From Symbiodinium sp. CCMP2592 (taxonomy: Eukaryota; Sar; Dinophyceae; Suessiales; Symbiodiniaceae), in NCBI GenBank assembly GCA_905221615.1, contig CAJNDT010003513.1, positions 654,277-718,276 of the forward strand: 64,000 bases of DNA. Reading direction: 5' to 3'. Positions within the stretch are counted from its first letter, which is position 1. Each line of letters starts with the position of its first letter. Of the stretch, positions 1 to 64,000 are shown piece after piece. Both the position numbers and the translations under genes were made by a program. The notes below the pieces were generated by a model. The model was not told the origin of the DNA, did no database searches, and saw only the letters and a program-made list of their open reading frames with translations.

Positions 1-230
1 CCCCAACGAAAAAACAGACAGGATCCTAAGCTGTTTTCTTTATCAACGCCGCCTATTCTGGTGTGCAGGACTTGCATTGAGGTTTGACGGATTTGGGCTT
101 CAGAAGTGAGTGTACATAGTTCAGGGCTGAACGTATCAAACTGGACTGCAAATCTATATCACGCCCGGAACCTCAACAACCCCCTTTTCCAAAAACGAAT
201 ATCAAGCCCTACGCTAGAACCAGCCAATGC

Positions 231-339
231 CCAGACCTTCCAAAATCCCTTAATTAAGGAATATACCTTAAACTCTAATAGGATCCCTAATATGATTTAA
301 GGTATATTCCTTAATTAAGGGATCTTGGAAGGTCTGGGT
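231..339. mobile_element. Foldback element, family A
   Basis: MITE-like inverted repeat; arm CCAGACCTTCCAAAATCCCT then TTAATTAAGGAATATACC, short AT interior with GGATCC. Near-perfect arms; no coding capacity. Confidence 0.85.
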
Positions 340-357
340 CTATGGGCCAAGACAGCC

Positions 358-467
358 TACTATTTGCTTAAGAAACCCCCAATAAATAAAAATAATAATC
401 CCTATATTACCACCATAAGGAATATCTTTTTTTTATTTTTTGGTGGTTCTTAAGCAAATAATAGCAG
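358..467. mobile_element. Foldback element, family P
   Basis: Arms CTACTATTTGCTTAAGAAAC / TTCTTAAGCAAATAATAG with AT-rich interior. Begins ten bases after the last GMC donor in the window. Confidence 0.8.
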
Positions 468-476
468 CCCTCCAGC

Positions 477-522
477 CTGGCAGGTGCACTTGACAGTCCA
501 CCCCATCATCTGCCAACTCGTC
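477..522 (-). CDS. GMC oxidoreductase exon (last one inside the window)
   Basis: Encodes DELADDGVDCQVHLP and the first base of Gly, matching the segment before D-L-P-G-V-G. Acceptor TGTAG|GAC; donor CCAG|GCTGGA. A family P element follows about ten bases into the intron. Confidence 0.85.
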
Positions 523-3500
523 CTACAGTAGAAGCCAGAAACAGGTTAGGGTTTAGGGTTCAGGGACTAGGGTTCAGGGTTTTAGGGTCTAGAGTCCAGG
601 ATTCAGGATTCAGGTTAGGGGTTTAGGGTTTAGGGGTCCTAAGCCAACGGAGCTCCTAGACCCTCCATCTACCCTCTATTAGACCCTAAATGCCCCTTAT
701 TTGGGACCATTTACCCCTATTTGAGGGTACAAGGAGCCAGGACCCTGCAGTAGAAGCCAGAAAGTTGGAATATCATTATCGTAACCCCTTTATGGTAAAT
801 TATAAGGTATCCTACCCTGAAACCAGATTCCAACTTTCTGGAGTTCCCTTTAAGCCAACTCAGCTACTGCTTGTCCTGTACGCCGCCAACCCGAATTGGG
901 AATTACAATCCCTGAAACAAGACTCCTTGCATACTATCTCAAAACCTTGCATCATAACCAATAGCCCGTTTCGACTCAGTTCCAATATCCCTCAAAAAGA
1001 TCCAGGCTTTCACCTCCAAGCCTTCAATCCCGACTGTGGACCTCCCAGTACATGACACTTTGCAAAACCTTACACAACCTCATACATCCCTGATAGGGCC
1101 CTTAAGCTTTGGCCCCGCGGCGCTGGGACCTCCCAAATCCTAAACCCTGTAAAGCCTTAAAACCCTGCAATAGAATACACATAAACCCTTAAAGTAGTTA
1201 GCCCGATATGGAACTCATAAAGGAACATGTTAAGCCATGAAGCCCTATATGAGAGTTTCCGAAAATAGGGGGACCCTAATATCGTACCTAAATTACTAGG
1301 ATTTCTATTGTAAGGACCCCATAATAAGGTACCCTAATTTTCGGAAACTCTACAGTAAACCCTTATAGAGCCCCTTTGAATGAACCCTTATAGTACGCTT
1401 ATAATAACCCTCTAAAAGAAACCCTTAGGCACCCCCAATCTTCGGAAACTCCCATATGGGTGGTTGTCTCCCTTTTTGGGCACCCTAATTATTAGGTGCC
1501 GTATTTTATGAAGGACCCAAAACGGGACCCTAATATTGACAAGTACCCACAAAATCTCTCGACCTAAACCCTAAACCCCTAAACCCTAAACCCTTAAATC
1601 CTAAACCCCTAATTAAACCCTAAACCCCTAAACCCTAAACCCCTAAATCCTAAACCCCTGAATCCTAAACTCCTAAACCCTAAACCCCTGAACCCAAAAA
1701 CCCTGGAAACCACCATCTTCCAACAAAAACCATCTTTGCCAACCTGCCGAGTTGCTTTCGGGCCGAGACCAGAGCGTAGGAGGAGGCCGGCACTAGCGTA
1801 GCTCCTTGGTCTTGGCCCTTAAAAAGGTTAGGTTTACCTTAACCCTGAAGAACCTACCTTTTTAAGGACTTAGATAAGGAAATCATAATAGGTAACCCTA
1901 AAAAGGTAGGTTCTTCAGGGTTAAGGTAGGGTTTAGGGTTTAGAGTTTAGAGTTTAGGGTTTAGGGTAAGGGTTACTATAGTAGCGTAGCTCCTTGGTCT
2001 TGACCCTTAACGGGGTTTCTATAAGGGTTACTGTAAGCGCTACTATATCAGGTTTCTACATAAAAGGGCCTTAATAATAAGAATATAGGGCTTAGAGGCC
2101 CATTATACTATAAATATATTAAGGATAGTACAGTTAGTTACTAAGCCCCCGATATTGGTGCTTTATTTGGGGTTTAGGGCTTAGCGTTTAGGGGTTCATG
2201 GTGTTTGGATTTGGGTTTAAGGTTTCGGTTGGCCAAGTGTAGTACCCCCAAAACCTGGACAAAGTATGGTCTTTGGCCCCAACAGCCTGAATATATGAGT
2301 CCTGAAATCCCTAGAGAAACCTAAACCCAAAAATCTACAGGGTTTGGATGTTCGTTGATGGGTACCTTTGCGGGTTCCTTTCGCGGTGTCTTGCAGCTCC
2401 AAGATTATGCTTTAGATGTGACGGTTTCCTTGGGGTTTACGGTTTGGGGAGGAAAGATGCGACGACTTTTTAAGAATCTATAAGGGCTGTACTAGCACCA
2501 CACAGCAGCCCTACAAACCTGAAACCCGAAAACCCGTGTGAAACTCTTGTGAAACCCTTATCACTTAATGCCTAACCCGGAACCCTAACCCGAAACCCTG
2601 AACCCTAAACCCTAAACCCTAAACCCTAACCCGAAACCCTACACACTAAACCCTAACCGGAAACCCTGTCCCGGAACCCCAAACGCTAAACCCGGAACCT
2701 CTCGTCAGACAGTGGCGGCTTGCCTAACTGCAGACGAGAGTCCCGCAGGAGACGACCACTTCGTGCCTAGCAGCTGCTCAGGATTTTGGTTCTGGGGGGG
2801 TTCCGGGATTTTAGGGGTTTGGGGGGTTTAGGGGCTTAGTGGCTTAGGGGTTCCGGGATTTAGGGGTTTAGGGATTCAGGGGTTTAGGGGTTTAGGGGGT
2901 TTAGGGGTTTAGGGGGTTTAGGGGGTTTAGTGGTTTGGGGGTTTAGGGCTTTAGGCGTTTGGGGGTTTAGGGTTTACGAGTTTAGGCCAAATCCGAGAGT
3001 CTCATCGTGAGCCTGAAAGCCCTTGGCCCCACTGTGAGGACAGCGTGAAAAGTTGACAGGGGTCGAGGATCCCAAGCCTCTTGACAAGTTAGCCAGATTG
3101 CTCTGGGTTTAGCGCCGGCATTCACTGTTGTGGTTCTCTATGAGCCACCATTTCGAAGGCTAAAACATCATTAAGGGCTCATGGCCGAACTTGATTGGAA
3201 AGGCTCTGGAGCCGGGTAGTCCGTGGTTTAAGCAGGATTCGAGGGATTATCAGGACCGCCCCAAGCCCTTTGGTAGAGCCTGTTTAGTCCCCAAGAGAGC
3301 GCTGGAGTCAACTGAGCTGCCTGGCATAGACCTGCTTGGTCTCTCCGAGTCCAATTTCCTCCACGTATTCCACGCCAACGGCCTTTTGGCCATCGAGGAG
3401 GACTCTGGAGGCGCGAGCATGCTCTTGGACCTTGGTTGTGTGTGCATGTATAGTGAACCTCAGAAAGTTGGAACATGGATTTAGGATGCTCAGTGTTGGG

Positions 3501-6500
3501 ATCCCCAATACTTTACCTTAAGGCCATGAGGATATTGATGCTCCCAGGGGCCCAGGGTTTAGGTGCATGGTCTGTCGTAAAAACAAGATGGTGCCTTATG
3601 CAAGAGTATGTACATCGACGGTCCTAGCATTTGATTATAAGGCATGTGTCAGGGTCCGAGCCCAACTTTATACAAAGGGTTCGAGGGGGGTGCTTGTTGC
3701 AAGTACTTAGGCGAAGCAAAATCCGCAATGATCGTGTGGCTCCTACTATACAGATGCTTCTCCGGCCGTACTCTAGTACGGTTGATGATATAAATCCTGC
3801 ATTACCCTTAATGAGAAATCTATCATAATTCCCATAGTTCAGGGTCCTCAAGTAATGCAGGATTCATATCATCAACCGTATCAGCTCACCTCTTGCACTG
3901 TCCTTCCTTTTGGGAATGATTTAAGGCAACGATCCGCGCAAGCTGCCCCACGTAGGCGAGAATCCGGGCTAAAACACCCAAAACCCCCGAACGCTACAGC
4001 AATGAGCCTAACGGTTGGTGATATAAATCCTGCATTACCTTTAAGGACCCTAAACTATGGGATTTATGGTATATTCATTATTATGGGTAATGCAGGATTT
4101 ATATCATCAACCGAATCACCTCAAGCCTCAACCCCAATCCCTATTCCTAACTTTAAGCCTCTAAGCAAGCTTGCGGCTAGTCCGATTACTCGGATATGGG
4201 TGGCTCAAAGAGTAGAGCGTCTGGGCATCCTTGGGTTGTTCATAGAGCCTTACTTAACAGGGTTTCATTGGGGGGGGGGTATCGCACCATTACCAAAATA
4301 TGAGTATGCAGGGACTGCATGGGATGGGGAGATGATACAGACTTGTTGCGGCGGTGTATCCCCCGAAAGAAGCCGTTTTTGCACAGCCTCCAAGATTCTT
4401 AGACCCAAGAGTAACCTAGGAATAAAAAGGGTGCCCTTTTTGGTTTTATAGGGGCTCATAAGGGAACCTGAACCCTAAAAAAGGGAATAAGTGCCTACTC
4501 TAGGTCCTATGATTCGAAGATTCCTAGATATACTCCCGGTTCAAATGCTCAAGGCCTGGCGAGGAGCATGCAAGTTCGGGCGCTTTCCCATGTGAGGCTC
4601 GAGAAAAGCCGTGTAGGATGACTCGCGTCGTCCTGAGCATCTCTGACAGATTCGGGTCCCTACCTGGACCCCAAAAGTATGTAGAATAAAAGCCTTTTAG
4701 AGACTTTGGGCCATTATTTTCCCTAGTTTGGGGGGTCTAGGTAAGCCCTACTGTAATATCCTAAACTCAACAGCCTCAAGTAACCGCAAAAAAAATCATA
4801 ACTCCAAATCCGACACCATCCGACACCCTCATCCACTTCAACTCTCGGAACATTAACTCACTAGGATACCCAGTAACCTAAGAATAAAAAGGCCTCTCTT
4901 TTTGGTATTGGGTAACTTTATAAGGAACCTAGGACTACAAAAAGGAATAAGGGTACTACTGGGCATCCTAGCTCATTAAACCCTGAAGCCACCCACGATC
5001 GAGCTTAGACCCTATATAGGCCCTAAGCCCGAACCTCGAAGCCTCAAACACCCTGAACCCTACAGGACTAGGCCCGGAGCTCTACAGTAAGGGACCCTAG
5101 ATAGTAGGATCCTTGCTATGAAGGCACCCAAAATAAGGTACCCCTAGGTTCGGAAACTCCCATATACAGTCGAAGCCAAAAAGTTGGAAACCTAATGGCC
5201 TCAATCCTTCAGAGTAATGTATAGGGAATTTCCAGCACTATTTGGCCCTAATGCGATGGGGTTTACTGTAAACCTAAACCCCTCCAGAACTTCTAGAATT
5301 CTTGAAATAAGGAATGCTCTTAAATCCTATCAGGGATCCTACCATTCCTTACGGTATACTGTGTACTATACCCCCTTTGAACCATAATAAGAATTGAGAA
5401 TCATAGTGCTGATATTCTCTTGGGTTTTACTTTCACAAAATTCCTAAGGAGACTGTAGTAAATATTTCTTCAAGTAAGGGATATTGGGAAGTCTGGGTGG
5501 TTCGTCTCGCCAAGGGTAAAAGGAGGTACCCTTAATGAGGACCCCTAGGTATATACCCTTAATATAGCTATTATATACCCATTATATAGCCCATTACAGG
5601 GTAAACCCTAAACCCTAAACCCTAAACCCTTAAACTCTAAACCCTAAACCCTAGGGGTCCCCATAAGCGGTCCCTGCTTTTCCCCTTTGAGTCTCGGAGC
5701 CTTGCAGCTCCGTGGATCCAAAAGCCCTGAGCTCAAACGTTTAAGGGTTCAGGGAGTTAGGGAGTTTGGGGTTAAGAGTTAGGTTAGGGTTTAGGGAATG
5801 TAGGGTTTAGGGAGGTTAGGGCTTAGGGAGTGTAGGGTTTAGGGAGTTTAGGGTTTAGGGAGTTTAGGGTTTAGGAGTTTAGGGTTCAGTGCCCAGGCAT
5901 CCCAAATTTTCACTCAGAACTCCTTGCGGGCCGGGCTACCATTGGCTTTGATCGAAAACTGATGCGGGCTCACCACCCCACGCCCGGCGGCGTTAAGCTC
6001 GGCGCGGGCGCTGGAGTTGTAGTCGGCCGCTTTGTACCCTTGCTCCTGACTTACATCCCAAAGGGTCCTAGGCCCCGCTATCGGGGATACTTCCCTAAGT
6101 CATAATCGTAATTCCTAATATAGAAATCCTAAGCTCGATCATTGACACTTTGGACCCTTTGGGCATGTGGCGGCTTCAGAACACCTCAGAATCTGAACCC
6201 TAAACCAACACCCTTTCAATTCCTCATGTAATATGAGCTGATAAGTATTCAGGGCTGCGGGGGTTCATGCGCGAAGCCTTTTGTTTTCCTGGATGTTTGT
6301 CGAATTCTTGTGCTAAACGAACCATGTGAGTCCTACCTGAACCCCAAATATCCGACCTTGGAAAGAACTTATACAAGTGTATCATATCAAGAAACCCGAT
6401 AGCGGTCACTATTTTAGAGTTAGGGCAAGACTAGCCTATGTGAGGGCAGAGGCTCTGATTGAAAGAGCCAGTTTTCGAACAGCCTCTGTCCAGATTCCGA

Positions 6501-8057
6501 AACCGCTTGATCTTTCGCTCCATTTCCCATGGAAACGGCCTGTGGACCTACATAGCAAAAGTGAGTTTCTACAAGAGGAACTACTATCACACCTTGTGTA
6601 AATATGCCACGATTTAATCCCTAAGCGCTAGTAGACCCTTTACACTTACGTATAGCAAGAGGAACAATCAAAATCGAGCAAGCAAACCAATGCGTAACTT
6701 CAACCGAACTGAACAAAAAAAACCTCTCAAACAGTAAAGGCGACTGCAAACTACATGTGTATATATATATATATACACACATATACTCATAAAGTCTTCA
6801 TTGGAAGTGATTCACAGTGCATAGTCATATAATCTTCAGGCTACATTCTCGACAACAAAGAGAAAGAGACGTGGTCAACCCTATAACCTCATCTTGCAAC
6901 TGCTCGCCTGCGCCGCACGCACGAAAGCAGCAACATCATCCCGTTGCGGATTCCGGAAGCTAACAGAATAGGGTCCTTCAGTGCCGTGCGGGCGTGGCAT
7001 GTCTCAAAGTTTGGGCTTGCCATAGGGCTGGATCAACCCAGGGTGGGGGGAGTTGTATGCAGTACTAGGATGCCCAGTAACCTAGGAATAAGAAGGGCTC
7101 TTTTTTTTGGTATTGGGTAACTTTATAAGGAACCTAGGACTACAAAAAAGGAATAAGGGTACTACTGGGCATCCTAGAGTAAGTCTATGCCACAAGTTTT
7201 TCTTTAAAGGCCCGAAAGTCAGAATCCACATGATCATCTTCATCCTGGGAGAGGTTTGTGAATGAGGGGTCTGCATTATGAGGGAAGCCTCAGGAATCGC
7301 GGTTACAGCTTCTGGACGAGAGTACATGGACCACACTTCTGGACCCCTAAACCCTAAACCCGAATGTATACTTCACATCGCCTCGACCTCAGATGGGTAA
7401 ACTCCCATTCACCAGGAGTTTCCCGTTCCACCAAGTGCCTGGACTGCCCTAGACGCTCTCGCCCAATCCAGCGACCCTGAAGCAACCCAAAGGGTGCTAG
7501 GTACTGTCATGGGGGACACTTCCCTGAATCATAACAGTAATGGGTTTAGGGTTTAGGGTTTAGGGGTTAGGGTTTAGGGTTTAGGGTATTCCTGATAATA
7601 TCGGTACATAGCACCCTTTGGGAATGGACCCCCGCCCGGTCCACCAAAGCCATGCGCTTCCGCATCCACGGCCGCATCCGACGCAGCTTCTGAGATGAAG
7701 CCCTCACTCTTCCGAAAGTACGGAAGTACCTGTGATCAAAGGGGAAAAGGAGGGACCCTTAATGGGGACCCCTACCTTATAATGGGCTATATCATGGGTA
7801 TATGATAGCTATATTAAGGGTATATACCTAGGGGTCCTTATCACGGGTCCCTCCTTTTACCCTTGGATGTGAGCTGTCTCTCGACTTGCTCTAGGCGTCT
7901 GGGTCCGACGTCGACGACGACCACTACCAGTACCAGTACCACTACCACTACCACTACCACTACCACTGCCACTACCACTACCACTACCAGTACGACTACT
8001 ACGACTACTACGACTACTACGACTACTACGACTACTACGACTACTACGACTACTACG

Positions 8058-8100
<43 letters not shown>

Positions 8101-8118
8101 ATACTACTACTACTCCTG

Positions 8119-8197
<79 letters not shown>

Positions 8198-11100
8198 CTA
8201 TTGCTCCCGACACAGGATGCTTTAAAGTCTAAGCCCTGCAGCCCAAACACTCAAAACCCTCCATATGCGCCCCTACGAAACCTTGCGAACAACCGAACAC
8301 ATCTAGAGTCATACCAAAGTAAATAGTAATTAGCATTAAGAAGAATAAGAATGATAAAAACAATGTTAATAGTCGTTCCAGTAATGATCGTCATCATGAT
8401 CATAATAATCTCAGGAAATGCCTCCTTCCAGGTCCAACCCTCAGCACCGCCAGCCGCCCAGGCGTCGAAGTCCCCCGGATCGCCACGGACGTAGGCCTTC
8501 AAAGAACTTTTTCCCTAGTAAGTTACTGGGTTAGAGAATATGTGGTGAGTAACCTACTATTCAGGTAACTGAAGCTTTGGGGGGTTTGGCTTTTCATACC
8601 CTTTCAGGTTCGCGAATCATTGGCTTTTGTAATGCGAATGCTATCTACTACGTTCCTCCTTATCCTCCCGCTGTTACAGCTTCATATACTTTATATAGGA
8701 TACAGTATGCCCCGAATCAAATACCTACTCTGCTGCCTAAGCCGCTAACTGTAAACCCCTGCACCCTAAACCCCCAAACTCCAAAAAACCCTATCAACCC
8801 TAAACCCTCTACACCCCAAAATGCCCTATAAACCCCAAACCCTATAAACCCCAAAGAATCCTATCAATCCTAAACCCCATAAACCCCTAATAAGCCCTAT
8901 ATCAACCCTAGGCCCCATAAACCCCAAAAAGCCCTACAAACCCGAAACTCTCTACTATTTGCTTAAGAACCCCCCCCAAAATAAACAAATACTAAACCCT
9001 ATATTATCCCTATAAGGAATATTTTTTTTTAATTTTTTGGGGGGGTTCTTAAGCAAATAGTAGCCCTTCAACCCCAATTGGCCGAAGCCCGGAGCTTCCT
9101 CCGGTACCCGCTTTTAGTCCCCGACCTTCCAAAAATCCCGTACTTAATACCTGGACCCTGAAGAACCTACCTTTCAAGGGCTCCTTTGTTTATGGTTTCC
9201 TTATGTTATGAAATGCATAAATATACCTTTCATTATAGTAGGATTCCGAAAATTTTTCAAGGTATATTCCGATACTAAGGGATCTTGGCAGGTCTGGGTC
9301 ACTACTCAAGGAGAGCCCGTCCTGACTTGAAATAGGGGCGTCTTACGTCTTAGGGTTTAGGGCAAGTTTAGGGTTCCTAAACCTCAAAACCCTTCCGAAA
9401 ACCAACAACTGTAAAACCGGTAGAACGGTTTAAGGTTTAGGGTTTAGGGGTTTAGGGTTTAGGGTTTAGGGTTTAGGGTCGGTAGAGGCCCCGCACCTTT
9501 TAGTCTGGGCTTTGAAGTAGTATGGTACTCCCAAGCCCAGTAGTAGAGCCCTGTTTGTTGATCCTCAATAGTGGGCATTGAGGCTATGATGATGGAGGGA
9601 ACATGTGGGGGGATCGAGGTATATAAGGGCCGGCTTTATCATGCGAGATCCTCTACTAGGGCTGGGCTTCAGATAATTCTGGGGCGTACGAAGGGTTTAG
9701 GGTTAAGGGTTGAAGCATTTGTCTAGGTATTTGGGGCGTGCTCTAGTTTAGATGCCTATATTTGTACCAAGGTCCCAGCTTGTCGTCATCCCAAGGCCCT
9801 ATGACAGCCCAGGCACCATGTAGTTGATGGAAGTTGAGCCGCCGAGCATCTTTCCGGAAGGCAGGTTCATCATCCCATCCTCTGCAGTGCGCGGTGCAGG
9901 GTGTAGAATTCGGCCTTCAAGAAAATTCAACCCCCAACCCAGGATCAATGGCCCGCCTGACTCTGATTCAAAGGTGGGGATTTCGAGCTATTTATGTGTT
10001 TTTTGCAGCCCACACACCGTGATATGCTATTCGGGAAGACTTGTACAATGAAGGCTCATGAGTCAACAAGCACGATGAAGGACCACGACGACGAGACGAC
10101 AACAACAAGACGACAATGACGACGGCCACAAAAAGCAACAAGAGCAACAACAGCGGTTTAGGGTTTAGGGTTAAGGTAAGCCCTAAAACTCAAACCACAG
10201 CCACGGCCACAGCAACAGCACGGCAACGAAAATCATCACCAGAAAACGCCAGTCAATCAACCGCCACTCCTCCCCTGCCCCGAAACAGAAACAAATCTGG
10301 ACCGTTTTGCTTTTTCCGATTCCCTCTACCGAACCATCACAAGCAAAACAGTCATCAACCAACCCTAAACCGTACATTAACCGATTCCCCCTACACAACC
10401 ATCACAACACATTGCAAATGTATTTAGTAACTAGCTTGCATGGCAAATCCCTAAAGCCAATGCCAGCCTTCAGCTTCTGACCGATGCCCCCGCCGGGGCC
10501 TCTCCTGGCCATAAGGAGGGTTTTTCTATTTGTTGTTGAAAGGCTTCTTTTCGAGCTGCATATCGCGTTCCGAAGCAGGGTTTAGGGTTTACGGCTCAGG
10601 GTTTAAAACAAGCATGTGGTGTTTACTATATCAACTCGAAGACGTACAAAGCCCGACGCGCGGCACAAGAAAGGCAGTTGGAGAAAAGGTGACAAAAAGG
10701 AATCCTCTTCAGGAAAAAGCTAAACGAAAGGTGGATGGAATAGGTAAAAGCATGGGACATGAAGGTGTGTATAGGCCACTAGGCGGAGGGCCGGGGTACG
10801 CCTTTTTGATTGCCTTGCTTTCACCTCTTGTAGCAAGGAGGCCGGTGCTGCTAGGGAACAAAAACAGAAGTAAATACACGCGAAAGGATGAGAGCAAACA
10901 CGTGGTGCTGAACAAGGGTACAAAGAAAAGCTGGGACCCGGAAAGGACGGGAAACACAAGATACAACAAAGATGGGCGACCTGTGCATCACTTGTTTCTG
11001 AGGTACTGTTTATTTACCTGAGTTTGACCTTTGTAATCATGTAGGAGTCTACAGAAAAGACTTGCCATACTTGCTCTTCAGCTACGGGTTCAAGAGGATG

Positions 11101-13406
11101 TAGGGTGGGGAGCCAGGATTTACGTCTGGCGGGTCCAGTTGGGGACTTGTGATGCATTTCTGGATTTACAGTTGGATTCAGCGTATAGAATCTAGAGCTT
11201 TCAAAAACCCGAAGAGACATTTGCTCATGGGTTCATACAAGGGAAAGACTTCCGGAGTTCTCTAAGGCATCGCGCCATGCTCTTCAGGGCAAGTAGCCTT
11301 CATACTTAGGGGTTTTAGGGTTTAGGGGTCGGGGCATATGTCAATATAACGAGGAAATTCGAGGAGTCATATTGACAACATGTTGACAATGATGCAGGTT
11401 CAATGGTGACCAAGAAGAGCACGATTCGTGAAGCTGTTTTTGAAACACCTGCGTTCTGCAAGGATTATGTAGTCAGCAATCAGCAAAAGAGCAGCAGCGT
11501 GTCACTTGTGCCTTCTTCGAACGTTTCGTCATGCCGAGCAGGAAGATGCAGGAAGTTGGTATCAACGGTATTGCTTAGGCTCCCTTGTGATGGCCATGCT
11601 ATTATACCATACCCCTAACCTGGTCGAACATCGAAATTGTGGTTAGTAATTAGAGCTGATGATATCATTCAGGCTCTCTCCCGCCTGGTGAGGGTTGAGA
11701 TTTGGGGTCGAAGGCTGTGGCTTGGGGGCGATATGTAGGGTTTCTCACAGGCTTCTTTAAGGGCCAGAATACCAGGCCTTTAGAGCCCGAAACCCTGTAA
11801 GATTTGGGCACCTGGACCTGTATGGAGAATGTACGACCCAAAACCATACATCCTTGAACCGTAACCCCTAAACCCTGACTTGATGGGAGGCCAAAAAGGG
11901 GGTTTTTATGATACTTGGGGTAGGGATTCCTTCATATGAACCCGATCATGGGAACCCTAATCCCTACTAAACCCCCATAGGCTAAGACCCCTTTTGGCCT
12001 CCTATGATACCCTTATAGATCCCTTTAAAGGAAGCCCTATATAGATCCCTTTAAAGGAACCCTAGGGATCCCTAACCCCAATAGGCTGATTCTAGGAAAG
12101 GCAGCGCACCTGGCCCAGTCAACCGCTGTGTTCTGCAGCCCACCGCAGGCCACGGGCACGGCAACGTCGGGAGGCGGCTTCGGCCCCGCTTCCAGCAGCA
12201 AAACCTCGAATCAAGATCCTACATGAACCCTAGCCTTACCCAAAGGCCCCACAGTAGTTCCTTTTTGGGATTACCCTATACTTAGAGGATCACGGGACTT
12301 AGTAAGTAGGTTATCACTGGGGTTATAAGTCCCCTAAGTGGGGTTATCCTAATTAAAACCTACTTATAACCTTACTTACTAAGTCCCATGAGCCTTTAAG
12401 TAGGATGAACTACTTTGGGGCCTTTGGGTAGATCTTATAAACACCAATCCCTAAATAAACCCTATACTATCTACGGAAAAACATGAGGCCTAAACTCAAA
12501 ACAAACCATATAACCCCAGAAGCCCTACAGACTCTAATTATCGGGCTGCCGAATAGGGACTCGCCACTATGCAGCTGAGGCGCTTCTGTGCTGAAAAGCC
12601 CAAGCCCTGTAGCCGCAAGGGTTAGGCAGGGTATGCGGAATCTCAAAATCCTCGCAGTGCATATTGCCTGTGATAACGGTGTCTTCCACTGGCCCTACAC
12701 ACCCAAAACCTTAAATCCTAATCCTAAACCCTGCAAGCCGTACACCTGCATGGGTGGTTGTCAAAATTATGGTCCCTTTTTAGGTCCCTATTATAGTACG
12801 GCACCTAATATTTAGGGTGCCCAAAAAGGGACCATAATGTTGAAACCACCCGCATGTCAGAATCCCAGGTGCTTTTGCACCGGGATCTTCGCTCAAACGT
12901 GCTGCGACAACGGCCCCGGCAGCACCTCCGCCCACCACCACCTTGGCTGCTTTGGCATGGATTTAGGCTTGGGTTTCCTGCTTTCAAAGGGCACATCCGG
13001 TCAGTATCCTTTATACAGCTCGTTCACAACCCGGCATTTCGTCATCGGGATCGCAGCTTTGGCTGTGCAGGATCCAAGGCCCAAGACAGCAGCCAGAAAA
13101 CCCAAGGAGCATCCCCCTGCTCCCCCCGAAGAGTCCAGGATCTGGATCTCTCTGTTCCAACCTCCAAGCGACGCTACTGCACTATGTAGGCATACAGAAA
13201 ACACATAATGAACCGCTTTGAAAGACTACGAGACAGAGACAGCCTAGAGAACCTGTTCCAGGGAAGACACCCCCTTTGCCCATCATGGAGCCCCTGCAGA
13301 ATCCTCATCAAGTACCCTGGAAGACACCCTGAACAACCCCAGCGTTATGGCCGCTGAAGCCGCGAAGTCGTAGGTGTTGGCTGCTGTAGCTGCAAAGCCG
13401 GCTGTC
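477..13406 (-). CDS. GMC-family FAD oxidoreductase (choline/alcohol dehydrogenase-like), 3' end outside window
   Basis: Family knowledge: GMC oxidoreductases use FAD to oxidise alcohols, choline, glucose and similar substrates. Seen here: 14 minus-strand exons that join in phase to about 341 codons. Motifs in order: TYDF-VVVGGGAAG (ADP-binding fold); VLLLEAGP; VDWA; PSGKMLGGSTSINYM; AYVRGDPGDFDAW; VLPYFRKSE; HGTEGPYSV; SSYTAFLEP with KRPNL; KAVGVEYV; ARHEVVVSCG; LLLRSGLGPK; DELADDGVD. Exons: 13406-13364, 12941-12873, 12204-12110, 11455-11421, 9914-9817, 8496-8422, 7729-7651, 7002-6908, 6045-5940, 4632-4572, 3458-3321, 2766-2743, 1804-1744, 522-477. Donors: 9 GC, 4 GT, 1 GA. The start exon upstream of 13406 is not identified. 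The C-terminal half, with the catalytic His/Asn, lies left of position 1. Substrate cannot be told. Confidence 0.92.
541..650 (+). repeat. Interstitial telomere-like repeat (TTTAGGG)
   Basis: Degenerate TTAGGGTTTAGGGTTCAGGG array, plus orientation. Short ones occur in nearly every kilobase. Confidence 0.85.
655..746. mobile_element. Repeat element, family S
   Basis: CTAGACCCTCCATCTACCCT to AAGGAGCCAGGACCCTG; inverted copy at 14701, fragment at 43629. Confidence 0.65.
753..850. mobile_element. Foldback element, family M
   Basis: Arms GAAGCCAGAAAGTTGGAATA / CCAACTTTCTGGAGTTCCCT. Confidence 0.8.
1251..1352. mobile_element. Foldback element, family B
   Basis: Arm GGGAGTTTCCGAAAATTAGG then GGTACCTTATTTTGGGGTCC; interior GGATCCTACTATTTAGGG. 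This copy has slightly mutated arms. Confidence 0.75.
1455..1551. mobile_element. Foldback element, family C
   Basis: Arm GGGTGGTTGTCAAAATTATG then GTCCCTTTTTGGGT; interior TAATACGGCACCTAATATTT. This copy is diverged. Confidence 0.75.
1561..1705 (-). repeat. Interstitial telomere-like repeat (CCCTAAA)
   Basis: CCCTAAACCCCTAAACCC array with 7- and 8-mer units mixed. Confidence 0.9.
1744..1804 (-). CDS. GMC oxidoreductase exon (LLLRSGLGP)
   Basis: Encodes SYASAGLLLRSGLGPKATRQ, equivalent to S-P-Q-L-L-M-L-S-G-I-G-P. Acceptor CCAAG|G; donor CAG|GTTGGC. About 28 bases at its 5' edge recur near 1980-2007. Confidence 0.88.
1845..1920. mobile_element. Foldback element, family Q
   Basis: Arms CTGAAGAACCTACCTTTTTA / AAAAAGGTAGGTTCTTCAGG. 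Confidence 0.78.
2576..2700 (-). repeat. Interstitial telomere-like repeat (CCCTAAA / CCCGAAA)
   Basis: Array about 80 bp from a GMC micro-exon; faces the opposite array at 2788. Confidence 0.85.
2743..2766 (-). CDS. GMC oxidoreductase exon (24-nt micro-exon, EVVVSCG)
   Basis: Only HEVVVSC plus split codons either side, matching the family's A-R-x-E-V-I-L-S-A-G. Acceptor CTAG|GCAC; donor GCGG|GACTCT, the one GA donor in this gene. Confidence 0.85.
2788..2985 (+). repeat. Interstitial telomere-like repeat (TTTAGGGG)
   Basis: Mostly 8-mer TTTAGGGG units; with 2576-2700 it brackets the GMC exon at 2743-2766 in head-to-head orientation. Confidence 0.9.
3321..3458 (-). CDS. GMC oxidoreductase exon (KAVGVEYV)
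   Basis: Longest exon here, 138 nt: FTIHAHTTKVQEHARASRVL, then LLDGQKAVGVEYVEEIG and ETKQVYA. Acceptor TGAG|GTTC; donor CCAG|GCAGCT. Confidence 0.94.
3779..3879. mobile_element. Foldback element, family F
   Basis: Arms CGGTTGATGATATAAATCCT / ATATCATCAACCG. Reading through an arm gives the spurious peptide GNAGFISST. Confidence 0.83.
4013..4113. mobile_element. Foldback element, family F
   Basis: Second copy 134 bp from the first. Confidence 0.83.
4399..4509. mobile_element. Foldback element, family D
   Basis: Arms TAGACCCAAGAGTAACCCAG / CTACTCTGGGTCCTA with inner AATAAAAAGGGTGCCCTTTT. About 111 bp. Confidence 0.83.
4572..4632 (-). CDS. GMC oxidoreductase exon (SSYTAFLEP)
   Basis: Encodes RRESSYTAFLEPHMGKRPN plus split Leu. 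Acceptor CTCAG|GA; donor TT|GCATGC. Confidence 0.92.
4861..4971. mobile_element. Foldback element, family E
   Basis: Arms CTAGGATACCCAGTAACCTA / TACTACTGGGCATCCTAG with inner AAAAAGGCCTCTCTTTTTGG. Most uniform family in the window. Confidence 0.87.
5093..5163. mobile_element. Foldback element, family B (half)
   Basis: Interior plus one arm ending GGTTCGGAAACTCCCATA. Confidence 0.6.
5166..5275. mobile_element. Foldback-like element, family M2
   Basis: AGCCAAAAAGTTGGAAACC..GCACTATTTGGCC..GGGGTTTACTGTA; inverted copy at 46193. Confidence 0.65.
5513..5697. mobile_element. Foldback element, family L with telomere-like insert
   Basis: Arms AAGGGTAAAAGGAGGTACCC / GTCCCTGCTTTTCCCCTTTG; CCCTAAA repeats near the right end. 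Confidence 0.75.
5740..5887 (+). repeat. Interstitial telomere-like repeat with 15-bp higher-order unit
   Basis: TTTAGGGAGTTTAGGG / GGAGTGTAGGG periodic array ending 50 bp from a GMC exon. Confidence 0.85.
5940..6045 (-). CDS. GMC oxidoreductase exon (GYKAADYN)
   Basis: Begins EQGYKAADYNSSARAELNAA and ends HQFSIKAN. Acceptor TCAG|GAG; donor AATG|GTAGCC. Confidence 0.9.
6053..6169. mobile_element. Foldback element, family K
   Basis: Arms CCCAAAGGGTCCTA / GGACCCTTTGGG; interior ACTTCCCTAAGTCATAATCG. Eight bases from the acceptor of the GMC exon at 6045. Confidence 0.75.
6908..7002 (-). CDS. GMC oxidoreductase exon (HGTEGPYSV)
   Basis: Begins MPRPHGTEGPYSVSFRNPQR and ends FVRAAQ. Acceptor TGAG|ACA (no G after AG); donor CAG|GCGAGC. 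Confidence 0.9.
7064..7177. mobile_element. Foldback element, family E
   Basis: Complete; 62 bp from the acceptor of the GMC exon at 7002. Confidence 0.87.
7489..7623. mobile_element. Foldback element, family K with telomere-like insert
   Basis: Arms CCCAAAGGGTGCTAGGTACT / GCACCCTTTGGG; TTTAGGG repeats fill the interior. Confidence 0.72.
7651..7729 (-). CDS. GMC oxidoreductase exon (LPYFRKSE)
   Basis: Begins VLPYFRKSEGFISEAASDAA. Acceptor CACAG|GTA lies ten bases from a family L foldback element. Donor CATG|GCTTTG. Confidence 0.92.
7740..7861. mobile_element. Foldback element, family L
   Basis: Arms AAGGGGAAAAGGAGGGACCC / GGGTCCCTCCTTTTACCCTT. Ten bases from a GMC exon acceptor. Confidence 0.82.
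7913..8203. repeat. (ACT)n microsatellite, 290 bp
   Basis: Nearly pure ACT with ACG and CAGTAC variants; in the GMC intron between exons 8422 and 7729. Open frames of poly-Ser / poly-Thr are artefacts. Confidence 0.95.
8422..8496 (-). CDS. GMC oxidoreductase exon (YVRGDPGDFD)
   Basis: Encodes AYVRGDPGDFDAWAAGGAEG then WTWKE. Acceptor GAAG|GCC; donor GAG|GCATTT. Confidence 0.95.
8951..9062. mobile_element. Foldback element, family P
   Basis: Second copy, CTACTATTTGCTTAAGAACC to TTCTTAAGCAAATAGTAG. Confidence 0.8.
9120..9299. mobile_element. Foldback element, family A (diverged, enlarged)
   Basis: Family A outer arms with about 40 bp resembling a family Q arm (GAAGAACCTACCTT) inserted in the left half. 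Confidence 0.6.
9429..9480 (+). repeat. Interstitial telomere repeat (near-perfect TTTAGGG)
   Basis: Five to six almost perfect heptamers. Confidence 0.9.
9817..9914 (-). CDS. GMC oxidoreductase exon (GKMLGGS signature 1)
   Basis: Ends LPSGKMLGGSTSINYM, the core of GMC signature 1 that contacts FAD. Acceptor GAAG|GC; donor ATG|GTGCCT. Confidence 0.94.
10080..10150. repeat. ACGACA-type microsatellite
   Basis: ACGACGACGAGACGACAACA and decay products. Confidence 0.8.
11421..11455 (-). CDS. GMC oxidoreductase exon (35 nt)
   Basis: TQVFQKQLHES flanked by one base each side. Assigned because it bridges phase 2 to phase 1 exactly, follows a TTGCAG acceptor and fits the Gln-containing segment after DW. 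Weak motif content. Confidence 0.6.
11882..12009. mobile_element. Foldback element, family J
   Basis: Arms GATGGGAGGCCAAAAAGGGG / CCCTTTTGGCCTCCTATGA, about 128 bp. Confidence 0.82.
12110..12204 (-). CDS. GMC oxidoreductase exon (LLLEAGP)
   Basis: Begins VLLLEAGPKPPPDVAVPVAC and ends VDWA plus two bases. The Glu after LLL binds the FAD ribose in the family. Acceptor CGAG|GTT; donor CCAG|GTGCGC. Confidence 0.94.
12239..12430. mobile_element. Foldback element, family H with family I inside
   Basis: Outer arms ACCCAAAGGCCCCACAGTAG / TACTTTGGGGCCTTTGGGT enclose a family I element at 12286-12402. Confidence 0.82.
12286..12402. mobile_element. Foldback element, family I (nested in H)
   Basis: Arms GGATCACGGGACTTAGTAAG / CTTACTAAGTCCCATGA. 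Confidence 0.8.
12750..12852. mobile_element. Foldback element, family C
   Basis: Complete, 20 bp from the donor of the GMC FAD-motif exon. Confidence 0.85.
12873..12941 (-). CDS. GMC oxidoreductase exon (FAD GxGxxG)
   Basis: Twenty-three codons beginning VVVGGGAAGAVVAARLSEDP, the dinucleotide-binding loop. Acceptor CCAAG|GTG; donor AAA|GCACCT. A family C element ends about 20 bp downstream of the donor. Confidence 0.95.
13364..13406 (-). CDS. GMC oxidoreductase exon (N-terminal, TYDF)
   Basis: Reads TAGFAATAANTYDF; Y-D-F/Y directly precedes VVVGGG in the family. Acceptor GAAG|G; donor TTC|GCGGCT. The start codon is in an exon further right that I could not identify. Confidence 0.8.
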
Positions 13407-14150
13407 CTTCACAGACATCCCCCGTTACGTTTAGGTCTACTCTATAGGGTTTTGGGTTTAGGGGCTTAGGATAAGTGTACGGTTACTGTACGGTTAAACG
13501 TTTAGGGTTCAAGCGTTTAGGGGTTAGGCTTTCGGGTTCAGGGGTTTAGGGTTGAGGGTCACAGCAAAGCCGGAACAACTACGCAGAGTGCACGAGAGTC
13601 ATATGCGGACTATGACTATGAGAGACCATCAAGTGAAACACTTACAAACAAGTTATGGGTCAACTGCGTACCAGATTGAACGCCTGATATGAGTTAAGAC
13701 TGATGCGAGAATACGTGCTGGGCCATGTTGCTTCTCATCGTTCGGCTGCGGTAGGAATTAGGGCTAAAAGGATGAATCTATAGAACGGGTTCTAGCAAAA
13801 GAAAGCTTGGGTGTAAAGAACCTAATCTGTCGGGTTGTAGGATGTCACACCGAACCCCCCCTGCACTAAAACCAAATCCGAAACCGGCAATGCCTCAACC
13901 CTTACGCCTACTTTTCCGTATAGGTTCCCTGCAGATTGTTCTTTATTAATTTCGAGAATAAGACCTTACAAACCGAATATGAACGTTCAAAATTCTACTA
14001 AACTTCAGATAAGCCCGAAGGATTCTATGCCCACATAAGGCTTCTCGGGTTAAGGGACTACCAGTTCACTCATCTTTATTAAGCCCTCCCGAGGGCTGAT
14101 AGGTCTGTCGTAGAAGCCGAAGTCTTAACATGGACATCGCGGGCTGCCCT

Positions 14151-14253
14151 ACGGTTGATGATATAAATCCTGCATTACCTTAAGGACCCCAAACTATGGT
14201 AATTGTGGTATATTCTTAATTATGGGTAATGCAGGATTTATATCATCAACCGT
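14151..14253. mobile_element. Foldback element, family F
   Basis: Complete copy upstream of the GMC exons. Confidence 0.83.
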
Positions 14254-14482
14254 AGTTCAGGGTGCTGGGTCTTGTGGGGTGATGGGGTTCAAACCGGCTC
14301 GGAACCCAGACCTTGGAATCCTGCACCTCGCTTGGATAACCCATTCTTATGATTTCAAATCAAGGCTACCTATCGACAATGCAGGGTGTAGGTACAGTAG
14401 TATAGAGGTCTGAAAGTTAATGTTTGTTCTGGCGAGCAGGACCCTTGCAAATGTCTTAAGCGCTGAAAATCTTAAAGCCTTA

Positions 14483-14584
14483 TGGGAGTTTCCGAAAATC
14501 AGGGGTACTGTATTATGGGGTCCGTGTAGCAGGGATCCTACTAGGTACTATATTAGGGTCCCCAATTTTCGGAAACTCCCTTAT
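14483..14584. mobile_element. Foldback element, family B
   Basis: Complete, arms nearly perfect. Confidence 0.85.
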
Positions 14585-14700
14585 GGGACCTCCACCCTGG
14601 GAGGCCTCTGGCGTAAACCGCGGCAAGGGCCCAGGGCTCCAAGGAAGCGCCGCATGGCTTCGTATTTGAGGTTTAAGCAAGGTTTAGGGTTTAGGGTTTT

Positions 14701-14792
14701 ACCAGGACCCTCCTTGTACCCTCAAATAGGGGTATATGGTCCCAAATAAGGGGCATTTAGGGTCTCATAGAGGGTAGATGGAGGGTCTAGGT
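14701..14792. mobile_element. Repeat element, family S
   Basis: Reverse complement of 655-746. Confidence 0.65.
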
Positions 14793-15154
14793 ATTGAGGT
14801 TTAACTAAGGTTTATAGGGTTTCGGAGGTTGAGCCGTCTCGGGATTCTAAAGGCTTTGATAGGAGCCGGTTTAGAATCCTTCGAGGTGTAGGGTTCGTTC
14901 ATGGGATCTCGGTGTGAGGCTAAGGTTCGCTTTCAAACATTTACGGCATCTCCAGGGTTTCAGGACATAAGGTCCTTTCTAGGTTTAGGTTTAGGGTTTA
15001 GGGTTTCGGGCGCTTTAGGGAGTTCCGATTCTGAACTTAGAACCCTAGCACAAATTGTAATTTTAGCTGTTTCTTCGGGATTATAATAACCAAAAATTAA
15101 AAAAATATTTCTAAGTACCCCCTAAGCATAGGCGTTTGGGCGGGTTTCGGGTGT

Positions 15155-15226
15155 GGTGTTGCACGGGAGCTGGCGTCTTGGTCCGAGACACTTTGAGATG
15201 TCCGGCGAAGGATGTCAAAGGTTCTT
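15155..15226 (-). CDS. Candidate exon between region C and the GMC gene
   Basis: Reads TFDILRRTSQSVSDQDASSR. May be a last exon of region C or a leader exon of the GMC gene. Confidence 0.35.
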
Positions 15227-15483
15227 GCTTGTGGAAGGCCTACACTTACCTTTGGAATAGGGCTCCTTTAGAGGGATCTATAGGGTTCCTTTAAAGGGAT
15301 CTATAGGGGTTTAGGGTTCCTTTAAAGGGATCCTTACCTTGGGTTAGTAGGGAATGGAGGAATGTGGTACAATTATAAGTACTATTGCTACCATTCTTCC
15401 ATTCCCTACGAACCAAAGGGAAATACAAAGTCACCTCAGGGACAAGATGTTGGCAAAGCACAGTGTCAATTACACTTTAATGA

Positions 15484-15720
15484 CATAAGACTACGAGCGC
15501 AGCAATGCCAGCGACGATAACAATAGCAACCACCCAACCGCGACCACAACCGCAACTATAACCACGACCTCAACCACACCCACAACCACATCCACGACGA
15601 CGACGACAACCACCATGACGACGCCAGCAACGGCAGCAGTAACAACTGCACCACCAGCAACTGCAAAAGCAACGGCTACAGCAACGTTAGCAACAACGCT
15701 ACTAGCACCACTACTGCAGC
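15484..15720. repeat. AAC/ACC-rich microsatellite
   Basis: CAACCACCACGACCACAACC type; the Val/Ala frame on the other strand is an artefact. Confidence 0.85.
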
Positions 15721-15835
15721 TCCTATACAACTTGCTGTGACGATTAAGATTCTTCTTTGGCCGACGGCCCGGTTGGTGTTGACAATGGCCCTTTGCATCC
15801 AAGACGGGGCCTAGGTCTTACTCTCCCAACCCATC

Positions 15836-15901
15836 CTTTCCCCAAGGCCCAATTCCCGTGGCCTTCAAGACACCTGCCTTCTTGAACAAAGGCTCTAGCT
15901 C
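15836..15901 (-). CDS. Region C candidate exon
   Basis: CACAG|GAG acceptor, then ELEPLFKKAGVLKATGIGPW and a GA donor. Confidence 0.45.
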
Positions 15902-16610
15902 CTGTGCTGAAGGGTTGCTTAGTGTACTAAAGCTTCGTGCTTTAAGTCTAGTGTTGCTCGAGGCTTTAGTTTTGCTATGTGGAGTCTTCCTAACAGGCAG
16001 ATATCGACATCATGGACCCTACAAAGTCAATCGAAGCGTGCGTTGATCACCCCTATGCTAAAAACCCACAGAGAATTGGCCTGGTGATCACGCCTTGCTC
16101 CATCGCTCCGGGTTTAAGATGTGGGGTATGGCCTGGTGTATAGGAATGTAGTGCTTTGCTAGAGGAATGTGATCTAAGGCAAACATATCACCTGAATTAC
16201 AGTACGTTACAATTGCTGTAACGCAAAGCTTCAAAAGGACCGGATATGCACCTTCCTTCAATCTTCTGTGTGCGAAACCCTCACTCTCTAAACTGAAAAG
16301 CATGACAGGGTGGTCTATGCCGAGATCGTGAAGAAATGCGAAAAAGTTGAGGCTCCTGCACTAGGCATAGGTTACCGTGCAGCCGTGATCCCATGATAAC
16401 ACGCGGCGGTGTTGCCTTACCTAGAGGGTCATACCCTACCCCGTTTTTAGGGTACCTAGTTTTATGATTAGGATCTCCTATATAGAAAAGTAGGTACCCT
16501 TTAAAAGGGGTCGGGTATGAGCCTATAGGCAGCATTTTGCTTCAGCAAGGCTGCACCCGACCATGGACAATGTTGGAGCGGCTTCCAGGACCAAGTGTAT
16601 ACCTTGAAGG

Positions 16611-16695
16611 GGCCCCCACCCTGTAATAGTGGTATAATGGGAACATAATAGGGCCCTAATATATAATCCTTATAGTCACCATTACAGGGTGGGGG
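16611..16695. mobile_element. Foldback element, family O
   Basis: Arms GCCCCCACCCTGTAATAGTG / CACCATTACAGGGTGGGGGC. Confidence 0.8.
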
Positions 16696-17049
16696 CAGCT
16701 TCTAATGTATACCAATCAAACCAGGACAGGAATACCTGGAAACTCAATCAATAAGGCCCACGGTTACACTTCCGAATATTGGGGCTCGCGCTCCAAACCC
16801 TGAACCTTTGATTGGTATAGCTGCCGGGGTTCAAAGGCAAGGAGTAACGGGCCTCGGATTCTACAAGCGATTCCAAGAGTGACTCAAACCCTATTAGACA
16901 ACCGCCAAACCCTACACTCTATTCCCAAAGCTGAAATTTTAAGCCTAAATCCCAAACTCTAAACGCTATGCCGGCTGTACCTTCAACCCCAAGCCCTTAA
17001 AACTTAGCTCTGGGCTCCAAAGCTCAACGACTCCTCCCCTAAAGGCCCC

Positions 17050-17106
17050 TTTGCGGTCCTTGGCTGTGATGTTTTCTGGCCTCATGAAATCACAGTTGCT
17101 CAGGGT
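17050..17106 (-). CDS. Region C candidate exon
   Basis: Reads TLSNCDFMRPENITAKDRK after CTACAG. Could belong to region C or to another gene. Confidence 0.45.
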
Positions 17107-17248
17107 CTGTAGCATTTAAGGTTTAGGGCTCAGGATTACGCTCAAGGGTTTTAGGTTTGGTGGCTCAGCACGTTCGGAGTGCACCTTCGATTGAGGGGCC
17201 CAGTAAGTAGTGAAGCAGGGCATAGAGTACCCTTTGTTGGGGTCAAGT

Positions 17249-17351
17249 GGGTGGTTGTCATAATTATGGTCCCTTTTTGGCTCCATACTATAATACGGCA
17301 CCTAATATTTAGGATACCCAAAGGGGGGCCATCATTTTGACAACCACCCAA
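17249..17351. mobile_element. Foldback element, family C
   Basis: Complete copy with a few arm changes. Confidence 0.83.
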
Positions 17352-18721
17352 GTGAACTGAGTTATGGTATGTCGGCTTGTAGGACCTCCCATCTACCAAC
17401 ACCTGCGTACTCAAAACGGTGCGTGGTTTAGGGTTTAGGGGAAAGCTCCTCTGATGCTCAGGACCTCATTGCGGTAAGAATCCTGAATGGGCGCATAACC
17501 CCCAAACCCAAAGCTCAAACCCAAACCCCTAAACCCTGGACCCTAAAAACCTATACCCTATCTAGGCCGCAACTCTTAAAGCCCTAAGTTCCCTAAGCCA
17601 TAAGGCCTACACAACCCGCACACCCTCAGGCCCAGACCAAACCTTGCACCCAAAAGCCTCGTTGCTTGCAGACCAAAAGCCCTAAGCTTACCAGGACCCC
17701 CCGAGGGCCCTGTAATAGAGCCCAAAACGGCCGGTAATAGTGGGTTTCGGGGTGTGTATTCGAGGGTAGTTCGGTGGATTTCGGGGTGTAGGTCAGGAAG
17801 GTTTTATGGTGCTGTGGCCTTCAAGCGCAAGCCTCTGCACCCTCAAAGCCTTGAACGCCTGTCCACGCAGCCTTAAACCCTAGTGAAACAAACGCATGTA
17901 AGACTCCTGATAAAACGTGAAACCCTTCTAGAACAGTGCTCGAGAAAACTTCAATTGTCGAACATATAGACTCCGCATGAGCTTATCTAGGTACACTCGA
18001 ACCTTGCATCTCAGTGATCTCGACTCGTGGGAGTCGGCAACAAACCCTAAACTCTCATGCCTACCCCCCCCCCCCCCCGGCTCCGAAACTCAGAGGGTGG
18101 CAGGCCCGACACGTAGACGTTCGGGTTCTCCTCAAGCATGGCTGAATCGGGGCTCGTACTTCAAGGCCTCTACGGCCCGCAACATACCATAATATCTAGT
18201 GGCCTCCATTACTAAAAATGGGGTGTTGGGGTATAGTATAGCGTATACATTTAAAGATATGAGGCTCTGTGAGGAATAGTTTATCCAAACCTATGTCCTG
18301 AGCCTTTAACCCCGAAGCCCAAATTATGCACCCTCAACCCCAAGCCTTAACCTTTCAAATTTCAAGCCGTACACCCTCGCCCTAAGCTCCAAGATTGGAC
18401 GATATCAGGTTCCCAACAATTTAATCTCGAGGCCTAAATAATGAGCAAAGGATTGTCGGTCCGGGTACTGTAGTGCTATGGTTCCATTCGGACACCAGAA
18501 GGAAAGAATAGCATAGTACTGATTCAAACCCATGCAGTAGACATCTCTACCGACCACAACATGGGCAGTTCTCGAAATTAGAGTCCTTTGTCAGGTCCCA
18601 AAAAAATACGGCATCCTTCAAAAAAAACAACACTGAAAGGGACCCTAATTTAGAGAACTAGCCATATCCTGAAACAGAGGCAGAACCCCTAAACCCCCAA
18701 ACCCATACCCCTAGGCAGAGT

Positions 18722-18772
18722 CTGCAGGGCACCTTCGCTTTGATGAAGAGCCCGGCTTGCTGCTTCAGTTTC
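18722..18772 (-). CDS. Region C candidate exon
   Basis: ATCAG|GAA acceptor then ETEAASRALHQSEGAL. Confidence 0.4.
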
Positions 18773-18927
18773 CTGATTGGCAGGATTTAGGGTTTTAGTT
18801 TAGGGTTTTGGGTTCGGGGTCGATAGGGCTTCGGGTTTGCAGTAGGGATTACTTATCGTCTATAGTTATAGCGCTCAGCTTAGGACGGTTGGGGGTCTAG
18901 GCTTCTTGGTTACAGCAGCCAAACACA

Positions 18928-19056
18928 GAAAGGAGGGACCCCTAATAAGGACCCCTAGGTATATACCCATACATAGAGCGATTATATACCCATTATATAG
19001 CCCATTATAGGGTAGTAGAGGGGTCCTCATTAAGGGTCCTTCCTTTTCCCCTTTGA
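18928..19056. mobile_element. Foldback element, family L
   Basis: Complete; interior TATATACCCATTATATAGCC. Confidence 0.8.
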
Positions 19057-19504
19057 GCCATCGTATCCGAAACCTCCAACATCTAAGCTCCAAAGGCCAC
19101 GCCCGCCCCCTTGGCCTACGCGCACATACAACTCCCAAACTCAGCGCTCGAAGCCATGAAGTCGAAAGTCAGCTTAGAAAGGTAGTCATTCTTGTCAGGC
19201 TTCGGATAACGAGTACGAAGAGCTGGGTTAGGTAGACCTGACAATCAAAACCCTCAAACTCGAGCCTTGAAAACCCTTCATGCATCTTCAATCCCATCGT
19301 ATTACCAAACCCTAGAGCCTAGACCCTTGGGACTAGCAAGAAGACAGAGTCGTGTCGTGGCCTGCTTGTTTGGCAGGGTTTGGGCCTGTAGGTACTACCA
19401 GCTTGCAAGACTAATTATAGTACTAAAAGCAGGCCTTATGGCTCGAGCTGCAAGCATAGCATCGATCAACCCAAAGCGTTGTCGAACCCGAAACTTGAGA
19501 ACCA

Positions 19505-19598
19505 AAGCCCTAAACCCTGAAACCCCTAAACCCTAAACCCTAAACCCTAACCCCTAAACCCTGAACCCCTAAACCCTAAACCCCAAAACCCTAAACCA
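19505..19598 (-). repeat. Interstitial telomere-like repeat beside the minisatellite
   Basis: CCCTAAACCCTAAACCCTAA; a similar array at 21721-21865 closes the other side of the GC-rich block. Confidence 0.9.
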
Positions 19599-19759
19599 TT
19601 GGCCGCCCGCGCCCGGCGGCGGCCGGTACCACTGAACGCTACCGCTTCGAGATCTGCTTGCTTGGCCAAGCAGATCGAGTCTACCAGACCTGATTTGGCA
19701 CTGCCAGCCATGGGGCACAATAGTAAAATTGGGTACCCTTATCTCCCAGCGCGAGAACC

Positions 19760-20725
19760 CTGGCGGGGACGGGACCTGGTAGAAGGAGCTTGACGAGCGA
19801 CCCTGGCGGGTATGGCGGGCGACTCTGGCGGGGACGGCTGACGACCCTGGCGGGGACTTGGTGGACGGACGACTTCGGGATGGCGCGCGACCCTGGCGGG
19901 GACGGCGGGCAACCCTGGCGGGGATGGCGGACGACTCTGCTGTGACAGCAAAAGGGCCAAAAACAGCTTGGCAGACGACTCTGGAGGGGGACGGCGGACG
20001 ACCCTCGCGGGCGGGGACGGCGGGCGACCCTGGCGGGGACGGCGGACGACTCTGGCGGGGACTTGGCGACTCTGACAGGGACTGAAAAAGCCAAAAACAG
20101 CTTGGCAGACGACTCTGCAGCACGAGAACCCTGGCAGGGACGGGACCTGGTAGAAAGAGCTTGACGAGCTACCCTGGCGGGGATGGCGAGCCCTCTGGCG
20201 GGGACGGCTGACGACCCTGGCGGGGACTTGGTGGACGGACGACTTTGGCGGGGACGGCGCTTGGCAGACGACTCTGGAGGGGGACGGCGGACGACCCTGG
20301 CGGGGACGGCGTGGCGGGGACGGCGGACGACTCTGGCCGGGACTTGGCGACTCTGACAGGGACTGAAAAAGCCAGGCAGACGACTCTGGAGGGGATGGCG
20401 GACGGGACGGCGGGTGACCCTGCGGGGACGGCGGACAACTCTGGTGGGGACTTGGCGACGACTTTGACAGGCAGGAAAAAGCCAAAAACAGTTTGGCAGA
20501 CGGACGACCCTGGCGGGGACGGCGGGCAACCCTAACGGGGGACGGCGGACACTCTGGCGGGCACTTGGCTTTGACAGCAACTACAAAGGCCAAAAACAGC
20601 TTGGCAGACGATTCTGGAGGACGGCGGACGACCCTGGCGGGGACGGCGGGCGATCGTGGCGGGGACGGCGGACGACCCTGGCAAGGACGGCGTAAGGACC
20701 TTGGCGGGGCATCGCAGCAATCAGC
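19760..20725. repeat. GC-rich minisatellite
   Basis: About 45 irregular units of GACCCTGGCGGGGACGGCGG type, roughly 20-21 bp, with longer repeats containing GACTGAAAAAGCCAAAAACA. Minus-strand frames stay open for 300 codons only because the unit lacks stops. Confidence 0.9.
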
Positions 20726-20730
20726 CCATG

Positions 20731-20950
20731 AAAACCAGCCGTTGCCCATGTAGACGCTCGATTTTGCAAGCACCCGCTCCAGAAACACATCAGTGGCATC
20801 GCAGCGGACAGCACATCAAAACCAGCCATTCCCTATGTAGACGCTCGCTTTTGCAAGCGCCCGCTCCAGAAATACATCAGCGACATCGAATCAAACAGCA
20901 AACAAAAACCAGCCGTTCCCCATGTAGACGCTCGATTTTGCAAGCACGCA
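20731..20950. repeat. 87-bp tandem repeat, 2.5 copies
   Basis: AAAACCAGCC starts at 20731, 20818 and 20905: exact 87-bp spacing (29 codons). Carries CATGTAGACGCTCG and TTTTGCAAGC. Directly follows the minisatellite. Confidence 0.88.
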
Positions 20951-21157
20951 GCAGGCACCAAGTAACACAGAGAGAACGAATCTGCAAGTAAATTGCTGTA
21001 AATTCAGCTTCAGCACTCAATTCTCAATATTCCCGAATCAACCTAATCACGTATCCCCAAGTAGACGCGCGGTGATGCGACCCCCCCCCGGGTGCTTCCC
21101 CGCAAGGTGGGCTGGGATCCAACAAGCATGATGCGACTTAGCTCCGTCACTGTACAG

Positions 21158-21723
21158 GGTGTGTCACAGTGCCGTGGCCAGGCGGAAATGTCCGTTTCAC
21201 GTCTCTGGCGGCTGACGACTATAGTTTGACGGGGACGGGACGTCCTAGAAAGAGCTTGGGGACAGTGGCCGACTCTGGCAAGGAGCTTGGAGTGCGAGTC
21301 TGGCGGCAAAGCTGGACAATTCTGGCACGGACTGCCGGGCGAAAAAACCCTGGCGGCCGACTGGATGATCAGCACTCTTGGCCGGACTGGCACGGACAGC
21401 GGACGGCTGCAGACCACTTCTGGAGGCCTGGCACTGGGCCCTGACGGACGACTCTGACGACGGCTGACGGACGACTCTGGCGGCCGGCGAGGACGAGCGA
21501 GGGCGTCGCTGCTATTTTGTGACTACATCACTCGGATGTCCCTTTGACGTTCCGCAACATTGCAACGTCTTTTCGGCTAGTGCAGCACTCGAATAAGAAG
21601 AAGCACAACACAAAACCCGTTCTAGTCCTGCTTCGGGTGGTTGTGGGTGGGTTCCACGTTACGAAGACGGCGCGACCCACGACCACTCCATGGGTGGGGC
21701 GCGCCGTGGCACTGTGACACACC
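21158..21723. mobile_element. Possible 566-bp element with 21-bp inverted ends
   Basis: GGTGTGTCACAGTGCCGTGGC at 21158-21178 is matched, inverted with one mismatch, at 21703-21723. Inside are CTGACGGACGACTCTGG units like the neighbouring minisatellite. No protein recognised. Confidence 0.5.
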
Positions 21724-21865
21724 CTAAACCCCTAAACCCCTAAACCCCTAAACCCCTAAACCCTAAACCCTAAACCCCAAAACCCTAAACCCCTAAACCC
21801 CCAAACCCTAAACCCTAAACCCTAAACCCTAAACCCTAAACCCCTAAACCCTGAAACCCAAACCC
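21721..21865 (-). repeat. Interstitial telomere repeat (longest clean tract)
   Basis: About 19 CCCTAAA or CCCCTAAA units, several perfect in a row; its CCC joins the right end of the possible 566-bp element. Confidence 0.92.
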
Positions 21866-21877
21866 TCTTGCTCGAGC

Positions 21878-21934
21878 ATCTGTCTGAGGTGGCCGCCGTC
21901 GCTCGCGATATTCGCGGCGCTTCTGGCGCTTGGC
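21878..21934 (-). CDS. Region C exon (basic)
   Basis: Reads AKRQKRREYRERRRPPQTD. GCCAG|GCC acceptor, GAT|GCTCGA donor. Possible nuclear or nucleic-acid-binding stretch. Confidence 0.5.
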
Positions 21935-22364
21935 CTGGCTCCAGGGTTCAGGTTTAGGGTTTAGGGTTCAGGGTCTTTGTTTTTGAAGCGCGATATATAG
22001 CCTGTTTCTCTGGCTTAGGGTTCAGAGTTTGGGGTTTAGGGTTCAGGATTGAGAGCAGTGGATTCCAAGTTCCCCAATGGTCTGGGAATAAAAAACGTTG
22101 CCTTGTTGGAACGTAGCACCCAGATGTACTCGCTTTCGCCCTTCGCTTCTTCAAAACGGGGTTCCGGCTTTGCGCTGGCATCCCGTTTTCTGTCAAGCCG
22201 CGGATGTACGAAACCTGCTCAAATTCAGAAACCTGATTTTTTTGATGATTGGCGCTCCTTTTTCATCCATCAAACCGATTAACAATGCGGAGGCGCAGAC
22301 CATCTGAGCCTCTGCGCAACGCAACACGCGATACCCTGAGACAGATCGTTTCCTGCTAGCAGCT

Positions 22365-22459
22365 ACCCAGAGGCCCCAAAGTAGTTCCTTGTTGGGATTA
22401 CCTTATAGGATTCTATATATGAACCCCCAAAAAAGGAACTACTTTGGGGCCTTTGGGTA
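22365..22459. mobile_element. Foldback element, family H
   Basis: Arms ACCCAGAGGCCCCAAAGTAG, then TTCC, mirrored on the right. Confidence 0.83.
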
Positions 22460-22511
22460 TAGCAAAAAAGGCAACTTTGATCTCCATTCGGATACGTCGC
22501 TATGCAGTCAC

Positions 22512-22590
22512 CCTGATGAGGGCCCGGAAGAGAGCGCCTCCTTGTCCGGATCTTCCGGCTCCCCGGGCTGCGCAGACTCCTTCGTCAACT
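22512..22590 (-). CDS. Region C exon
   Basis: Reads LTKESAQPGEPEDPDKEALS. CTAAAG acceptor, GTGACT donor. Confidence 0.5.
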
Positions 22591-22940
22591 TTAGAAATTA
22601 GGCGGTTTAGGGTATGGGCTTTGGGGGATAGGGTTTAGGGTTCAGGGTTTAGCGGTTTAGGGTGCCGGGATTAGGGGTTTAGGGTTTAGGCTTAGGTGTT
22701 TAGGGTAGAGGGGTTTAGGGGTAAGTATGGTTAGGGTATAGGATTGGTGTACCTGGGATCCAACACCCTGCTGTTTTAGGAATTAAACCTTGCTATTGGT
22801 GGGGTTTTGGGATGCAGGTAGGGTCTAGGAGTTAAGGGCTTGGGGCTTCGATCCTTGGGGTGGGAAAGAGCTTTATCGAAGGGGCCTGGATGACTTCAAC
22901 ACCACTTCTACAGGCTCGGGGCTTTATCAGCGATGCATAT

Positions 22941-23096
22941 ATGGGTGGTTGTCAAAATTATGGTTCCTTTCTGGGTCCCTAATATTGTACGGCACCGAAT
23001 ATTTAGGGTTTCTGGGTCCCTAATATAATACGGCACCTACGATTTAGGGTTCCCATCACTCGAGACCATAATTTTGACAACCACTCGTATATGGTT
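22941..23096. mobile_element. Foldback element, family C with duplicated interior
   Basis: The block TTTCTGGGTCCCTAATAT..CGGCACC..ATTTAGGGT occurs twice in tandem (about 22966 and 23010). Confidence 0.8.
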
Positions 23097-23439
23097 GGAA
23101 GAGCCGCTTCGCGGAGTTGTTGCGGAGGGAGCCTCACAGTTACCAATACGTTTCTGGGGTATATTCTTCCCTAGCGAAAACGACTAGACTCATGTAAGTA
23201 CCCCAGAAGGGATCCTAATTCGGGCTATAGCACTTATTAGTTTTAAGGGGTGCAGCCATAGCCGTCGCACTTATTAATATCGGGGCCTTCATAATGATAG
23301 GGTTTGGGGGTATATTTGACCAAAATGACAGTAAGGACCACCCCTCAGAAAAAACGTATATTGGTAATTCTTAAGGCCCCTATACTAAATGCTTATATAG
23401 TAGCCCCTATTAAGGCCCTTAATTGATAACGGTTTCTCC

Positions 23440-23511
23440 TCTTCCTCCTCTGCTCCTCCTTCCCTCCTCTCCTGTTCCCACGCCGACTCCGGCTCCCGTT
23501 CTTCCGGCTGC
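23440..23511 (-). CDS. Region C exon (Glu-rich)
   Basis: Reads PEEREPESAWEQERREGGAE and continues in Glu. Low complexity, so boundaries and coding status are less sure. Confidence 0.45.
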
Positions 23512-23757
23512 ATTTGCTAATTTAGGGTTTAGGGGTTTGGGGTTTAGGGTGAATTTAGGATTTAGGCCTTAGTGGTTTAGGTTTAGGCGTTTAGGGTTTT
23601 AGGGTTCGTTCGGGAGTGCAATATCAAGATGCCCGCAAGATGGAATCGTTGAATTCGTTGTTAAAGCATTACAAAAAGCTGTGAGATGCTGTGAGCATAA
23701 TGGAGATGGGGTGGCTCACGGGGAGGACGCCCGAGACTCTAAACCCCCGAACCCTAC

Positions 23758-23841
23758 TTCGGATGTGCCAAGCTCCTTAGCCTTTGCCACAGCTGCGGCG
23801 ACCGTTTCGTTGGCCTTCTCGGCCGCAATTTCTTTGGCGGC
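23758..23841 (-). CDS. Region C exon (coiled-coil-like)
   Basis: Twenty-eight codons: AAKEIAAEKANETVAAAVAK then AKELGTSE. CCCAG|GCC acceptor and GAA|GTAGGG donor. Heptad-like Ala/Glu/Lys pattern. Confidence 0.62.
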
Positions 23842-23884
23842 CTGGGCTAATTCATGCTAGGGTTTAGTGTTCAGGGTTCAATGT

Positions 23885-23940
23885 CAAACCCTAAACCCTA
23901 AACCCTAAACCCTAAAACCTAAACCCTAAACCCTAAACCC
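23885..23940 (-). repeat. Interstitial telomere repeat
   Basis: Seven CCCTAAA units, nearly perfect. Confidence 0.9.
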
Positions 23941-24308
23941 TCCTCCGCACGAAGGTCTGACCATATCCTCAACCCTGAACCGATACCATCAGGGGAGAAG
24001 CGTCCGTGGCAGCCCCATCCCAACTAGGTTAGGATCTTGAAGCCTTTGCTGTTGCGCAATATGGTTCCAACAAGGTTTGACCGTAGTTTATAGAATAGTT
24101 GTATCGGGAAACACAGAACGAGCAGTATACCAGTCTTAATGCTCCTCCCGCAAAGTGCCAATGCTGTGCAAGACACCCCATGCTCCTCCTGGAGGCTGGT
24201 GACGGCTAGTGAACATGCAGTACGAATGCATTTCGCCCGGTGGAATGCTGCAACGTGGTATGATGTGCTGCTTTAGTACGAAAGCCCAGAAAGTATGCTT
24301 CTACAAGT

Positions 24309-24420
24309 GCCCAAAGGCTCGTAGGTATTGTTCTGGGGCATACTTTCCCGAATCATAGTAAAACGTCCTAATATAGAAACCCTAAAAGCTACTGTATAGG
24401 CACTTAGGACCCTTTGGGGT
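24309..24420. mobile_element. Foldback element, family K
   Basis: Arms CCCAAAGGCTCGTAGGTA / TTAGGACCCTTTGGGG. Confidence 0.7.
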
Positions 24421-24549
24421 GTAGAACAAAGACACCACAGTCAACAGTGACAGTTACGTTGTTCGACTCCGAGGCTCAACATGTGCATGCATGCACAACA
24501 AGCCTTCACTCCTAATGCTCCCTACGTGGTATGATGGCGCCACGTGGAT

Positions 24550-24720
24550 AAGGATAATGTTGATGATGATAATTATGATGGTGATGATGATGATGATGAT
24601 GATATCATGGACATGGGCCGTTTTATGAGGATGACGATGATGACAATGATGACAACGACTATGATGATGACGATGATGGTGGTGATAATGGCAATGATGA
24701 CGGGGATCATGATGTTCATC
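24550..24720. repeat. (GAT)n-like microsatellite
   Basis: GATGATGATGATGATGATAT and variants. Confidence 0.9.
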
Positions 24721-24934
24721 TGATGAATGTCGGGATTGGTGACATTCGAGACGGACTTAACAAGCAGGATAGTGTTTCAAGCATTCCCCCGCTATAGTGT
24801 GTTTGTGTGCTTCGATGGCACCTGTTCGAAGCCTTATTACCAGCTCTACTCAGCTCTCCAGCTGGCAAGTGAGCAAGTTTAAGCGTTCAGCTTTACCACA
24901 GGCAATGTTTCCCCGAGAAGCCTTCATGCATGTA

Positions 24935-24976
24935 TGTATACCTCTATGTGTATGTATATATACATATGTGTATAAT

Positions 24977-25010
<34 letters not shown>

Positions 25011-25135
25011 CATATGCATATGCATATGCATATGTATATGTATACGTATATGTATATGTATATGTATATGTATACGTATATGTATAATGATGTACATACA
25101 TATATATATATATATATATACAGTTAGTATACACA
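24935..25135. repeat. (TATG/TATGCA)n microsatellite
   Basis: ATGTATATGTATATGCATAT type; produces Tyr/Val and His/Ile open frames that are not genes. Confidence 0.95.
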
Positions 25136-25280
25136 TACGACGTCCACGTGTTCGGCAATCTCGGTCCCCCACTCGGCGCTTGATGTCGACCATGGGTCCC
25201 GCCCCCAGGGAGCCGCCTTCCGAGAAAGGTGCTATTGCAACTGGTTTGGGGCTTATGGCTCAGGGTTTAGAGTTTAGCGT

Positions 25281-25388
25281 CCCAGACCTTCCAAAATCCC
25301 TTAATTAAGGAATATACCCTAAATTATAATAGGATCCCTAATATGATTTAAGGTATATTCCTTGATTAAGGGATTTTGGAAGGTCTGG
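25281..25388. mobile_element. Foldback element, family A
   Basis: Near-identical to the copy at 231. Confidence 0.85.
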
Positions 25389-25789
25389 AGTCAGAGTTTA
25401 GGGTTTAGGTGTTTAAGGTTTAGGTTGCATGGCGTCGAGGTGAAAGGTTTTGGGGTTGGGAGCCGGGGATTTAAGGTTCAGCAAGGGATTGACTCTAAAG
25501 TCTCCATATATTAAGAGTTAGGCATGGCAAAAGAGAAAGGATTCAGGCGTGTCGTCCCTGGGTTCTAAGCTTTAGGGGAGGATGGGGAATTCGGGAAAAG
25601 GGGTTAGGGACATAACGTTCGGAGCAACAAAACTGCAATACAAGCAAGTGCCATAACCACTGCACTAAATCTCACCGGCCCAGAACCCAAGGAAATAAAA
25701 GTTGAAACTTTGAGAATCGACAACCTTATAAGAGCCCCAAAAATTGAAAAAAGTTGAGTTTGCAGCCAATAAAAGTTATGAAGAGCAAC

Positions 25790-25880
25790 GGCCGAGTCTC
25801 AGGCCTTTGGCGGCCTCCTCAAAGAGCTCCTTCAAAGCAGCATCCTCGGTCACTTCGAGCTTTTCAGATTCGGGAGGTTT
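25790..25880 (-). CDS. Region C exon (acidic helix)
   Basis: Reads PPESEKLEVTEDAALKELFE then EAAKGL. Its right edge meets a family B remnant. Boundaries approximate. Confidence 0.6.
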
Positions 25881-25967
25881 CTCAAAATTAGGGGTACCTT
25901 TAAAGGGATCCTTTAAGGGTTCCTTAAAGGGATCTATGAGGGTTCTATAAACGGTTTAGGGTTTAGA

Positions 25968-26071
25968 GTTTCTCAAAATTAGGGGTACCGTATTTTGGGG
26001 GTCCATATAATAAGGATCCTAGTATTTGGGGGTACTATCCTAGGGTCCCCAAAATTTTCGGAAACTCCCAT
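25968..26071. mobile_element. Foldback element, family B
   Basis: Arms CTCAAAATTAGGGGTACC / CCCCAAAATTTTCGGAAAC; a second copy of the left arm lies at about 25884. Confidence 0.75.
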
Positions 26072-26716
26072 TCCGAGGGAGTCCTTTCATTGTTGTATGG
26101 TTATGGATGTAGGAGTTGGGGGTTTAGAGTTTTCGGACCCAGAGTTGAGGGTGTTTGGTTACAAGGGTCTAAAGCTTTTGCTGGTCTTAGTATCTGTAAG
26201 GGGCGCCACACCGGTTCTATAAGATATAAAAAAGCTCTGCAAGGGATTTTGTTCAAGGCTTCATAAGCCATAAGCTTGCTGGAGGGATTTGGAGGAAGCT
26301 CCTGTGGAGACCCAAGTCTTGTCAAAGTAGAGTCCGCTTGCGGATGGCCATTGAACCCCTCATGGGTTTCTACACACGAAACTCGAAGTCGTAAGTGGGA
26401 CTGTGATCAACATCATCACTGTAGTGAGGCAACTCAGATTAGGACAAATCTCGCTAAGTTCAAAGGACAGACATCTCTAGCAACATCGGCATCCGAGCCG
26501 TAAAAAGACAACTGACTAAATTCCCACCCTAGTGAAACAAAACCGCTACAGGAGTCCTAAAACTAAGGACTTTGAGGAAGGAGGACTGACTTAGTCGTGC
26601 TACTTCATGCTATCAGCATGTACAACAAGTTTGTTCAGTGCAGAGCTGTCTCCCTATACACACAGTTTACGATTAATTAGAATTCAGTTCTTGGGGGGAT
26701 TGATAAAACAAGATTC

Positions 26717-26812
26717 GGGCTCCAGAAAGCGAGTGACCGCATCGTAGGTTTCCTCATTAAGCGGACCCCTAAACAGATATCCCGTATGTTGAGAATCCGC
26801 ACTCGCCACGTC
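26717..26812 (-). CDS. Region C exon (32 codons)
   Basis: Reads DVASADSQHTGYLFRGPLNE then ETYDAVTRFLEP. CTGCAG|GAC acceptor and CCC|GAATCT (GA) donor, phase 0 both sides. TTTAGGG occurs inside as coding sequence. Confidence 0.6.
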
Positions 26813-27261
26813 CTGCAGCCTGCCACTAAACGAAACTGCGGGAACTATCGAAATCATAAGGGACCCTAAACCGTGGAGCATAATCCCGAACCTAAACGCG
26901 TCCGGAATAATCTGGGGTCTACTTAAAGTCGAATCCCAGACCCTAAACACCTACCCACATCCCCAAGGACCTTGATACAGGGGCCTTACAAGCAGAGCTG
27001 GGCGAAGTGTGACATCATGGTATACTTACAAATGAGGAATAGTAATTATGCGTAATCTTAGGTGCACTTTAGGCCCCTACATCAGAGCCAGAGCCCCAAA
27101 AGCCATAAACCCTAACCCCCTAAACCTAAACCCCTAAACCCCTAAACCCCAAACCCTAGAGATCCCTTTAATTTAAAAGAACTCTAAACCCCTAGAGATC
27201 CCTTGAAAGGAACTCTAAACCCTAAACCCTATGCACTTCAAAAAGCCCTTCCTAAGCCGGC

Positions 27262-27353
27262 CTGCTCTTCTCGGGTCATGCCCTCACCGTTTTCCAGGGT
27301 CTCTGAGTCTTTCATCTCCCCCTGCGGCTGGAAGAGCTTGGGTTCGAAGATGG
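27262..27353 (-). CDS. Region C exon with family E element at its edge
   Basis: Reads AIFEPKLFQPQGEMKDSETL then ENGEGMTREEQ. Donor CAG|GCCGGC. The acceptor is six bases from the end of a family E foldback element, so the splice site is almost contributed by the element. Confidence 0.6.
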
Positions 27354-27358
27354 CTTGG

Positions 27359-27470
27359 TAGGATACCCAGTAACCTAAGAACAAAAAGGCCTCTCTTTTT
27401 GGTATTGGGTAACTTTGGAAGGAACCTAGGACTACAAAAAAAGGAATAAGGGTACTACTGGGCATCCTAG
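27359..27470. mobile_element. Foldback element, family E at an exon edge
   Basis: Ends six bases from the acceptor of a region C exon. GCTTCGGATCTCC on its far side recurs at 27816, after the 61-bp tandem repeat. Confidence 0.87.
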
Positions 27471-27547
27471 CTTCGGATCTCCGACCCTAAACCCTACCTT
27501 AACCCACCAAACCCTACTTTTTGTGTGGGTTCTTATTATGCAGCCTA

Positions 27548-27815
27548 ATGTAGGGGCCTTAATAATTCAGATGGGTTTTGGGGTACATGATACTTATGAG
27601 TATACCTAATATAGGGGCCTTAATAATTAGGATGGGCTTTGGGGCACATTATACGTATGAATATACCAAATATAGGAGCCTTAATAATTAGGATGGGTTT
27701 TGGGGTACATTATACTTATGAATATACCAAATATAGGGGCCTTAATAATTAGGATGGGTTTTGGGGTACATTATACTTATGAATATACCAAATATAGGGG
27801 CCTTAATAATTAGGA
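27548..27815. repeat. 61-bp tandem repeat, about 4.4 copies
   Basis: Unit ATAGGGGCCTTAATAATTAG, then GATGGGTTTTGGGGTACATT and ATACTTATGAATATACCAAAT. Inner copies almost identical, outer more diverged. Single degenerate units occur elsewhere (28425, 42262). Confidence 0.9.
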
Positions 27816-28105
27816 TGGCTTCGGATCTCCTACCCTGCAGTGAAAAAGTTAAATGCCAAAGCCCTACCTAGTCTTAAGGTGCCCGAGCCTAAACCTTGTT
27901 TGGGCCTCCATAAAGACCGGCCCTACAGCCTAAACCCTGAACCCTAATAGGCATTTAGGGGTTGGGGTTTAGGGTTTAGGGTTTAGATCATCTCCTCTTC
28001 TGAAGTATTCTGTTTAGGCCTAGACGTCTAGGGGTGTGGGTTTAGGGTTTAGGGTTTCTGCGGTGGTCGAGGACTCCAGCAAAGGACGAATCCTGGCTTT
28101 ACATA

Positions 28106-28185
28106 GCATACATACATACATGCATGCATTTATTTACATTACATACATACATACATAGACAGACAGACGGACAGATAGATCGTTC
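28106..28185. repeat. (CATA)n / (GACA)n microsatellite
   Basis: ACATACATACATGCATGCAT followed by ACAGACAGACGG and ATAGATAG. Confidence 0.9.
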
Positions 28186-28555
28186 CGTAGATAGATGGAC
28201 AGGGTTAGGTCAGGAGGCCCAGATGGTATTGAGCAGAGCTTTCTGCATCTAGGTCGCGCAAGATGCGAGTTTACTTACTGCCTAAAGCCCCCAAGAATGA
28301 AAGTCCAAAAGGCTGTGAACCCTAAACAACCAAAAAGGAAACCCAAAACATATGTGGCAGCAAGATTAGGGCTTGTGGGTTCGGACTGAACGGGCTACGG
28401 TATCCGCGTTACAGCTACTATAGGGCCTTAACAATTAGAACAGGGTTGAGGGGGGGCCAATTATACTGTATTTAAAAGAAGGACCCCCCCGCCAACAAAA
28501 AAAAAAGTGTACCGGTACTTATTTCGGCCCCTATGTGACACTGAATGCTCGAGGC

Positions 28556-28606
28556 GGTGTCATGTTTTACGATGCGACCCATGACTCTCGCAGACTGTAA
28601 AAACAT
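28556..28606 (-). CDS. Region C candidate exon
   Basis: TTTTTACAG acceptor with a good pyrimidine tract, then SARVMGRIVKHDTA. Confidence 0.35.
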
Positions 28607-28639
28607 TCAGGTTATTAAGGGATGCTAATAAGGCCAGTA

Positions 28640-28722
28640 TTGAGGCCCTTTGATGTCAGAAAGGCGCTGTTTACCAGGAGTCTCTGCATCGCCTGATTTG
28701 TTGGCAGTCTGCTGCCCCAAAG
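28640..28722 (-). CDS. Region C candidate exon
   Basis: Reads QQTANKSGDAETPGKQRLSD. Boundaries not fixed. Confidence 0.35.
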
Positions 28723-29692
28723 CCCCAAACGATACTGTAAGATAAACCCTAGAAGCCCCGTACAAAAATATAAAATCTGACAAAGGCCCAACCAAAATCT
28801 GAAACCCTAAACCTTGCCCTCACACCAGAAAAATACAAGTAAATCCCGGAGCCGAGCTCTGTTTAGATCTACTGATTCCGTCAGCCACATACCCCAACTG
28901 TAGACGGCGATAGCAACAGAATCTTTATTAGGGTTTAAGGTAGGGGGACCCTTCTGAACCCGTCATTCTGCTAGGGCCTTAAATTCGATTTACGGAAACG
29001 GGTTTTCCAAGCCTAAATCAAAAAACACATATATGAAGACGAATCATTCTGGAGCCGTCGGCATTGGCGGATCTCCGAAAAGTCAACTGAACCCTGCTAT
29101 TCAAGCCCTAAGACCTTAAATTACAAAATCTTGAACAACCGCCCTCGACGCACACACAAAAGCAAACAAACAACACGAACCCACTGGCATGCAAAGCCGA
29201 ACAAGAAGCTCAATAGCGCAAAGAGAAACTGAAATAATCGTATATAATCGAAACAAAACAAACAACACATCAAGTGCACCAATAATGAACCTAAAAACTA
29301 AAGCCTCTTAATAACTTTAAATGCAACCAGATTCCCAAAATCCAACACACTGTACGCCTAAACAGAAATAAAATGAAGATAGCCCCCAAACCTCGAAAGC
29401 CCTAAACATTACAAAAGCGGGCACCCCAACAACCCCAAACACAAACTAAAACTCAGGTCCCCACCACCCAATACCCTGAACCGCTAAAACACGAGCAACA
29501 ATGCAAGTCCCCTAAACCCTACACCCAAAAACCCAACAGCCCAAACCCCTAAATCTCTAAACTTCAAACCCGTTAACACCCAACCCTAAACCCCTCAAGC
29601 CATAAACCCCTGAACCGCCCGAAACCCCTAAAAGCGCAAAAGCCGTGAAACATCACCCACGCAAGAAGCCTTACCCAAAAGATCCATGTGCC

Positions 29693-29772
29693 TTTATAGT
29701 AGATTCTTAAGCCTCAAAGGGGTCCCTATATAGGTACTTTACGGCCTAAGTATATACTATATGGGTACATGG
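29693..29772. mobile_element. Foldback element, family G
   Basis: Arms TCCATGTACCCATATAGTAT / TATATACTATATGGGTACATG. This copy has a mutated left arm. Confidence 0.75.
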
Positions 29773-29814
29773 AGGCTTAGGGTTAGGGTAAGGAAAGGGC
29801 TTTAGGTCCCCCGA

Positions 29815-29893
29815 GAGCCTCCGGTGGAAGCAGGGCGGCGGCCTCCTCGGCAGCTTGCTCCTCGAGCAAAGCCTTGGCTTTCGCTGCGTTTTT
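29815..29893 (-). CDS. Region C candidate exon (Ala/Glu-rich helix)
   Basis: Reads NAAKAKALLEEQAAEEAAAL then LPPEAL: a clear Ala/Glu/Lys helix. High third-position GC, unlike the flanking repeats. Confidence 0.6.
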
Positions 29894-30556
29894 AGGGGCT
29901 AAAGGGGGCCTCCTTTAAAGGGTCCATAAGCTTCCTTTAAAGGGATCTTTAAGGGTTTAGGGCTTAGGGGGTTTAAGGTTTAGGAGTTTGGGGTTTAGGG
30001 TTGTGCTCTTGGTTGTTTTAGGGCTTCGGGATCCTCAAAGGATTCATTCAAGGGATTCATAAGGGTTTAGGGGCTGTTATTAGGCTTTTGGGGTTTGGGG
30101 TTCGGTTTAGGTTTAGGGTTTAGGGCCTAGGGTCTGGGTTGGGTTTAGGGTCTTGAGGTTCAGGGCTTTGTGGTTTAGGGGTTCAGGGTGTAGGGCTTAG
30201 GGTTTTCGGGCTTAGGGTTTGGGGTTTCAGGGTTACGGAAATAAGCGTTGCTGTAAGGGCTACAATCATGCATGTACGGGTTTGGGGAGTTTGGAGCTTT
30301 GCTGCTTCAGGGCTTAAGGTTTCGGTGGTTTTTAGTTTATACGGGTATGGATTTAAGTTAGAATTGAAGTTGTGTTGGTCCCCGCGTCCGCCCGCCACAG
30401 CCAGTTGGCTCACAGCTAGGCAGCCCAACTCAGAAAGTCAGGGAAGTTACCGAGTTGAGCTACCCAGGCGCAGAAACGCAGGACCTCGAAAGAGACCGCC
30501 AGCGACCCCATGACTCAGAAAGCCAGGGAAGGTTTCTCAAGTGCCGCGACTACGAC

Positions 30557-30649
30557 CTCTTTTCCATCCACGTCGTTGACTCTGCCTCGACATCTTCGAG
30601 TTCGAATTCCTTGTCTTCTGTGCCCTTAGCGTCTTGCCCATGGGGTCGT
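30557..30649 (-). CDS. Region C candidate exon (acidic)
   Basis: Reads RPHGQDAKGTEDKEFELEDV then EAESTTWMEK. CTGAG|A acceptor, AAGAG|GTCG donor. Strong Glu bias. Confidence 0.5.
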
Positions 30650-30890
30650 CTCAGGTTTGAGGGCCTCGGCGTGTGGGGTTTAGGCAATCTGACTTTTCTT
30701 GGTGTGGGGTTTTCGTGTTTCGGCGGGCTTTGCGGATTTTGGCGTTTTGAAGCGACAGAAGGTGTGGGGGCGTGGTATCCATAGCCGTTTGCGACGGTTT
30801 AGAAGGGTTTTTTATAAGGAGAGTTCAGGGTGTTAAAAGAGGGTTTCGGGAGTTTTGGCTTTCTTGTAGGCGTTTTCAAAGAGTCTCGAC

Positions 30891-30934
30891 GGGCCGGAGC
30901 AGATCTGCGGATTCTTCGTACATTCCATAGGTCT
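30891..30934 (-). CDS. Region C candidate exon
   Basis: Reads ETYGMYEESADLLRP with a TTGCAG acceptor and CCC|GTCGAG donor. Protein-like, unassigned. Confidence 0.4.
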
Positions 30935-31299
30935 CTGCAAGGCAGAAACCCTAAGCCCGAAACTCTAAGCAAGAAGCCCTAAACCCCACGCCCGATGCCC
31001 CTGAACGCGAGGCTCGAAGCCCTACACCCTTCGTTTGATTTGATTGGCAAGGAAATCTTGCTTCAGTTCAGGCCTTCTCATTCGCGCAGTGGCATTTATG
31101 TCTGGGCCGTGCTGGTCAGCGTGTTGGGGTGTATAGCACTACGTATATCTACTTGTAACTCCAAGGCAACCCTATTGACAATTCTTCCGACCCCTATTAG
31201 CCTATAGTGGTGACTGAGCCTATGGATCCCAAGGCATTCGGGCAGCGAGGTTCAAGGTTGAGGGTGTTCTGTACCCTGAACACCACACCCTGCACACCA

Positions 31300-31396
31300 A
31301 AACACTAGCTTGTAGTCCCTATAGAGGTCGAATCCCTGACGCCGGCAGACCTCGTAGACATCACTGTCTTTCCAATCTTCATCGACGCAATCGTAC
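31300..31396 (-). CDS. Region C candidate exon
   Basis: GCCAG|G acceptor, then YDCVDEDWKDSDVYEVCRRQ. A second frame is also open, so the reading is not secure. Confidence 0.3.
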
Positions 31397-32364
31397 CTGG
31401 CATGTGCACATTGGTGGAGGACAGGAGAGCCCGACAGGGATTGAGAGCAAGGGTAAGAGAGACAGAAGAAGAGCGGCAGAGACGGAGGCATGAACGGAAA
31501 AGACCCCTCAGATACCAAGTCTGTCCTGTAAAGGTCCCTGCAAAACCCAGTAAACTTTCAACTGGGGATGCTCAAGTACGTTGCTTGAATATGGTGCTTC
31601 GAAGTCTCCATGGGTGGGTTCCCAGCATACCCAGTGCCTGAAAGCTCGTGGGAGGCCGCTTTGTGCGCATGTGTATGTGCCTACTCAGTGTCATTGTACC
31701 GTCAGTACTGTGTCTCTTTTGCTGCTTCTTGTGTGTTTGGTTTGTGTGTGTGTGTCTCTTTCCGTTTGACGCCGTTGTGCTTTATAGTCGACGGAGAGGA
31801 TGCTAATCATAAAACGAGGTAATAACCCCGGAACGGAGTGTATGGTATAGGCCTCAAAAACACCGTTGATTTAACCATCGGGCGATAAGATCTCTCAGCC
31901 ATAGGCCCATGACTGAGATTGTGCTGAGTATAGTATACGGACATCGAGGGGATACTGTATTACGAGGTTTATGGGCGTGTCGTGGCTGAATCGCGATGAG
32001 GGCTTAATTGATTGCAATGGTGGAACCCTGAGCAAGTGGTGCTGAATGAGTGACGGAGGTTGGCGTAACGGCGTAACGCTTCCACTATCGGGGTTGTACG
32101 ACTCCTGACTTTTTCCTGCAAGTGTAAACTTGAGGGACCCAGCTTCCACGAAGCCCTACATGCCACATTGTATTCTACGTCCTGAGCCATAAGCCAAGTG
32201 AACCAAACTGCCAATCATGTCATGATAACCAGCTCGCGGGGTCGGGTCTACAAAATGATAGCCTGACAAAGAGCTCCTTGGGGGAACACAGTAAGCCACT
32301 GCTCAGCAGTTGGGTGGAGAGAAGGGTTTGGGTTTAGTAGGTCGCAGGGCAAGCCAGAAACAGC

Positions 32365-32444
32365 ACAAGTAACCTACCTTTTTCAGGACGTATATAAATA
32401 CATCATATTAAGGAACCCTAAAAAGGTAGGTTCCTTGGATTCCA
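32365..32444. mobile_element. Foldback element, family Q
   Basis: Arms AAGTAACCTACCTTTTT / AAAAAGGTAGGTTCCTTG. Confidence 0.72.
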
Positions 32445-32589
32445 GGTAAACCCTAAGCCCCACCCAAAGGTGACGAGGCCGAGGTCTTCCACAAACGACC
32501 TTTTTCCGTGCGGGCGGCCGCAGCGCGATCTGCACTCAGTCCTGACAGGAGCACAGGGCCCAAGGTGTGCAAGGCCCCTTTAGGCCCTA

Positions 32590-32762
32590 AACCCCTCAAC
32601 CCTAGAACCCCAAACCCTAAACCCTAAAACCCCAAACCCGAAACCCTAAAAACCCCAAAGCCTAAACCCTAAAACCCCAAACCCTAAACCCTAAAACCGT
32701 AAGCCGTAAACCCTATACCCCAAACCCTAAACCCTAAAACCCTAAACCCCAAACCCTAAATC
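32590..32762 (-). repeat. Interstitial telomere-like repeat (CCCTAAAACCCC)
   Basis: Mixed CCCTAAA and CCCTAAAACCCCAAA units. Confidence 0.88.
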
Positions 32763-33009
32763 GTCAGTTGGGGCATCGGGCCACTCTTTACAGAGACTTC
32801 CTCGCCACATGCCTCACTTCAGCCGATTCAAAAATTAAGGTCAAAAGCAACCGCAACTCGAAGCTGTGGCACCGAACAGACTGATTCCTCAGAGAAACCA
32901 AACCACCAATATGTGGCTATGAAGAACGGCATATATCGATTACACCCCCATGCTGACTTCTGCACTGTCTTACCACAGATTTCGAGAAAAGACATGTGCC
33001 CTCACCCCT

Positions 33010-33165
33010 CTACGAAACCAGGCGTCCGAAAGTCTCTGGAACCTACAGGAAGGAGATGTTCGAAGGATGCAGACGTGGGCCGAAGGAATATTGAGAGGAT
33101 TTGGGCACAAGGCCTTCCACTTCGAAAGGATTTTTGTGGCATATCCAAACAAACTTGCATAGAGG
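33010..33165 (+). other. Protein-like plus-strand open stretch
   Basis: Contains ESLWNLQEGDVRRMQTWAEG then ILRGFGHKAFHFERIFVAYP. It looks like protein, but the minus strand is open too and every proven gene here is on the minus strand. Confidence 0.25.
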
Positions 33166-33592
33166 CTACAAAACACTACATCTAGGCGCTGTGGTTCAGC
33201 ACAAATGCCGGTTCTAGGCTTTTAGTCGAACGCTGGAAACCCTAAACCGACCCTTAAACCTGTACAACCTCAAAGGGTCTAAGTATCATTATGGTGTGTA
33301 CTTAGACCCCAAAAAAACCCGACCCCTGAACAAGCCTGGATGTCATCCTCCTCGGACATGTCGGAGTCCATGAACACACCACCTCATCGAGGCTTTCAAA
33401 CTCTTCTACCTTAGATGGTTAATCTTCCTACGCCATAAAACCTAAACTACCATATTCCTGATATGACCCATGTTGGCGGAAGAGTTTTCAATCTGGGGTC
33501 TACATTAGGGTCAGGGACCTGGAGTTCCACTTGAGCTACCCAAGGATCCAAAGTACCGAAAACAGAACGTAGAATGTAGACTTTCGCGATTC

Positions 33593-33700
33593 GGAATTAC
33601 TAGTATGACTTAGGGAAGTATACCCCCCCATAATGGTACCAAGGAAACCTTAAACCCTGAACCTTGAAGATGAGTTAGGGAAGTATCCCCAAGGGCCCTG
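33593..33700. mobile_element. Foldback element, family K (rearranged)
   Basis: TATGACTTAGGGAAGTAT occurs twice with telomere-like sequence between. Confidence 0.5.
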
Positions 33701-33739
33701 TAGGTTTAAAGGATTTTCAGGATCCTTGGACCACGGCCA

Positions 33740-33799
33740 GCGAGGTCGCTCGGCGACGAGACGTCATCCTGGTCCGGTGGGGCTTTGGCACTGGGTATC
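33740..33799 (-). CDS. Region C candidate exon
   Basis: AACAG|G acceptor, then IPSAKAPPDQDDVSSPSDLA. The acceptor abuts a CCCTAAACCCCAACAG telomere-like stretch. Confidence 0.4.
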
Positions 33800-33991
33800 C
33801 TGTTGGGGTTTAGGGTTTTGGGGCTTAGGGTTTAGGGTTTTGGGGCTTAGGGTTTAATTGGGGTGTTGGTGAAGCGGTTAGCCAAGGCTACTGGTTCAGG
33901 GATAGGGCTTAGTTAAGGGATTGCGTTTCGTGCCGCCGTCAATCTGTTGCTCCACAGGTACGGAGAATCATACAGGGATCCACCCTTAGGG

Positions 33992-34085
33992 TCCATGTAC
34001 TCATATAGTATATACTTAGGCCTTAAAGTACCTAAATAGGGACCCCTTTAAGGCTTAAGTATCTACTATAAAGGTACATGGATCC
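33992..34085. mobile_element. Foldback element, family G
   Basis: Complete; flanked on both sides by a GATCCACCCTTA-like repeat. Confidence 0.8.
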
Positions 34086-34091
34086 ACCCTT

Positions 34092-34218
34092 ATAACTAGA
34101 AACCCTAAACCCTAACCCTAAATCCTAAACCCTAAACCCTAAATCCTAAACCCTCAACCCTAAATCCTAAACCCTAGAATCTAGGGTTTAGGATTTTGGG
34201 TTTAGGGTTTAGGATTTA
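34092..34218. repeat. Telomere-like inverted pair
   Basis: CCCTAAATCCTAAA array flips at about 34176 to TTTAGGATTTTGGGTTTAGG, forming a natural hairpin next to a region C exon. Confidence 0.85.
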
Positions 34219-34223
34219 GCTCC

Positions 34224-34310
34224 CTAGAAGGACGGAAGCGCGAAGTTCGGCTCCTCGTCCTCCAAGTGCGACGTCAGAAAGTCGGGAAGTAAGTCGTCCA
34301 TGAATGTTGC
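34224..34310 (-). CDS. Region C candidate exon (acidic)
   Basis: ACAG|GCA acceptor, then ATFMDDLLPDFLTSHLEDEE. Either a terminal exon (TAG at 34224) or cut earlier at one of the GA donors. Confidence 0.45.
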   Translation of the reverse strand, partial: ATFMDDLLPDFLTSHLEDEEPNFALPSF

Positions 34311-34324
34311 CTGTACCGAAAAGA

Positions 34325-34428
34325 TGGGAGTTGCCGAAAATGGGGGACCCTAATATAGTGCCCTAAATAGTAGGATCCTTATTAGTAGGACCCCAAAGCA
34401 AGGTACCCCTAATTTCGGAAACTCCCAG
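34325..34428. mobile_element. Foldback element, family B
   Basis: Complete copy 15 bp from the right edge of a region C candidate exon. Confidence 0.85.
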
Positions 34429-34887
34429 ATGTGACCCTAATTTACTTATGCACATGGAGACCTCTGTTGTGGACTCTTACAGGATGTAATAGCCAGGGTA
34501 TTTCAAGCGAGGGAGGTTGTAGGTATGCAACTAGCGCCTGCCTGAAGCCTGGGCCTACCTTCAGCTGGCCTAGCCTACTTTTATGGAGCTTCGCTATAAC
34601 TTCTACAATCAGAACTTTGCTTTTGACACCTGCAACAACATGGGGTGGATGTATGTAGGAGCGAATAGGGCATCGTTGCTGGATTTTGGTTGAACCTGAA
34701 TCCGAACTCTCAAAGGGCCAGAAGAAGCCTCGCACATGCAGAGGTTGGTAGCATCCTTGTTGCACGATTTCTCGAAACAGGCACCCCGTTGCTAAGCTGT
34801 CGAAATTTGAACACGGGTTTAGGGTTTGGGTCGCAAAACATCGGCGCATAGTCTGTTTCTGCAGCGGAAAATCGATTAGAGTGAGAC

Positions 34888-35016
34888 ATCTTTGTCCGCA
34901 TCTGCTTCATCCGGCCAATCGCCGGAGTCTTTGCCACCAGAACGCAGGCAAAGAATATGCACAACCAAGTTGCGATGTGGACAGCTCATGTCGCCGAGAT
35001 CAACCCCAACCCCCAT
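34888..35016 (-). CDS. Region C first candidate exon (unrecognised)
   Basis: ATG at 35016 opens MGVGVDLGDMSCPHRNLVVH, then an acidic stretch GDWPDEADADKD. Ends either at GAT|GTCTCA (GT donor) or at TAA 34876. It begins 120 bp after the CobW-family stop, so neighbouring genes would be tightly packed. Confidence 0.4.
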
Positions 35017-35135
35017 CTCTGCAAGCCTACGCCTCCTCACCTGTTAACAGCATCAAAACAGACACCAATAAACCACAAGACCTCCCTGATATAGTTTTCA
35101 TCAACCTAAACCTAAACCTGCTTGCAGGCTTCCTC

Positions 35136-35213
35136 TCAATTCTCGTCGTCGCTGGCATCTAAGAACACGTCGCCCATCGTCGCCTTCCAGCCATCTATGC
35201 CCATAGCCATCTC
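35136..35213 (-). CDS. CobW-family GTPase exon 21 (stop)
   Basis: Encodes EMAMGIDGWKATMGDVFLDA then an acidic end and TGA; M-G-x-x-x-W-K followed by GD is the usual C-terminal pattern. Acceptor GCAG|GAG. Confidence 0.88.
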   Translation of the reverse strand, partial: EMAMGIDGWKATMGDVFLDASDDEN

Positions 35214-37115
35214 CTGCTTGCTTGCTGCCTTTGGGCTTCTGGGCTTGGTGGGATCACAGGCTTCGGGACACCAGTCCGGCCCAAGTTTCTGCGCGGAGTT
35301 CGCCATGATGGCTTACTGGACGACTACCGTGGGTCTACTGTGGTAGAATGTAGGGTTTCTATAGTAGGAATTACTATTATGACTTAGGGAAGTATCCCCC
35401 ATAACAGTACATCTAGGATACCCAGTGACCTAAGAATAAAAAGGCCTCTCTTTTTGGTATTGGGTAACTTTATAAGGAACCTAGGACTACAAAAAGGGAA
35501 TAAGGGTACTACTGGGCATCCTAGGAGGAGTCGGGTCTCCTCATCTGTCAGAAGACAGCTGTCCAGGATCTGCTGGACCTTCTCGTGCTTAAGGTCCTTC
35601 CCGATGAAGACCATGTCCTGCTCAACTGATGAGGGGTGTATTATAGTGTCATTTACGAATACGGCTGAGAGGGTAAAACGGTTGCGACTTAAGGGGTGAG
35701 GGTTTGTTTAGGGTCTACTGATGGGCTAAACCCTAAACCCTAAACCGTTGGGGGGCCCTAAACCCTAAACCGGGGGCCAGGGAGTTGTCTCGGGATCTGG
35801 GTCCGACAAGGGTGTCCGGTGCTGTCAGTCGCCTCTCGTGCTTGGTACCTTGGATTGAGGGTAGGGCTAGGGTTTTAGGGTTGCAATTTGAGGATGCCGT
35901 CCCTAAACGCTATGAACCCTAACCCCAAACCCTTAAAGCCCAAACGGGTTTATGTCCGCGTGGATGCGTGGATGACCAGTTCTAGTATGCCCACGAGGTA
36001 TCTTTATCTGACCGCTGCAAATTAGGGCTCATTGCTGCGATTTCTTTACAACGAACATGTATGCTTCGAAAGTGGGATGCTGGTGAAGAGCCAAACCACA
36101 GCTCGACAGCAAGAAGTATCCCCTCTACACCTACAGTGCGCCAGTTTTGTTCATCAGCCCATACTCAGTCTTAAACCCTAAAATCCTAAACCCGAAAACG
36201 CCAAAGCCCTAAACCCTGCTCCTGATCCCTGAACCGTAAATTGCACGGTTTGGCAGGCCTGTCTCCGGTCTCCGAAGGGAGGATGAAAGTCTTTGCAGAC
36301 TGTGGCCTGGGAGACCGAAGAAGTCGAAACTCCTAAAGGATGTAGGTTAGAAGTTGCCCGCCCCCACCCTGTAATAGTGCATTATATTAGGGCCCTGCTA
36401 TATTCCTACTCTACCACTATTACAGGGTGGGGGCAGCTTCGAAAATGTTGGCTTTAGGGTTTCTGGCTTTGGGTAGAAGCTCTACTATGCCCTGTACTAC
36501 CTCCCTGACCCTCCTGAGAATGAGGTCCCTTCAGTCGATATCCCACTAACCCTGAACCCCAAAAGCCCTTAGCCCCCATAAATCAAACTCCCAAAACACC
36601 TTAAACCCCCAAAAACCCCAAGCCTAAACCCTGAAGCCACAACACCCCCCAAAACCCTGAAGCCCTTGAACCCCTACTCCCCTTTTCGACCCCTTTAAAG
36701 AAACCCCTAAAACCCACTTTAAAGAGGCCTAAACCCCTGCATGCGCAGTTCCAAAATCCCCAAGTCGAGTTGCACGCTCCGCTTCGGAGCCGCCCCAGGC
36801 CGCGGATTGGAGAGTCAGCCAGCGTTCCTCTGGCTCTTGAGGTTTTGGGCTTTAGGGTTCGAGGGTTGGGGTTTTCGGATTCAGGGTTTCGGGTTTAAGG
36901 CTGTAGGATTCAGGGGTTAGGGGTTTAGTGTTCAAGGGGTAGGGTTTAGGGAAGTTGAGGGCTTAATTTGGGTCAACGGGTCATCAAGAGCATCCAGGAG
37001 CTTGAAAGGAGAAGGAATCTTCCTTCTTAATTAGCGTGTCCTGACTCTAAGGTCGATAGATAGATATTGACAGATAGGAAGGTAGGTGGATGGATGGATG
37101 GATGGATGGATGGAT

Positions 37116-37153
<38 letters not shown>

Positions 37154-40100
37154 CCTGTCAGACCAAAAGGAGTTACGTTGGAGGTTTTCCCTGATCAAAA
37201 ACACCGGAAGCATTGACAGTCGAGTCGCTGGAAACTGGATCGTGAGCATGTTGCCGGCCTTGCGCTGGGTTTTGAGTGGGACCACCCAGCCCAGCGCCCA
37301 TAAATTTCAGGGTTTAGGGTTTGAAACGTTAAGCCCTAAATCCTTAAGCCCGGGGCCCTACACTGTAAAGACAGCTACAAATTCAGTACCGAACATTGTT
37401 GACTGATCCTTACAAGACAACCTACTGTAACATGCAGCACTGTGGAATCTCTGGAGATGATGTCGATGGCTTTGTAGGCTTTGCTTTTATTATGCTTCAA
37501 AATACCCTGCAAAACCATAAAACCACTTAGCCCCTAAGAACCCCCCCCCCCCAATAACCCCCATCACACCCCCAAAACCCTAAACCCTGAACACTCAGCC
37601 TGACTGAAGATGCCCATGAGGTCGTGCCGGTTCGCCAGCCACAAGAATCCTGTTTAGGGTTTAGGGGCTCAAAGGTGTAGACCCTAAACCCTAAACCATA
37701 AGCCGCAAGAATCCTGTTGAGGGTGTAGGGGTTGAGGGGGGTTGAGGTTAGGAGCCCCGGCAAGCCCATGGGCATTAGGGTTTAAGGGTTTGGAGTTCAG
37801 CGTTTAGGATTTAGGATTCAGGGTTTTGGGGACACTATGGAAAGCATACATACGGGTTTATGCAGGTTTTCCTGGCCTTAGCGTTCGGGTTTCATAGAGG
37901 TTTAGATGGCTTTTGTACAGTTTCATACAATTGTATTGAAGAACTTGCCCAGGAGCCCTAAACCCCGAAAGGAATCGTTAAAGCAATCCTGAAAGGAACC
38001 CTTAAAGGAACCTTTGGGAGCGCCTTTGCTCCGGAGGAGGCCACCGAAGGTCTCCTCACGAAGCCGCTTTTTCTTGGAAGCCTCGGAGACATTAATTGGA
38101 AGCCTGTTTAGAGTTTAGAGCTTAGGGTTTAGCGGTTTAGGGCTTAGGCCGTTTAGGGGTTTAGGGTTTAGGGGTTTTGGGTTTAGGAGTTTAGAGGTTA
38201 AAGGGGCTTAAAGGCTTTAGGGTTTAGGGGTACTCCGTTTAGGGTTGAGGGGTTTAAATTTAGAGGTTTAGGGTATCGAGGCAGGGCTCCCTTTCTTTTG
38301 CTTTAAGGGTTTAGGGCTTAGGTTATCTCTAAGCGTTTAGGAAGCCAGAAAAAATTCTTATTTTAGGGGTTGAGGATTTTAACGTCCTGTTGAGGGTTTA
38401 AGTTTTGGCTCTCTGGCAAGGGTCTAAGGATTTGGAGATGGGGTTGGTAGTTCGGGGTGTCCAGCGGTGCTAAAGCATAAGCTCCCCAGCATGTTTTTCC
38501 TTCGGATCCATGGAAAAAAGGCTTCGGGTTTAGGATTTGCAGGTACAATGACTGCGGACGGTATAGTCCTGCAGGGCAAGCCATATACCCGTATAAAAGT
38601 TTAATCCTTGAGCTCAAGATCTCTGAGTGCCAGGGCCGGTGACAACCCTTTAGGGGTGAGGGGTTTATAGGGCTTTAGAAGATCAGGGCTCAGGGAAAAC
38701 ACTGGTCTTCTAAGCTTGCTTGCTGAGTTACCTGGCTCAAACGGGAGGATGCAGAACGCTTAAGCCGTACACAGCTACATGAGCTGACCAAACCCACGCA
38801 ACCTTAAACCCGCACAGCAGGCCTTAAAGCATTAGCAGGGGACTGTGCCTCGACACCCCAACTACCCTCCGTTGCAATGCCTGAACTGTCAGCACAGGAT
38901 GCTTGACGGCTCCGGCAATATTCGTAGTAGCCTTTTCTGAGCCCTTATGTCAGTCCAGACACTAGACTCTAAACCTCAAAGCCGTATAGATGGCTCTTGC
39001 CATCCGGGGGCTTCTGCTTGACTTCGCCGTATTGCCGCCTCGCTGTGGGCCTGCAGAAGGGGGGGTTTAGGTTCAGGTCAGTACTATAGCATAAGGGGCC
39101 TATGTAGTTACGCTACTTGGGGGGGATAGTATAATGAGTATAATGGGAGGGTCTGGGATCTACCGATCCAAAAGCGGATCTGCATTGCCCGGGACCCCAG
39201 AACCCGAAGCGGCAGAGTTCGCCATGAGCCCGCGACGTGGTTTCGCGATGAGTCATGGAGGATCGGGTGTGCCGCAGTTCTTGCCATCGTGGTGATGACC
39301 ATTGCGCACAAAATAGCAACTGCCCTGGCCAAGTGCACAGACGAGGGCGAGTGGTGGAAGTAGATCAAAGTCCAGCGGGAGAATATGGAGGAGACGCAGA
39401 CAGAAGCTAGTGCGATCACTGCAGGCTCCCTGACTGTCAAACGCAGTTGCTATCATCTGTCGCTTGAGGCAAACGCTTGCCACCGCTTCATGCCCATTCT
39501 GCACGGGGAGCCTGGGGATCATGTTGGTCACTGTGTCTCCGTCCTTATCGGAACTGACGTGCTGCTCTTCATTGCCTCGGCTGGTTTGGGCAGTTTGGCC
39601 CCGGCCCACTGGAAATCAGAAGCCCTGCGTCGGCAGCTTGCTCAACGAGTACTGTAGGGCGCTCGGCGGCGTGACGGCCTGCTGGTGGTTCCAAGCTGGG
39701 CACGTCTACTTGCATGGAAACTTCATCAAAGATACTACCCCGGAGATAGCTTTCTGCTTTTGTTCTGTGCCTCTTAGACGTGTTTTGCGTCATCGGGTTC
39801 GTCAAGCAGGCAGACTCCGTCCAGAAGAGGGGTGGGAGTTGTGAGAGTTGTGATGGCATCGGCCATAACGGCGCGAATGTGGCATGTTCCCCGAGTGTGG
39901 TCGCTGCGGATGCTGATTTATAATCAATGCGGGAGTCGACTTGGTTGGCCTCTTTTGGGAGAAAGCTTGTGAAACTCAGCCTTCGAGTCATGGACTCCGC
40001 AACCGCCCGGTAATTGGGACAGCCTTGGCAGCCAGGCTGCTGCTGGGCTGCGTTGTCATGTTATCGCGGCTAGGTACTGGTACACTGTTCCCATTGCCAC

Positions 40101-43100
40101 GAAGAAGGAGTCAGACAGTGTTTTGCATAGCGGAAAACGCGTTCATTGCCACTATGTTTTTCGTGAGTACGGCTCGTGCGTACGATGGTTCATGGAGTGT
40201 GCTACCGCAGCAGAGCTGCAGAGCGACAGTCAGTGCACTTCATGCCGAGTGTGACGGCATTAACATGAACATGCAGGAATGGCCTTTGGGATACGCCATG
40301 CGGGGCCTGAAGCTTGCAGTTTGCCTCTCTGCCCCATGGGGAACAAGGCTCAAGCTTTTAGCATGTCTGTTATGATGTCAGTATATTACCTCCAAAGAAG
40401 GTGTTCCAGCATCTCGGGTATGTCGTTAGATAGTCGTGTTGTGCAGGGTGGCCTCATTCATACCCATGAGGAAAATCCTGCGCAGTTGTGCGCCTGCTTC
40501 GCACTGCACGTTGAGGCTTCATTTCGATTCCAAGTGCAGCTCATGCGTATGTTATGGTGTGACATCTTATTGATTTTGAGTGTGAAGCGTTGCTAGTGCT
40601 ACGGTTTTTCAGCTCTGTGCTACCGGCTTCACGCCGCACAGCATCTTGCGCACCTCACTGTGCGATCGCCCAGATTACTGCACGGCTCACTGCTGAGCAG
40701 TTTGCGAGCGCAAACTGAGGATTTGCACTTGCCCCGGAATTCATCTGTGGAATAGGCGCGTTCGTACTCGGACCCACAGCCTCACGAGGAGGAAGAAGAA
40801 GAGGATAATGGGCCTCAAAACCCTATTCTAATTCTTATGGCCCCTATACAGTACGTGAGGGAACCCCAACTAACACTGCATACTCAGGCCCGAATATTAT
40901 GCTCGAGCCTCGTTTTCCGCGTCGGTCTCGTGAAGGACAAAGAACTTCCCGACAAAGGTTTCGTCAAACCGGACGGGGTGGAAAGGCCGGCGAGCACGGT
41001 ACCTAGCCCAAACACGAAACCCTGAATAGTAATCCTATACGCGCCAAACCCTCACGGCTGTAGGTCTTTGAGCCTTTGAGCTGATAAGCAGGTTTAGGGT
41101 CAGGCTTCTGGGAACGCGTGCGGGATTTGGTACAATACATGCTGCGGCCCGTTCTAATTTTGTACAAGGGTTTAGCTGTTGAAATCAAGGCCTATCCCGA
41201 AACCCGGAGCCCTGACTAGACTGCCAAAGTGCAGAAAGGACGTGATGCCGAATCGGATCTCGTGTCGGGTCTGTCGCGCTGCAGGAGCCAGAATGACATC
41301 GGAGATACCTGGGCGTTAAGCCCCTTTAACTTCAAGGCTCCTTGGGGTTTAGGGTTTAGCTGATCTTAATGTTCTTTGCTGCGGGGGATGCGGTGGCATG
41401 TGATGACGCGGTACTTGTACGTACTCGGACAGCTATAGGGTCATGCCACAACCGCACCCTTTAAAACCCTGAACCCTGACACCGACGTAAACCCTAAGCC
41501 CTAGCACCTAAACCGTGAACACTAAACCGTAAGACCGAAGACCTAAACCTCAAGCCTTGCGCCGGAACGCCGGACTCCAAACCGCTTGACTGCGGTACCA
41601 AGCCCGCAACATGACTCAAAGCCGGATCATCCCTGAAGCCCCCCAAAAACCGCGCGACTCTCCCGATTGCAATGAACTGAACCCCCAGATCGCAAGACCT
41701 CAATGCTGAAGACCTGAATGCCCCCGGTTTCGGTGCCCAGAGATTTTGGACCTCCCTAAACCCTAAATCCTACTTGAATCCTGAACTTAAGCTTAAGGTA
41801 TGCACTCACAGATGTAATGGCCCAGAGGGTACTCACCCAAACCATAGCGGGAGCTCCTACAATATGTAACAGTACTTAGGATCCTTTGGGTGGGGACCCA
41901 GCCAGGATGCCTCTGCTTTTGGTGCTCGGCTGCCGCTTCAACGGTGCGCAGCAAAAGGCCTCTCCCTTCTGCGCCTGCGAGCCAATATAAGCTAAGGCTC
42001 CATGTACCCACATAGTATATACTTAGGCCGTCGTCAAGTACCTATATAGCCCTTTAAGGCTTAAGTATCTACTACAAAGGCACATGGAGCCTTTGGTCTA
42101 GGTTTCTGAGTAGGCCCGGAATGATTAGATTACCCTTTTTCCTACTCTTTGGTTTTAAGAAGGGACCCGAAAAAGAAACCCGACCAATAGGCCACTACTC
42201 ATGAACCTGGTAAGGTACGGGCCGAAGCTGGTAGGGTGTAGGGTGTAGGGATTGCATTAATGTAGGGGCCTGAATAATTACCAACACTCTTTCTGCTCCT
42301 TTTTCAAAACACAGTATGATAGGCTCCAAAACGCTTTTCTACTTGTCAAGGCCCCCAAACATGAGACCAACGATCCCCCGCGACTCCCACCCCGGCCCTC
42401 GACCGCGATCACGACAGAGGAGCTGAAATGATCCAGGTCGGCCCCCGAATACCAAAGTCGACCCCTGCTCCAGAAGCCTTCTTAAGAATCAGCATACGGA
42501 GCCCAAAATCAAGGCCACAAAACCCTAAACTTCCTAAACCCCTATAAACCCCTAAACCTCTAAACCCTAAACCCCAAAACCCTAAACCCCTAAACCCTAA
42601 ACCTCTAAACCCTACAGTAAACCCTAAAAAGGAGAGAAAGGGCAAAGCAAGCTTCGGCTCGGGGGCCCCGCCTAACGAAACCCTGGTCCGTCACGAAACC
42701 CACCTTTGGGGGACCCCCTAAGGCCCTTTGTGGGGACCCCTACCCTACAATGGGCTATATAATGGGTATATAATGGCTATATTATGGGGCTTCAAGGGGG
42801 CTTCAAAGGGGTCTTAAAGGGCCCCTAAACCCCAAACCCTTAAACCCTTAAACCCTAGACCACCTTTGGAGGACCCCCTAAGGGCTCCTTTGATGTCCAT
42901 ACGAGGGTCTCTAGGTGCTCCCTTTAAGGGTTCCTTTAACTTCTGGCCCTTATCAGTCGGTAGTTGGGGGATAATAGCGGGTTTTTGGGGGTTCAGGTTA
43001 CTCAAGGACTTTCGGGGTTCAGGCTTCGAGTTTAGGGGATTAAGGTTTAGGCTGAAGCGTCGAAGAATAATCTTCTGACATCATCAGCAGCAAGTAAATA

Positions 43101-44465
43101 AAATTAGAATCCGACAAGAACCTCTGAAAGGGTTCAGGCCTTCTGAAGGCAGCAAGAGGCCATCCAGGTTTCGCCAGCGTCACCCTTGTCATTCTCAGCT
43201 TCCGCCAGTCCATGTGTCTTCCAGCCCTGGAAATCCTTAGCAGCGACTCAAAAAGCACGTGAACAGAATCACAAGGTTGGAATATCCCCGAATTTCCTTT
43301 AAACAAGCCAATAAGGTAGCGATACCCCACCCAAAAGTTCACGTACGGCTGCGTGTTTGGCCTCTGAAGGGCTCTCAGGCTATAGTGATTAGTGTTTAGG
43401 CTTTAGGGGGTTTGAGGGTTTATAAGATTTATAAGGCTTAAACTTTAGGGCTGTGGTTCGTGGTTTCAGGTCTCAGGGCCTAGGGCTTGACGACTCTCGG
43501 GCCAGAGGGCTTTGCGATAACTGGGAGTTTCCAAAAATAGGGGACCCTACCATAATACCCTAAATAGTAGGATCCTTATTATATGGACCCCAAAATAGGT
43601 ACCCCTAATTTTCGGAAACTCCCAACTGAGTACCTAGGCCCTCCATCTACCCTCTATTAGACCCTCAATGCCCCTTATTTCCGACCATATACCCCTAACT
43701 TTCGGAAACTCCCAACTGAGTATGCAAGCCAAAAAGTCAGAACTTGGCTGCTCCCTGCTTACGACGCGTATGAACCCCCGGACCGGCCACAGGGTGCGCG
43801 CAGTGCAACCTTTACCCGACTTCATGTACTAGCTATAGCACCTTTTAGAACCATACAGAACATAATATGCTTTTTCTTCTTTGTCTTATATGAACCACAA
43901 GTAAACTGAACGAAAACCAGTCCTAAGGGGATTACAACTAGCATAACCCTAAACACCATACCGTCTAGCATCCTCCGGCTTGTAGAGCTTGGTGTCGACC
44001 ACCTGAGGAGGGCTTCGCAGTCCGGGCTTTTGACACGGGATGCAGTGCTTTGGGGTTTTGGGCTCACGGTTTAGGGATGTTAAGGGTTTCGGGGTTTCAG
44101 GGTTTAGGACTTAGGGTTTGGTTGGTGTTTAGTAGGGTTTAGGGTTTGGGTGAATTTGGGGTCATGGTGCAATTAAGCTCTGACGGCATGGGATGCTTTC
44201 TTGCAGGGTTAAGGGGCTTCCGACTCCCAGGACAGACAGCTCAGAGTGCTCGGGAAGTTTCTTCTTGAGGTTCAATCGTAGAGCCTTTAACTGTACACCC
44301 AGAAAAAGAAAGGACAGCAGACGGTTGCGATGAACACTGAACTATGTTGGAAGAACCCAGCTAATACGAGGAATCGTGTGTGTGTGTGTGTGTGTGTGTG
44401 GGGGGGGGCGGGGGGGAGGGGGAGCATGGCGACTTTGTGGGGCTCCTGCATATGGACAGCTCAGC

Positions 44466-44496
<31 letters not shown>

Positions 44497-47400
44497 ATCC
44501 TTCAAGAGTCCGCTAAACGCTCTAAAGTTTGAAGCTTGAACTAGGTTGGCCCTTTAAAGCTTCTGAAAATATTCGTAAATAGGGTGCGATTAAGCCCAAT
44601 AAGGGAAGATATAAAATATCCCAAAAGCCTACCTAGTGAAAGTACACCAGATGCCCACTGTAGCCTGCATCACATCGATCCGGCTCTGCCGAGCTTGGAG
44701 TACCCGTGCTTTCGGATTCAGGATCTTCACCTGGGTGGTTGTCAAAATCTAGACCCAAGAGTAACCCAGGAATAAAAAGGGTGCCCTTTTTGCTTTAAAG
44801 GAGCTTATAAGGGAACCTGAACCCCCAAAAAAGGGAATAAGGGCCTACTCTGGGTCCTAGAAGTTAGGGCCCCTTTCGGGTACCCTAAATATAAGGTGCT
44901 GTATTTTTTTGAAGGACCCAAAAAGGGGACCATAATTTTGACAACCACCCACCTGTGTTTTCTCAAATTAAGGGTTTCGGGGTCAGGATTTTCTGGAATC
45001 TAGGGGCTTCAGCGACTTGGCTGGAATGATATGCTAGGTGGGGCTTTTGAAGCCTTTGAAAAATGTTAGTAAATAAGATCCTCTTAAGCCCAATAAGGGA
45101 AAATATAGAATGTCCCAAAGCCCTACCTAGCATGGTTGTGTAAAGGAGTAGTCTGAGAGGGTTTTGCATAGGGTTTAGGGGCTGGGGGATTTCGACTTGA
45201 GACCTTAACTAGGATACCCAGTAACCTAAGAATAAAAAGGCCTCTCTTTTTGGTATTGGGTAACTTTATAAGGAACCTAGGACTACAAAAAGGGAATAAG
45301 GGTACTACTGGGCATCCTAGTTAAGGTTTGGAGGGTTTAGCTGGTGGAGGGTTGTGAGTGCCGCGAGTTAGAGGGAGTGGGTCATTTAAGATGGACAGGT
45401 TCGGGCCTAAAGGCTTTCATTCTCAGGATTTCGGCGATTAACGGATTTTCAATTTGGGGTTTACGGACAATCTGCGAATTTCGGGATTAAGTGGTTTGAA
45501 GAGTTGGGTAGTTTATGTTGTTGCACATGTCGGCTCTTGACGTTTTGGTCTAACGCTTGTGAATTTACCTGTGTTCTCAACTAGCCGTGGAAAAAAACAA
45601 AGCTAAACGTCATTGCACAACGGCAGGAGGAGACCAAAGCAAACCTCCAGACAACATACCTTTCTTTCTAGTCTCTACTCGGAAGCCACTGCACCCTAAA
45701 CCCTAAACCCTGCACAAAAGTCCTGAACCCCTAAACAAACCCTAAACCCTAAACCCTAAGCACTAAATGCCTCGTGCCAGCTCTAAAGACCGACTCGCCG
45801 ATATGGGAGTTTCTGAAAATTGGGGTACCTTGTTTTAAGGTCCTTATAATACGGATCCTATTTAGGGTTTAGGGTTTAGGGTACTAATATTAGGTCCCCT
45901 ATTTTCGGGGAAACCCCCATATGTGTTTAAAAGTGTAACCCAACTCCTAAGCCCAGTTACCTGGTCGCTGATGTCCTGGAAGGACACGGCTGGGGTCGTG
46001 GGTATCCAGGTGTTGGAATCAAGTAATGGCCGTAAACTGAACTAGTTTGTCATGCGGTGTTTGGTTTAAGTTTTAAGCAATTAAATCCCTCCCAAACACC
46101 AGCCCGACACCTTAAACAAGCCAAAACACCCTCAGGGGTGGCGTGTTCGCGCTTTCTTGGGTTAAAGATGGTGGGTTGCTGCTACTTGTACAGTAAACCC
46201 CATAAAGTTGGAAACCGGATTTAGGCCAAATAGTGCTGAAACTCCCTATACATTACTCTTAAGGACTGAGGCTATGGGGTTTCCAACTTTTGGGCTTCTA
46301 CTTGTAGCTCCTTTTTCATCAAGCTCTGGGACCCAGGCCTTCCCCAAAATCCCTTAATTAAGGAATATACCTTAAATCATATTAGGGATCCTATTATAAT
46401 TATAATAGGATCCTTAAATTAATTTAAGGTATATTCCCTATAATTAAGGGATTTTGGGGAAGGTCTGGGGGAGATTCCTTAATTAAGGGATTTTGGGGAA
46501 GGCCTGGGGGAGATGAGGGTTGACATTTCTGCAGCAGTGAGGCAAGGGACCGGCTCTGAATGTCGCGCTTGCAGGGTGCGCTACCCATGTATGGTGTCGG
46601 GGTTCAGGCTTGAGGCTCTAGGGCGGGGGGGACTTCAATTCGATGGTGAATTAGCAGCCGGTCGTCTAAGATTTGCAAAGCAAGATCTTCTCAAAGTGCG
46701 GGGAAGGAGAGAGCAGTAGTCGGCTGCCTCTGGGCAGAGCTTTCCTGGCGTATGCTTTACGGATGATCGCCCCAACCCTCCACTAAGCCCGTCTGACGAA
46801 CCTTGTAACAACAAAGGTCTAAGCGCTTCAGCGAAAGCAAGAACATCATGATCTTAGTTGCTTACAACCCCCAACCCGGAGTCTGAAACTCAAGGCCCGG
46901 ACTGCAAAAAACACACAAATCCTGAAGCCCTACATCTGAATAGCAAGCGTAAACGCCTGCATCCTAAACCTCCTAAATCATACACTCCCCTCAACCCTGC
47001 TACCCCACACCCTCAGTCTCAACCACTGCAACGCCGCACTAGTAAGTCCAAGCTCTGCAACATGGCAGGTTATTCCATTCCCTTGGGTTACTCCAGGCAA
47101 GCCAAAATTGTTTTGAAGGTCCTATGACATCCCTATCAAAGACCCCGAGGGTCCAAGTAGTTCTTATTCATGGTTTTTGGTACCTAAAAAGGCCCTGAAG
47201 TCCTATAATAGCGAGTACTTGGACCCTCTGGGAGAAACCATAATTACTTAAAACAAACATCACACATCACAGGAACGGAGAACTGTGATGGTTATGACCT
47301 CGTGTGGTCTCTTATTGATTAACCCAGCAAAAGGCTATAGGGTTTGTTATACGCGCTACAGGTAAGGCGCCATATATTCCGAAGCCGTTAAACCCTCTAA

Positions 47401-50400
47401 CAGGCCCCCTATGAATTATTCCGACTCCGGGCAGTCCTGCAACTGCGATTTGCTAACAAGGTCCGTCTTGTTCAGGACGACGACGTTCGCGTACTACGGC
47501 GAGTGGGTTTATGTCTAGCACATATTGCAAGAAATCCGGTGAAAAAGACAACAACACCAGAGGCCCCAAACAAAGATCAGAAATGTGAGAATGCCTGATA
47601 AAGTATCCTACAACTAGATATGGGAGTTTCCGAAATTTGGGTACCTTATTTTGGGGTCCTTGTAATAAGGATCCTACTATTTAGGGTACTATATTAGGGC
47701 CGCCTTTTTTCGGAAACTCCCAGATATTCCTCAACCCAAAACCGTTTGATGCTCAAGAGGTCGGTGTTGTGCGCGACTGAGGTCTCAGGATGTGTAGAAT
47801 TCCGTTCAAATTAATAAAGGGAACTCCAGAAAGTTGGAATATGAATTAATGGTAGGATCCCCTATAATTTACCTTAAAGGGGTTACGATAATGATATTCC
47901 AACTTTCTGGCTTCTACTTTACGAGTCTTGTAGACGACCCAAAAAATACGTGCCGGATGATTCAACAGACCCAAACAACAAGGGTCCATCTACCCAAATA
48001 ATATATACTTTCGGCCCAAAGTACCTATATAGGGACTACTTTGGGGCCAAAGTATATACTATTTGGGTACATGGACCCTAAGGGAAACAACAAGAGGTTG
48101 TGGTGCCCTGGGTTCCACAAGTCCCCTAATGTACTGGGAGTTTCTGAAAATTAGGGGTACCTATTATGGGGTCCTTTGGTTGATGATATAAATCCTGCAT
48201 GACCCATAATAATAAGGAATATACCATAATTCCCATAGTTTAGGGTCCTTAAGGTAATGCAGGATATATATCATCCACCGTTAGACTAAGGATCCTACTA
48301 TTTAGGGTACTATGTTAGGGTCCCCTATATGTTCCATGGCTTGCTACTCACGAAGTTGGGGATTCTGGGACTCGCGCTTTCCGGGCTCCGGGTTTAAACA
48401 TGTTGGGAATGAAGGTGGAGGCTCGGTTTTGTTTTTTTTTGAGAGCTCTTGTGCGCCTGCACGAAGGTTCGGCCTACGCAAGCCTATTTAAGGCGAGCCA
48501 ATTCAGCCCCCTTTCACAACTCCACTTGCAGGGAGCAAAAGCGGAGGCTCGGTTTAGGGTTTAGGGTTTAGGATGGGCATTACCTAAACCCCCCAAAAGT
48601 AAATACGTTGAATAATGGCTCAAAACCTACAAAGGTTATTATTCTACCCAGACTATAATAGGATCCCTAATATGATTTAAGGTATATTCCTTAATTAAAG
48701 GATTTTGGAAGGTCTGGGTACATCCTTCTGGGGCCCAGGTATGGTCGCGAATGAAAACGGAAGCCCAATCTGATGCTCGCCCAGCAGGGCAGCCACACTC
48801 GCAGCCTTCCTACACCCTTTACGCTAGGATACCCAGTAACCTAAGAATAAAAAGGCCTCTCTTTTTTGGTATTGGGTAACTTTATAAGGAACCTAGGACT
48901 ACAAAAAGGGAATAAGGGTACTACTGGGCATCCTAGTAACGCTTCAGTCCGCTACTCCCAGAGCTTCCAAAATCCCTTAATTAAGGAATATACCTTAAAT
49001 CATACTAGGGATCCTATTATAATTGAAGGTATATTCCTTAATTAAGGGATTTTGGAAGGTCTGGGCTCTACCCTAAACCCGCACTACTTACTCAAACTGC
49101 CTATAATCCTCAATCCTATACCCGCTGGAAGCGCGAACCCCGAACGGGCCCTTAACTTTACATGTGGGTGGTTGTCAAAATTATGGTTGTGTTTTGGGTA
49201 CCCCAAATATTAGGTGCCGTATTAAAATAAGGACCCAAGAAGGAACCCTAATATTGACAACCACCTATGTATGTGAAGGCTTTGGGCGAGGGTGAACTGC
49301 GCGGACCTGGGCTTATGGGCTAGGTTGAGCCGACCCTTGACGCAGGCCCCTTAGTCAGCATTGCATTTTCCCGGGATCTATACGGTTTGGGGGAATATGT
49401 AGGCATGTCCGGATAGGCATGTCTTTAACACTGACGGCATATTGAAACAATATGTTTGGGACGTCGTTAATGGGGCGAGATGCCTGAAACCCTTGTCTTC
49501 CTGATTGCGAGATGCTTAAGTATCCCTAAATACTAAACCCTAAATCCTTGGGTCAGTGTCTGTCTACGTACCATACAGAAAGCTCAGACCTAAACCCTAT
49601 ACCCAAAAACAGAATCTGCCTCGATCTGTTCCGCAAGGAGCTGCGGGAAGCTTTCGTTCTTGGGACCCTGTCGAGCATGATACTTTCGGCTTAAAGATCG
49701 GAGGCCTCAAAAGGTGGGATGAAGCTAAGTAATTAGGATGAAGGATCCCTTATACAAGGACTCGTAATTGGGAATATCGCACCTATCTTCATCCTACCTT
49801 TGGAACCCTGTGAAAAGATAGTTTAGGGTTTAGGGGGCTCAATCATGTTTCTGTAAGTAATAAAGGTTCCTTCCATACAGAGTCTATAGAATTGCAGTTT
49901 GATTCAAGATACATGCCTATGAGGGCTCCCTTTACATAAACAGGGTTCCTGCGGGCCCTTAATGATAAGGGTACCCGTTCTGCTACGAGATGGTTTCAAC
50001 GAGGAGGCCCCAAAATGAAAAGGACAAAAGGCTAGTACTCAGGAACCTGGGTCCTATACGGCTCCTAGACCTAAGAGTAGCCTAGGAATAAAAAGGGTGC
50101 CCTTTTTGGTTTAAAGGGTGTTATAGGGGAACCTAAACCCTAAAAAAGGGAATAAGGGCCTACTCTGGGTCCCAGGCTCATTATAAACACACATCGGGGC
50201 CCAGGGGGGTTGTCAGGTCTCGGGCCGATGGTATATATCGGGACTTAGGGTTTAGGAGTCTCATGTTTGGGTCTTGGTGCCATGGCTTCTGAGGCTTAGG
50301 GTCTGGGGTTTGGAATCCGAAGACTCTGAAGTTTGGGGGCATACCTTATCCCGCAAATTCGACAGGTTGTAAATCAGTTCCAAGCCCGGAGCTGAACTCT

Positions 50401-53400
50401 AAACCCAGAGCCCTAATCTAAATACACAGAACAAAACCACACAAACTCACGGATGACCCTTTCTTGGAGGATCATGGGACTTAGTACGTAAGGTCCTAAG
50501 TACCTTAATTGGGGCTATAAGTAGTTCTAAGTAGAGTTACCTTACTTATAACCCTAGCTACTAAGTCCCATGATCCTCTAAGTAGACCCTAAATCCCCTC
50601 TTATACTACAACCCCTATAGATCCCTTTAAAGGAGCCCTTTAAGGAGCCCTAGCTACTAAGTCCCATGATCCTTTAAGTAGAAGCCTCCGAGCCTACCAG
50701 GACCCATCTCCTCTCAGTCACCGACCTGGAACACTACAACAAGGGCCTCAAGAATTCCATGTGGGAGTTTCCGAAGGGGTACCTTATTTTGGTTCCTTAT
50801 AATAACGATCCTACTATTTGGGGTGCCATATTAGGGTCCCCTATTTTCGGAAACTCCCATGTAGGGTAAAGGGAACTCCAGAAAGTTGGAATATGGTTTC
50901 AGGGTAGGATACCCCATAATTTACCATAAAAGGGTTTAGGATAATCATATTCCAACTTTCTGGCTTTTCCCTTAGGGTTTGTGGGTATACTCTGGTACAG
51001 TCATGCGAGGAGCCCTACAAGACTTGGTGGAAACATATCGCGATCTTCTCGACCCGTGGAAACGGAGGGGTTTCCTGAATCGTCAAAGTTCTAATTACTG
51101 GGACTGGGATGTTCTAGGTAGTAGGAGTTGAGGGCTTTTTGTTTTAATCTAAGCGCTTGGGAATTTAGGTTCGTCGAGTAAGGGTTAAGGCGGCTTAGGG
51201 TGGACTAGTTGTACAACCCCCCTAAACCCTAAACCCCGAAACCCGAAGCCCCTAAACCCTAAACCCAGGACCGGCGCCTTTTTGACCCCTTCCAGGTTGG
51301 CGAAGAAGTCCCCACAGTCGACGACGGTCACGCATGTATCCAGTCGTGCTACCTGGCGCATAACGGGGATTCATATGGCCTAGAGGCTGAGGGTGTAGGG
51401 TATTGCTATCGAAAGAGGATTTACGGTTTAGGGCTCTTAGTGTTCAGATTCAGGTTTGGGGGTTTCGAAATATACGCAAAAACTGCCTACTTGGCTGGAA
51501 GCTTGACCCAGAGAGTTACGATGCTGACCCCGAAGCACCTGGTAGTGAGACTCCAGGCGACAAGATAGCAAGCAACCACATACTTTGTCCTCGTAGTCAA
51601 TCTCACACGGGAGAACATCCAAACAACGGACACGAGCACCCAACCAAGCAGATAAAGGGAACTCCTGAAAGCATACTTCCTAGTCCCAAACCGTAAAGCC
51701 CCTTGTTTTATGTTGCACTGGCCATCCCGAAATCGGAGCCGACCCGACCTCGTTCAGACCTTCGGGGATGTGGCCTTCGGGGTCGTCGGCGAAGATCCGC
51801 GCGATCTGCGAAGGCTCCGACACTCCCGATGCCTCGATAATCATGTAGTCCTGCAGTGGGGTTTCGAGAGCTTCGGGCTAAAGTTTGTTGAGGGCTAATT
51901 AACCCTAAACCCTAAGCCTCTAAACCCTGAAACCGAAAGTGCTGCGATGGCCACCCCTAAACCCTAAACCTCTAAACCCTGAGACCAAAAAGTGATGCAG
52001 GCCCTACCCATAGACCCCAAAGTAGTTCCTTTTTGGGATTACCTTATAGGATTCTATATATGAACCAATAAAAAGGAACTACTTTGGGGCCTTTGGGTAA
52101 GGTTTGTGTTAAGAGTCTTGCGGTTCGCTAGGAGGGGCTTTTAAAGCCTTTGAAAAGTATTATAGTAGGTAAGATCCTCTTAAGCCCAATAAGAGAAAAT
52201 ATAAAGTGTCCCAAAGCCCTACCTACCCAAAGGCCCCAAAGTAGTTCCTTTTTGGGGGTTCATATATAGAATCCTATAAGGTAATCCCAAAAAGGAAAAG
52301 CCCCAAACCCTAGTTCGGAATCCTGAGCTTAGAAGTCGGCAAAACGCTCGGCCCCAAACCCTGCATCTCTCGACCCTATATACTCTGTAGAGGTGTCGCA
52401 GAACTGTGATTAGAAAACTCCGCTAAAGTTTTAAAAGAACCCATGAAACCTCTTAAATCGTTGAATTTGAGATTAGCAAGTTTTCAATCTAGCTCCTTAT
52501 GGAACCCATTGATAAAAGCGCTGGCCGCAAGACGAACCGATAAACAATTCTCGCTCAAAAAAATAGAACACGCGGTAAGAAGACCCTGCAGGAACACGCC
52601 AAACAGCAGTAAAGATCCTAAACTGTGCTCTTACCCGACCCCTTGACCCTCAAACCTCAACCCCAAAGCCTAAACCCGAAACCAAAGAACCCACAGAAAG
52701 CAACCCTAAAGCCTAAACCCTAAAGCAGACAGACTCTCTCCTTCAATAACCGGGCCCAAAAAAGTTTGAACTTTCTGAGATAGACCAAATGCATAAGGCT
52801 AAAAAGTTTAAAGTTCCCCCATTGGCTATCTGACTAAACGAAAAAACTCCGAGGGTCGAAGGATCCTCCCCTGGCGAGCCCAAGGATCTGATGTGCCAGG
52901 TCATCCCTGGGCGCACACTCTCGGGCTTACCCAAACCCCCGGGAGGATCCAAAAAGTAGATCCCTTCATGGGGGTTCCTATAAAGTACCCTTAGTCTAGA
53001 CCCAAGAGTAACCCAGGCATAAAAAGGATGCCCTTTTTGGTTTAAAGAGGCTTATAAGGGAACCTGAACCCTAAAAAAGGGAATAAGGGCCTACTCTGGG
53101 TCCTAGTAGTAGTATAGGGCCCCAAATTAGAGGATCTACTTTCTAGATCCTCCCGGGGGTCTGGGTAGCTAGGCCATACCCTTCGGCCCCAAAGTAGTTC
53201 CTTTTTGGGGTTCATATATAGAATCCTATAAGGTAATCCCAAAAAGGAACTCCTTTGGGGCCTCTGGGTAAGGCTCCATGGGCCCATAGAGTATGTACTT
53301 AGACCTCGAAGTAATAAGGGATCTGTAGTGTTTAGGGTTTTAAAGCTTAGGGTGGTTTAGGTTTAGGGCTTGGAGACTCTATTATACCTGTCTAGAAAGC

Positions 53401-56203
53401 TGAGTTGCACGAACTAGTGGGCTATTTTAACCAAAGTCGTAGGAACCTAGGGGAAAGTAGACTATCATCCCGGAGGGTCCATATCTTCTACGATTATGGA
53501 ATTAGGTCTCCCAAATCCATTATTGGGATGGTCTTTTGGGGCCTAATTGCATATTGGTAGTGTATATGGACCCTCTTCGTATTCTGGGCTACTGGCATTC
53601 TAGGTCCCTAAACCCTAACCCCTAAACCCCAACCCCTGAACCCTAAACCTTAAACCCTAAGCCCTAAACCCTAACCCAGACCCGAAAAAACCTGGCGCCT
53701 GCAGGACTTCTGTAAGGAAATTGGTAAGGAAGCCTAGATTCCTAGACCCCAACTGCCCTCGAATACGAGGGCCGTGAGGGCTCTATTAAAGGGCCATGGT
53801 CGGGTCATCGTTAAAGGTATCTTGCTTCGGTTTCCGGGTGGTCTTCTAGACCCAAGAGTAACCCAGGCATAAAAAGGATGCCCTTTTTGGTTTAAAGAGG
53901 CTTATAAGGGAACCTGAACCCTAAAAAAGGGAATAAGGGCCTACTCTGGGTCCTAGTCTTTGGGATTCAGGGTGTATGTTTGGGGGTTTTAGAAGGTTTT
54001 TAGCTCTGGGGAGGCTTAGCAGGTTTCTGGGATTTGGCGCCGTGTGCGTTGTGGGTCCTTTTTGGCTTATAGCTTACAAATCGTAAACTCGGTTGCGTTT
54101 GCAGTGTATGTTTCTGTAGATGTGGGCTTCGGGTCACTAAGCATAGGGTTCTCGAATGTCTACCACTATTATTCGATAGGGTTCCTTGCGATATGTATTC
54201 TGGTACTACACCACAAACCCCGATTGCAACTACCCAAACCTTCCAAAATCCACGTATTAACGAATTAGACCTTGAATCGTATCTAAGATATCTTCGTTAG
54301 TTAGGGGATATCCGAAGGTCTGGGTATTACGGCTCCTACAGTATGCTGGTCCGGCCGGGGCACTTTAGGGTGCAGCATACGCAGCCGTTCTGCATGGCGA
54401 CGACCTCGTCGCTTTGAAGCAGAGCCGTCTGGTCAATCAGTGCCTTGTCGATGTTCACCTCGGCCATGTCCTTGGTTTTAGGCTTACCTGCTCAGAAAGC
54501 CTACTTATTCTGAGCTCCTATAATAATAACAATAATAATAATACTAATAATAACAATAATAGTAGTAATAATATTAATAATAGTAAGCCCCATTTGTATT
54601 CACCTATAATCCCAGTCATCCCAATGATCAACATTCTGTATTCAGCCATAATCCCAGTACTCCCAATATGTATTCACCCATAATCGCAATCATTCCGATT
54701 TGTTTTCACCCATAATCACCAAGCCCGAAAAATTGCTTTTTGGATTACAGGTGAGGCTTGGGCTTGCCATGTCCTTCGTTTTGCAGCTTGGGACTTCAGC
54801 CGCTGCTACGAAGCGAGTGGCCCCATTAATTCCGCGGACCACCGGTTCAGGGTTTAGGGTTTTGGGGCTTCAGGCCAACGACTGATAAAAATGTGATCCT
54901 GGCGTGGCGAGTCTAAAAACAAGACCCTTGAACTTAAGAACCCCGCTGTTATTTGGGGGCTTCCATCTTTCTGCTGAGCGTGAGTACCAGGACTCGGATC
55001 TATGAGTGTGAGGCTCAGTTGCGGTTCGGCGGTTCGGAAAACTTTTCAGAAGTAAACCCTGAGGTTGGTCAAAACCCTACACCTAAGCCGAATCTTAGCT
55101 GAGAGTGTCGTTGACAATCACCGCACACTTGAAGTCACCATTCTGGTGCTTCTTCTCCAGGATGTGCTTCAGCAGGGTCGTTTTGCCTCGGGCGAAGAGG
55201 ACCCAGAGAGACCAGGATTAGGGTGTAGGTTTAAGCTGGTTTAATGTTTTATGTCCCTCCGGAGAAGAATATAACCCAACTAAATCCAAAGACTCTGTGA
55301 TTTAGTGTGCGCATTTCCTAAGACTCCTTAGTTTATTGACGGGTATTTCAGATTTCTTTGGGCGGAGGGAATACATGAAAATCGCGAGACTAGAGAAGAG
55401 CCGCAAAGCACCCTAAACCCTAAGGCCCTACGTCTCAGGCATCAGGGTTTGGAGTTTAGCCGAGTGGCCAGCGCCCAAAAAGCCGCAAAGCGTGGAGACT
55501 GGCAGGGGACCCTCGCGCTGAGGCTCCTGGTTCTGCTCCCGGCCTCTCTGCGCCTGGGCTTTACGAGTCTGAGGGTGTACCTGGGGATCCGAAACCCAAC
55601 TGTTTTAGGGGTTATAAAGACCTTATAGTCACGGGGTCACAACCTACCATTTTGTAGGGTTTGGGGTCACAGGTAGGGCTTCAGAGTTCGGGTTTAGTGT
55701 TTACGGCTTTTTGGGCTTCGGTGTTAGGAGATAATAGGGTGTAGGGCTTTTAGGGTTCGGGGTTCAGCGCTTATGCTGTATAAGGCTTAGAGCTTAAAGA
55801 CTTGGGTTGGTAAGGCTCAGGGTTTATAGGGTTCAGGGCTTAGGGCGTGAATTACAGGGTTTAGGGCTTACAGGGTTCAGGGTTTCTAATTTTAAGGCTC
55901 ATGCAACATGCTTATACGGGGACTATGCAGAGACACAAGTAGTGACTAAACGGTAATTATTCGGAGCTGTATATATATATATATATATATATACAGATAT
56001 AATGTTACATATTTATACAAATACGCACGACATTTTTGGCTATAAAATAATGTAGCAGTATATTCATATTGTGTTATATTGTATTAGCTATACCACACTA
56101 TACTACAAGAAAATATAAAATACTATATCATATTAAACCACATCAGACTATCCTATGCTAAATTATATTGGGTTGTATTGTATTATATCTATCTAAAGGT
56201 GTC

Positions 56204-56237
<34 letters not shown>

Positions 56238-56667
56238 TATATGGGTGTCTGTCAACATTATGATCCCTTTTTGGGTCCCCATTATAATACGGCACCTATT
56301 ATTTAGGGTACCCAAAAAGGGGCCCTTATTTTGACAACAACCCATATACTTAAGCACTATGATGGGAGGCCAAAAGGGGGGTTTAAGATTCTTGGGCTAG
56401 GGATTCCTTCATATGAACCCTATTATGGGAACCCTCATCCCTACTAAACCCCCATAGGCTAAAACCCCTTTTGGCCTCCTATGACACTAACGATATAGTA
56501 GAATGTAGGGTTTCTATATTAGGAATTACTATTATGATTTGGGGAAGTATTCCCCATAACAGTACCTAGGACCCTTTGGGCAACGCTCCACTCCCTTCGA
56601 TGGCCTTGGCCTTGGCCTTCGGGCGCTTCGTGTCGGCCGCAGGGATGCGCGCGGCGGGCCGCTTCAT
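35136..56667 (-). CDS. CobW/COG0523-family P-loop GTPase, 21-exon gene (complete)
   Basis: Family knowledge: COG0523 proteins are G3E GTPases that insert or deliver metal (zinc, cobalt) to client enzymes, normally in the cytosol. Seen here: 21 minus-strand exons whose phases join without a break into 450 codons (449 residues). Motifs in order: basic Lys/Ala-rich N terminus; Walker A GFLGAGKTT (about residues 50-58, split by intron 2); VIVND-MAEVNID; the metal-binding GCVCCTL; EASGVSEP; RLDTCVTVVD; the guanine motif NKTD; YRARRPFHP; LRSKGFLWLANRH; SQAG; PPFGDRRQ; MVFIG; stop TGA. Exons: 56667-56587, 55553-55469, 55186-55110, 54470-54364, 52906-52858, 51850-51749, 51352-51287, 49667-49620, 47493-47437, 44284-44225, 44002-43973, 43235-43184, 41278-41233, 41002-40909, 38081-38024, 37649-37600, 37258-37229, 36827-36774, 36306-36259, 35617-35540, 35213-35136. 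Donors: 10 GC, 5 GA, 5 GT. The family is certain; a few exon edges are inferred from phase and family fit. Confidence 0.92.
35343..35410. mobile_element. Foldback element, family K (half)
   Basis: GTAGAATGTAGGGTTTCTAT to CCCCATAACAGTAC; abuts a family E element in CobW-family intron 20. Confidence 0.6.
35413..35524. mobile_element. Foldback element, family E
   Basis: Fills a third of CobW-family intron 20; its end is 16 bp from the GA donor. Confidence 0.87.
35540..35617 (-). CDS. CobW-family GTPase exon 20 (MVFIG)
   Basis: Encodes DMVFIGKDLKHEKVQQILDS followed by CLLTDE. Acceptor GCAG|GAC; donor GAG|GAG (GA). A family E foldback element ends 16 bp downstream of the donor. Confidence 0.92.
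36259..36306 (-). CDS. CobW-family GTPase exon 19 (GDRRQ)
   Basis: Encodes ATVCKDFHPPFGDRRQ; G-D-R-R-Q before V-F-I-G is conserved. Acceptor CCCAG|GCC; donor CAG|GCCTGC. Confidence 0.9.
36361..36434. mobile_element. Foldback element, family O
   Basis: Same arms, shorter interior; CobW-family intron 18. Confidence 0.8.
36774..36827 (-). CDS. CobW-family GTPase exon 18
   Basis: Eighteen codons ERWLTLQSAAWGGSEAER; Trp-rich like this variable C-terminal stretch of the family. Acceptor AGAG|GAA; donor CGT|GCAACT. Confidence 0.72.
37086..37152. repeat. (GGAT)n(TA)n microsatellite
   Basis: Seven GGAT units then about 17 TA units, between CobW-family exons 17 and 18. Confidence 0.95.
37229..37258 (-). 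CDS. CobW-family GTPase exon 17 (30-nt micro-exon)
   Basis: Ten codons AGNMLTIQFP; together with exon 16 gives the family SQAG-x-x-L motif. Acceptor CAAG|GCC; donor taken as CCA|GCG from phase; a GT seven bases earlier is the alternative. Confidence 0.78.
37600..37649 (-). CDS. CobW-family GTPase exon 16 (FLWLANRH)
   Basis: Encodes FLWLANRHDLMGIFSQ. The acceptor lies inside a telomere-like repeat (CCCTAAACAG|GA). A partial copy of the exon border (CAAGAATCCTGTT) recurs about 65 bp away near 37710. Donor CAG|GCTGAG. Confidence 0.92.
38024..38081 (-). CDS. CobW-family GTPase exon 15 (LRSKG)
   Basis: Encodes ASKKKRLREETFGGLLRSK plus one base. Acceptor CGAG|GCT; donor AAAG|GCGCTC. Intron 14 and this exon share GAG|GCT at both ends. 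Confidence 0.88.
38105..38340 (+). repeat. Interstitial telomere-like repeat
   Basis: Degenerate TTTAGGGGTTTAGGG array beginning about 25 bp upstream of CobW-family exon 15. Confidence 0.85.
39070..40830. other. Repeat-free GC-rich island inside CobW-family intron 14
   Basis: 1.76 kb without any telomere-like or foldback repeat, unlike the rest of the window. Several open frames of 90-144 codons occur on both strands (plus 39385-39657, 39464-39844, 39941-40375; minus 39569-39991). No family recognised. Could be a nested gene, a retro-inserted transcript or unique intron. Confidence 0.4.
40909..41002 (-). CDS. CobW-family GTPase exon 14 (YRARRPFHP)
   Basis: Encodes YRARRPFHPVRFDETFVGKF and an acidic tail. 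Y-R-A-R-R-P-F-H-P is the signature of the CobW C-terminal domain. Acceptor CTAG|GTAC; donor GAG|GCTCGA. Confidence 0.92.
41233..41278 (-). CDS. CobW-family GTPase exon 13
   Basis: Encodes RQTRHEIRFGITSF, equivalent to the family's E-Y-G-I-S-S-F strand. Acceptor GCAG|CG; donor CT|GCAC (GC), phase 2, so the Leu codon is completed by exon 14. Confidence 0.85.
42000..42089. mobile_element. Foldback element, family G
   Basis: Complete copy in CobW-family intron 12. Confidence 0.8.
42710..42790. mobile_element. Foldback element, family L (half)
   Basis: GGGGACCCCTACCCTACAAT to TATATAATGGCTATATTATG; one arm lost. Confidence 0.6.
43184..43235 (-). CDS. CobW-family GTPase exon 12
   Basis: Begins DFQGWKTHGLAEAEND. 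KPE+DFQGW restores the family pattern. Acceptor TAAG|GAT; donor AAGG|GTGACG, phase 1. Confidence 0.8.
43522..43624. mobile_element. Foldback element, family B
   Basis: Complete; the right arm plus CCCAACTGAGTA is repeated at 43694-43721, bracketing a family S remnant. Confidence 0.82.
43629..43693. mobile_element. Repeat element, family S (fragment)
   Basis: TAGGCCCTCCATCTACCCTC to ACCATATACCCC; lies between two copies of a family B arm. Confidence 0.6.
43973..44002 (-). CDS. CobW-family GTPase exon 11 (30-nt micro-exon)
   Basis: Only ten codons, VVDTKLYKPE, a recognised family segment before the C-terminal domain. Acceptor CTCAG|GTG; donor GAG|GAT (GA), with GAT repeated at the start of exon 12. 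Confidence 0.82.
44225..44284 (-). CDS. CobW-family GTPase exon 10
   Basis: Twenty codons beginning ALRLNLKKKLPEHSEL. Weakly conserved linker; supported by open frame, matching phase, order in the gene and AG|G acceptor. Donor GGA|GTCGGA. Confidence 0.75.
44376..44420. repeat. (GT)n(G)n microsatellite
   Basis: Twelve GT units followed by a G tract; a TA/GA microsatellite follows at 44465-44496. Confidence 0.95.
44550..44635. mobile_element. Repeat element, family R
   Basis: CCTTTAAAGCTTCTGAAAAT to CCCAAAAGCCTACCTAG; three copies in the window, arms only partly inverted. Confidence 0.65.
44731..44952. mobile_element. Foldback element, family C split by a family D insertion
   Basis: Family C arms at both ends (GGGTGGTTGTCAAAATC / GACAACCACCC) enclose a complete family D element at 44749-44860. 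Confidence 0.85.
44749..44860. mobile_element. Foldback element, family D (inserted in family C)
   Basis: Intact, so it inserted after the family C element was in place. Confidence 0.85.
45042..45128. mobile_element. Repeat element, family R
   Basis: GGCTTTTGAAGCCTTTGAAA to CAAAGCCCTACCTAGC. Confidence 0.68.
45209..45320. mobile_element. Foldback element, family E
   Basis: Complete; flanked on both sides by TTAA. Confidence 0.87.
45801..45922. mobile_element. Foldback element, family B with telomere-like insert
   Basis: Interior holds TTTAGGGTTTAGGGTTTAGG in place of the usual single TTTAGGG. Confidence 0.8.
46193..46305. mobile_element. Foldback-like element, family M2
   Basis: Inverted copy of 5166, with both ends AGTTGGAAACC / GGTTTCCAACTTTTGG. 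Confidence 0.68.
46332..46510. mobile_element. Foldback element, family A with duplicated right end
   Basis: Full element, then an extra copy of its last ~40 bp (GATTCCTTAATTAAGGGATT onward). Confidence 0.8.
47437..47493 (-). CDS. CobW-family GTPase exon 9 (NKTD)
   Basis: Nineteen codons with YANVVVLNKTDLVSKS; NKTD is the G4 base-recognition motif. The acceptor CGTAG|T is one of the few not followed by G; an in-frame TAG just before it forces this boundary. Donor CAG|GACTGC (GA). Confidence 0.9.
47619..47724. mobile_element. Foldback element, family B
   Basis: Complete copy in CobW-family intron 8. Confidence 0.85.
47826..47925. mobile_element. Foldback element, family M
   Basis: Inverted relative to 753; otherwise nearly the same. 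Confidence 0.8.
47983..48078. mobile_element. Foldback element, family G
   Basis: Complete copy; interior GACTACTTTGGGGCC resembles family H. Confidence 0.8.
48136..48330. mobile_element. Foldback element, family B split by a family F insertion
   Basis: Left half 48136-48177, F element 48178-48281, right half 48282-48330; GTCCTT|...|AGACTAAGGATCC reads on across the gap. Confidence 0.85.
48178..48281. mobile_element. Foldback element, family F (inserted in family B)
   Basis: Complete; interrupts a family B element and so is younger. Confidence 0.85.
48655..48719. mobile_element. Foldback element, family A (right half only)
   Basis: Keeps the GGATCCCTAATATG interior and the right arm; left arm missing. 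Confidence 0.7.
48824..48936. mobile_element. Foldback element, family E
   Basis: Complete; 23 bp from a family A element, flanked by ACGC/AACGC. Confidence 0.87.
48959..49065. mobile_element. Foldback element, family A
   Basis: Arms intact; interior is reverse-complemented relative to the copy at 231, i.e. opposite insertion. Confidence 0.85.
49164..49268. mobile_element. Foldback element, family C
   Basis: Complete copy in CobW-family intron 8. Confidence 0.83.
49620..49667 (-). CDS. CobW-family GTPase exon 8
   Basis: Sixteen codons, GPKNESFPQLLAEQIE; LL-x-E/D-QIE precedes the guanine-binding strand in the family. Acceptor ACAG|GGT; donor GAG|GCAGAT. Confidence 0.87.
50065..50174. mobile_element. 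Foldback element, family D
   Basis: Complete copy in CobW-family intron 7. Confidence 0.83.
50465..50583. mobile_element. Foldback element, family I
   Basis: Complete; its right arm is repeated at 50647-50681. Confidence 0.8.
50759..50863. mobile_element. Foldback element, family B
   Basis: Complete; followed within 15 bp by a family M element. Confidence 0.85.
50876..50973. mobile_element. Foldback element, family M
   Basis: Complete, right after a family B element. Confidence 0.8.
51287..51352 (-). CDS. CobW-family GTPase exon 7
   Basis: Encodes VARLDTCVTVVDCGDFFANL then EG; R-L-D-x-x-V-T-V-V-D is strongly conserved in COG0523 proteins. Acceptor GCCAG|GTA; donor GGG|GTC. Confidence 0.9.
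51749..51850 (-). CDS. CobW-family GTPase exon 6 (EASGVSEP)
   Basis: Thirty-four codons: DYMIIEASGVSEPSQIARIF and an acidic loop ending GLNE. EASG-x-S-E-P is a hallmark of the family. Acceptor CTGCAG|GAC; donor GAG|GTCGGG, phase 0. Confidence 0.92.
52006..52099. mobile_element. Foldback element, family H
   Basis: Complete, interior GGATTCTATATATGAACC. Confidence 0.83.
52133..52223. mobile_element. Repeat element, family R
   Basis: GGGGCTTTTAAAGCCTTTGA to CAAAGCCCTACCTACCC; directly followed by a family H element. Confidence 0.68.
52223..52303. mobile_element. Foldback element, family H (right arm lost)
   Basis: Inverted relative to 52006 and truncated after CCCAAAAAGG. Confidence 0.7.
52858..52906 (-). 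CDS. CobW-family GTPase exon 5
   Basis: Sixteen codons reading DDLAHQILGLARGGSF, joining CCTLK in exon 4 to DYMIIE in exon 6 exactly as the family requires. Acceptor CCCAG|G; donor TTC|GAC (GA type), again with GAC at the start of the next exon. Confidence 0.88.
52996..53106. mobile_element. Foldback element, family D
   Basis: Practically identical to the copy at 53846, including the rare AGGCATAAAAAGGATGCC variant: recent duplicate. Confidence 0.85.
53178..53271. mobile_element. Foldback element, family H
   Basis: Complete, same orientation as 52223. Confidence 0.82.
53274..53315. mobile_element. Foldback element, family G (fragment)
   Basis: Left arm only, abutting a family H element. 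Confidence 0.5.
53846..53956. mobile_element. Foldback element, family D
   Basis: Same sub-type as 52996 and the cut copy at 63974. Confidence 0.85.
54231..54326. mobile_element. Foldback element, family A (diverged)
   Basis: Arms ACCCAAACCTTCCAAAATCC / GATATCCGAAGGTCTGGGT; older copy. Confidence 0.65.
54364..54470 (-). CDS. CobW-family GTPase exon 4 (CxCC metal motif)
   Basis: Encodes DMAEVNIDKALIDQ, a variable link, then VVAMQNGCVCCTL, the cysteine motif that binds the metal in this family. Acceptor CCAAG|GAC; donor AAA|GTGCCC, phase 2. Confidence 0.92.
54521..54585. repeat. (AAT)n microsatellite
   Basis: TAATAATAACAATAATAATA; followed by a ~35-bp repeat (CACCCATAATC..CAATATGTATT) at 54595-54720. 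Confidence 0.9.
55110..55186 (-). CDS. CobW-family GTPase exon 3 (KTTLLKHILE)
   Basis: Completes the P-loop (GKTTLLKHILE) and runs to CAVIVN. Acceptor CGAG|GC. Donor GA: the intron starts GAC, and the same three bases start exon 4, so the exact cut could shift by up to three bases. Confidence 0.9.
55469..55553 (-). CDS. CobW-family GTPase exon 2 (first half of Walker A)
   Basis: Gln/Glu/Arg-rich linker, then PLPVSTLCGFLGAG. The Walker A glycine codon is split: the exon ends GCTG|GC and the next begins GCAAAACG. Donor GC. Acceptor taken as CCCAG|GCG; an upstream CAG at 55569-55571 is an alternative that would add five residues. Confidence 0.88.
55969..55995. repeat. (TA)n microsatellite
   Basis: Thirteen TA units; similar at 56203-56242 and 57780-57807. 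Confidence 0.9.
56241..56345. mobile_element. Foldback element, family C
   Basis: Complete copy directly after a TA microsatellite. Confidence 0.82.
56359..56486. mobile_element. Foldback element, family J
   Basis: Near-identical second copy. Confidence 0.82.
56497..56581. mobile_element. Foldback element, family K (half) at the CobW-family intron 1 donor
   Basis: The end GACCCTTTGGGC reaches five bases from the donor of exon 1. Confidence 0.65.
56587..56667 (-). CDS. CobW-family GTPase exon 1 (start codon)
   Basis: Begins MKRPAARIPA and continues into a Lys/Ala/Pro-rich stretch, 27 codons. It is the first ATG in frame ahead of the GTPase core, and no in-frame exon was found upstream. Donor GGA|GCG, phase 0. 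A family K half-element starts within a few bases of the donor. Confidence 0.75.
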
Positions 56668-56690
56668 TGCGACGTGCGGAGACGACAGGG

Positions 56691-56888
56691 AGAGTCGGGG
56701 GACTTAGTAACTAGGGTTATAAGCAAAGGTATAGATCTTCAGCCCTGGGTTAGTACTTGGAGGGTCGGGGGACTTAGTAAGTAGGCAGTAAGTAGACTTA
56801 TAAGTACCCTAAAGGGGACCCTAATTGGGGTTATGGTACTTTTAAGTCCCTAATTAACCGGTTACTAAGTCCCGCGACCCTCCAAGTA
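56691..56888. mobile_element. Foldback element, family I (compound) upstream of the CobW-family start
   Basis: Left arm present twice (GTCGGGGGACTTAGTAA at 56694 and 56764). Lies about 25 bp upstream of the ATG, so it occupies the probable promoter/5' leader. Confidence 0.75.
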
Positions 56889-57229
56889 CAGGGGGGTCTC
56901 GGGTTTGGGGTTCCTTAGGAGTTCCTTTGAAGGTTAGGGTTTATAGGGGTTTAGGGCTTAGGGTTCAGGGTGTCTATAGGGCTTCGGGTTTAGGGTTCAA
57001 GGCTTAAGGGTCATGGTTTAGGGTTTTTTTTTTTTTTAAGGGTTTAGGGTTTAGGGTTTAGGGTTCAGGGTTTAGGGCTATAGGATGCTGTAGGGCTTTG
57101 TATGCTACAAAGTGCGAACGGAGGTGCTACGGGGGTCTTAAAAGCTGGGATCTTATCGGGTCTAGGGTGGAAGTCCTTGTGGGCAGAAGGATTTTTGCGG
57201 ATTCAGTCGGGCTTTGGCCAAACTTCACA

Positions 57230-57294
57230 TCATCCATTAACGGCGTGCCTCCTTGCTGCTTCATAAGATTTTCTGGCTAGTCCGTAGACCACCT
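57230..57294 (-). CDS. Gene B terminal exon (unrecognised protein)
   Basis: Reads VVYGLARKSYEAARRHAVNG then TGA. Acceptor GCAG|AG, phase 1, which fits the GA donor of the exon at 58291-58183. The stop lies 563 bp upstream of the CobW-family start codon, on the same strand. Confidence 0.6.
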
Positions 57295-57776
57295 CTGCAT
57301 CTCGTATGAAGGCCCCTACCCGAAACCCCAAGCCTAAATCCGAGAGTTCAGATCTGTAAACCCGAGGACAGCAACTATTGTTCGGAGCTTCGGGTGTCGT
57401 ACTCACCCCTTTAACCCCAAAGCTAAAACCCCAACCCTACATACAGCCTGCTGTAGGGACCACAATCTGCAGAATGCAGAATAGGGCTTGCCCGGCATAT
57501 CATCATAGATAATACAGGGACAGTACCGGGATACCACTATACTAGTTCTCCCGTCCCTATACTGTCCAAGTACCCACATGGTAGGCTTTCAGATTCAAGC
57601 CCCCGAAGCCACCCTGTCATATGGACCTAGAGAACTGAACGTCTGAGAGTCGCATAGCCAAGTCCAAAACAGAGTTTAGCCCGTAGACAGTCGTAGGCTG
57701 AAGGACTGCGCCCAAAGCCCATGTCTGCATAACTTCTCCACCCTAGTTAGTACCTGAATCCCTGAAAACCACAATG

Positions 57777-57807
<31 letters not shown>

Positions 57808-58182
57808 TATAGGTATTAAGTAAAAATATACCCTACACCCTAATCCTGAAACCTTATGCCCTGAACCCCATGATCCCAGAGACCTGCAACTCTACATCCC
57901 GAAGCCAGAACCCTCAGATCCTGAAGCCCCGAAGAGTTGTGGGTATAGGGGTTCGGCGGTTGAGGTTTCAGGAGTTGAACGTTCAGGCCGTTCAGGGGCT
58001 AGGGCTTATGGGCTATAGGGTCTAAGATCAAGACTACAAGCAAGACTCCCAACTTCCAAGTCTCCTGGAAATCAGACGATCTTGAACCCCAAGACCCCAA
58101 CAACAACACCGAAGACGTAAACTCTGAAGACACCCGATGCTCCAAAGAATCACTAAAAAACTGTGAAAAGTCCGAGGGATTC

Positions 58183-58291
58183 CCAAGTCATAGCCGACCT
58201 CCGTGTCGATGCTTAACCTCCGCCGCTCGTTGGCGCGGAGGATCTGCGAGACCTTTGCTTGTTTGCTTCTGTTTGCCCAGGCTTCTGGGGC
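58183..58291 (-). CDS. Gene B internal exon (unrecognised, charged helix)
   Basis: Begins APEAWANRSKQAKVSQILRA and continues NERRRLSIDTEVGYDL: charged, helix-like, clearly protein-like. Acceptor TAAG|GCC sits next to a family A foldback element; donor TTGG|GAATCC. No family recognised. Confidence 0.6.
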
Positions 58292-58295
58292 CTTA

Positions 58296-58410
58296 CCCAG
58301 ACCTTCCAAAATCCCTTAATTAAGGAATATACCCTAAATTATAATAGGATCCCTAATATGATTTAAGGTCTATCCCTTAATTCTATTAAGGGATTTTGGA
58401 AGGTCTGGGT
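58296..58410. mobile_element. Foldback element, family A
   Basis: Complete copy adjoining the acceptor of a gene B exon (58291). Confidence 0.85.
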
Positions 58411-58509
58411 ACATGATTACGAAGGTCTTAAAGGCTTCAGCAGAGTACTGTCAGCATGCAAGGCCTTTGGGCTCCCAAACCGAAGTACCGCAGGGACCTC
58501 AATATGGTA

Positions 58510-58620
58510 CTAGGATGCCCAGTAACCTAGGAATAAAAAGGCCTCTCTTTTTGGTATTGGGTAACTTTAAAAGGAACCTAGGACTACAAAGAGGGAATAA
58601 GGGTACTACTGGGCATCCTG
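58510..58620. mobile_element. Foldback element, family E
   Basis: Complete; flanked on both sides by GGTA. Confidence 0.87.
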
Positions 58621-58841
58621 GTAAATATGGTCGTCAGGGCATCGTTTAGGGTTTTAGGGCTTTAGGGGGGTGAGGGATCAAAAAAAAATTAAATAAGGAT
58701 CAAGAAAAAATTAAATGGAAAGATCAAAAAAAACTAAAATAAGGATCAAAAAAAAATAAATCAATCAAAATACAGCAATTCCTGGGGCAGAGGCATCAAA
58801 AAAAAATTAAATAAGGATCAAAAAAAATTAAATCACTTAAA

Positions 58842-59602
58842 ATACAGCAATTCCTAAATTTTTCCAAGGGAAAACACTGTTTTCCTAGGGATTTTCTTCT
58901 GTTTCCCTAGGATCTGTTTGGTTTTTCCCCTGGAAAACACGATATTCCTGCGGATTCTGTGGTATTTCCCTAAGTTTTCCTTGATTTTCGTAGGAAAAAA
59001 CTTGTTTCCTATTACCTATGGCGTTCGTGTCATTTCTTGAGGTTTTCAGAAGGACAACATATGGTTGTTCCGCGGGAAAATCAAATTTTCCTTACAATTT
59101 CACATTTAGGACGGATTTCCTGTTGTAGCTGTTTCTGGTATTCCGCTTCATCATCTATCTTAAACACGCCCCTCATTTGGCGATTCTGGTTCAGCATGTA
59201 TCTACAAGGGCGGAGACGCCCTCATTTGCTGGGTTTCAAAAAAAGGCATATGCTTCAAAGCAACCCTGCACGGCTTAAAACAGCGGCGGGGTTGGGGGGG
59301 GGGCGCAAGCCCCCCCCATTTGCAGAGACAACGTTCACATGATGGGCTTCGAGAACACTCTTTGAATCAAGCTTGCACGTCTCGAAAAGCGCGGCGGCGG
59401 GTGTTTTGTTCTTCCGTGCCTGTTCGTGTCTCTTCTTCCGTTAGCATTCTAACCTAATATATATATAACATAGTAAACCAGAAGAACGACATAAGATGGT
59501 TCGACAACACAAAAATGGTGTGACATTTTCTGACATAACAGAACCTTGCTTCTTATAGCATATAATAGCATACTAAAAATACAACAATACAATATAACAG
59601 AA
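58842..59602. repeat. Direct repeat unit 1 of the 3-kb compound element
   Basis: Starts TACAGCAATTCCTAAATTTT. Its last 441 bp (59162-59602) match 60881-61319 almost base for base. Contains GGGAAAACACGATATTCC-type AT/GAAAA motifs and a GC tract. Confidence 0.85.
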
Positions 59603-59849
59603 GATGACATAGAACAAAACAACATCTTAGTTCATAGCGTAGTACGTTGTAACATAGTACAATACAGTGTGTATATTTACAACATAATCTGTAGTATATT
59701 TTACAACATTAGGTTACATTATGTTATATTATGTTACGGTATATTACGATATTATGGTAAATTCGATTGGACTATGTAGTATCCTGTTGCGTGTATCTTT
59801 GTTTCTGTGATTCTTTCATATTCTTCCTCTTTCGTCTTTTCCAACTTTG

Positions 59850-60090
59850 CTTTTTTATTCTGGACTTCTTTCTTTCTTTCGCTCGTTCATTTCTTTTCTT
59901 TCTTTCTGTTGTTCTTTCTTTGTTCATCTCATACTCCCTTCCTTTCTTTCTTGCTTTCTTTCTGGTTTGATTTATTTCGTTCTTTCTTTGGTTCGTTCTT
60001 TCTTTAGTTCTTTCTTTCGTTTTTGCTTTCGTTCTTTCGTTCTCTCTCTCGTTCTATCTTTCTTTCTTTCTGTTTTCCTTTCTTTCGTCC
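59850..60090. repeat. TTTC-rich low-complexity tract
   Basis: CTTTCTTTCGTTCTTTCTTT-type sequence; similar tracts at 60230-60330 and 61330-61555. Open frames through it (Phe/Ser/Leu only) are not genes. Confidence 0.9.
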
Positions 60091-60331
60091 TCTTTAGATA
60101 CAGCAATTTTTGCATTTTTCCCAGGGGAAACACTGTTTTCATACGGATTCGTTTTCATTTCCTGAGGATTTGCTTGGTTTTTGCTCGGGAAAACACGATT
60201 TTCCCACGGATTCCGTGGTATTTCCTTAAGTTTCTTTCCTTAGTTCTTGCTTTCGTTCTTCCTCTTGTTTTTGCTTTCGTTCTTTCGTTCTCGTTCTTTC
60301 TTTCTTTGTGTCTTTCTTTCTTGCTTTTTAG

Positions 60332-61319
60332 ATACAGCAATTCTTGAATTTTTCCAAGGGAAAACACTGTTTTCCTAGGGATTTTCTTTCGTGTCCTAAG
60401 GATTTGCTTGGTTTTTCCTAGGGAAAACACGACTTTCCTACGGATTCCGTGGTATTTCTCTAAGTTTTCCTTAGTTTTTCCTAGGAAAAAGCCTATTTTC
60501 CTATTACCTACGGCGTTCGTGTCATTTCTTCAGGTTTTCCGAACGAAAACATACGTTACCTAGCTTATTCCTCGGGAAAATCAAATTTTCCTTACAATTT
60601 CGCATTTAGGACGGATTTCGTGGTGTAGTTGTTGCTAGTGTTGTTGTTGTTGCTGTTGGCGTTGTGGTTGTAGGTGTAGTATGTTGTAGTTTTAGTTGTA
60701 GTTGTAAGGATAAAAAACCCGAGGGTCAAACAAAAATCAAATACGGATCAAAAAATGAAATACGGCAATTGCAGCCATTCAGCGTGCTTGTTCTGTCTTT
60801 CTTACTGTGTTGTTCTTATTCCCTTGTGTTCTTTTGGGTTTGCGTTCTTTATTTCGTTCGATCATGACTTGTCTGTCTTTAAACACGCCCCTCATTTGGC
60901 GATTCTGGTTCAGCACGTATCTACAAGGGCGGAGACGCCCTCATTTGCTGGGTTTCAAAAAAAGGCATATGCTTCAAAGCAACCCTGCACGGCTTAAAAC
61001 AGCGGGGGGGTTGGGTGGGGCGCAGCCCCCCCCCATTTGCAGAGACAACGTTCACATGATGGGCTTCGAAAACACTCTTTGAATCAAGCTTGCACGTCTC
61101 GAAAAGCGCGGCGGCGGGTGTTTTGTTTTTCCGTGCCTGTTCGTGTCTCTTCTTCCGTTAGCATTCTAACCGAATATATATATAACATAGTAAACCAGAA
61201 GAACGACATAAGATGGTTCGACAACACAAAAATGGTGTGACATTTTCTGACATAACAGAACCTTGCTTCTGATAGCATATAATAGCATACTAAAAATACA
61301 ACAATACAATATAACAGAA
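60332..61319. repeat. Direct repeat unit 2 of the 3-kb compound element
   Basis: Same as unit 1 but with about 260 bp extra (60622-60880: a TTG-rich stretch and a plus-strand copy of the ATCAAA units). Confidence 0.85.
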
Positions 61320-61649
61320 TTATTTCTCTATTTCTTGCATGGCTTTCTTTCTTTCTTTCTTTATTTCTTTCTTTCTTTCTTTTGTTCTTTCTTTCTTTCT
61401 GTCATTGTTTCTTTATTTCGTTATTTCGTTCTTTCTTTCGTTATTTCTTTCTTCCTTGCTTTCTTTCTTCCTTTATTTCTTTCTTTCGTTCTTTCTTTCT
61501 TTCCTTCTCTCTCTCTCTCTCTGTCTTTCTTTCCTTCCTTTTTCCCCTTCCTTTCGCGGATACCCGTTTAATTTTTTTTGATCCTTATTTAATTTTTTTT
61601 GATCCTTATTTAATTTTTTTTGATCCTTATTTATTTTTTTTTTAACCCC

Positions 61650-61930
61650 TATCCCGCTTTAGGGTGTTGGGGCTTAGGTTTCAGCGTTGAAGATTTGCTC
61701 CGCTGATATGCTGGTGTTCTTGGGGATTGCCAAAACTCCCCAACGGTTCCGACACAGAAATTTCGTATCGCACCGTCCACATCGGAAGCCCATAAGGCCT
61801 TTGCTCTTGCGGCCAGCAAAACGCCGGCGTCCAATCCATACTGCGTCTCGCGCCACCAACCTTCTAGACCCCTGCATGGGGGTTGGGCCTCTTCTTTCGT
61901 CGCCTTGCCGCCTCCTCCGGGTGGCATGCA
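61650..61930 (-). other. Open GC-rich stretch with a local direct repeat of a gene B exon border
   Basis: About 40 bp around 61759-61798, including GTGCGATACGAAATT, repeats the 5' part of the exon at 62184 (62145-62186), 386 bp away. All three minus-strand frames are open for 80 or more codons, so I cannot choose one. It may be a duplicated exon or a decayed copy. Confidence 0.35.
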
Positions 61931-62013
61931 GGTTTCTGCGCATCGTGGCTCTCAGCCCCTGCCGTAAGCCTTCGCAATTGGGACGCTGTGGTCCTCGAGG
62001 ATATCTGATCTGA

Positions 62014-62184
62014 AAGAGAACACCAATCATCACAAGCAAGGTGCAGGCTCCCACAACCCACATTGCTTGGCCGTTTTGAATTTTGTCGTCCTCTGGGCCC
62101 CAAACCGGAGGATTCACCGAGGGTCGAACGCCCCACGCAGCAGCAATTTCGTATCGCACCCGTCTAATCCGGAAGGCCTTTTTC
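62014..62184 (-). CDS. Gene B internal exon with one membrane segment
   Basis: Reads KKAFRIRRVRYEIAAAWGV, NPPVWGPEDDKIQNGQ, then a hydrophobic span MWVVGACTLLVMIGVLF. Acceptor TGTAG|G in phase with the donor at 63028. The left edge is uncertain: the frame stays open far beyond, and CTCTTTCAG at 62014-62022 could also be an acceptor. Probably a small single-pass membrane protein; family unknown. Confidence 0.5.
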
Positions 62185-62345
62185 CTACATAGGCTCTGGC
62201 GGGTCTCTACGTGCAGCCTTTTAGTCAGGACCAGGTTTTCCAGGATGCTTCCTGGGGTCTAGGCTGGGTCTAGGGTCCAGGGTTGAGGGGATTGAGGGTT
62301 TAGGGTCTGGGATGTCTTGGCATTGGGTTGTGTTGAGGGACCCTC

Positions 62346-62409
62346 TTGTGTGTGTGTGTGTGTACATATGTGTACATATGTGTACATATGTGTACATATG
62401 TGTACATAC

Positions 62410-62479
<70 letters not shown>

Positions 62480-62520
62480 GTATACACATATGTATACACA
62501 TGCGTATACGTATATGTCCA
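62346..62520. repeat. (TG)n/(TACATATG)n/(TA)n microsatellite
   Basis: GTGTACATATGTGTACATAT units then TA tracts; in the gene B intron right of the membrane exon. Confidence 0.95.
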
Positions 62521-63027
62521 CTCCTGCGATTCTTGTGACTTAAGCTAAACTTACAGTAATATATGATTATTCCCATGGTCATGGCAACTTAAACAGTACA
62601 TTCCGCTATTTCAAGCATTATCGCAACTTCAACGGGTGCTTCGTTGGACCATGTAGCTGGTTTTTGTTGGGCGTTCCTCGGGTGAAGGGTTTGGGGTTTA
62701 GTGGTGTCTCTGGGTGTTCTGTTTGTAACCAGGTAAGTTTGGGATTATGTAGGGAATATCAGGTACGACAGTATCTGCGTGCATATTCGTACTTCGGCCT
62801 GGTTGGGGTGTCTTAGATTTCTTCGCGCTGGTGGGGGCTTCAGTGACAGGGTTTAGTGTTCAGGGATCCGGGTTCATGTTTAGGGCCTGCGGGTTTGGGC
62901 CGAGTTTGGGGCTTGAGGCTGAAGGTTTGCGGTTGGTAAGACTTGTAAGAGCTTCAGGTACGGTTTTGCGAGGCAGGCTCGGAACAGGCAGATAGAAGCA
63001 CATGCGCGCGCACACGCACACACTTAC

Positions 63028-63121
63028 TTAAACACCTCGTCCACAAGCCTTCCCATGCCCCGCTCCCCGAGGCTGCCACCCACGCTGGGCCATTTTCCAC
63101 ACCCTGCCTCGGCGAGCTTGG
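63028..63121 (-). CDS. Gene B internal exon
   Basis: Reads KLAEAGCGKWPSVGGSLGER then GMGRLVDEVF. Donor AA|GTAAGTG is the only classic GTAAGT site I saw. Phase 2 matches the acceptor at 62184. The right edge (TTGCAG acceptor) is tentative. No family recognised. Confidence 0.55.
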
Positions 63122-63609
63122 CTGCAATTTTTGGGCTTGGCTACACTGGACTTAGACCGCTAGGAACAATAATTTTAAGCGTCTCTTAAGGATGTTAGTA
63201 AAAAAAAGAAAAAATGCTCCGTAAGTACACCTGAGGCCTTTGATTAGAATAGGGTTGTTTTCGTGTGGATGAACTACAGTTAGAATTATTCAGCAGCCCT
63301 GAGAAATGGTCAATTTTAGTCTTACATGCTGGAGGTTTAGGAATCTTGGTAGTGAACCTTTACAAGCAAGTAAGGGTTCAGGATGTGTCGTTGGAGGCGC
63401 AGCTGAACCGTGGCGCTAAACTCCACACCCTACCAACCGCGTGTGGGTTGAAGGTTTAGGCCCTAATCCTGAACTTTATAGGACTTATAAGGGTTTCGGG
63501 TAAGGGCGTTAAGTAGTGTTGACACAACTCAAAAGCTTCAACTCCCCAGAAAGTGCTGCCAGAATCGTTTAGCTAACGACCATGTATCAATGGGTGGCAG
63601 AGTTTGATG

Positions 63610-63690
63610 CTTAAGACTAGACTGGGACGGCATCTGATCGCCGCCTTTGATCCCCTAGCTGCGGCTCAGGAAGCATGAGAACATCGTATG
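63610..63690 (-). CDS. Possible 5' exon of gene B
   Basis: Open stretch with ATG near 63684 reading MPYDVLMLPEPQLGDQRRRS. Protein-like composition and a usable GC donor, but no junction could be proved. Confidence 0.25.
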
Positions 63691-63973
63691 GCATTGCGTT
63701 CGCAGTAGTCCCTCCTAAACCGAACCCTTGAGCCTGAACCTTTCCCCCGAAGCCAGACAGCCCCAAAAGCCCCTAAACCCTAAACAATAAACCCGAAAAT
63801 GAATCCCTGACAACTAGGAGTATCAAAGCCACGGCATCCTCAACGAACCTGTTAAGCCTACATAGAACCCTTGAGTGCAATACCTTCTTTTGGCCACCTC
63901 AGCGTCTTATTATAGGATCCTAACCATAAAATGAGTCACCTAACAACACATACTACAAGTTACTACATTTACT

Positions 63974-64000
63974 AGACCCAAGAGTAACCCAGGCATAAAA
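63974..64000. mobile_element. Foldback element, family D (cut by window edge)
   Basis: Begins TAGACCCAAGAGTAACCCAG and runs off the window. Confidence 0.8.

Follow-up and report, generated by a model that had tools for sequence, protein, structure and literature searches.

The window examined here, i.e. the whole 64-kb stretch of DNA analysed (C3513:654277-718276, from a host assembly of 1,098,105,373 bases (1.1 Gb) in 5,383 contigs), carries a CobW-type gene which is almost certainly real and complete-looking, with an architecture that is ordinary for the dinoflagellate lineage. The gene is, with comparably high confidence, a nuclear one that encodes a COG0523 (CobW/ZigA/YciC-type) G3E GTPase on the minus strand and is interrupted by about 21 introns that follow the usual dinoflagellate splice rule. 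A gene of about 22 exons had been reconstructed by eye from unlabelled dinoflagellate DNA in a first-pass annotation, and that reconstruction stands. What the analysis shows directly is the spliced reading frame with its domains and motifs, the splice rule that its introns follow and the kinship with Nitrospirales-type proteins; transcription and trans-splicing of the gene, and the metal and client protein of its product, are inferred. The new element is a COG0523 subfamily common to a dinoflagellate and Nitrospirales-type bacteria, the architecture having already been published for the group.

The 21-base dinoflagellate spliced leader was searched exactly in the whole genome and gave 429 occurrences (217 + 212) as against none for the reversed control; the source is therefore a dinoflagellate. 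In the 64-kb window, no tRNA genes were found and no Rfam family matched at the gathering thresholds.

Gene structure

The curated model comprises 21 homology-supported exons between 55580 and 35136, with a coding length of 1,461 nt (486 codons plus a TGA stop), several of its junctions being picked by hand; when the N-terminal exon is included, the model has 22 exons and 496-513 aa. The exactly 450 codons in 21 pieces claimed previously were not reproduced at that length. The mean exon is 70 nt and the mean intron 949 nt (range 230-2,827), with 14, 4 and 2 introns in phases 0, 1 and 2, respectively. Coding sequence makes up about 7% of the gene span (1461 (+81) of 21,532 nt), near the 6% estimated earlier. 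The GC content at third codon positions (GC3) in the exons is 0.74 and that of the introns 0.48.

An ATG is present exactly at 56667, where the gene start had been placed, and an N-terminal exon starting from it is plausible. This candidate exon 1 (56587..56667), recognised in the sequence as a Lys/Ala-rich stretch, would have 27 codons if it ends at 56587; the ATG can be joined in phase at seven different G[TCA] donor positions, and homology does not extend to 56667. All exons lie on the minus strand. Exon 2 (55469..55580; VHPQTRK...GFLGAG) holds the first part of the Walker A motif, its 5' end being set by hand at AG|G and homology starting from about 55514. Exons 2, 3, 4, 6, 7, 9, 17 and 21 were detected by both tblastn and spliced alignment and the remaining exons downstream of exon 2 by spliced alignment, complemented for exons 12 and 13 by comparison with the relatives.

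Exon 3 (55110..55186; KTTLLKHIL...CAVIVN) is followed by exon 4 (54364..54470; DMAEVNID...NGCVCCTL), which carries the CxCC motif and matches in tblastn with an E-value of about 1e-6, and by exons 5 (52858..52906; DDLAHQILGLARGGSF), 6 (51749..51850; DYMIIEASGVSEPSQIARIF) and 7 (51278..51352; VARLDTCVTVVDCGDFF), the 3' end of the last being set by hand. A possible further exon of 21 nt, offered as an alternative by the spliced alignment, would be located at 51523-51503. Exon 8 (49620..49667; GPKNESFPQLLAEQIE) precedes exon 9 (47422..47493; YANVVVLNKTDLVSK), which has an AG|T acceptor and a 3' end at either 47422 or 47426, and exons 10 (44665..44730; VKILNPKARVLQARQSRIDVMQ) and 11 (43973..44002; 30 nt, VVDTKLYKPE). 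The first and second CC of a CC...CC insert are encoded by exon 12 (43140..43235) and exon 13 (41914..41974), respectively. Exon 14 (41233..41308; ISDVIL...RFGITSFL) leads to exon 15 (40909..41002; YRARRPFHPVRFDETFVGKFFV), with its 3' end set by hand, and exon 16 (38024..38081; KKKRLREETFGGLLRSK). Additional linker exons may exist between 40909 and 38081, judging from the bacterial homologue L014, in which the linker between exons 15 and 16 has 42 extra residues in two gaps. The C-terminal part is formed by exons 17 (37600..37649; FLWLANRHDLMGIFSQ), 18 (37229..37258; 30 nt, AGNMLTIQFP), 19 (36767..36827; ERWLTLQSAAWGGSEAERAT), 20 (36259..36299; CKDFHPPFGDRRQ; acceptor AG|T), 21 (35540..35617; DMVFIGKDLKHEKVQQILDSCLLTDE) and 22 (35136..35213; EMAMGIDGWKATMGDVFLDASDDEN), the last ending in the stop TGA at 35138-35136.

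Homology searches and controls

In a tblastn comparison of the window with L005-L008, four CobW-type proteins from intronless genes of this genome, collinear minus-strand pieces from 55505 to 35528 were obtained among many chance matches. The collinear minus-strand pieces, with the named motifs in order and a stop-free join to the terminal TGA, are as reported in the first-pass annotation. Its statement that no open frame longer than 30 residues reveals the gene fails for frames measured from stop to stop: those enclosing the 21 exons span 25-107 codons, with 18 of the 21 above 30. The related expectation that annotation based on open reading frames would miss the gene is borne out in part: a genome-wide search with the Pfam cobW model for single exons identified 48 pieces (E <= 0.001) on 28 contigs, none of them on the contig of the gene, but the best tblastn match of the paralogues does pick up one exon (E ~1e-6). 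These 48 pieces represent a large COG0523 family, with some members in long open frames and others split. Two members, L003 and L004, lie side by side on one contig and are very alike by eye, and L008 forms part of a 975-codon frame whose tail is rich in His.

Spliced alignment was performed with a custom aligner that accepts GT, GC or GA donors, AG acceptors and split codons. A profile of the four intronless paralogues alone gave 17-20 exons, did not reach the gene ends and was superseded by a profile of four bacterial homologues (three from Nitrospirales metagenome-assembled genomes (MAGs) and one from a Nitrospiria MAG), which settled most of the model. At an intron cost of 12, the bacterial profile scored 956 in the region, and the controls stayed far lower: 10 dinucleotide shuffles gave 112-148, the opposite strand gave 123, and a different 24-kb part of the window gave 159 on one strand and 133 on the other. 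At a cost of 16 the score was 863, and 60 shuffles gave a mean of 63 (sd 6) and a maximum of 80; a spliced protein-to-genome search with COG0523 proteins and GC/GA donors, proposed earlier as a check, supports the gene. The number of exons varies with the intron cost (35, 26 and 22 at costs of 8, 12 and 16, respectively), and these models disagree at the N-terminus, within the linker that joins exon 15 to exon 16 and over several small stretches. The version with 35 exons, whose linker and upstream exons are doubtful, was rejected.

Splice signals

The 20 donors of the curated model are 11 GC, 7 GA and 2 GT, the donor class being restricted to G[TCA] by the construction of the aligner. Acceptors are of the form AG|G at 19 of 21 sites, which include that of exon 2, picked by hand on this very ground. 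The automatic model (cost 16) gives the G no reward, and 18 of its 21 acceptors are AG|G, where the background rate is 37% (p 6e-6). With equal donor costs the alignment scored 994, with GT and GC only 928.5, and with GT alone 746, at the price of false residues at the junctions. Annotation limited to GT-AG introns, which had been expected to miss the gene, would thus still recover much of the protein, at a lower score and with false junction residues.

When all donors were given the same cost, four further split CobW genes from this genome (L055-L058) aligned with 11 GA, 7 GC and 6 GT donors, and 21 of their 24 acceptors read AG|G. As they follow the same rule, it is a genome-wide property and not peculiar to the gene in the window. 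GT accounts for 2 of 20 donors in the latter as against 6 of 24 in the other four, GC and GA together making up 18 of its 20.

Alternative explanations

The large number of G[TCA]/AG pairs in the region, and the readiness of the aligner to add doubtful exons where introns are cheap (35 at a cost of 8), could be taken to mean that the model is a chance mosaic assembled by a motif-seeking reader. The probability of this is negligible, as the 10 and 60 shuffles, the opposite strand and the other 24 kb of the window all scored at least six-fold lower under the same settings, and the AG|G signal is present though unrewarded. That the locus is a decayed pseudogene, still complete in appearance, is a reading for which the long, repeat-filled introns might speak, but it is highly improbable in view of the retained catalytic motifs and AG|G boundaries and of about 55% identity to bacterial proteins across most of the length. 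The 21 exons also provide 486 codons free of stops and frameshifts, which is no independent test as the model was picked to avoid stops.

Protein family and predicted function

The joined protein matches Pfam cobW with 161.9 bits (cut-off 20.7; E 1.6e-47) and CobW_C with 67.7 bits (cut-off 22; E 8.4e-19), and carries, in order, GFLGAGKTT (Walker A), NGCVCC (GCxCC), EASG (Walker B-type ExSG) and NKTD (NKxD). The best NCBIfam match is ZigA (NF038288; E 7.9e-95), with 318 bits against a cut-off of 600, and CobW of cobalamin synthesis (TIGR02475) stays at 99.6 bits against 332.1. Since the equivalog cut-off was reached in none of the seven matched NCBIfam families, ZigA included, no named function can be assigned. 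A sequence search of solved structures with an earlier 343-aa draft retrieved E. coli YjiA only (two chains, best E 1.5e-19).

In the literature, COG0523 proteins figure as metal insertases and/or metallochaperones (PMC2770081), and the diatom member ZCRP-A responds to Zn/Co scarcity (PMC9010474). Because of these descriptions, a metal-chaperone role is likely for the predicted protein. The roughly 21 introns of the minus-strand gene would be removed according to the spliceosomal rule usual in dinoflagellates (donor G[C/A/T], acceptor AG|G). The predicted product would be a GTP-binding protein that also takes up a transition metal, probably zinc or cobalt, holds it via the CxCC motif and perhaps also the CC...CC insert, and passes it to a client protein.

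Relatives and possible gene transfer

A scan of prokaryotes with six exact 8-residue patterns from a draft query, which may have missed nearer or other bacterial kin, identified five relatives, namely in three Nitrospirales MAGs, one Nitrospiria MAG and one Paenibacillus. Aligned over 455-462 residues, the window protein and the four Nitrospirales-type proteins (L011-L014) are 53.9-56.0% identical; within its own genome, identity is 37-44% for the four YciC-like paralogues (L005-L008) and 38-39% for three others (L001-L003). In a tree of 22 rows the window protein groups with the four bacterial rows with a support of 100/99, the program warning of long branches meeting, this one included. An even draw of 198 genomes of the phylum of L011 from a larger group contained 16 with a match at 1e-25 and just one, G001 (the home of L011), with a match at 1e-100. 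A scan of viral contigs yielded one stretch fitting a pattern and no confirmed relative. Matches were present in 25 phage records, and all those among the matches listed (5 of the 25) were below 60% identity. An own-genome search with the draft protein (72 matches) gave none outside this contig with more than 60% identity over more than 53 residues; with no close long match elsewhere in the genome, the gene appears to be single-copy.

Comparison of the intron positions with those of four split paralogues showed three coincidences within one column, as against 3.4 expected by random placement, two of the three sharing one site and phase (column 441). This outcome would fit independent intron gain after a transfer, the transfer itself being a possibility suggested by the sequences and not a result. 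It is possible, though less likely than not, that a Nitrospirales-like bacterium was the source of the gene, and that, once in an ancestral dinoflagellate, the gene acquired every one of its roughly 20 introns at positions unrelated to those of the paralogues. If so, the gene would be a countable record of intron gain.

Repeats and neighbouring sequence

The telomere unit TTTAGGG/CCCTAAA is the commonest 7-mer in the window, with 316 copies in 64 kb as against about 8 expected (2 x 64000 / 4^7). It occurs at 252 separate sites in both orientations (e.g. 38113-38258, 42502-42618 and 53597-53704), 93 of them within the 20 introns that separate exons 2 to 22. Across the whole genome, GGGTTTAGGGTTTAGGG has 320,576 occurrences as against 59 for the reversed control, and its spread is patchy (0, 0, 0, 20, 38 and 6 units in six 5-kb samples). 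Among the literature matches listed, no title concerned TTTAGGG motifs dispersed within genes of dinoflagellates.

Positions 35410-35524 and 45206-45320 (minus strand) carry two copies, 99% alike, of an element that measures about 112-115 nt and has the inverted ends CTAGGATGCCCAGT...ACTGGGTATCCTAG. When 40 of its 2,125 genome candidates were scored, 39 places besides its own were found to match over 111-128 nt at 95-100%, which suggests a recent spread of the element. A related family is represented at 52995-53107 and 53845-53957 by mutually identical copies. With regard to introners, i.e. introns that are mobile elements in their own right, with element ends at the intron ends, the one high-copy element compared (copy at about 35410-35524) lies inside the intron 35539-35214 and does not fill it end to end.

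Coding-like pieces at 8386-8502 and 3329-3445 (minus strand) give weak matches to GMC oxidoreductase that are correctly ordered but fall short of the cut-off (E 0.16 and 0.07), and perhaps belong to another split gene, downstream on the same strand. Eight further coding-like pieces had no Pfam match.

Comparison with known systems

The architecture of the gene may be set against published norms. Symbiodinium microadriaticum has a mean of 21.8 exons per gene, with an exon length of 109.5 bp, an intron length of 504.7 bp, a gene length of 12,898 bp and GC, GT and GA donors, and its authors adapted PASA and AUGUSTUS to such splice sites (PMC5177918). S. minutum has a mean of 19.6 exons per gene, a GC donor nearly as common as GT and an acceptor AG that is often followed by G (PMC4083563), and a review places GC/GA-AG boundaries in the Symbiodiniaceae at 25-74% (PMC11453091). 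The gene in the window resembles these in its GC/GA/GT donors, AG|G acceptors, about 20 exons and long introns. An exceptional exon size and coding density even among dinoflagellates might be read from its mean exon and intron of 70 and 949 nt against those of S. microadriaticum, and from the 6-8 exons each, over the matched part, of the other four split CobW genes. It is nevertheless very unlikely, as Effrenium voratum genes average 20 kb, 18 introns and 92% intron, with an intron-size peak at 1 kb (PMC11114475). A complete COG0523/CobW gene of many small exons with GC/GA donors is well supported, but the exceptional status implied for it earlier does not agree with the published Symbiodiniaceae norms. 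The first-pass annotation named neither the dinoflagellate affiliation nor the Nitrospirales-type kin.

At the protein level, the product resembles the COG0523/CobW G3E GTPases (PF02492 + PF07683) in both domains and in the order of GFLGAGKTT, CVCC, EASG and NKTD, and differs from them in the CC...CC insert between the two domains and in a gene split by about 21 introns. It has the family and the CxCC motif in common with the diatom ZCRP-A. Among the relatives found, the closest resemblance is to the uncharacterised COG0523 proteins L011-L014, which have the CC...CC insert and a C-terminal GIDxWKATMGDV in common with the window protein, whereas they are bacterial, encoded in one open frame and provided with two extra linker stretches absent from the window model.
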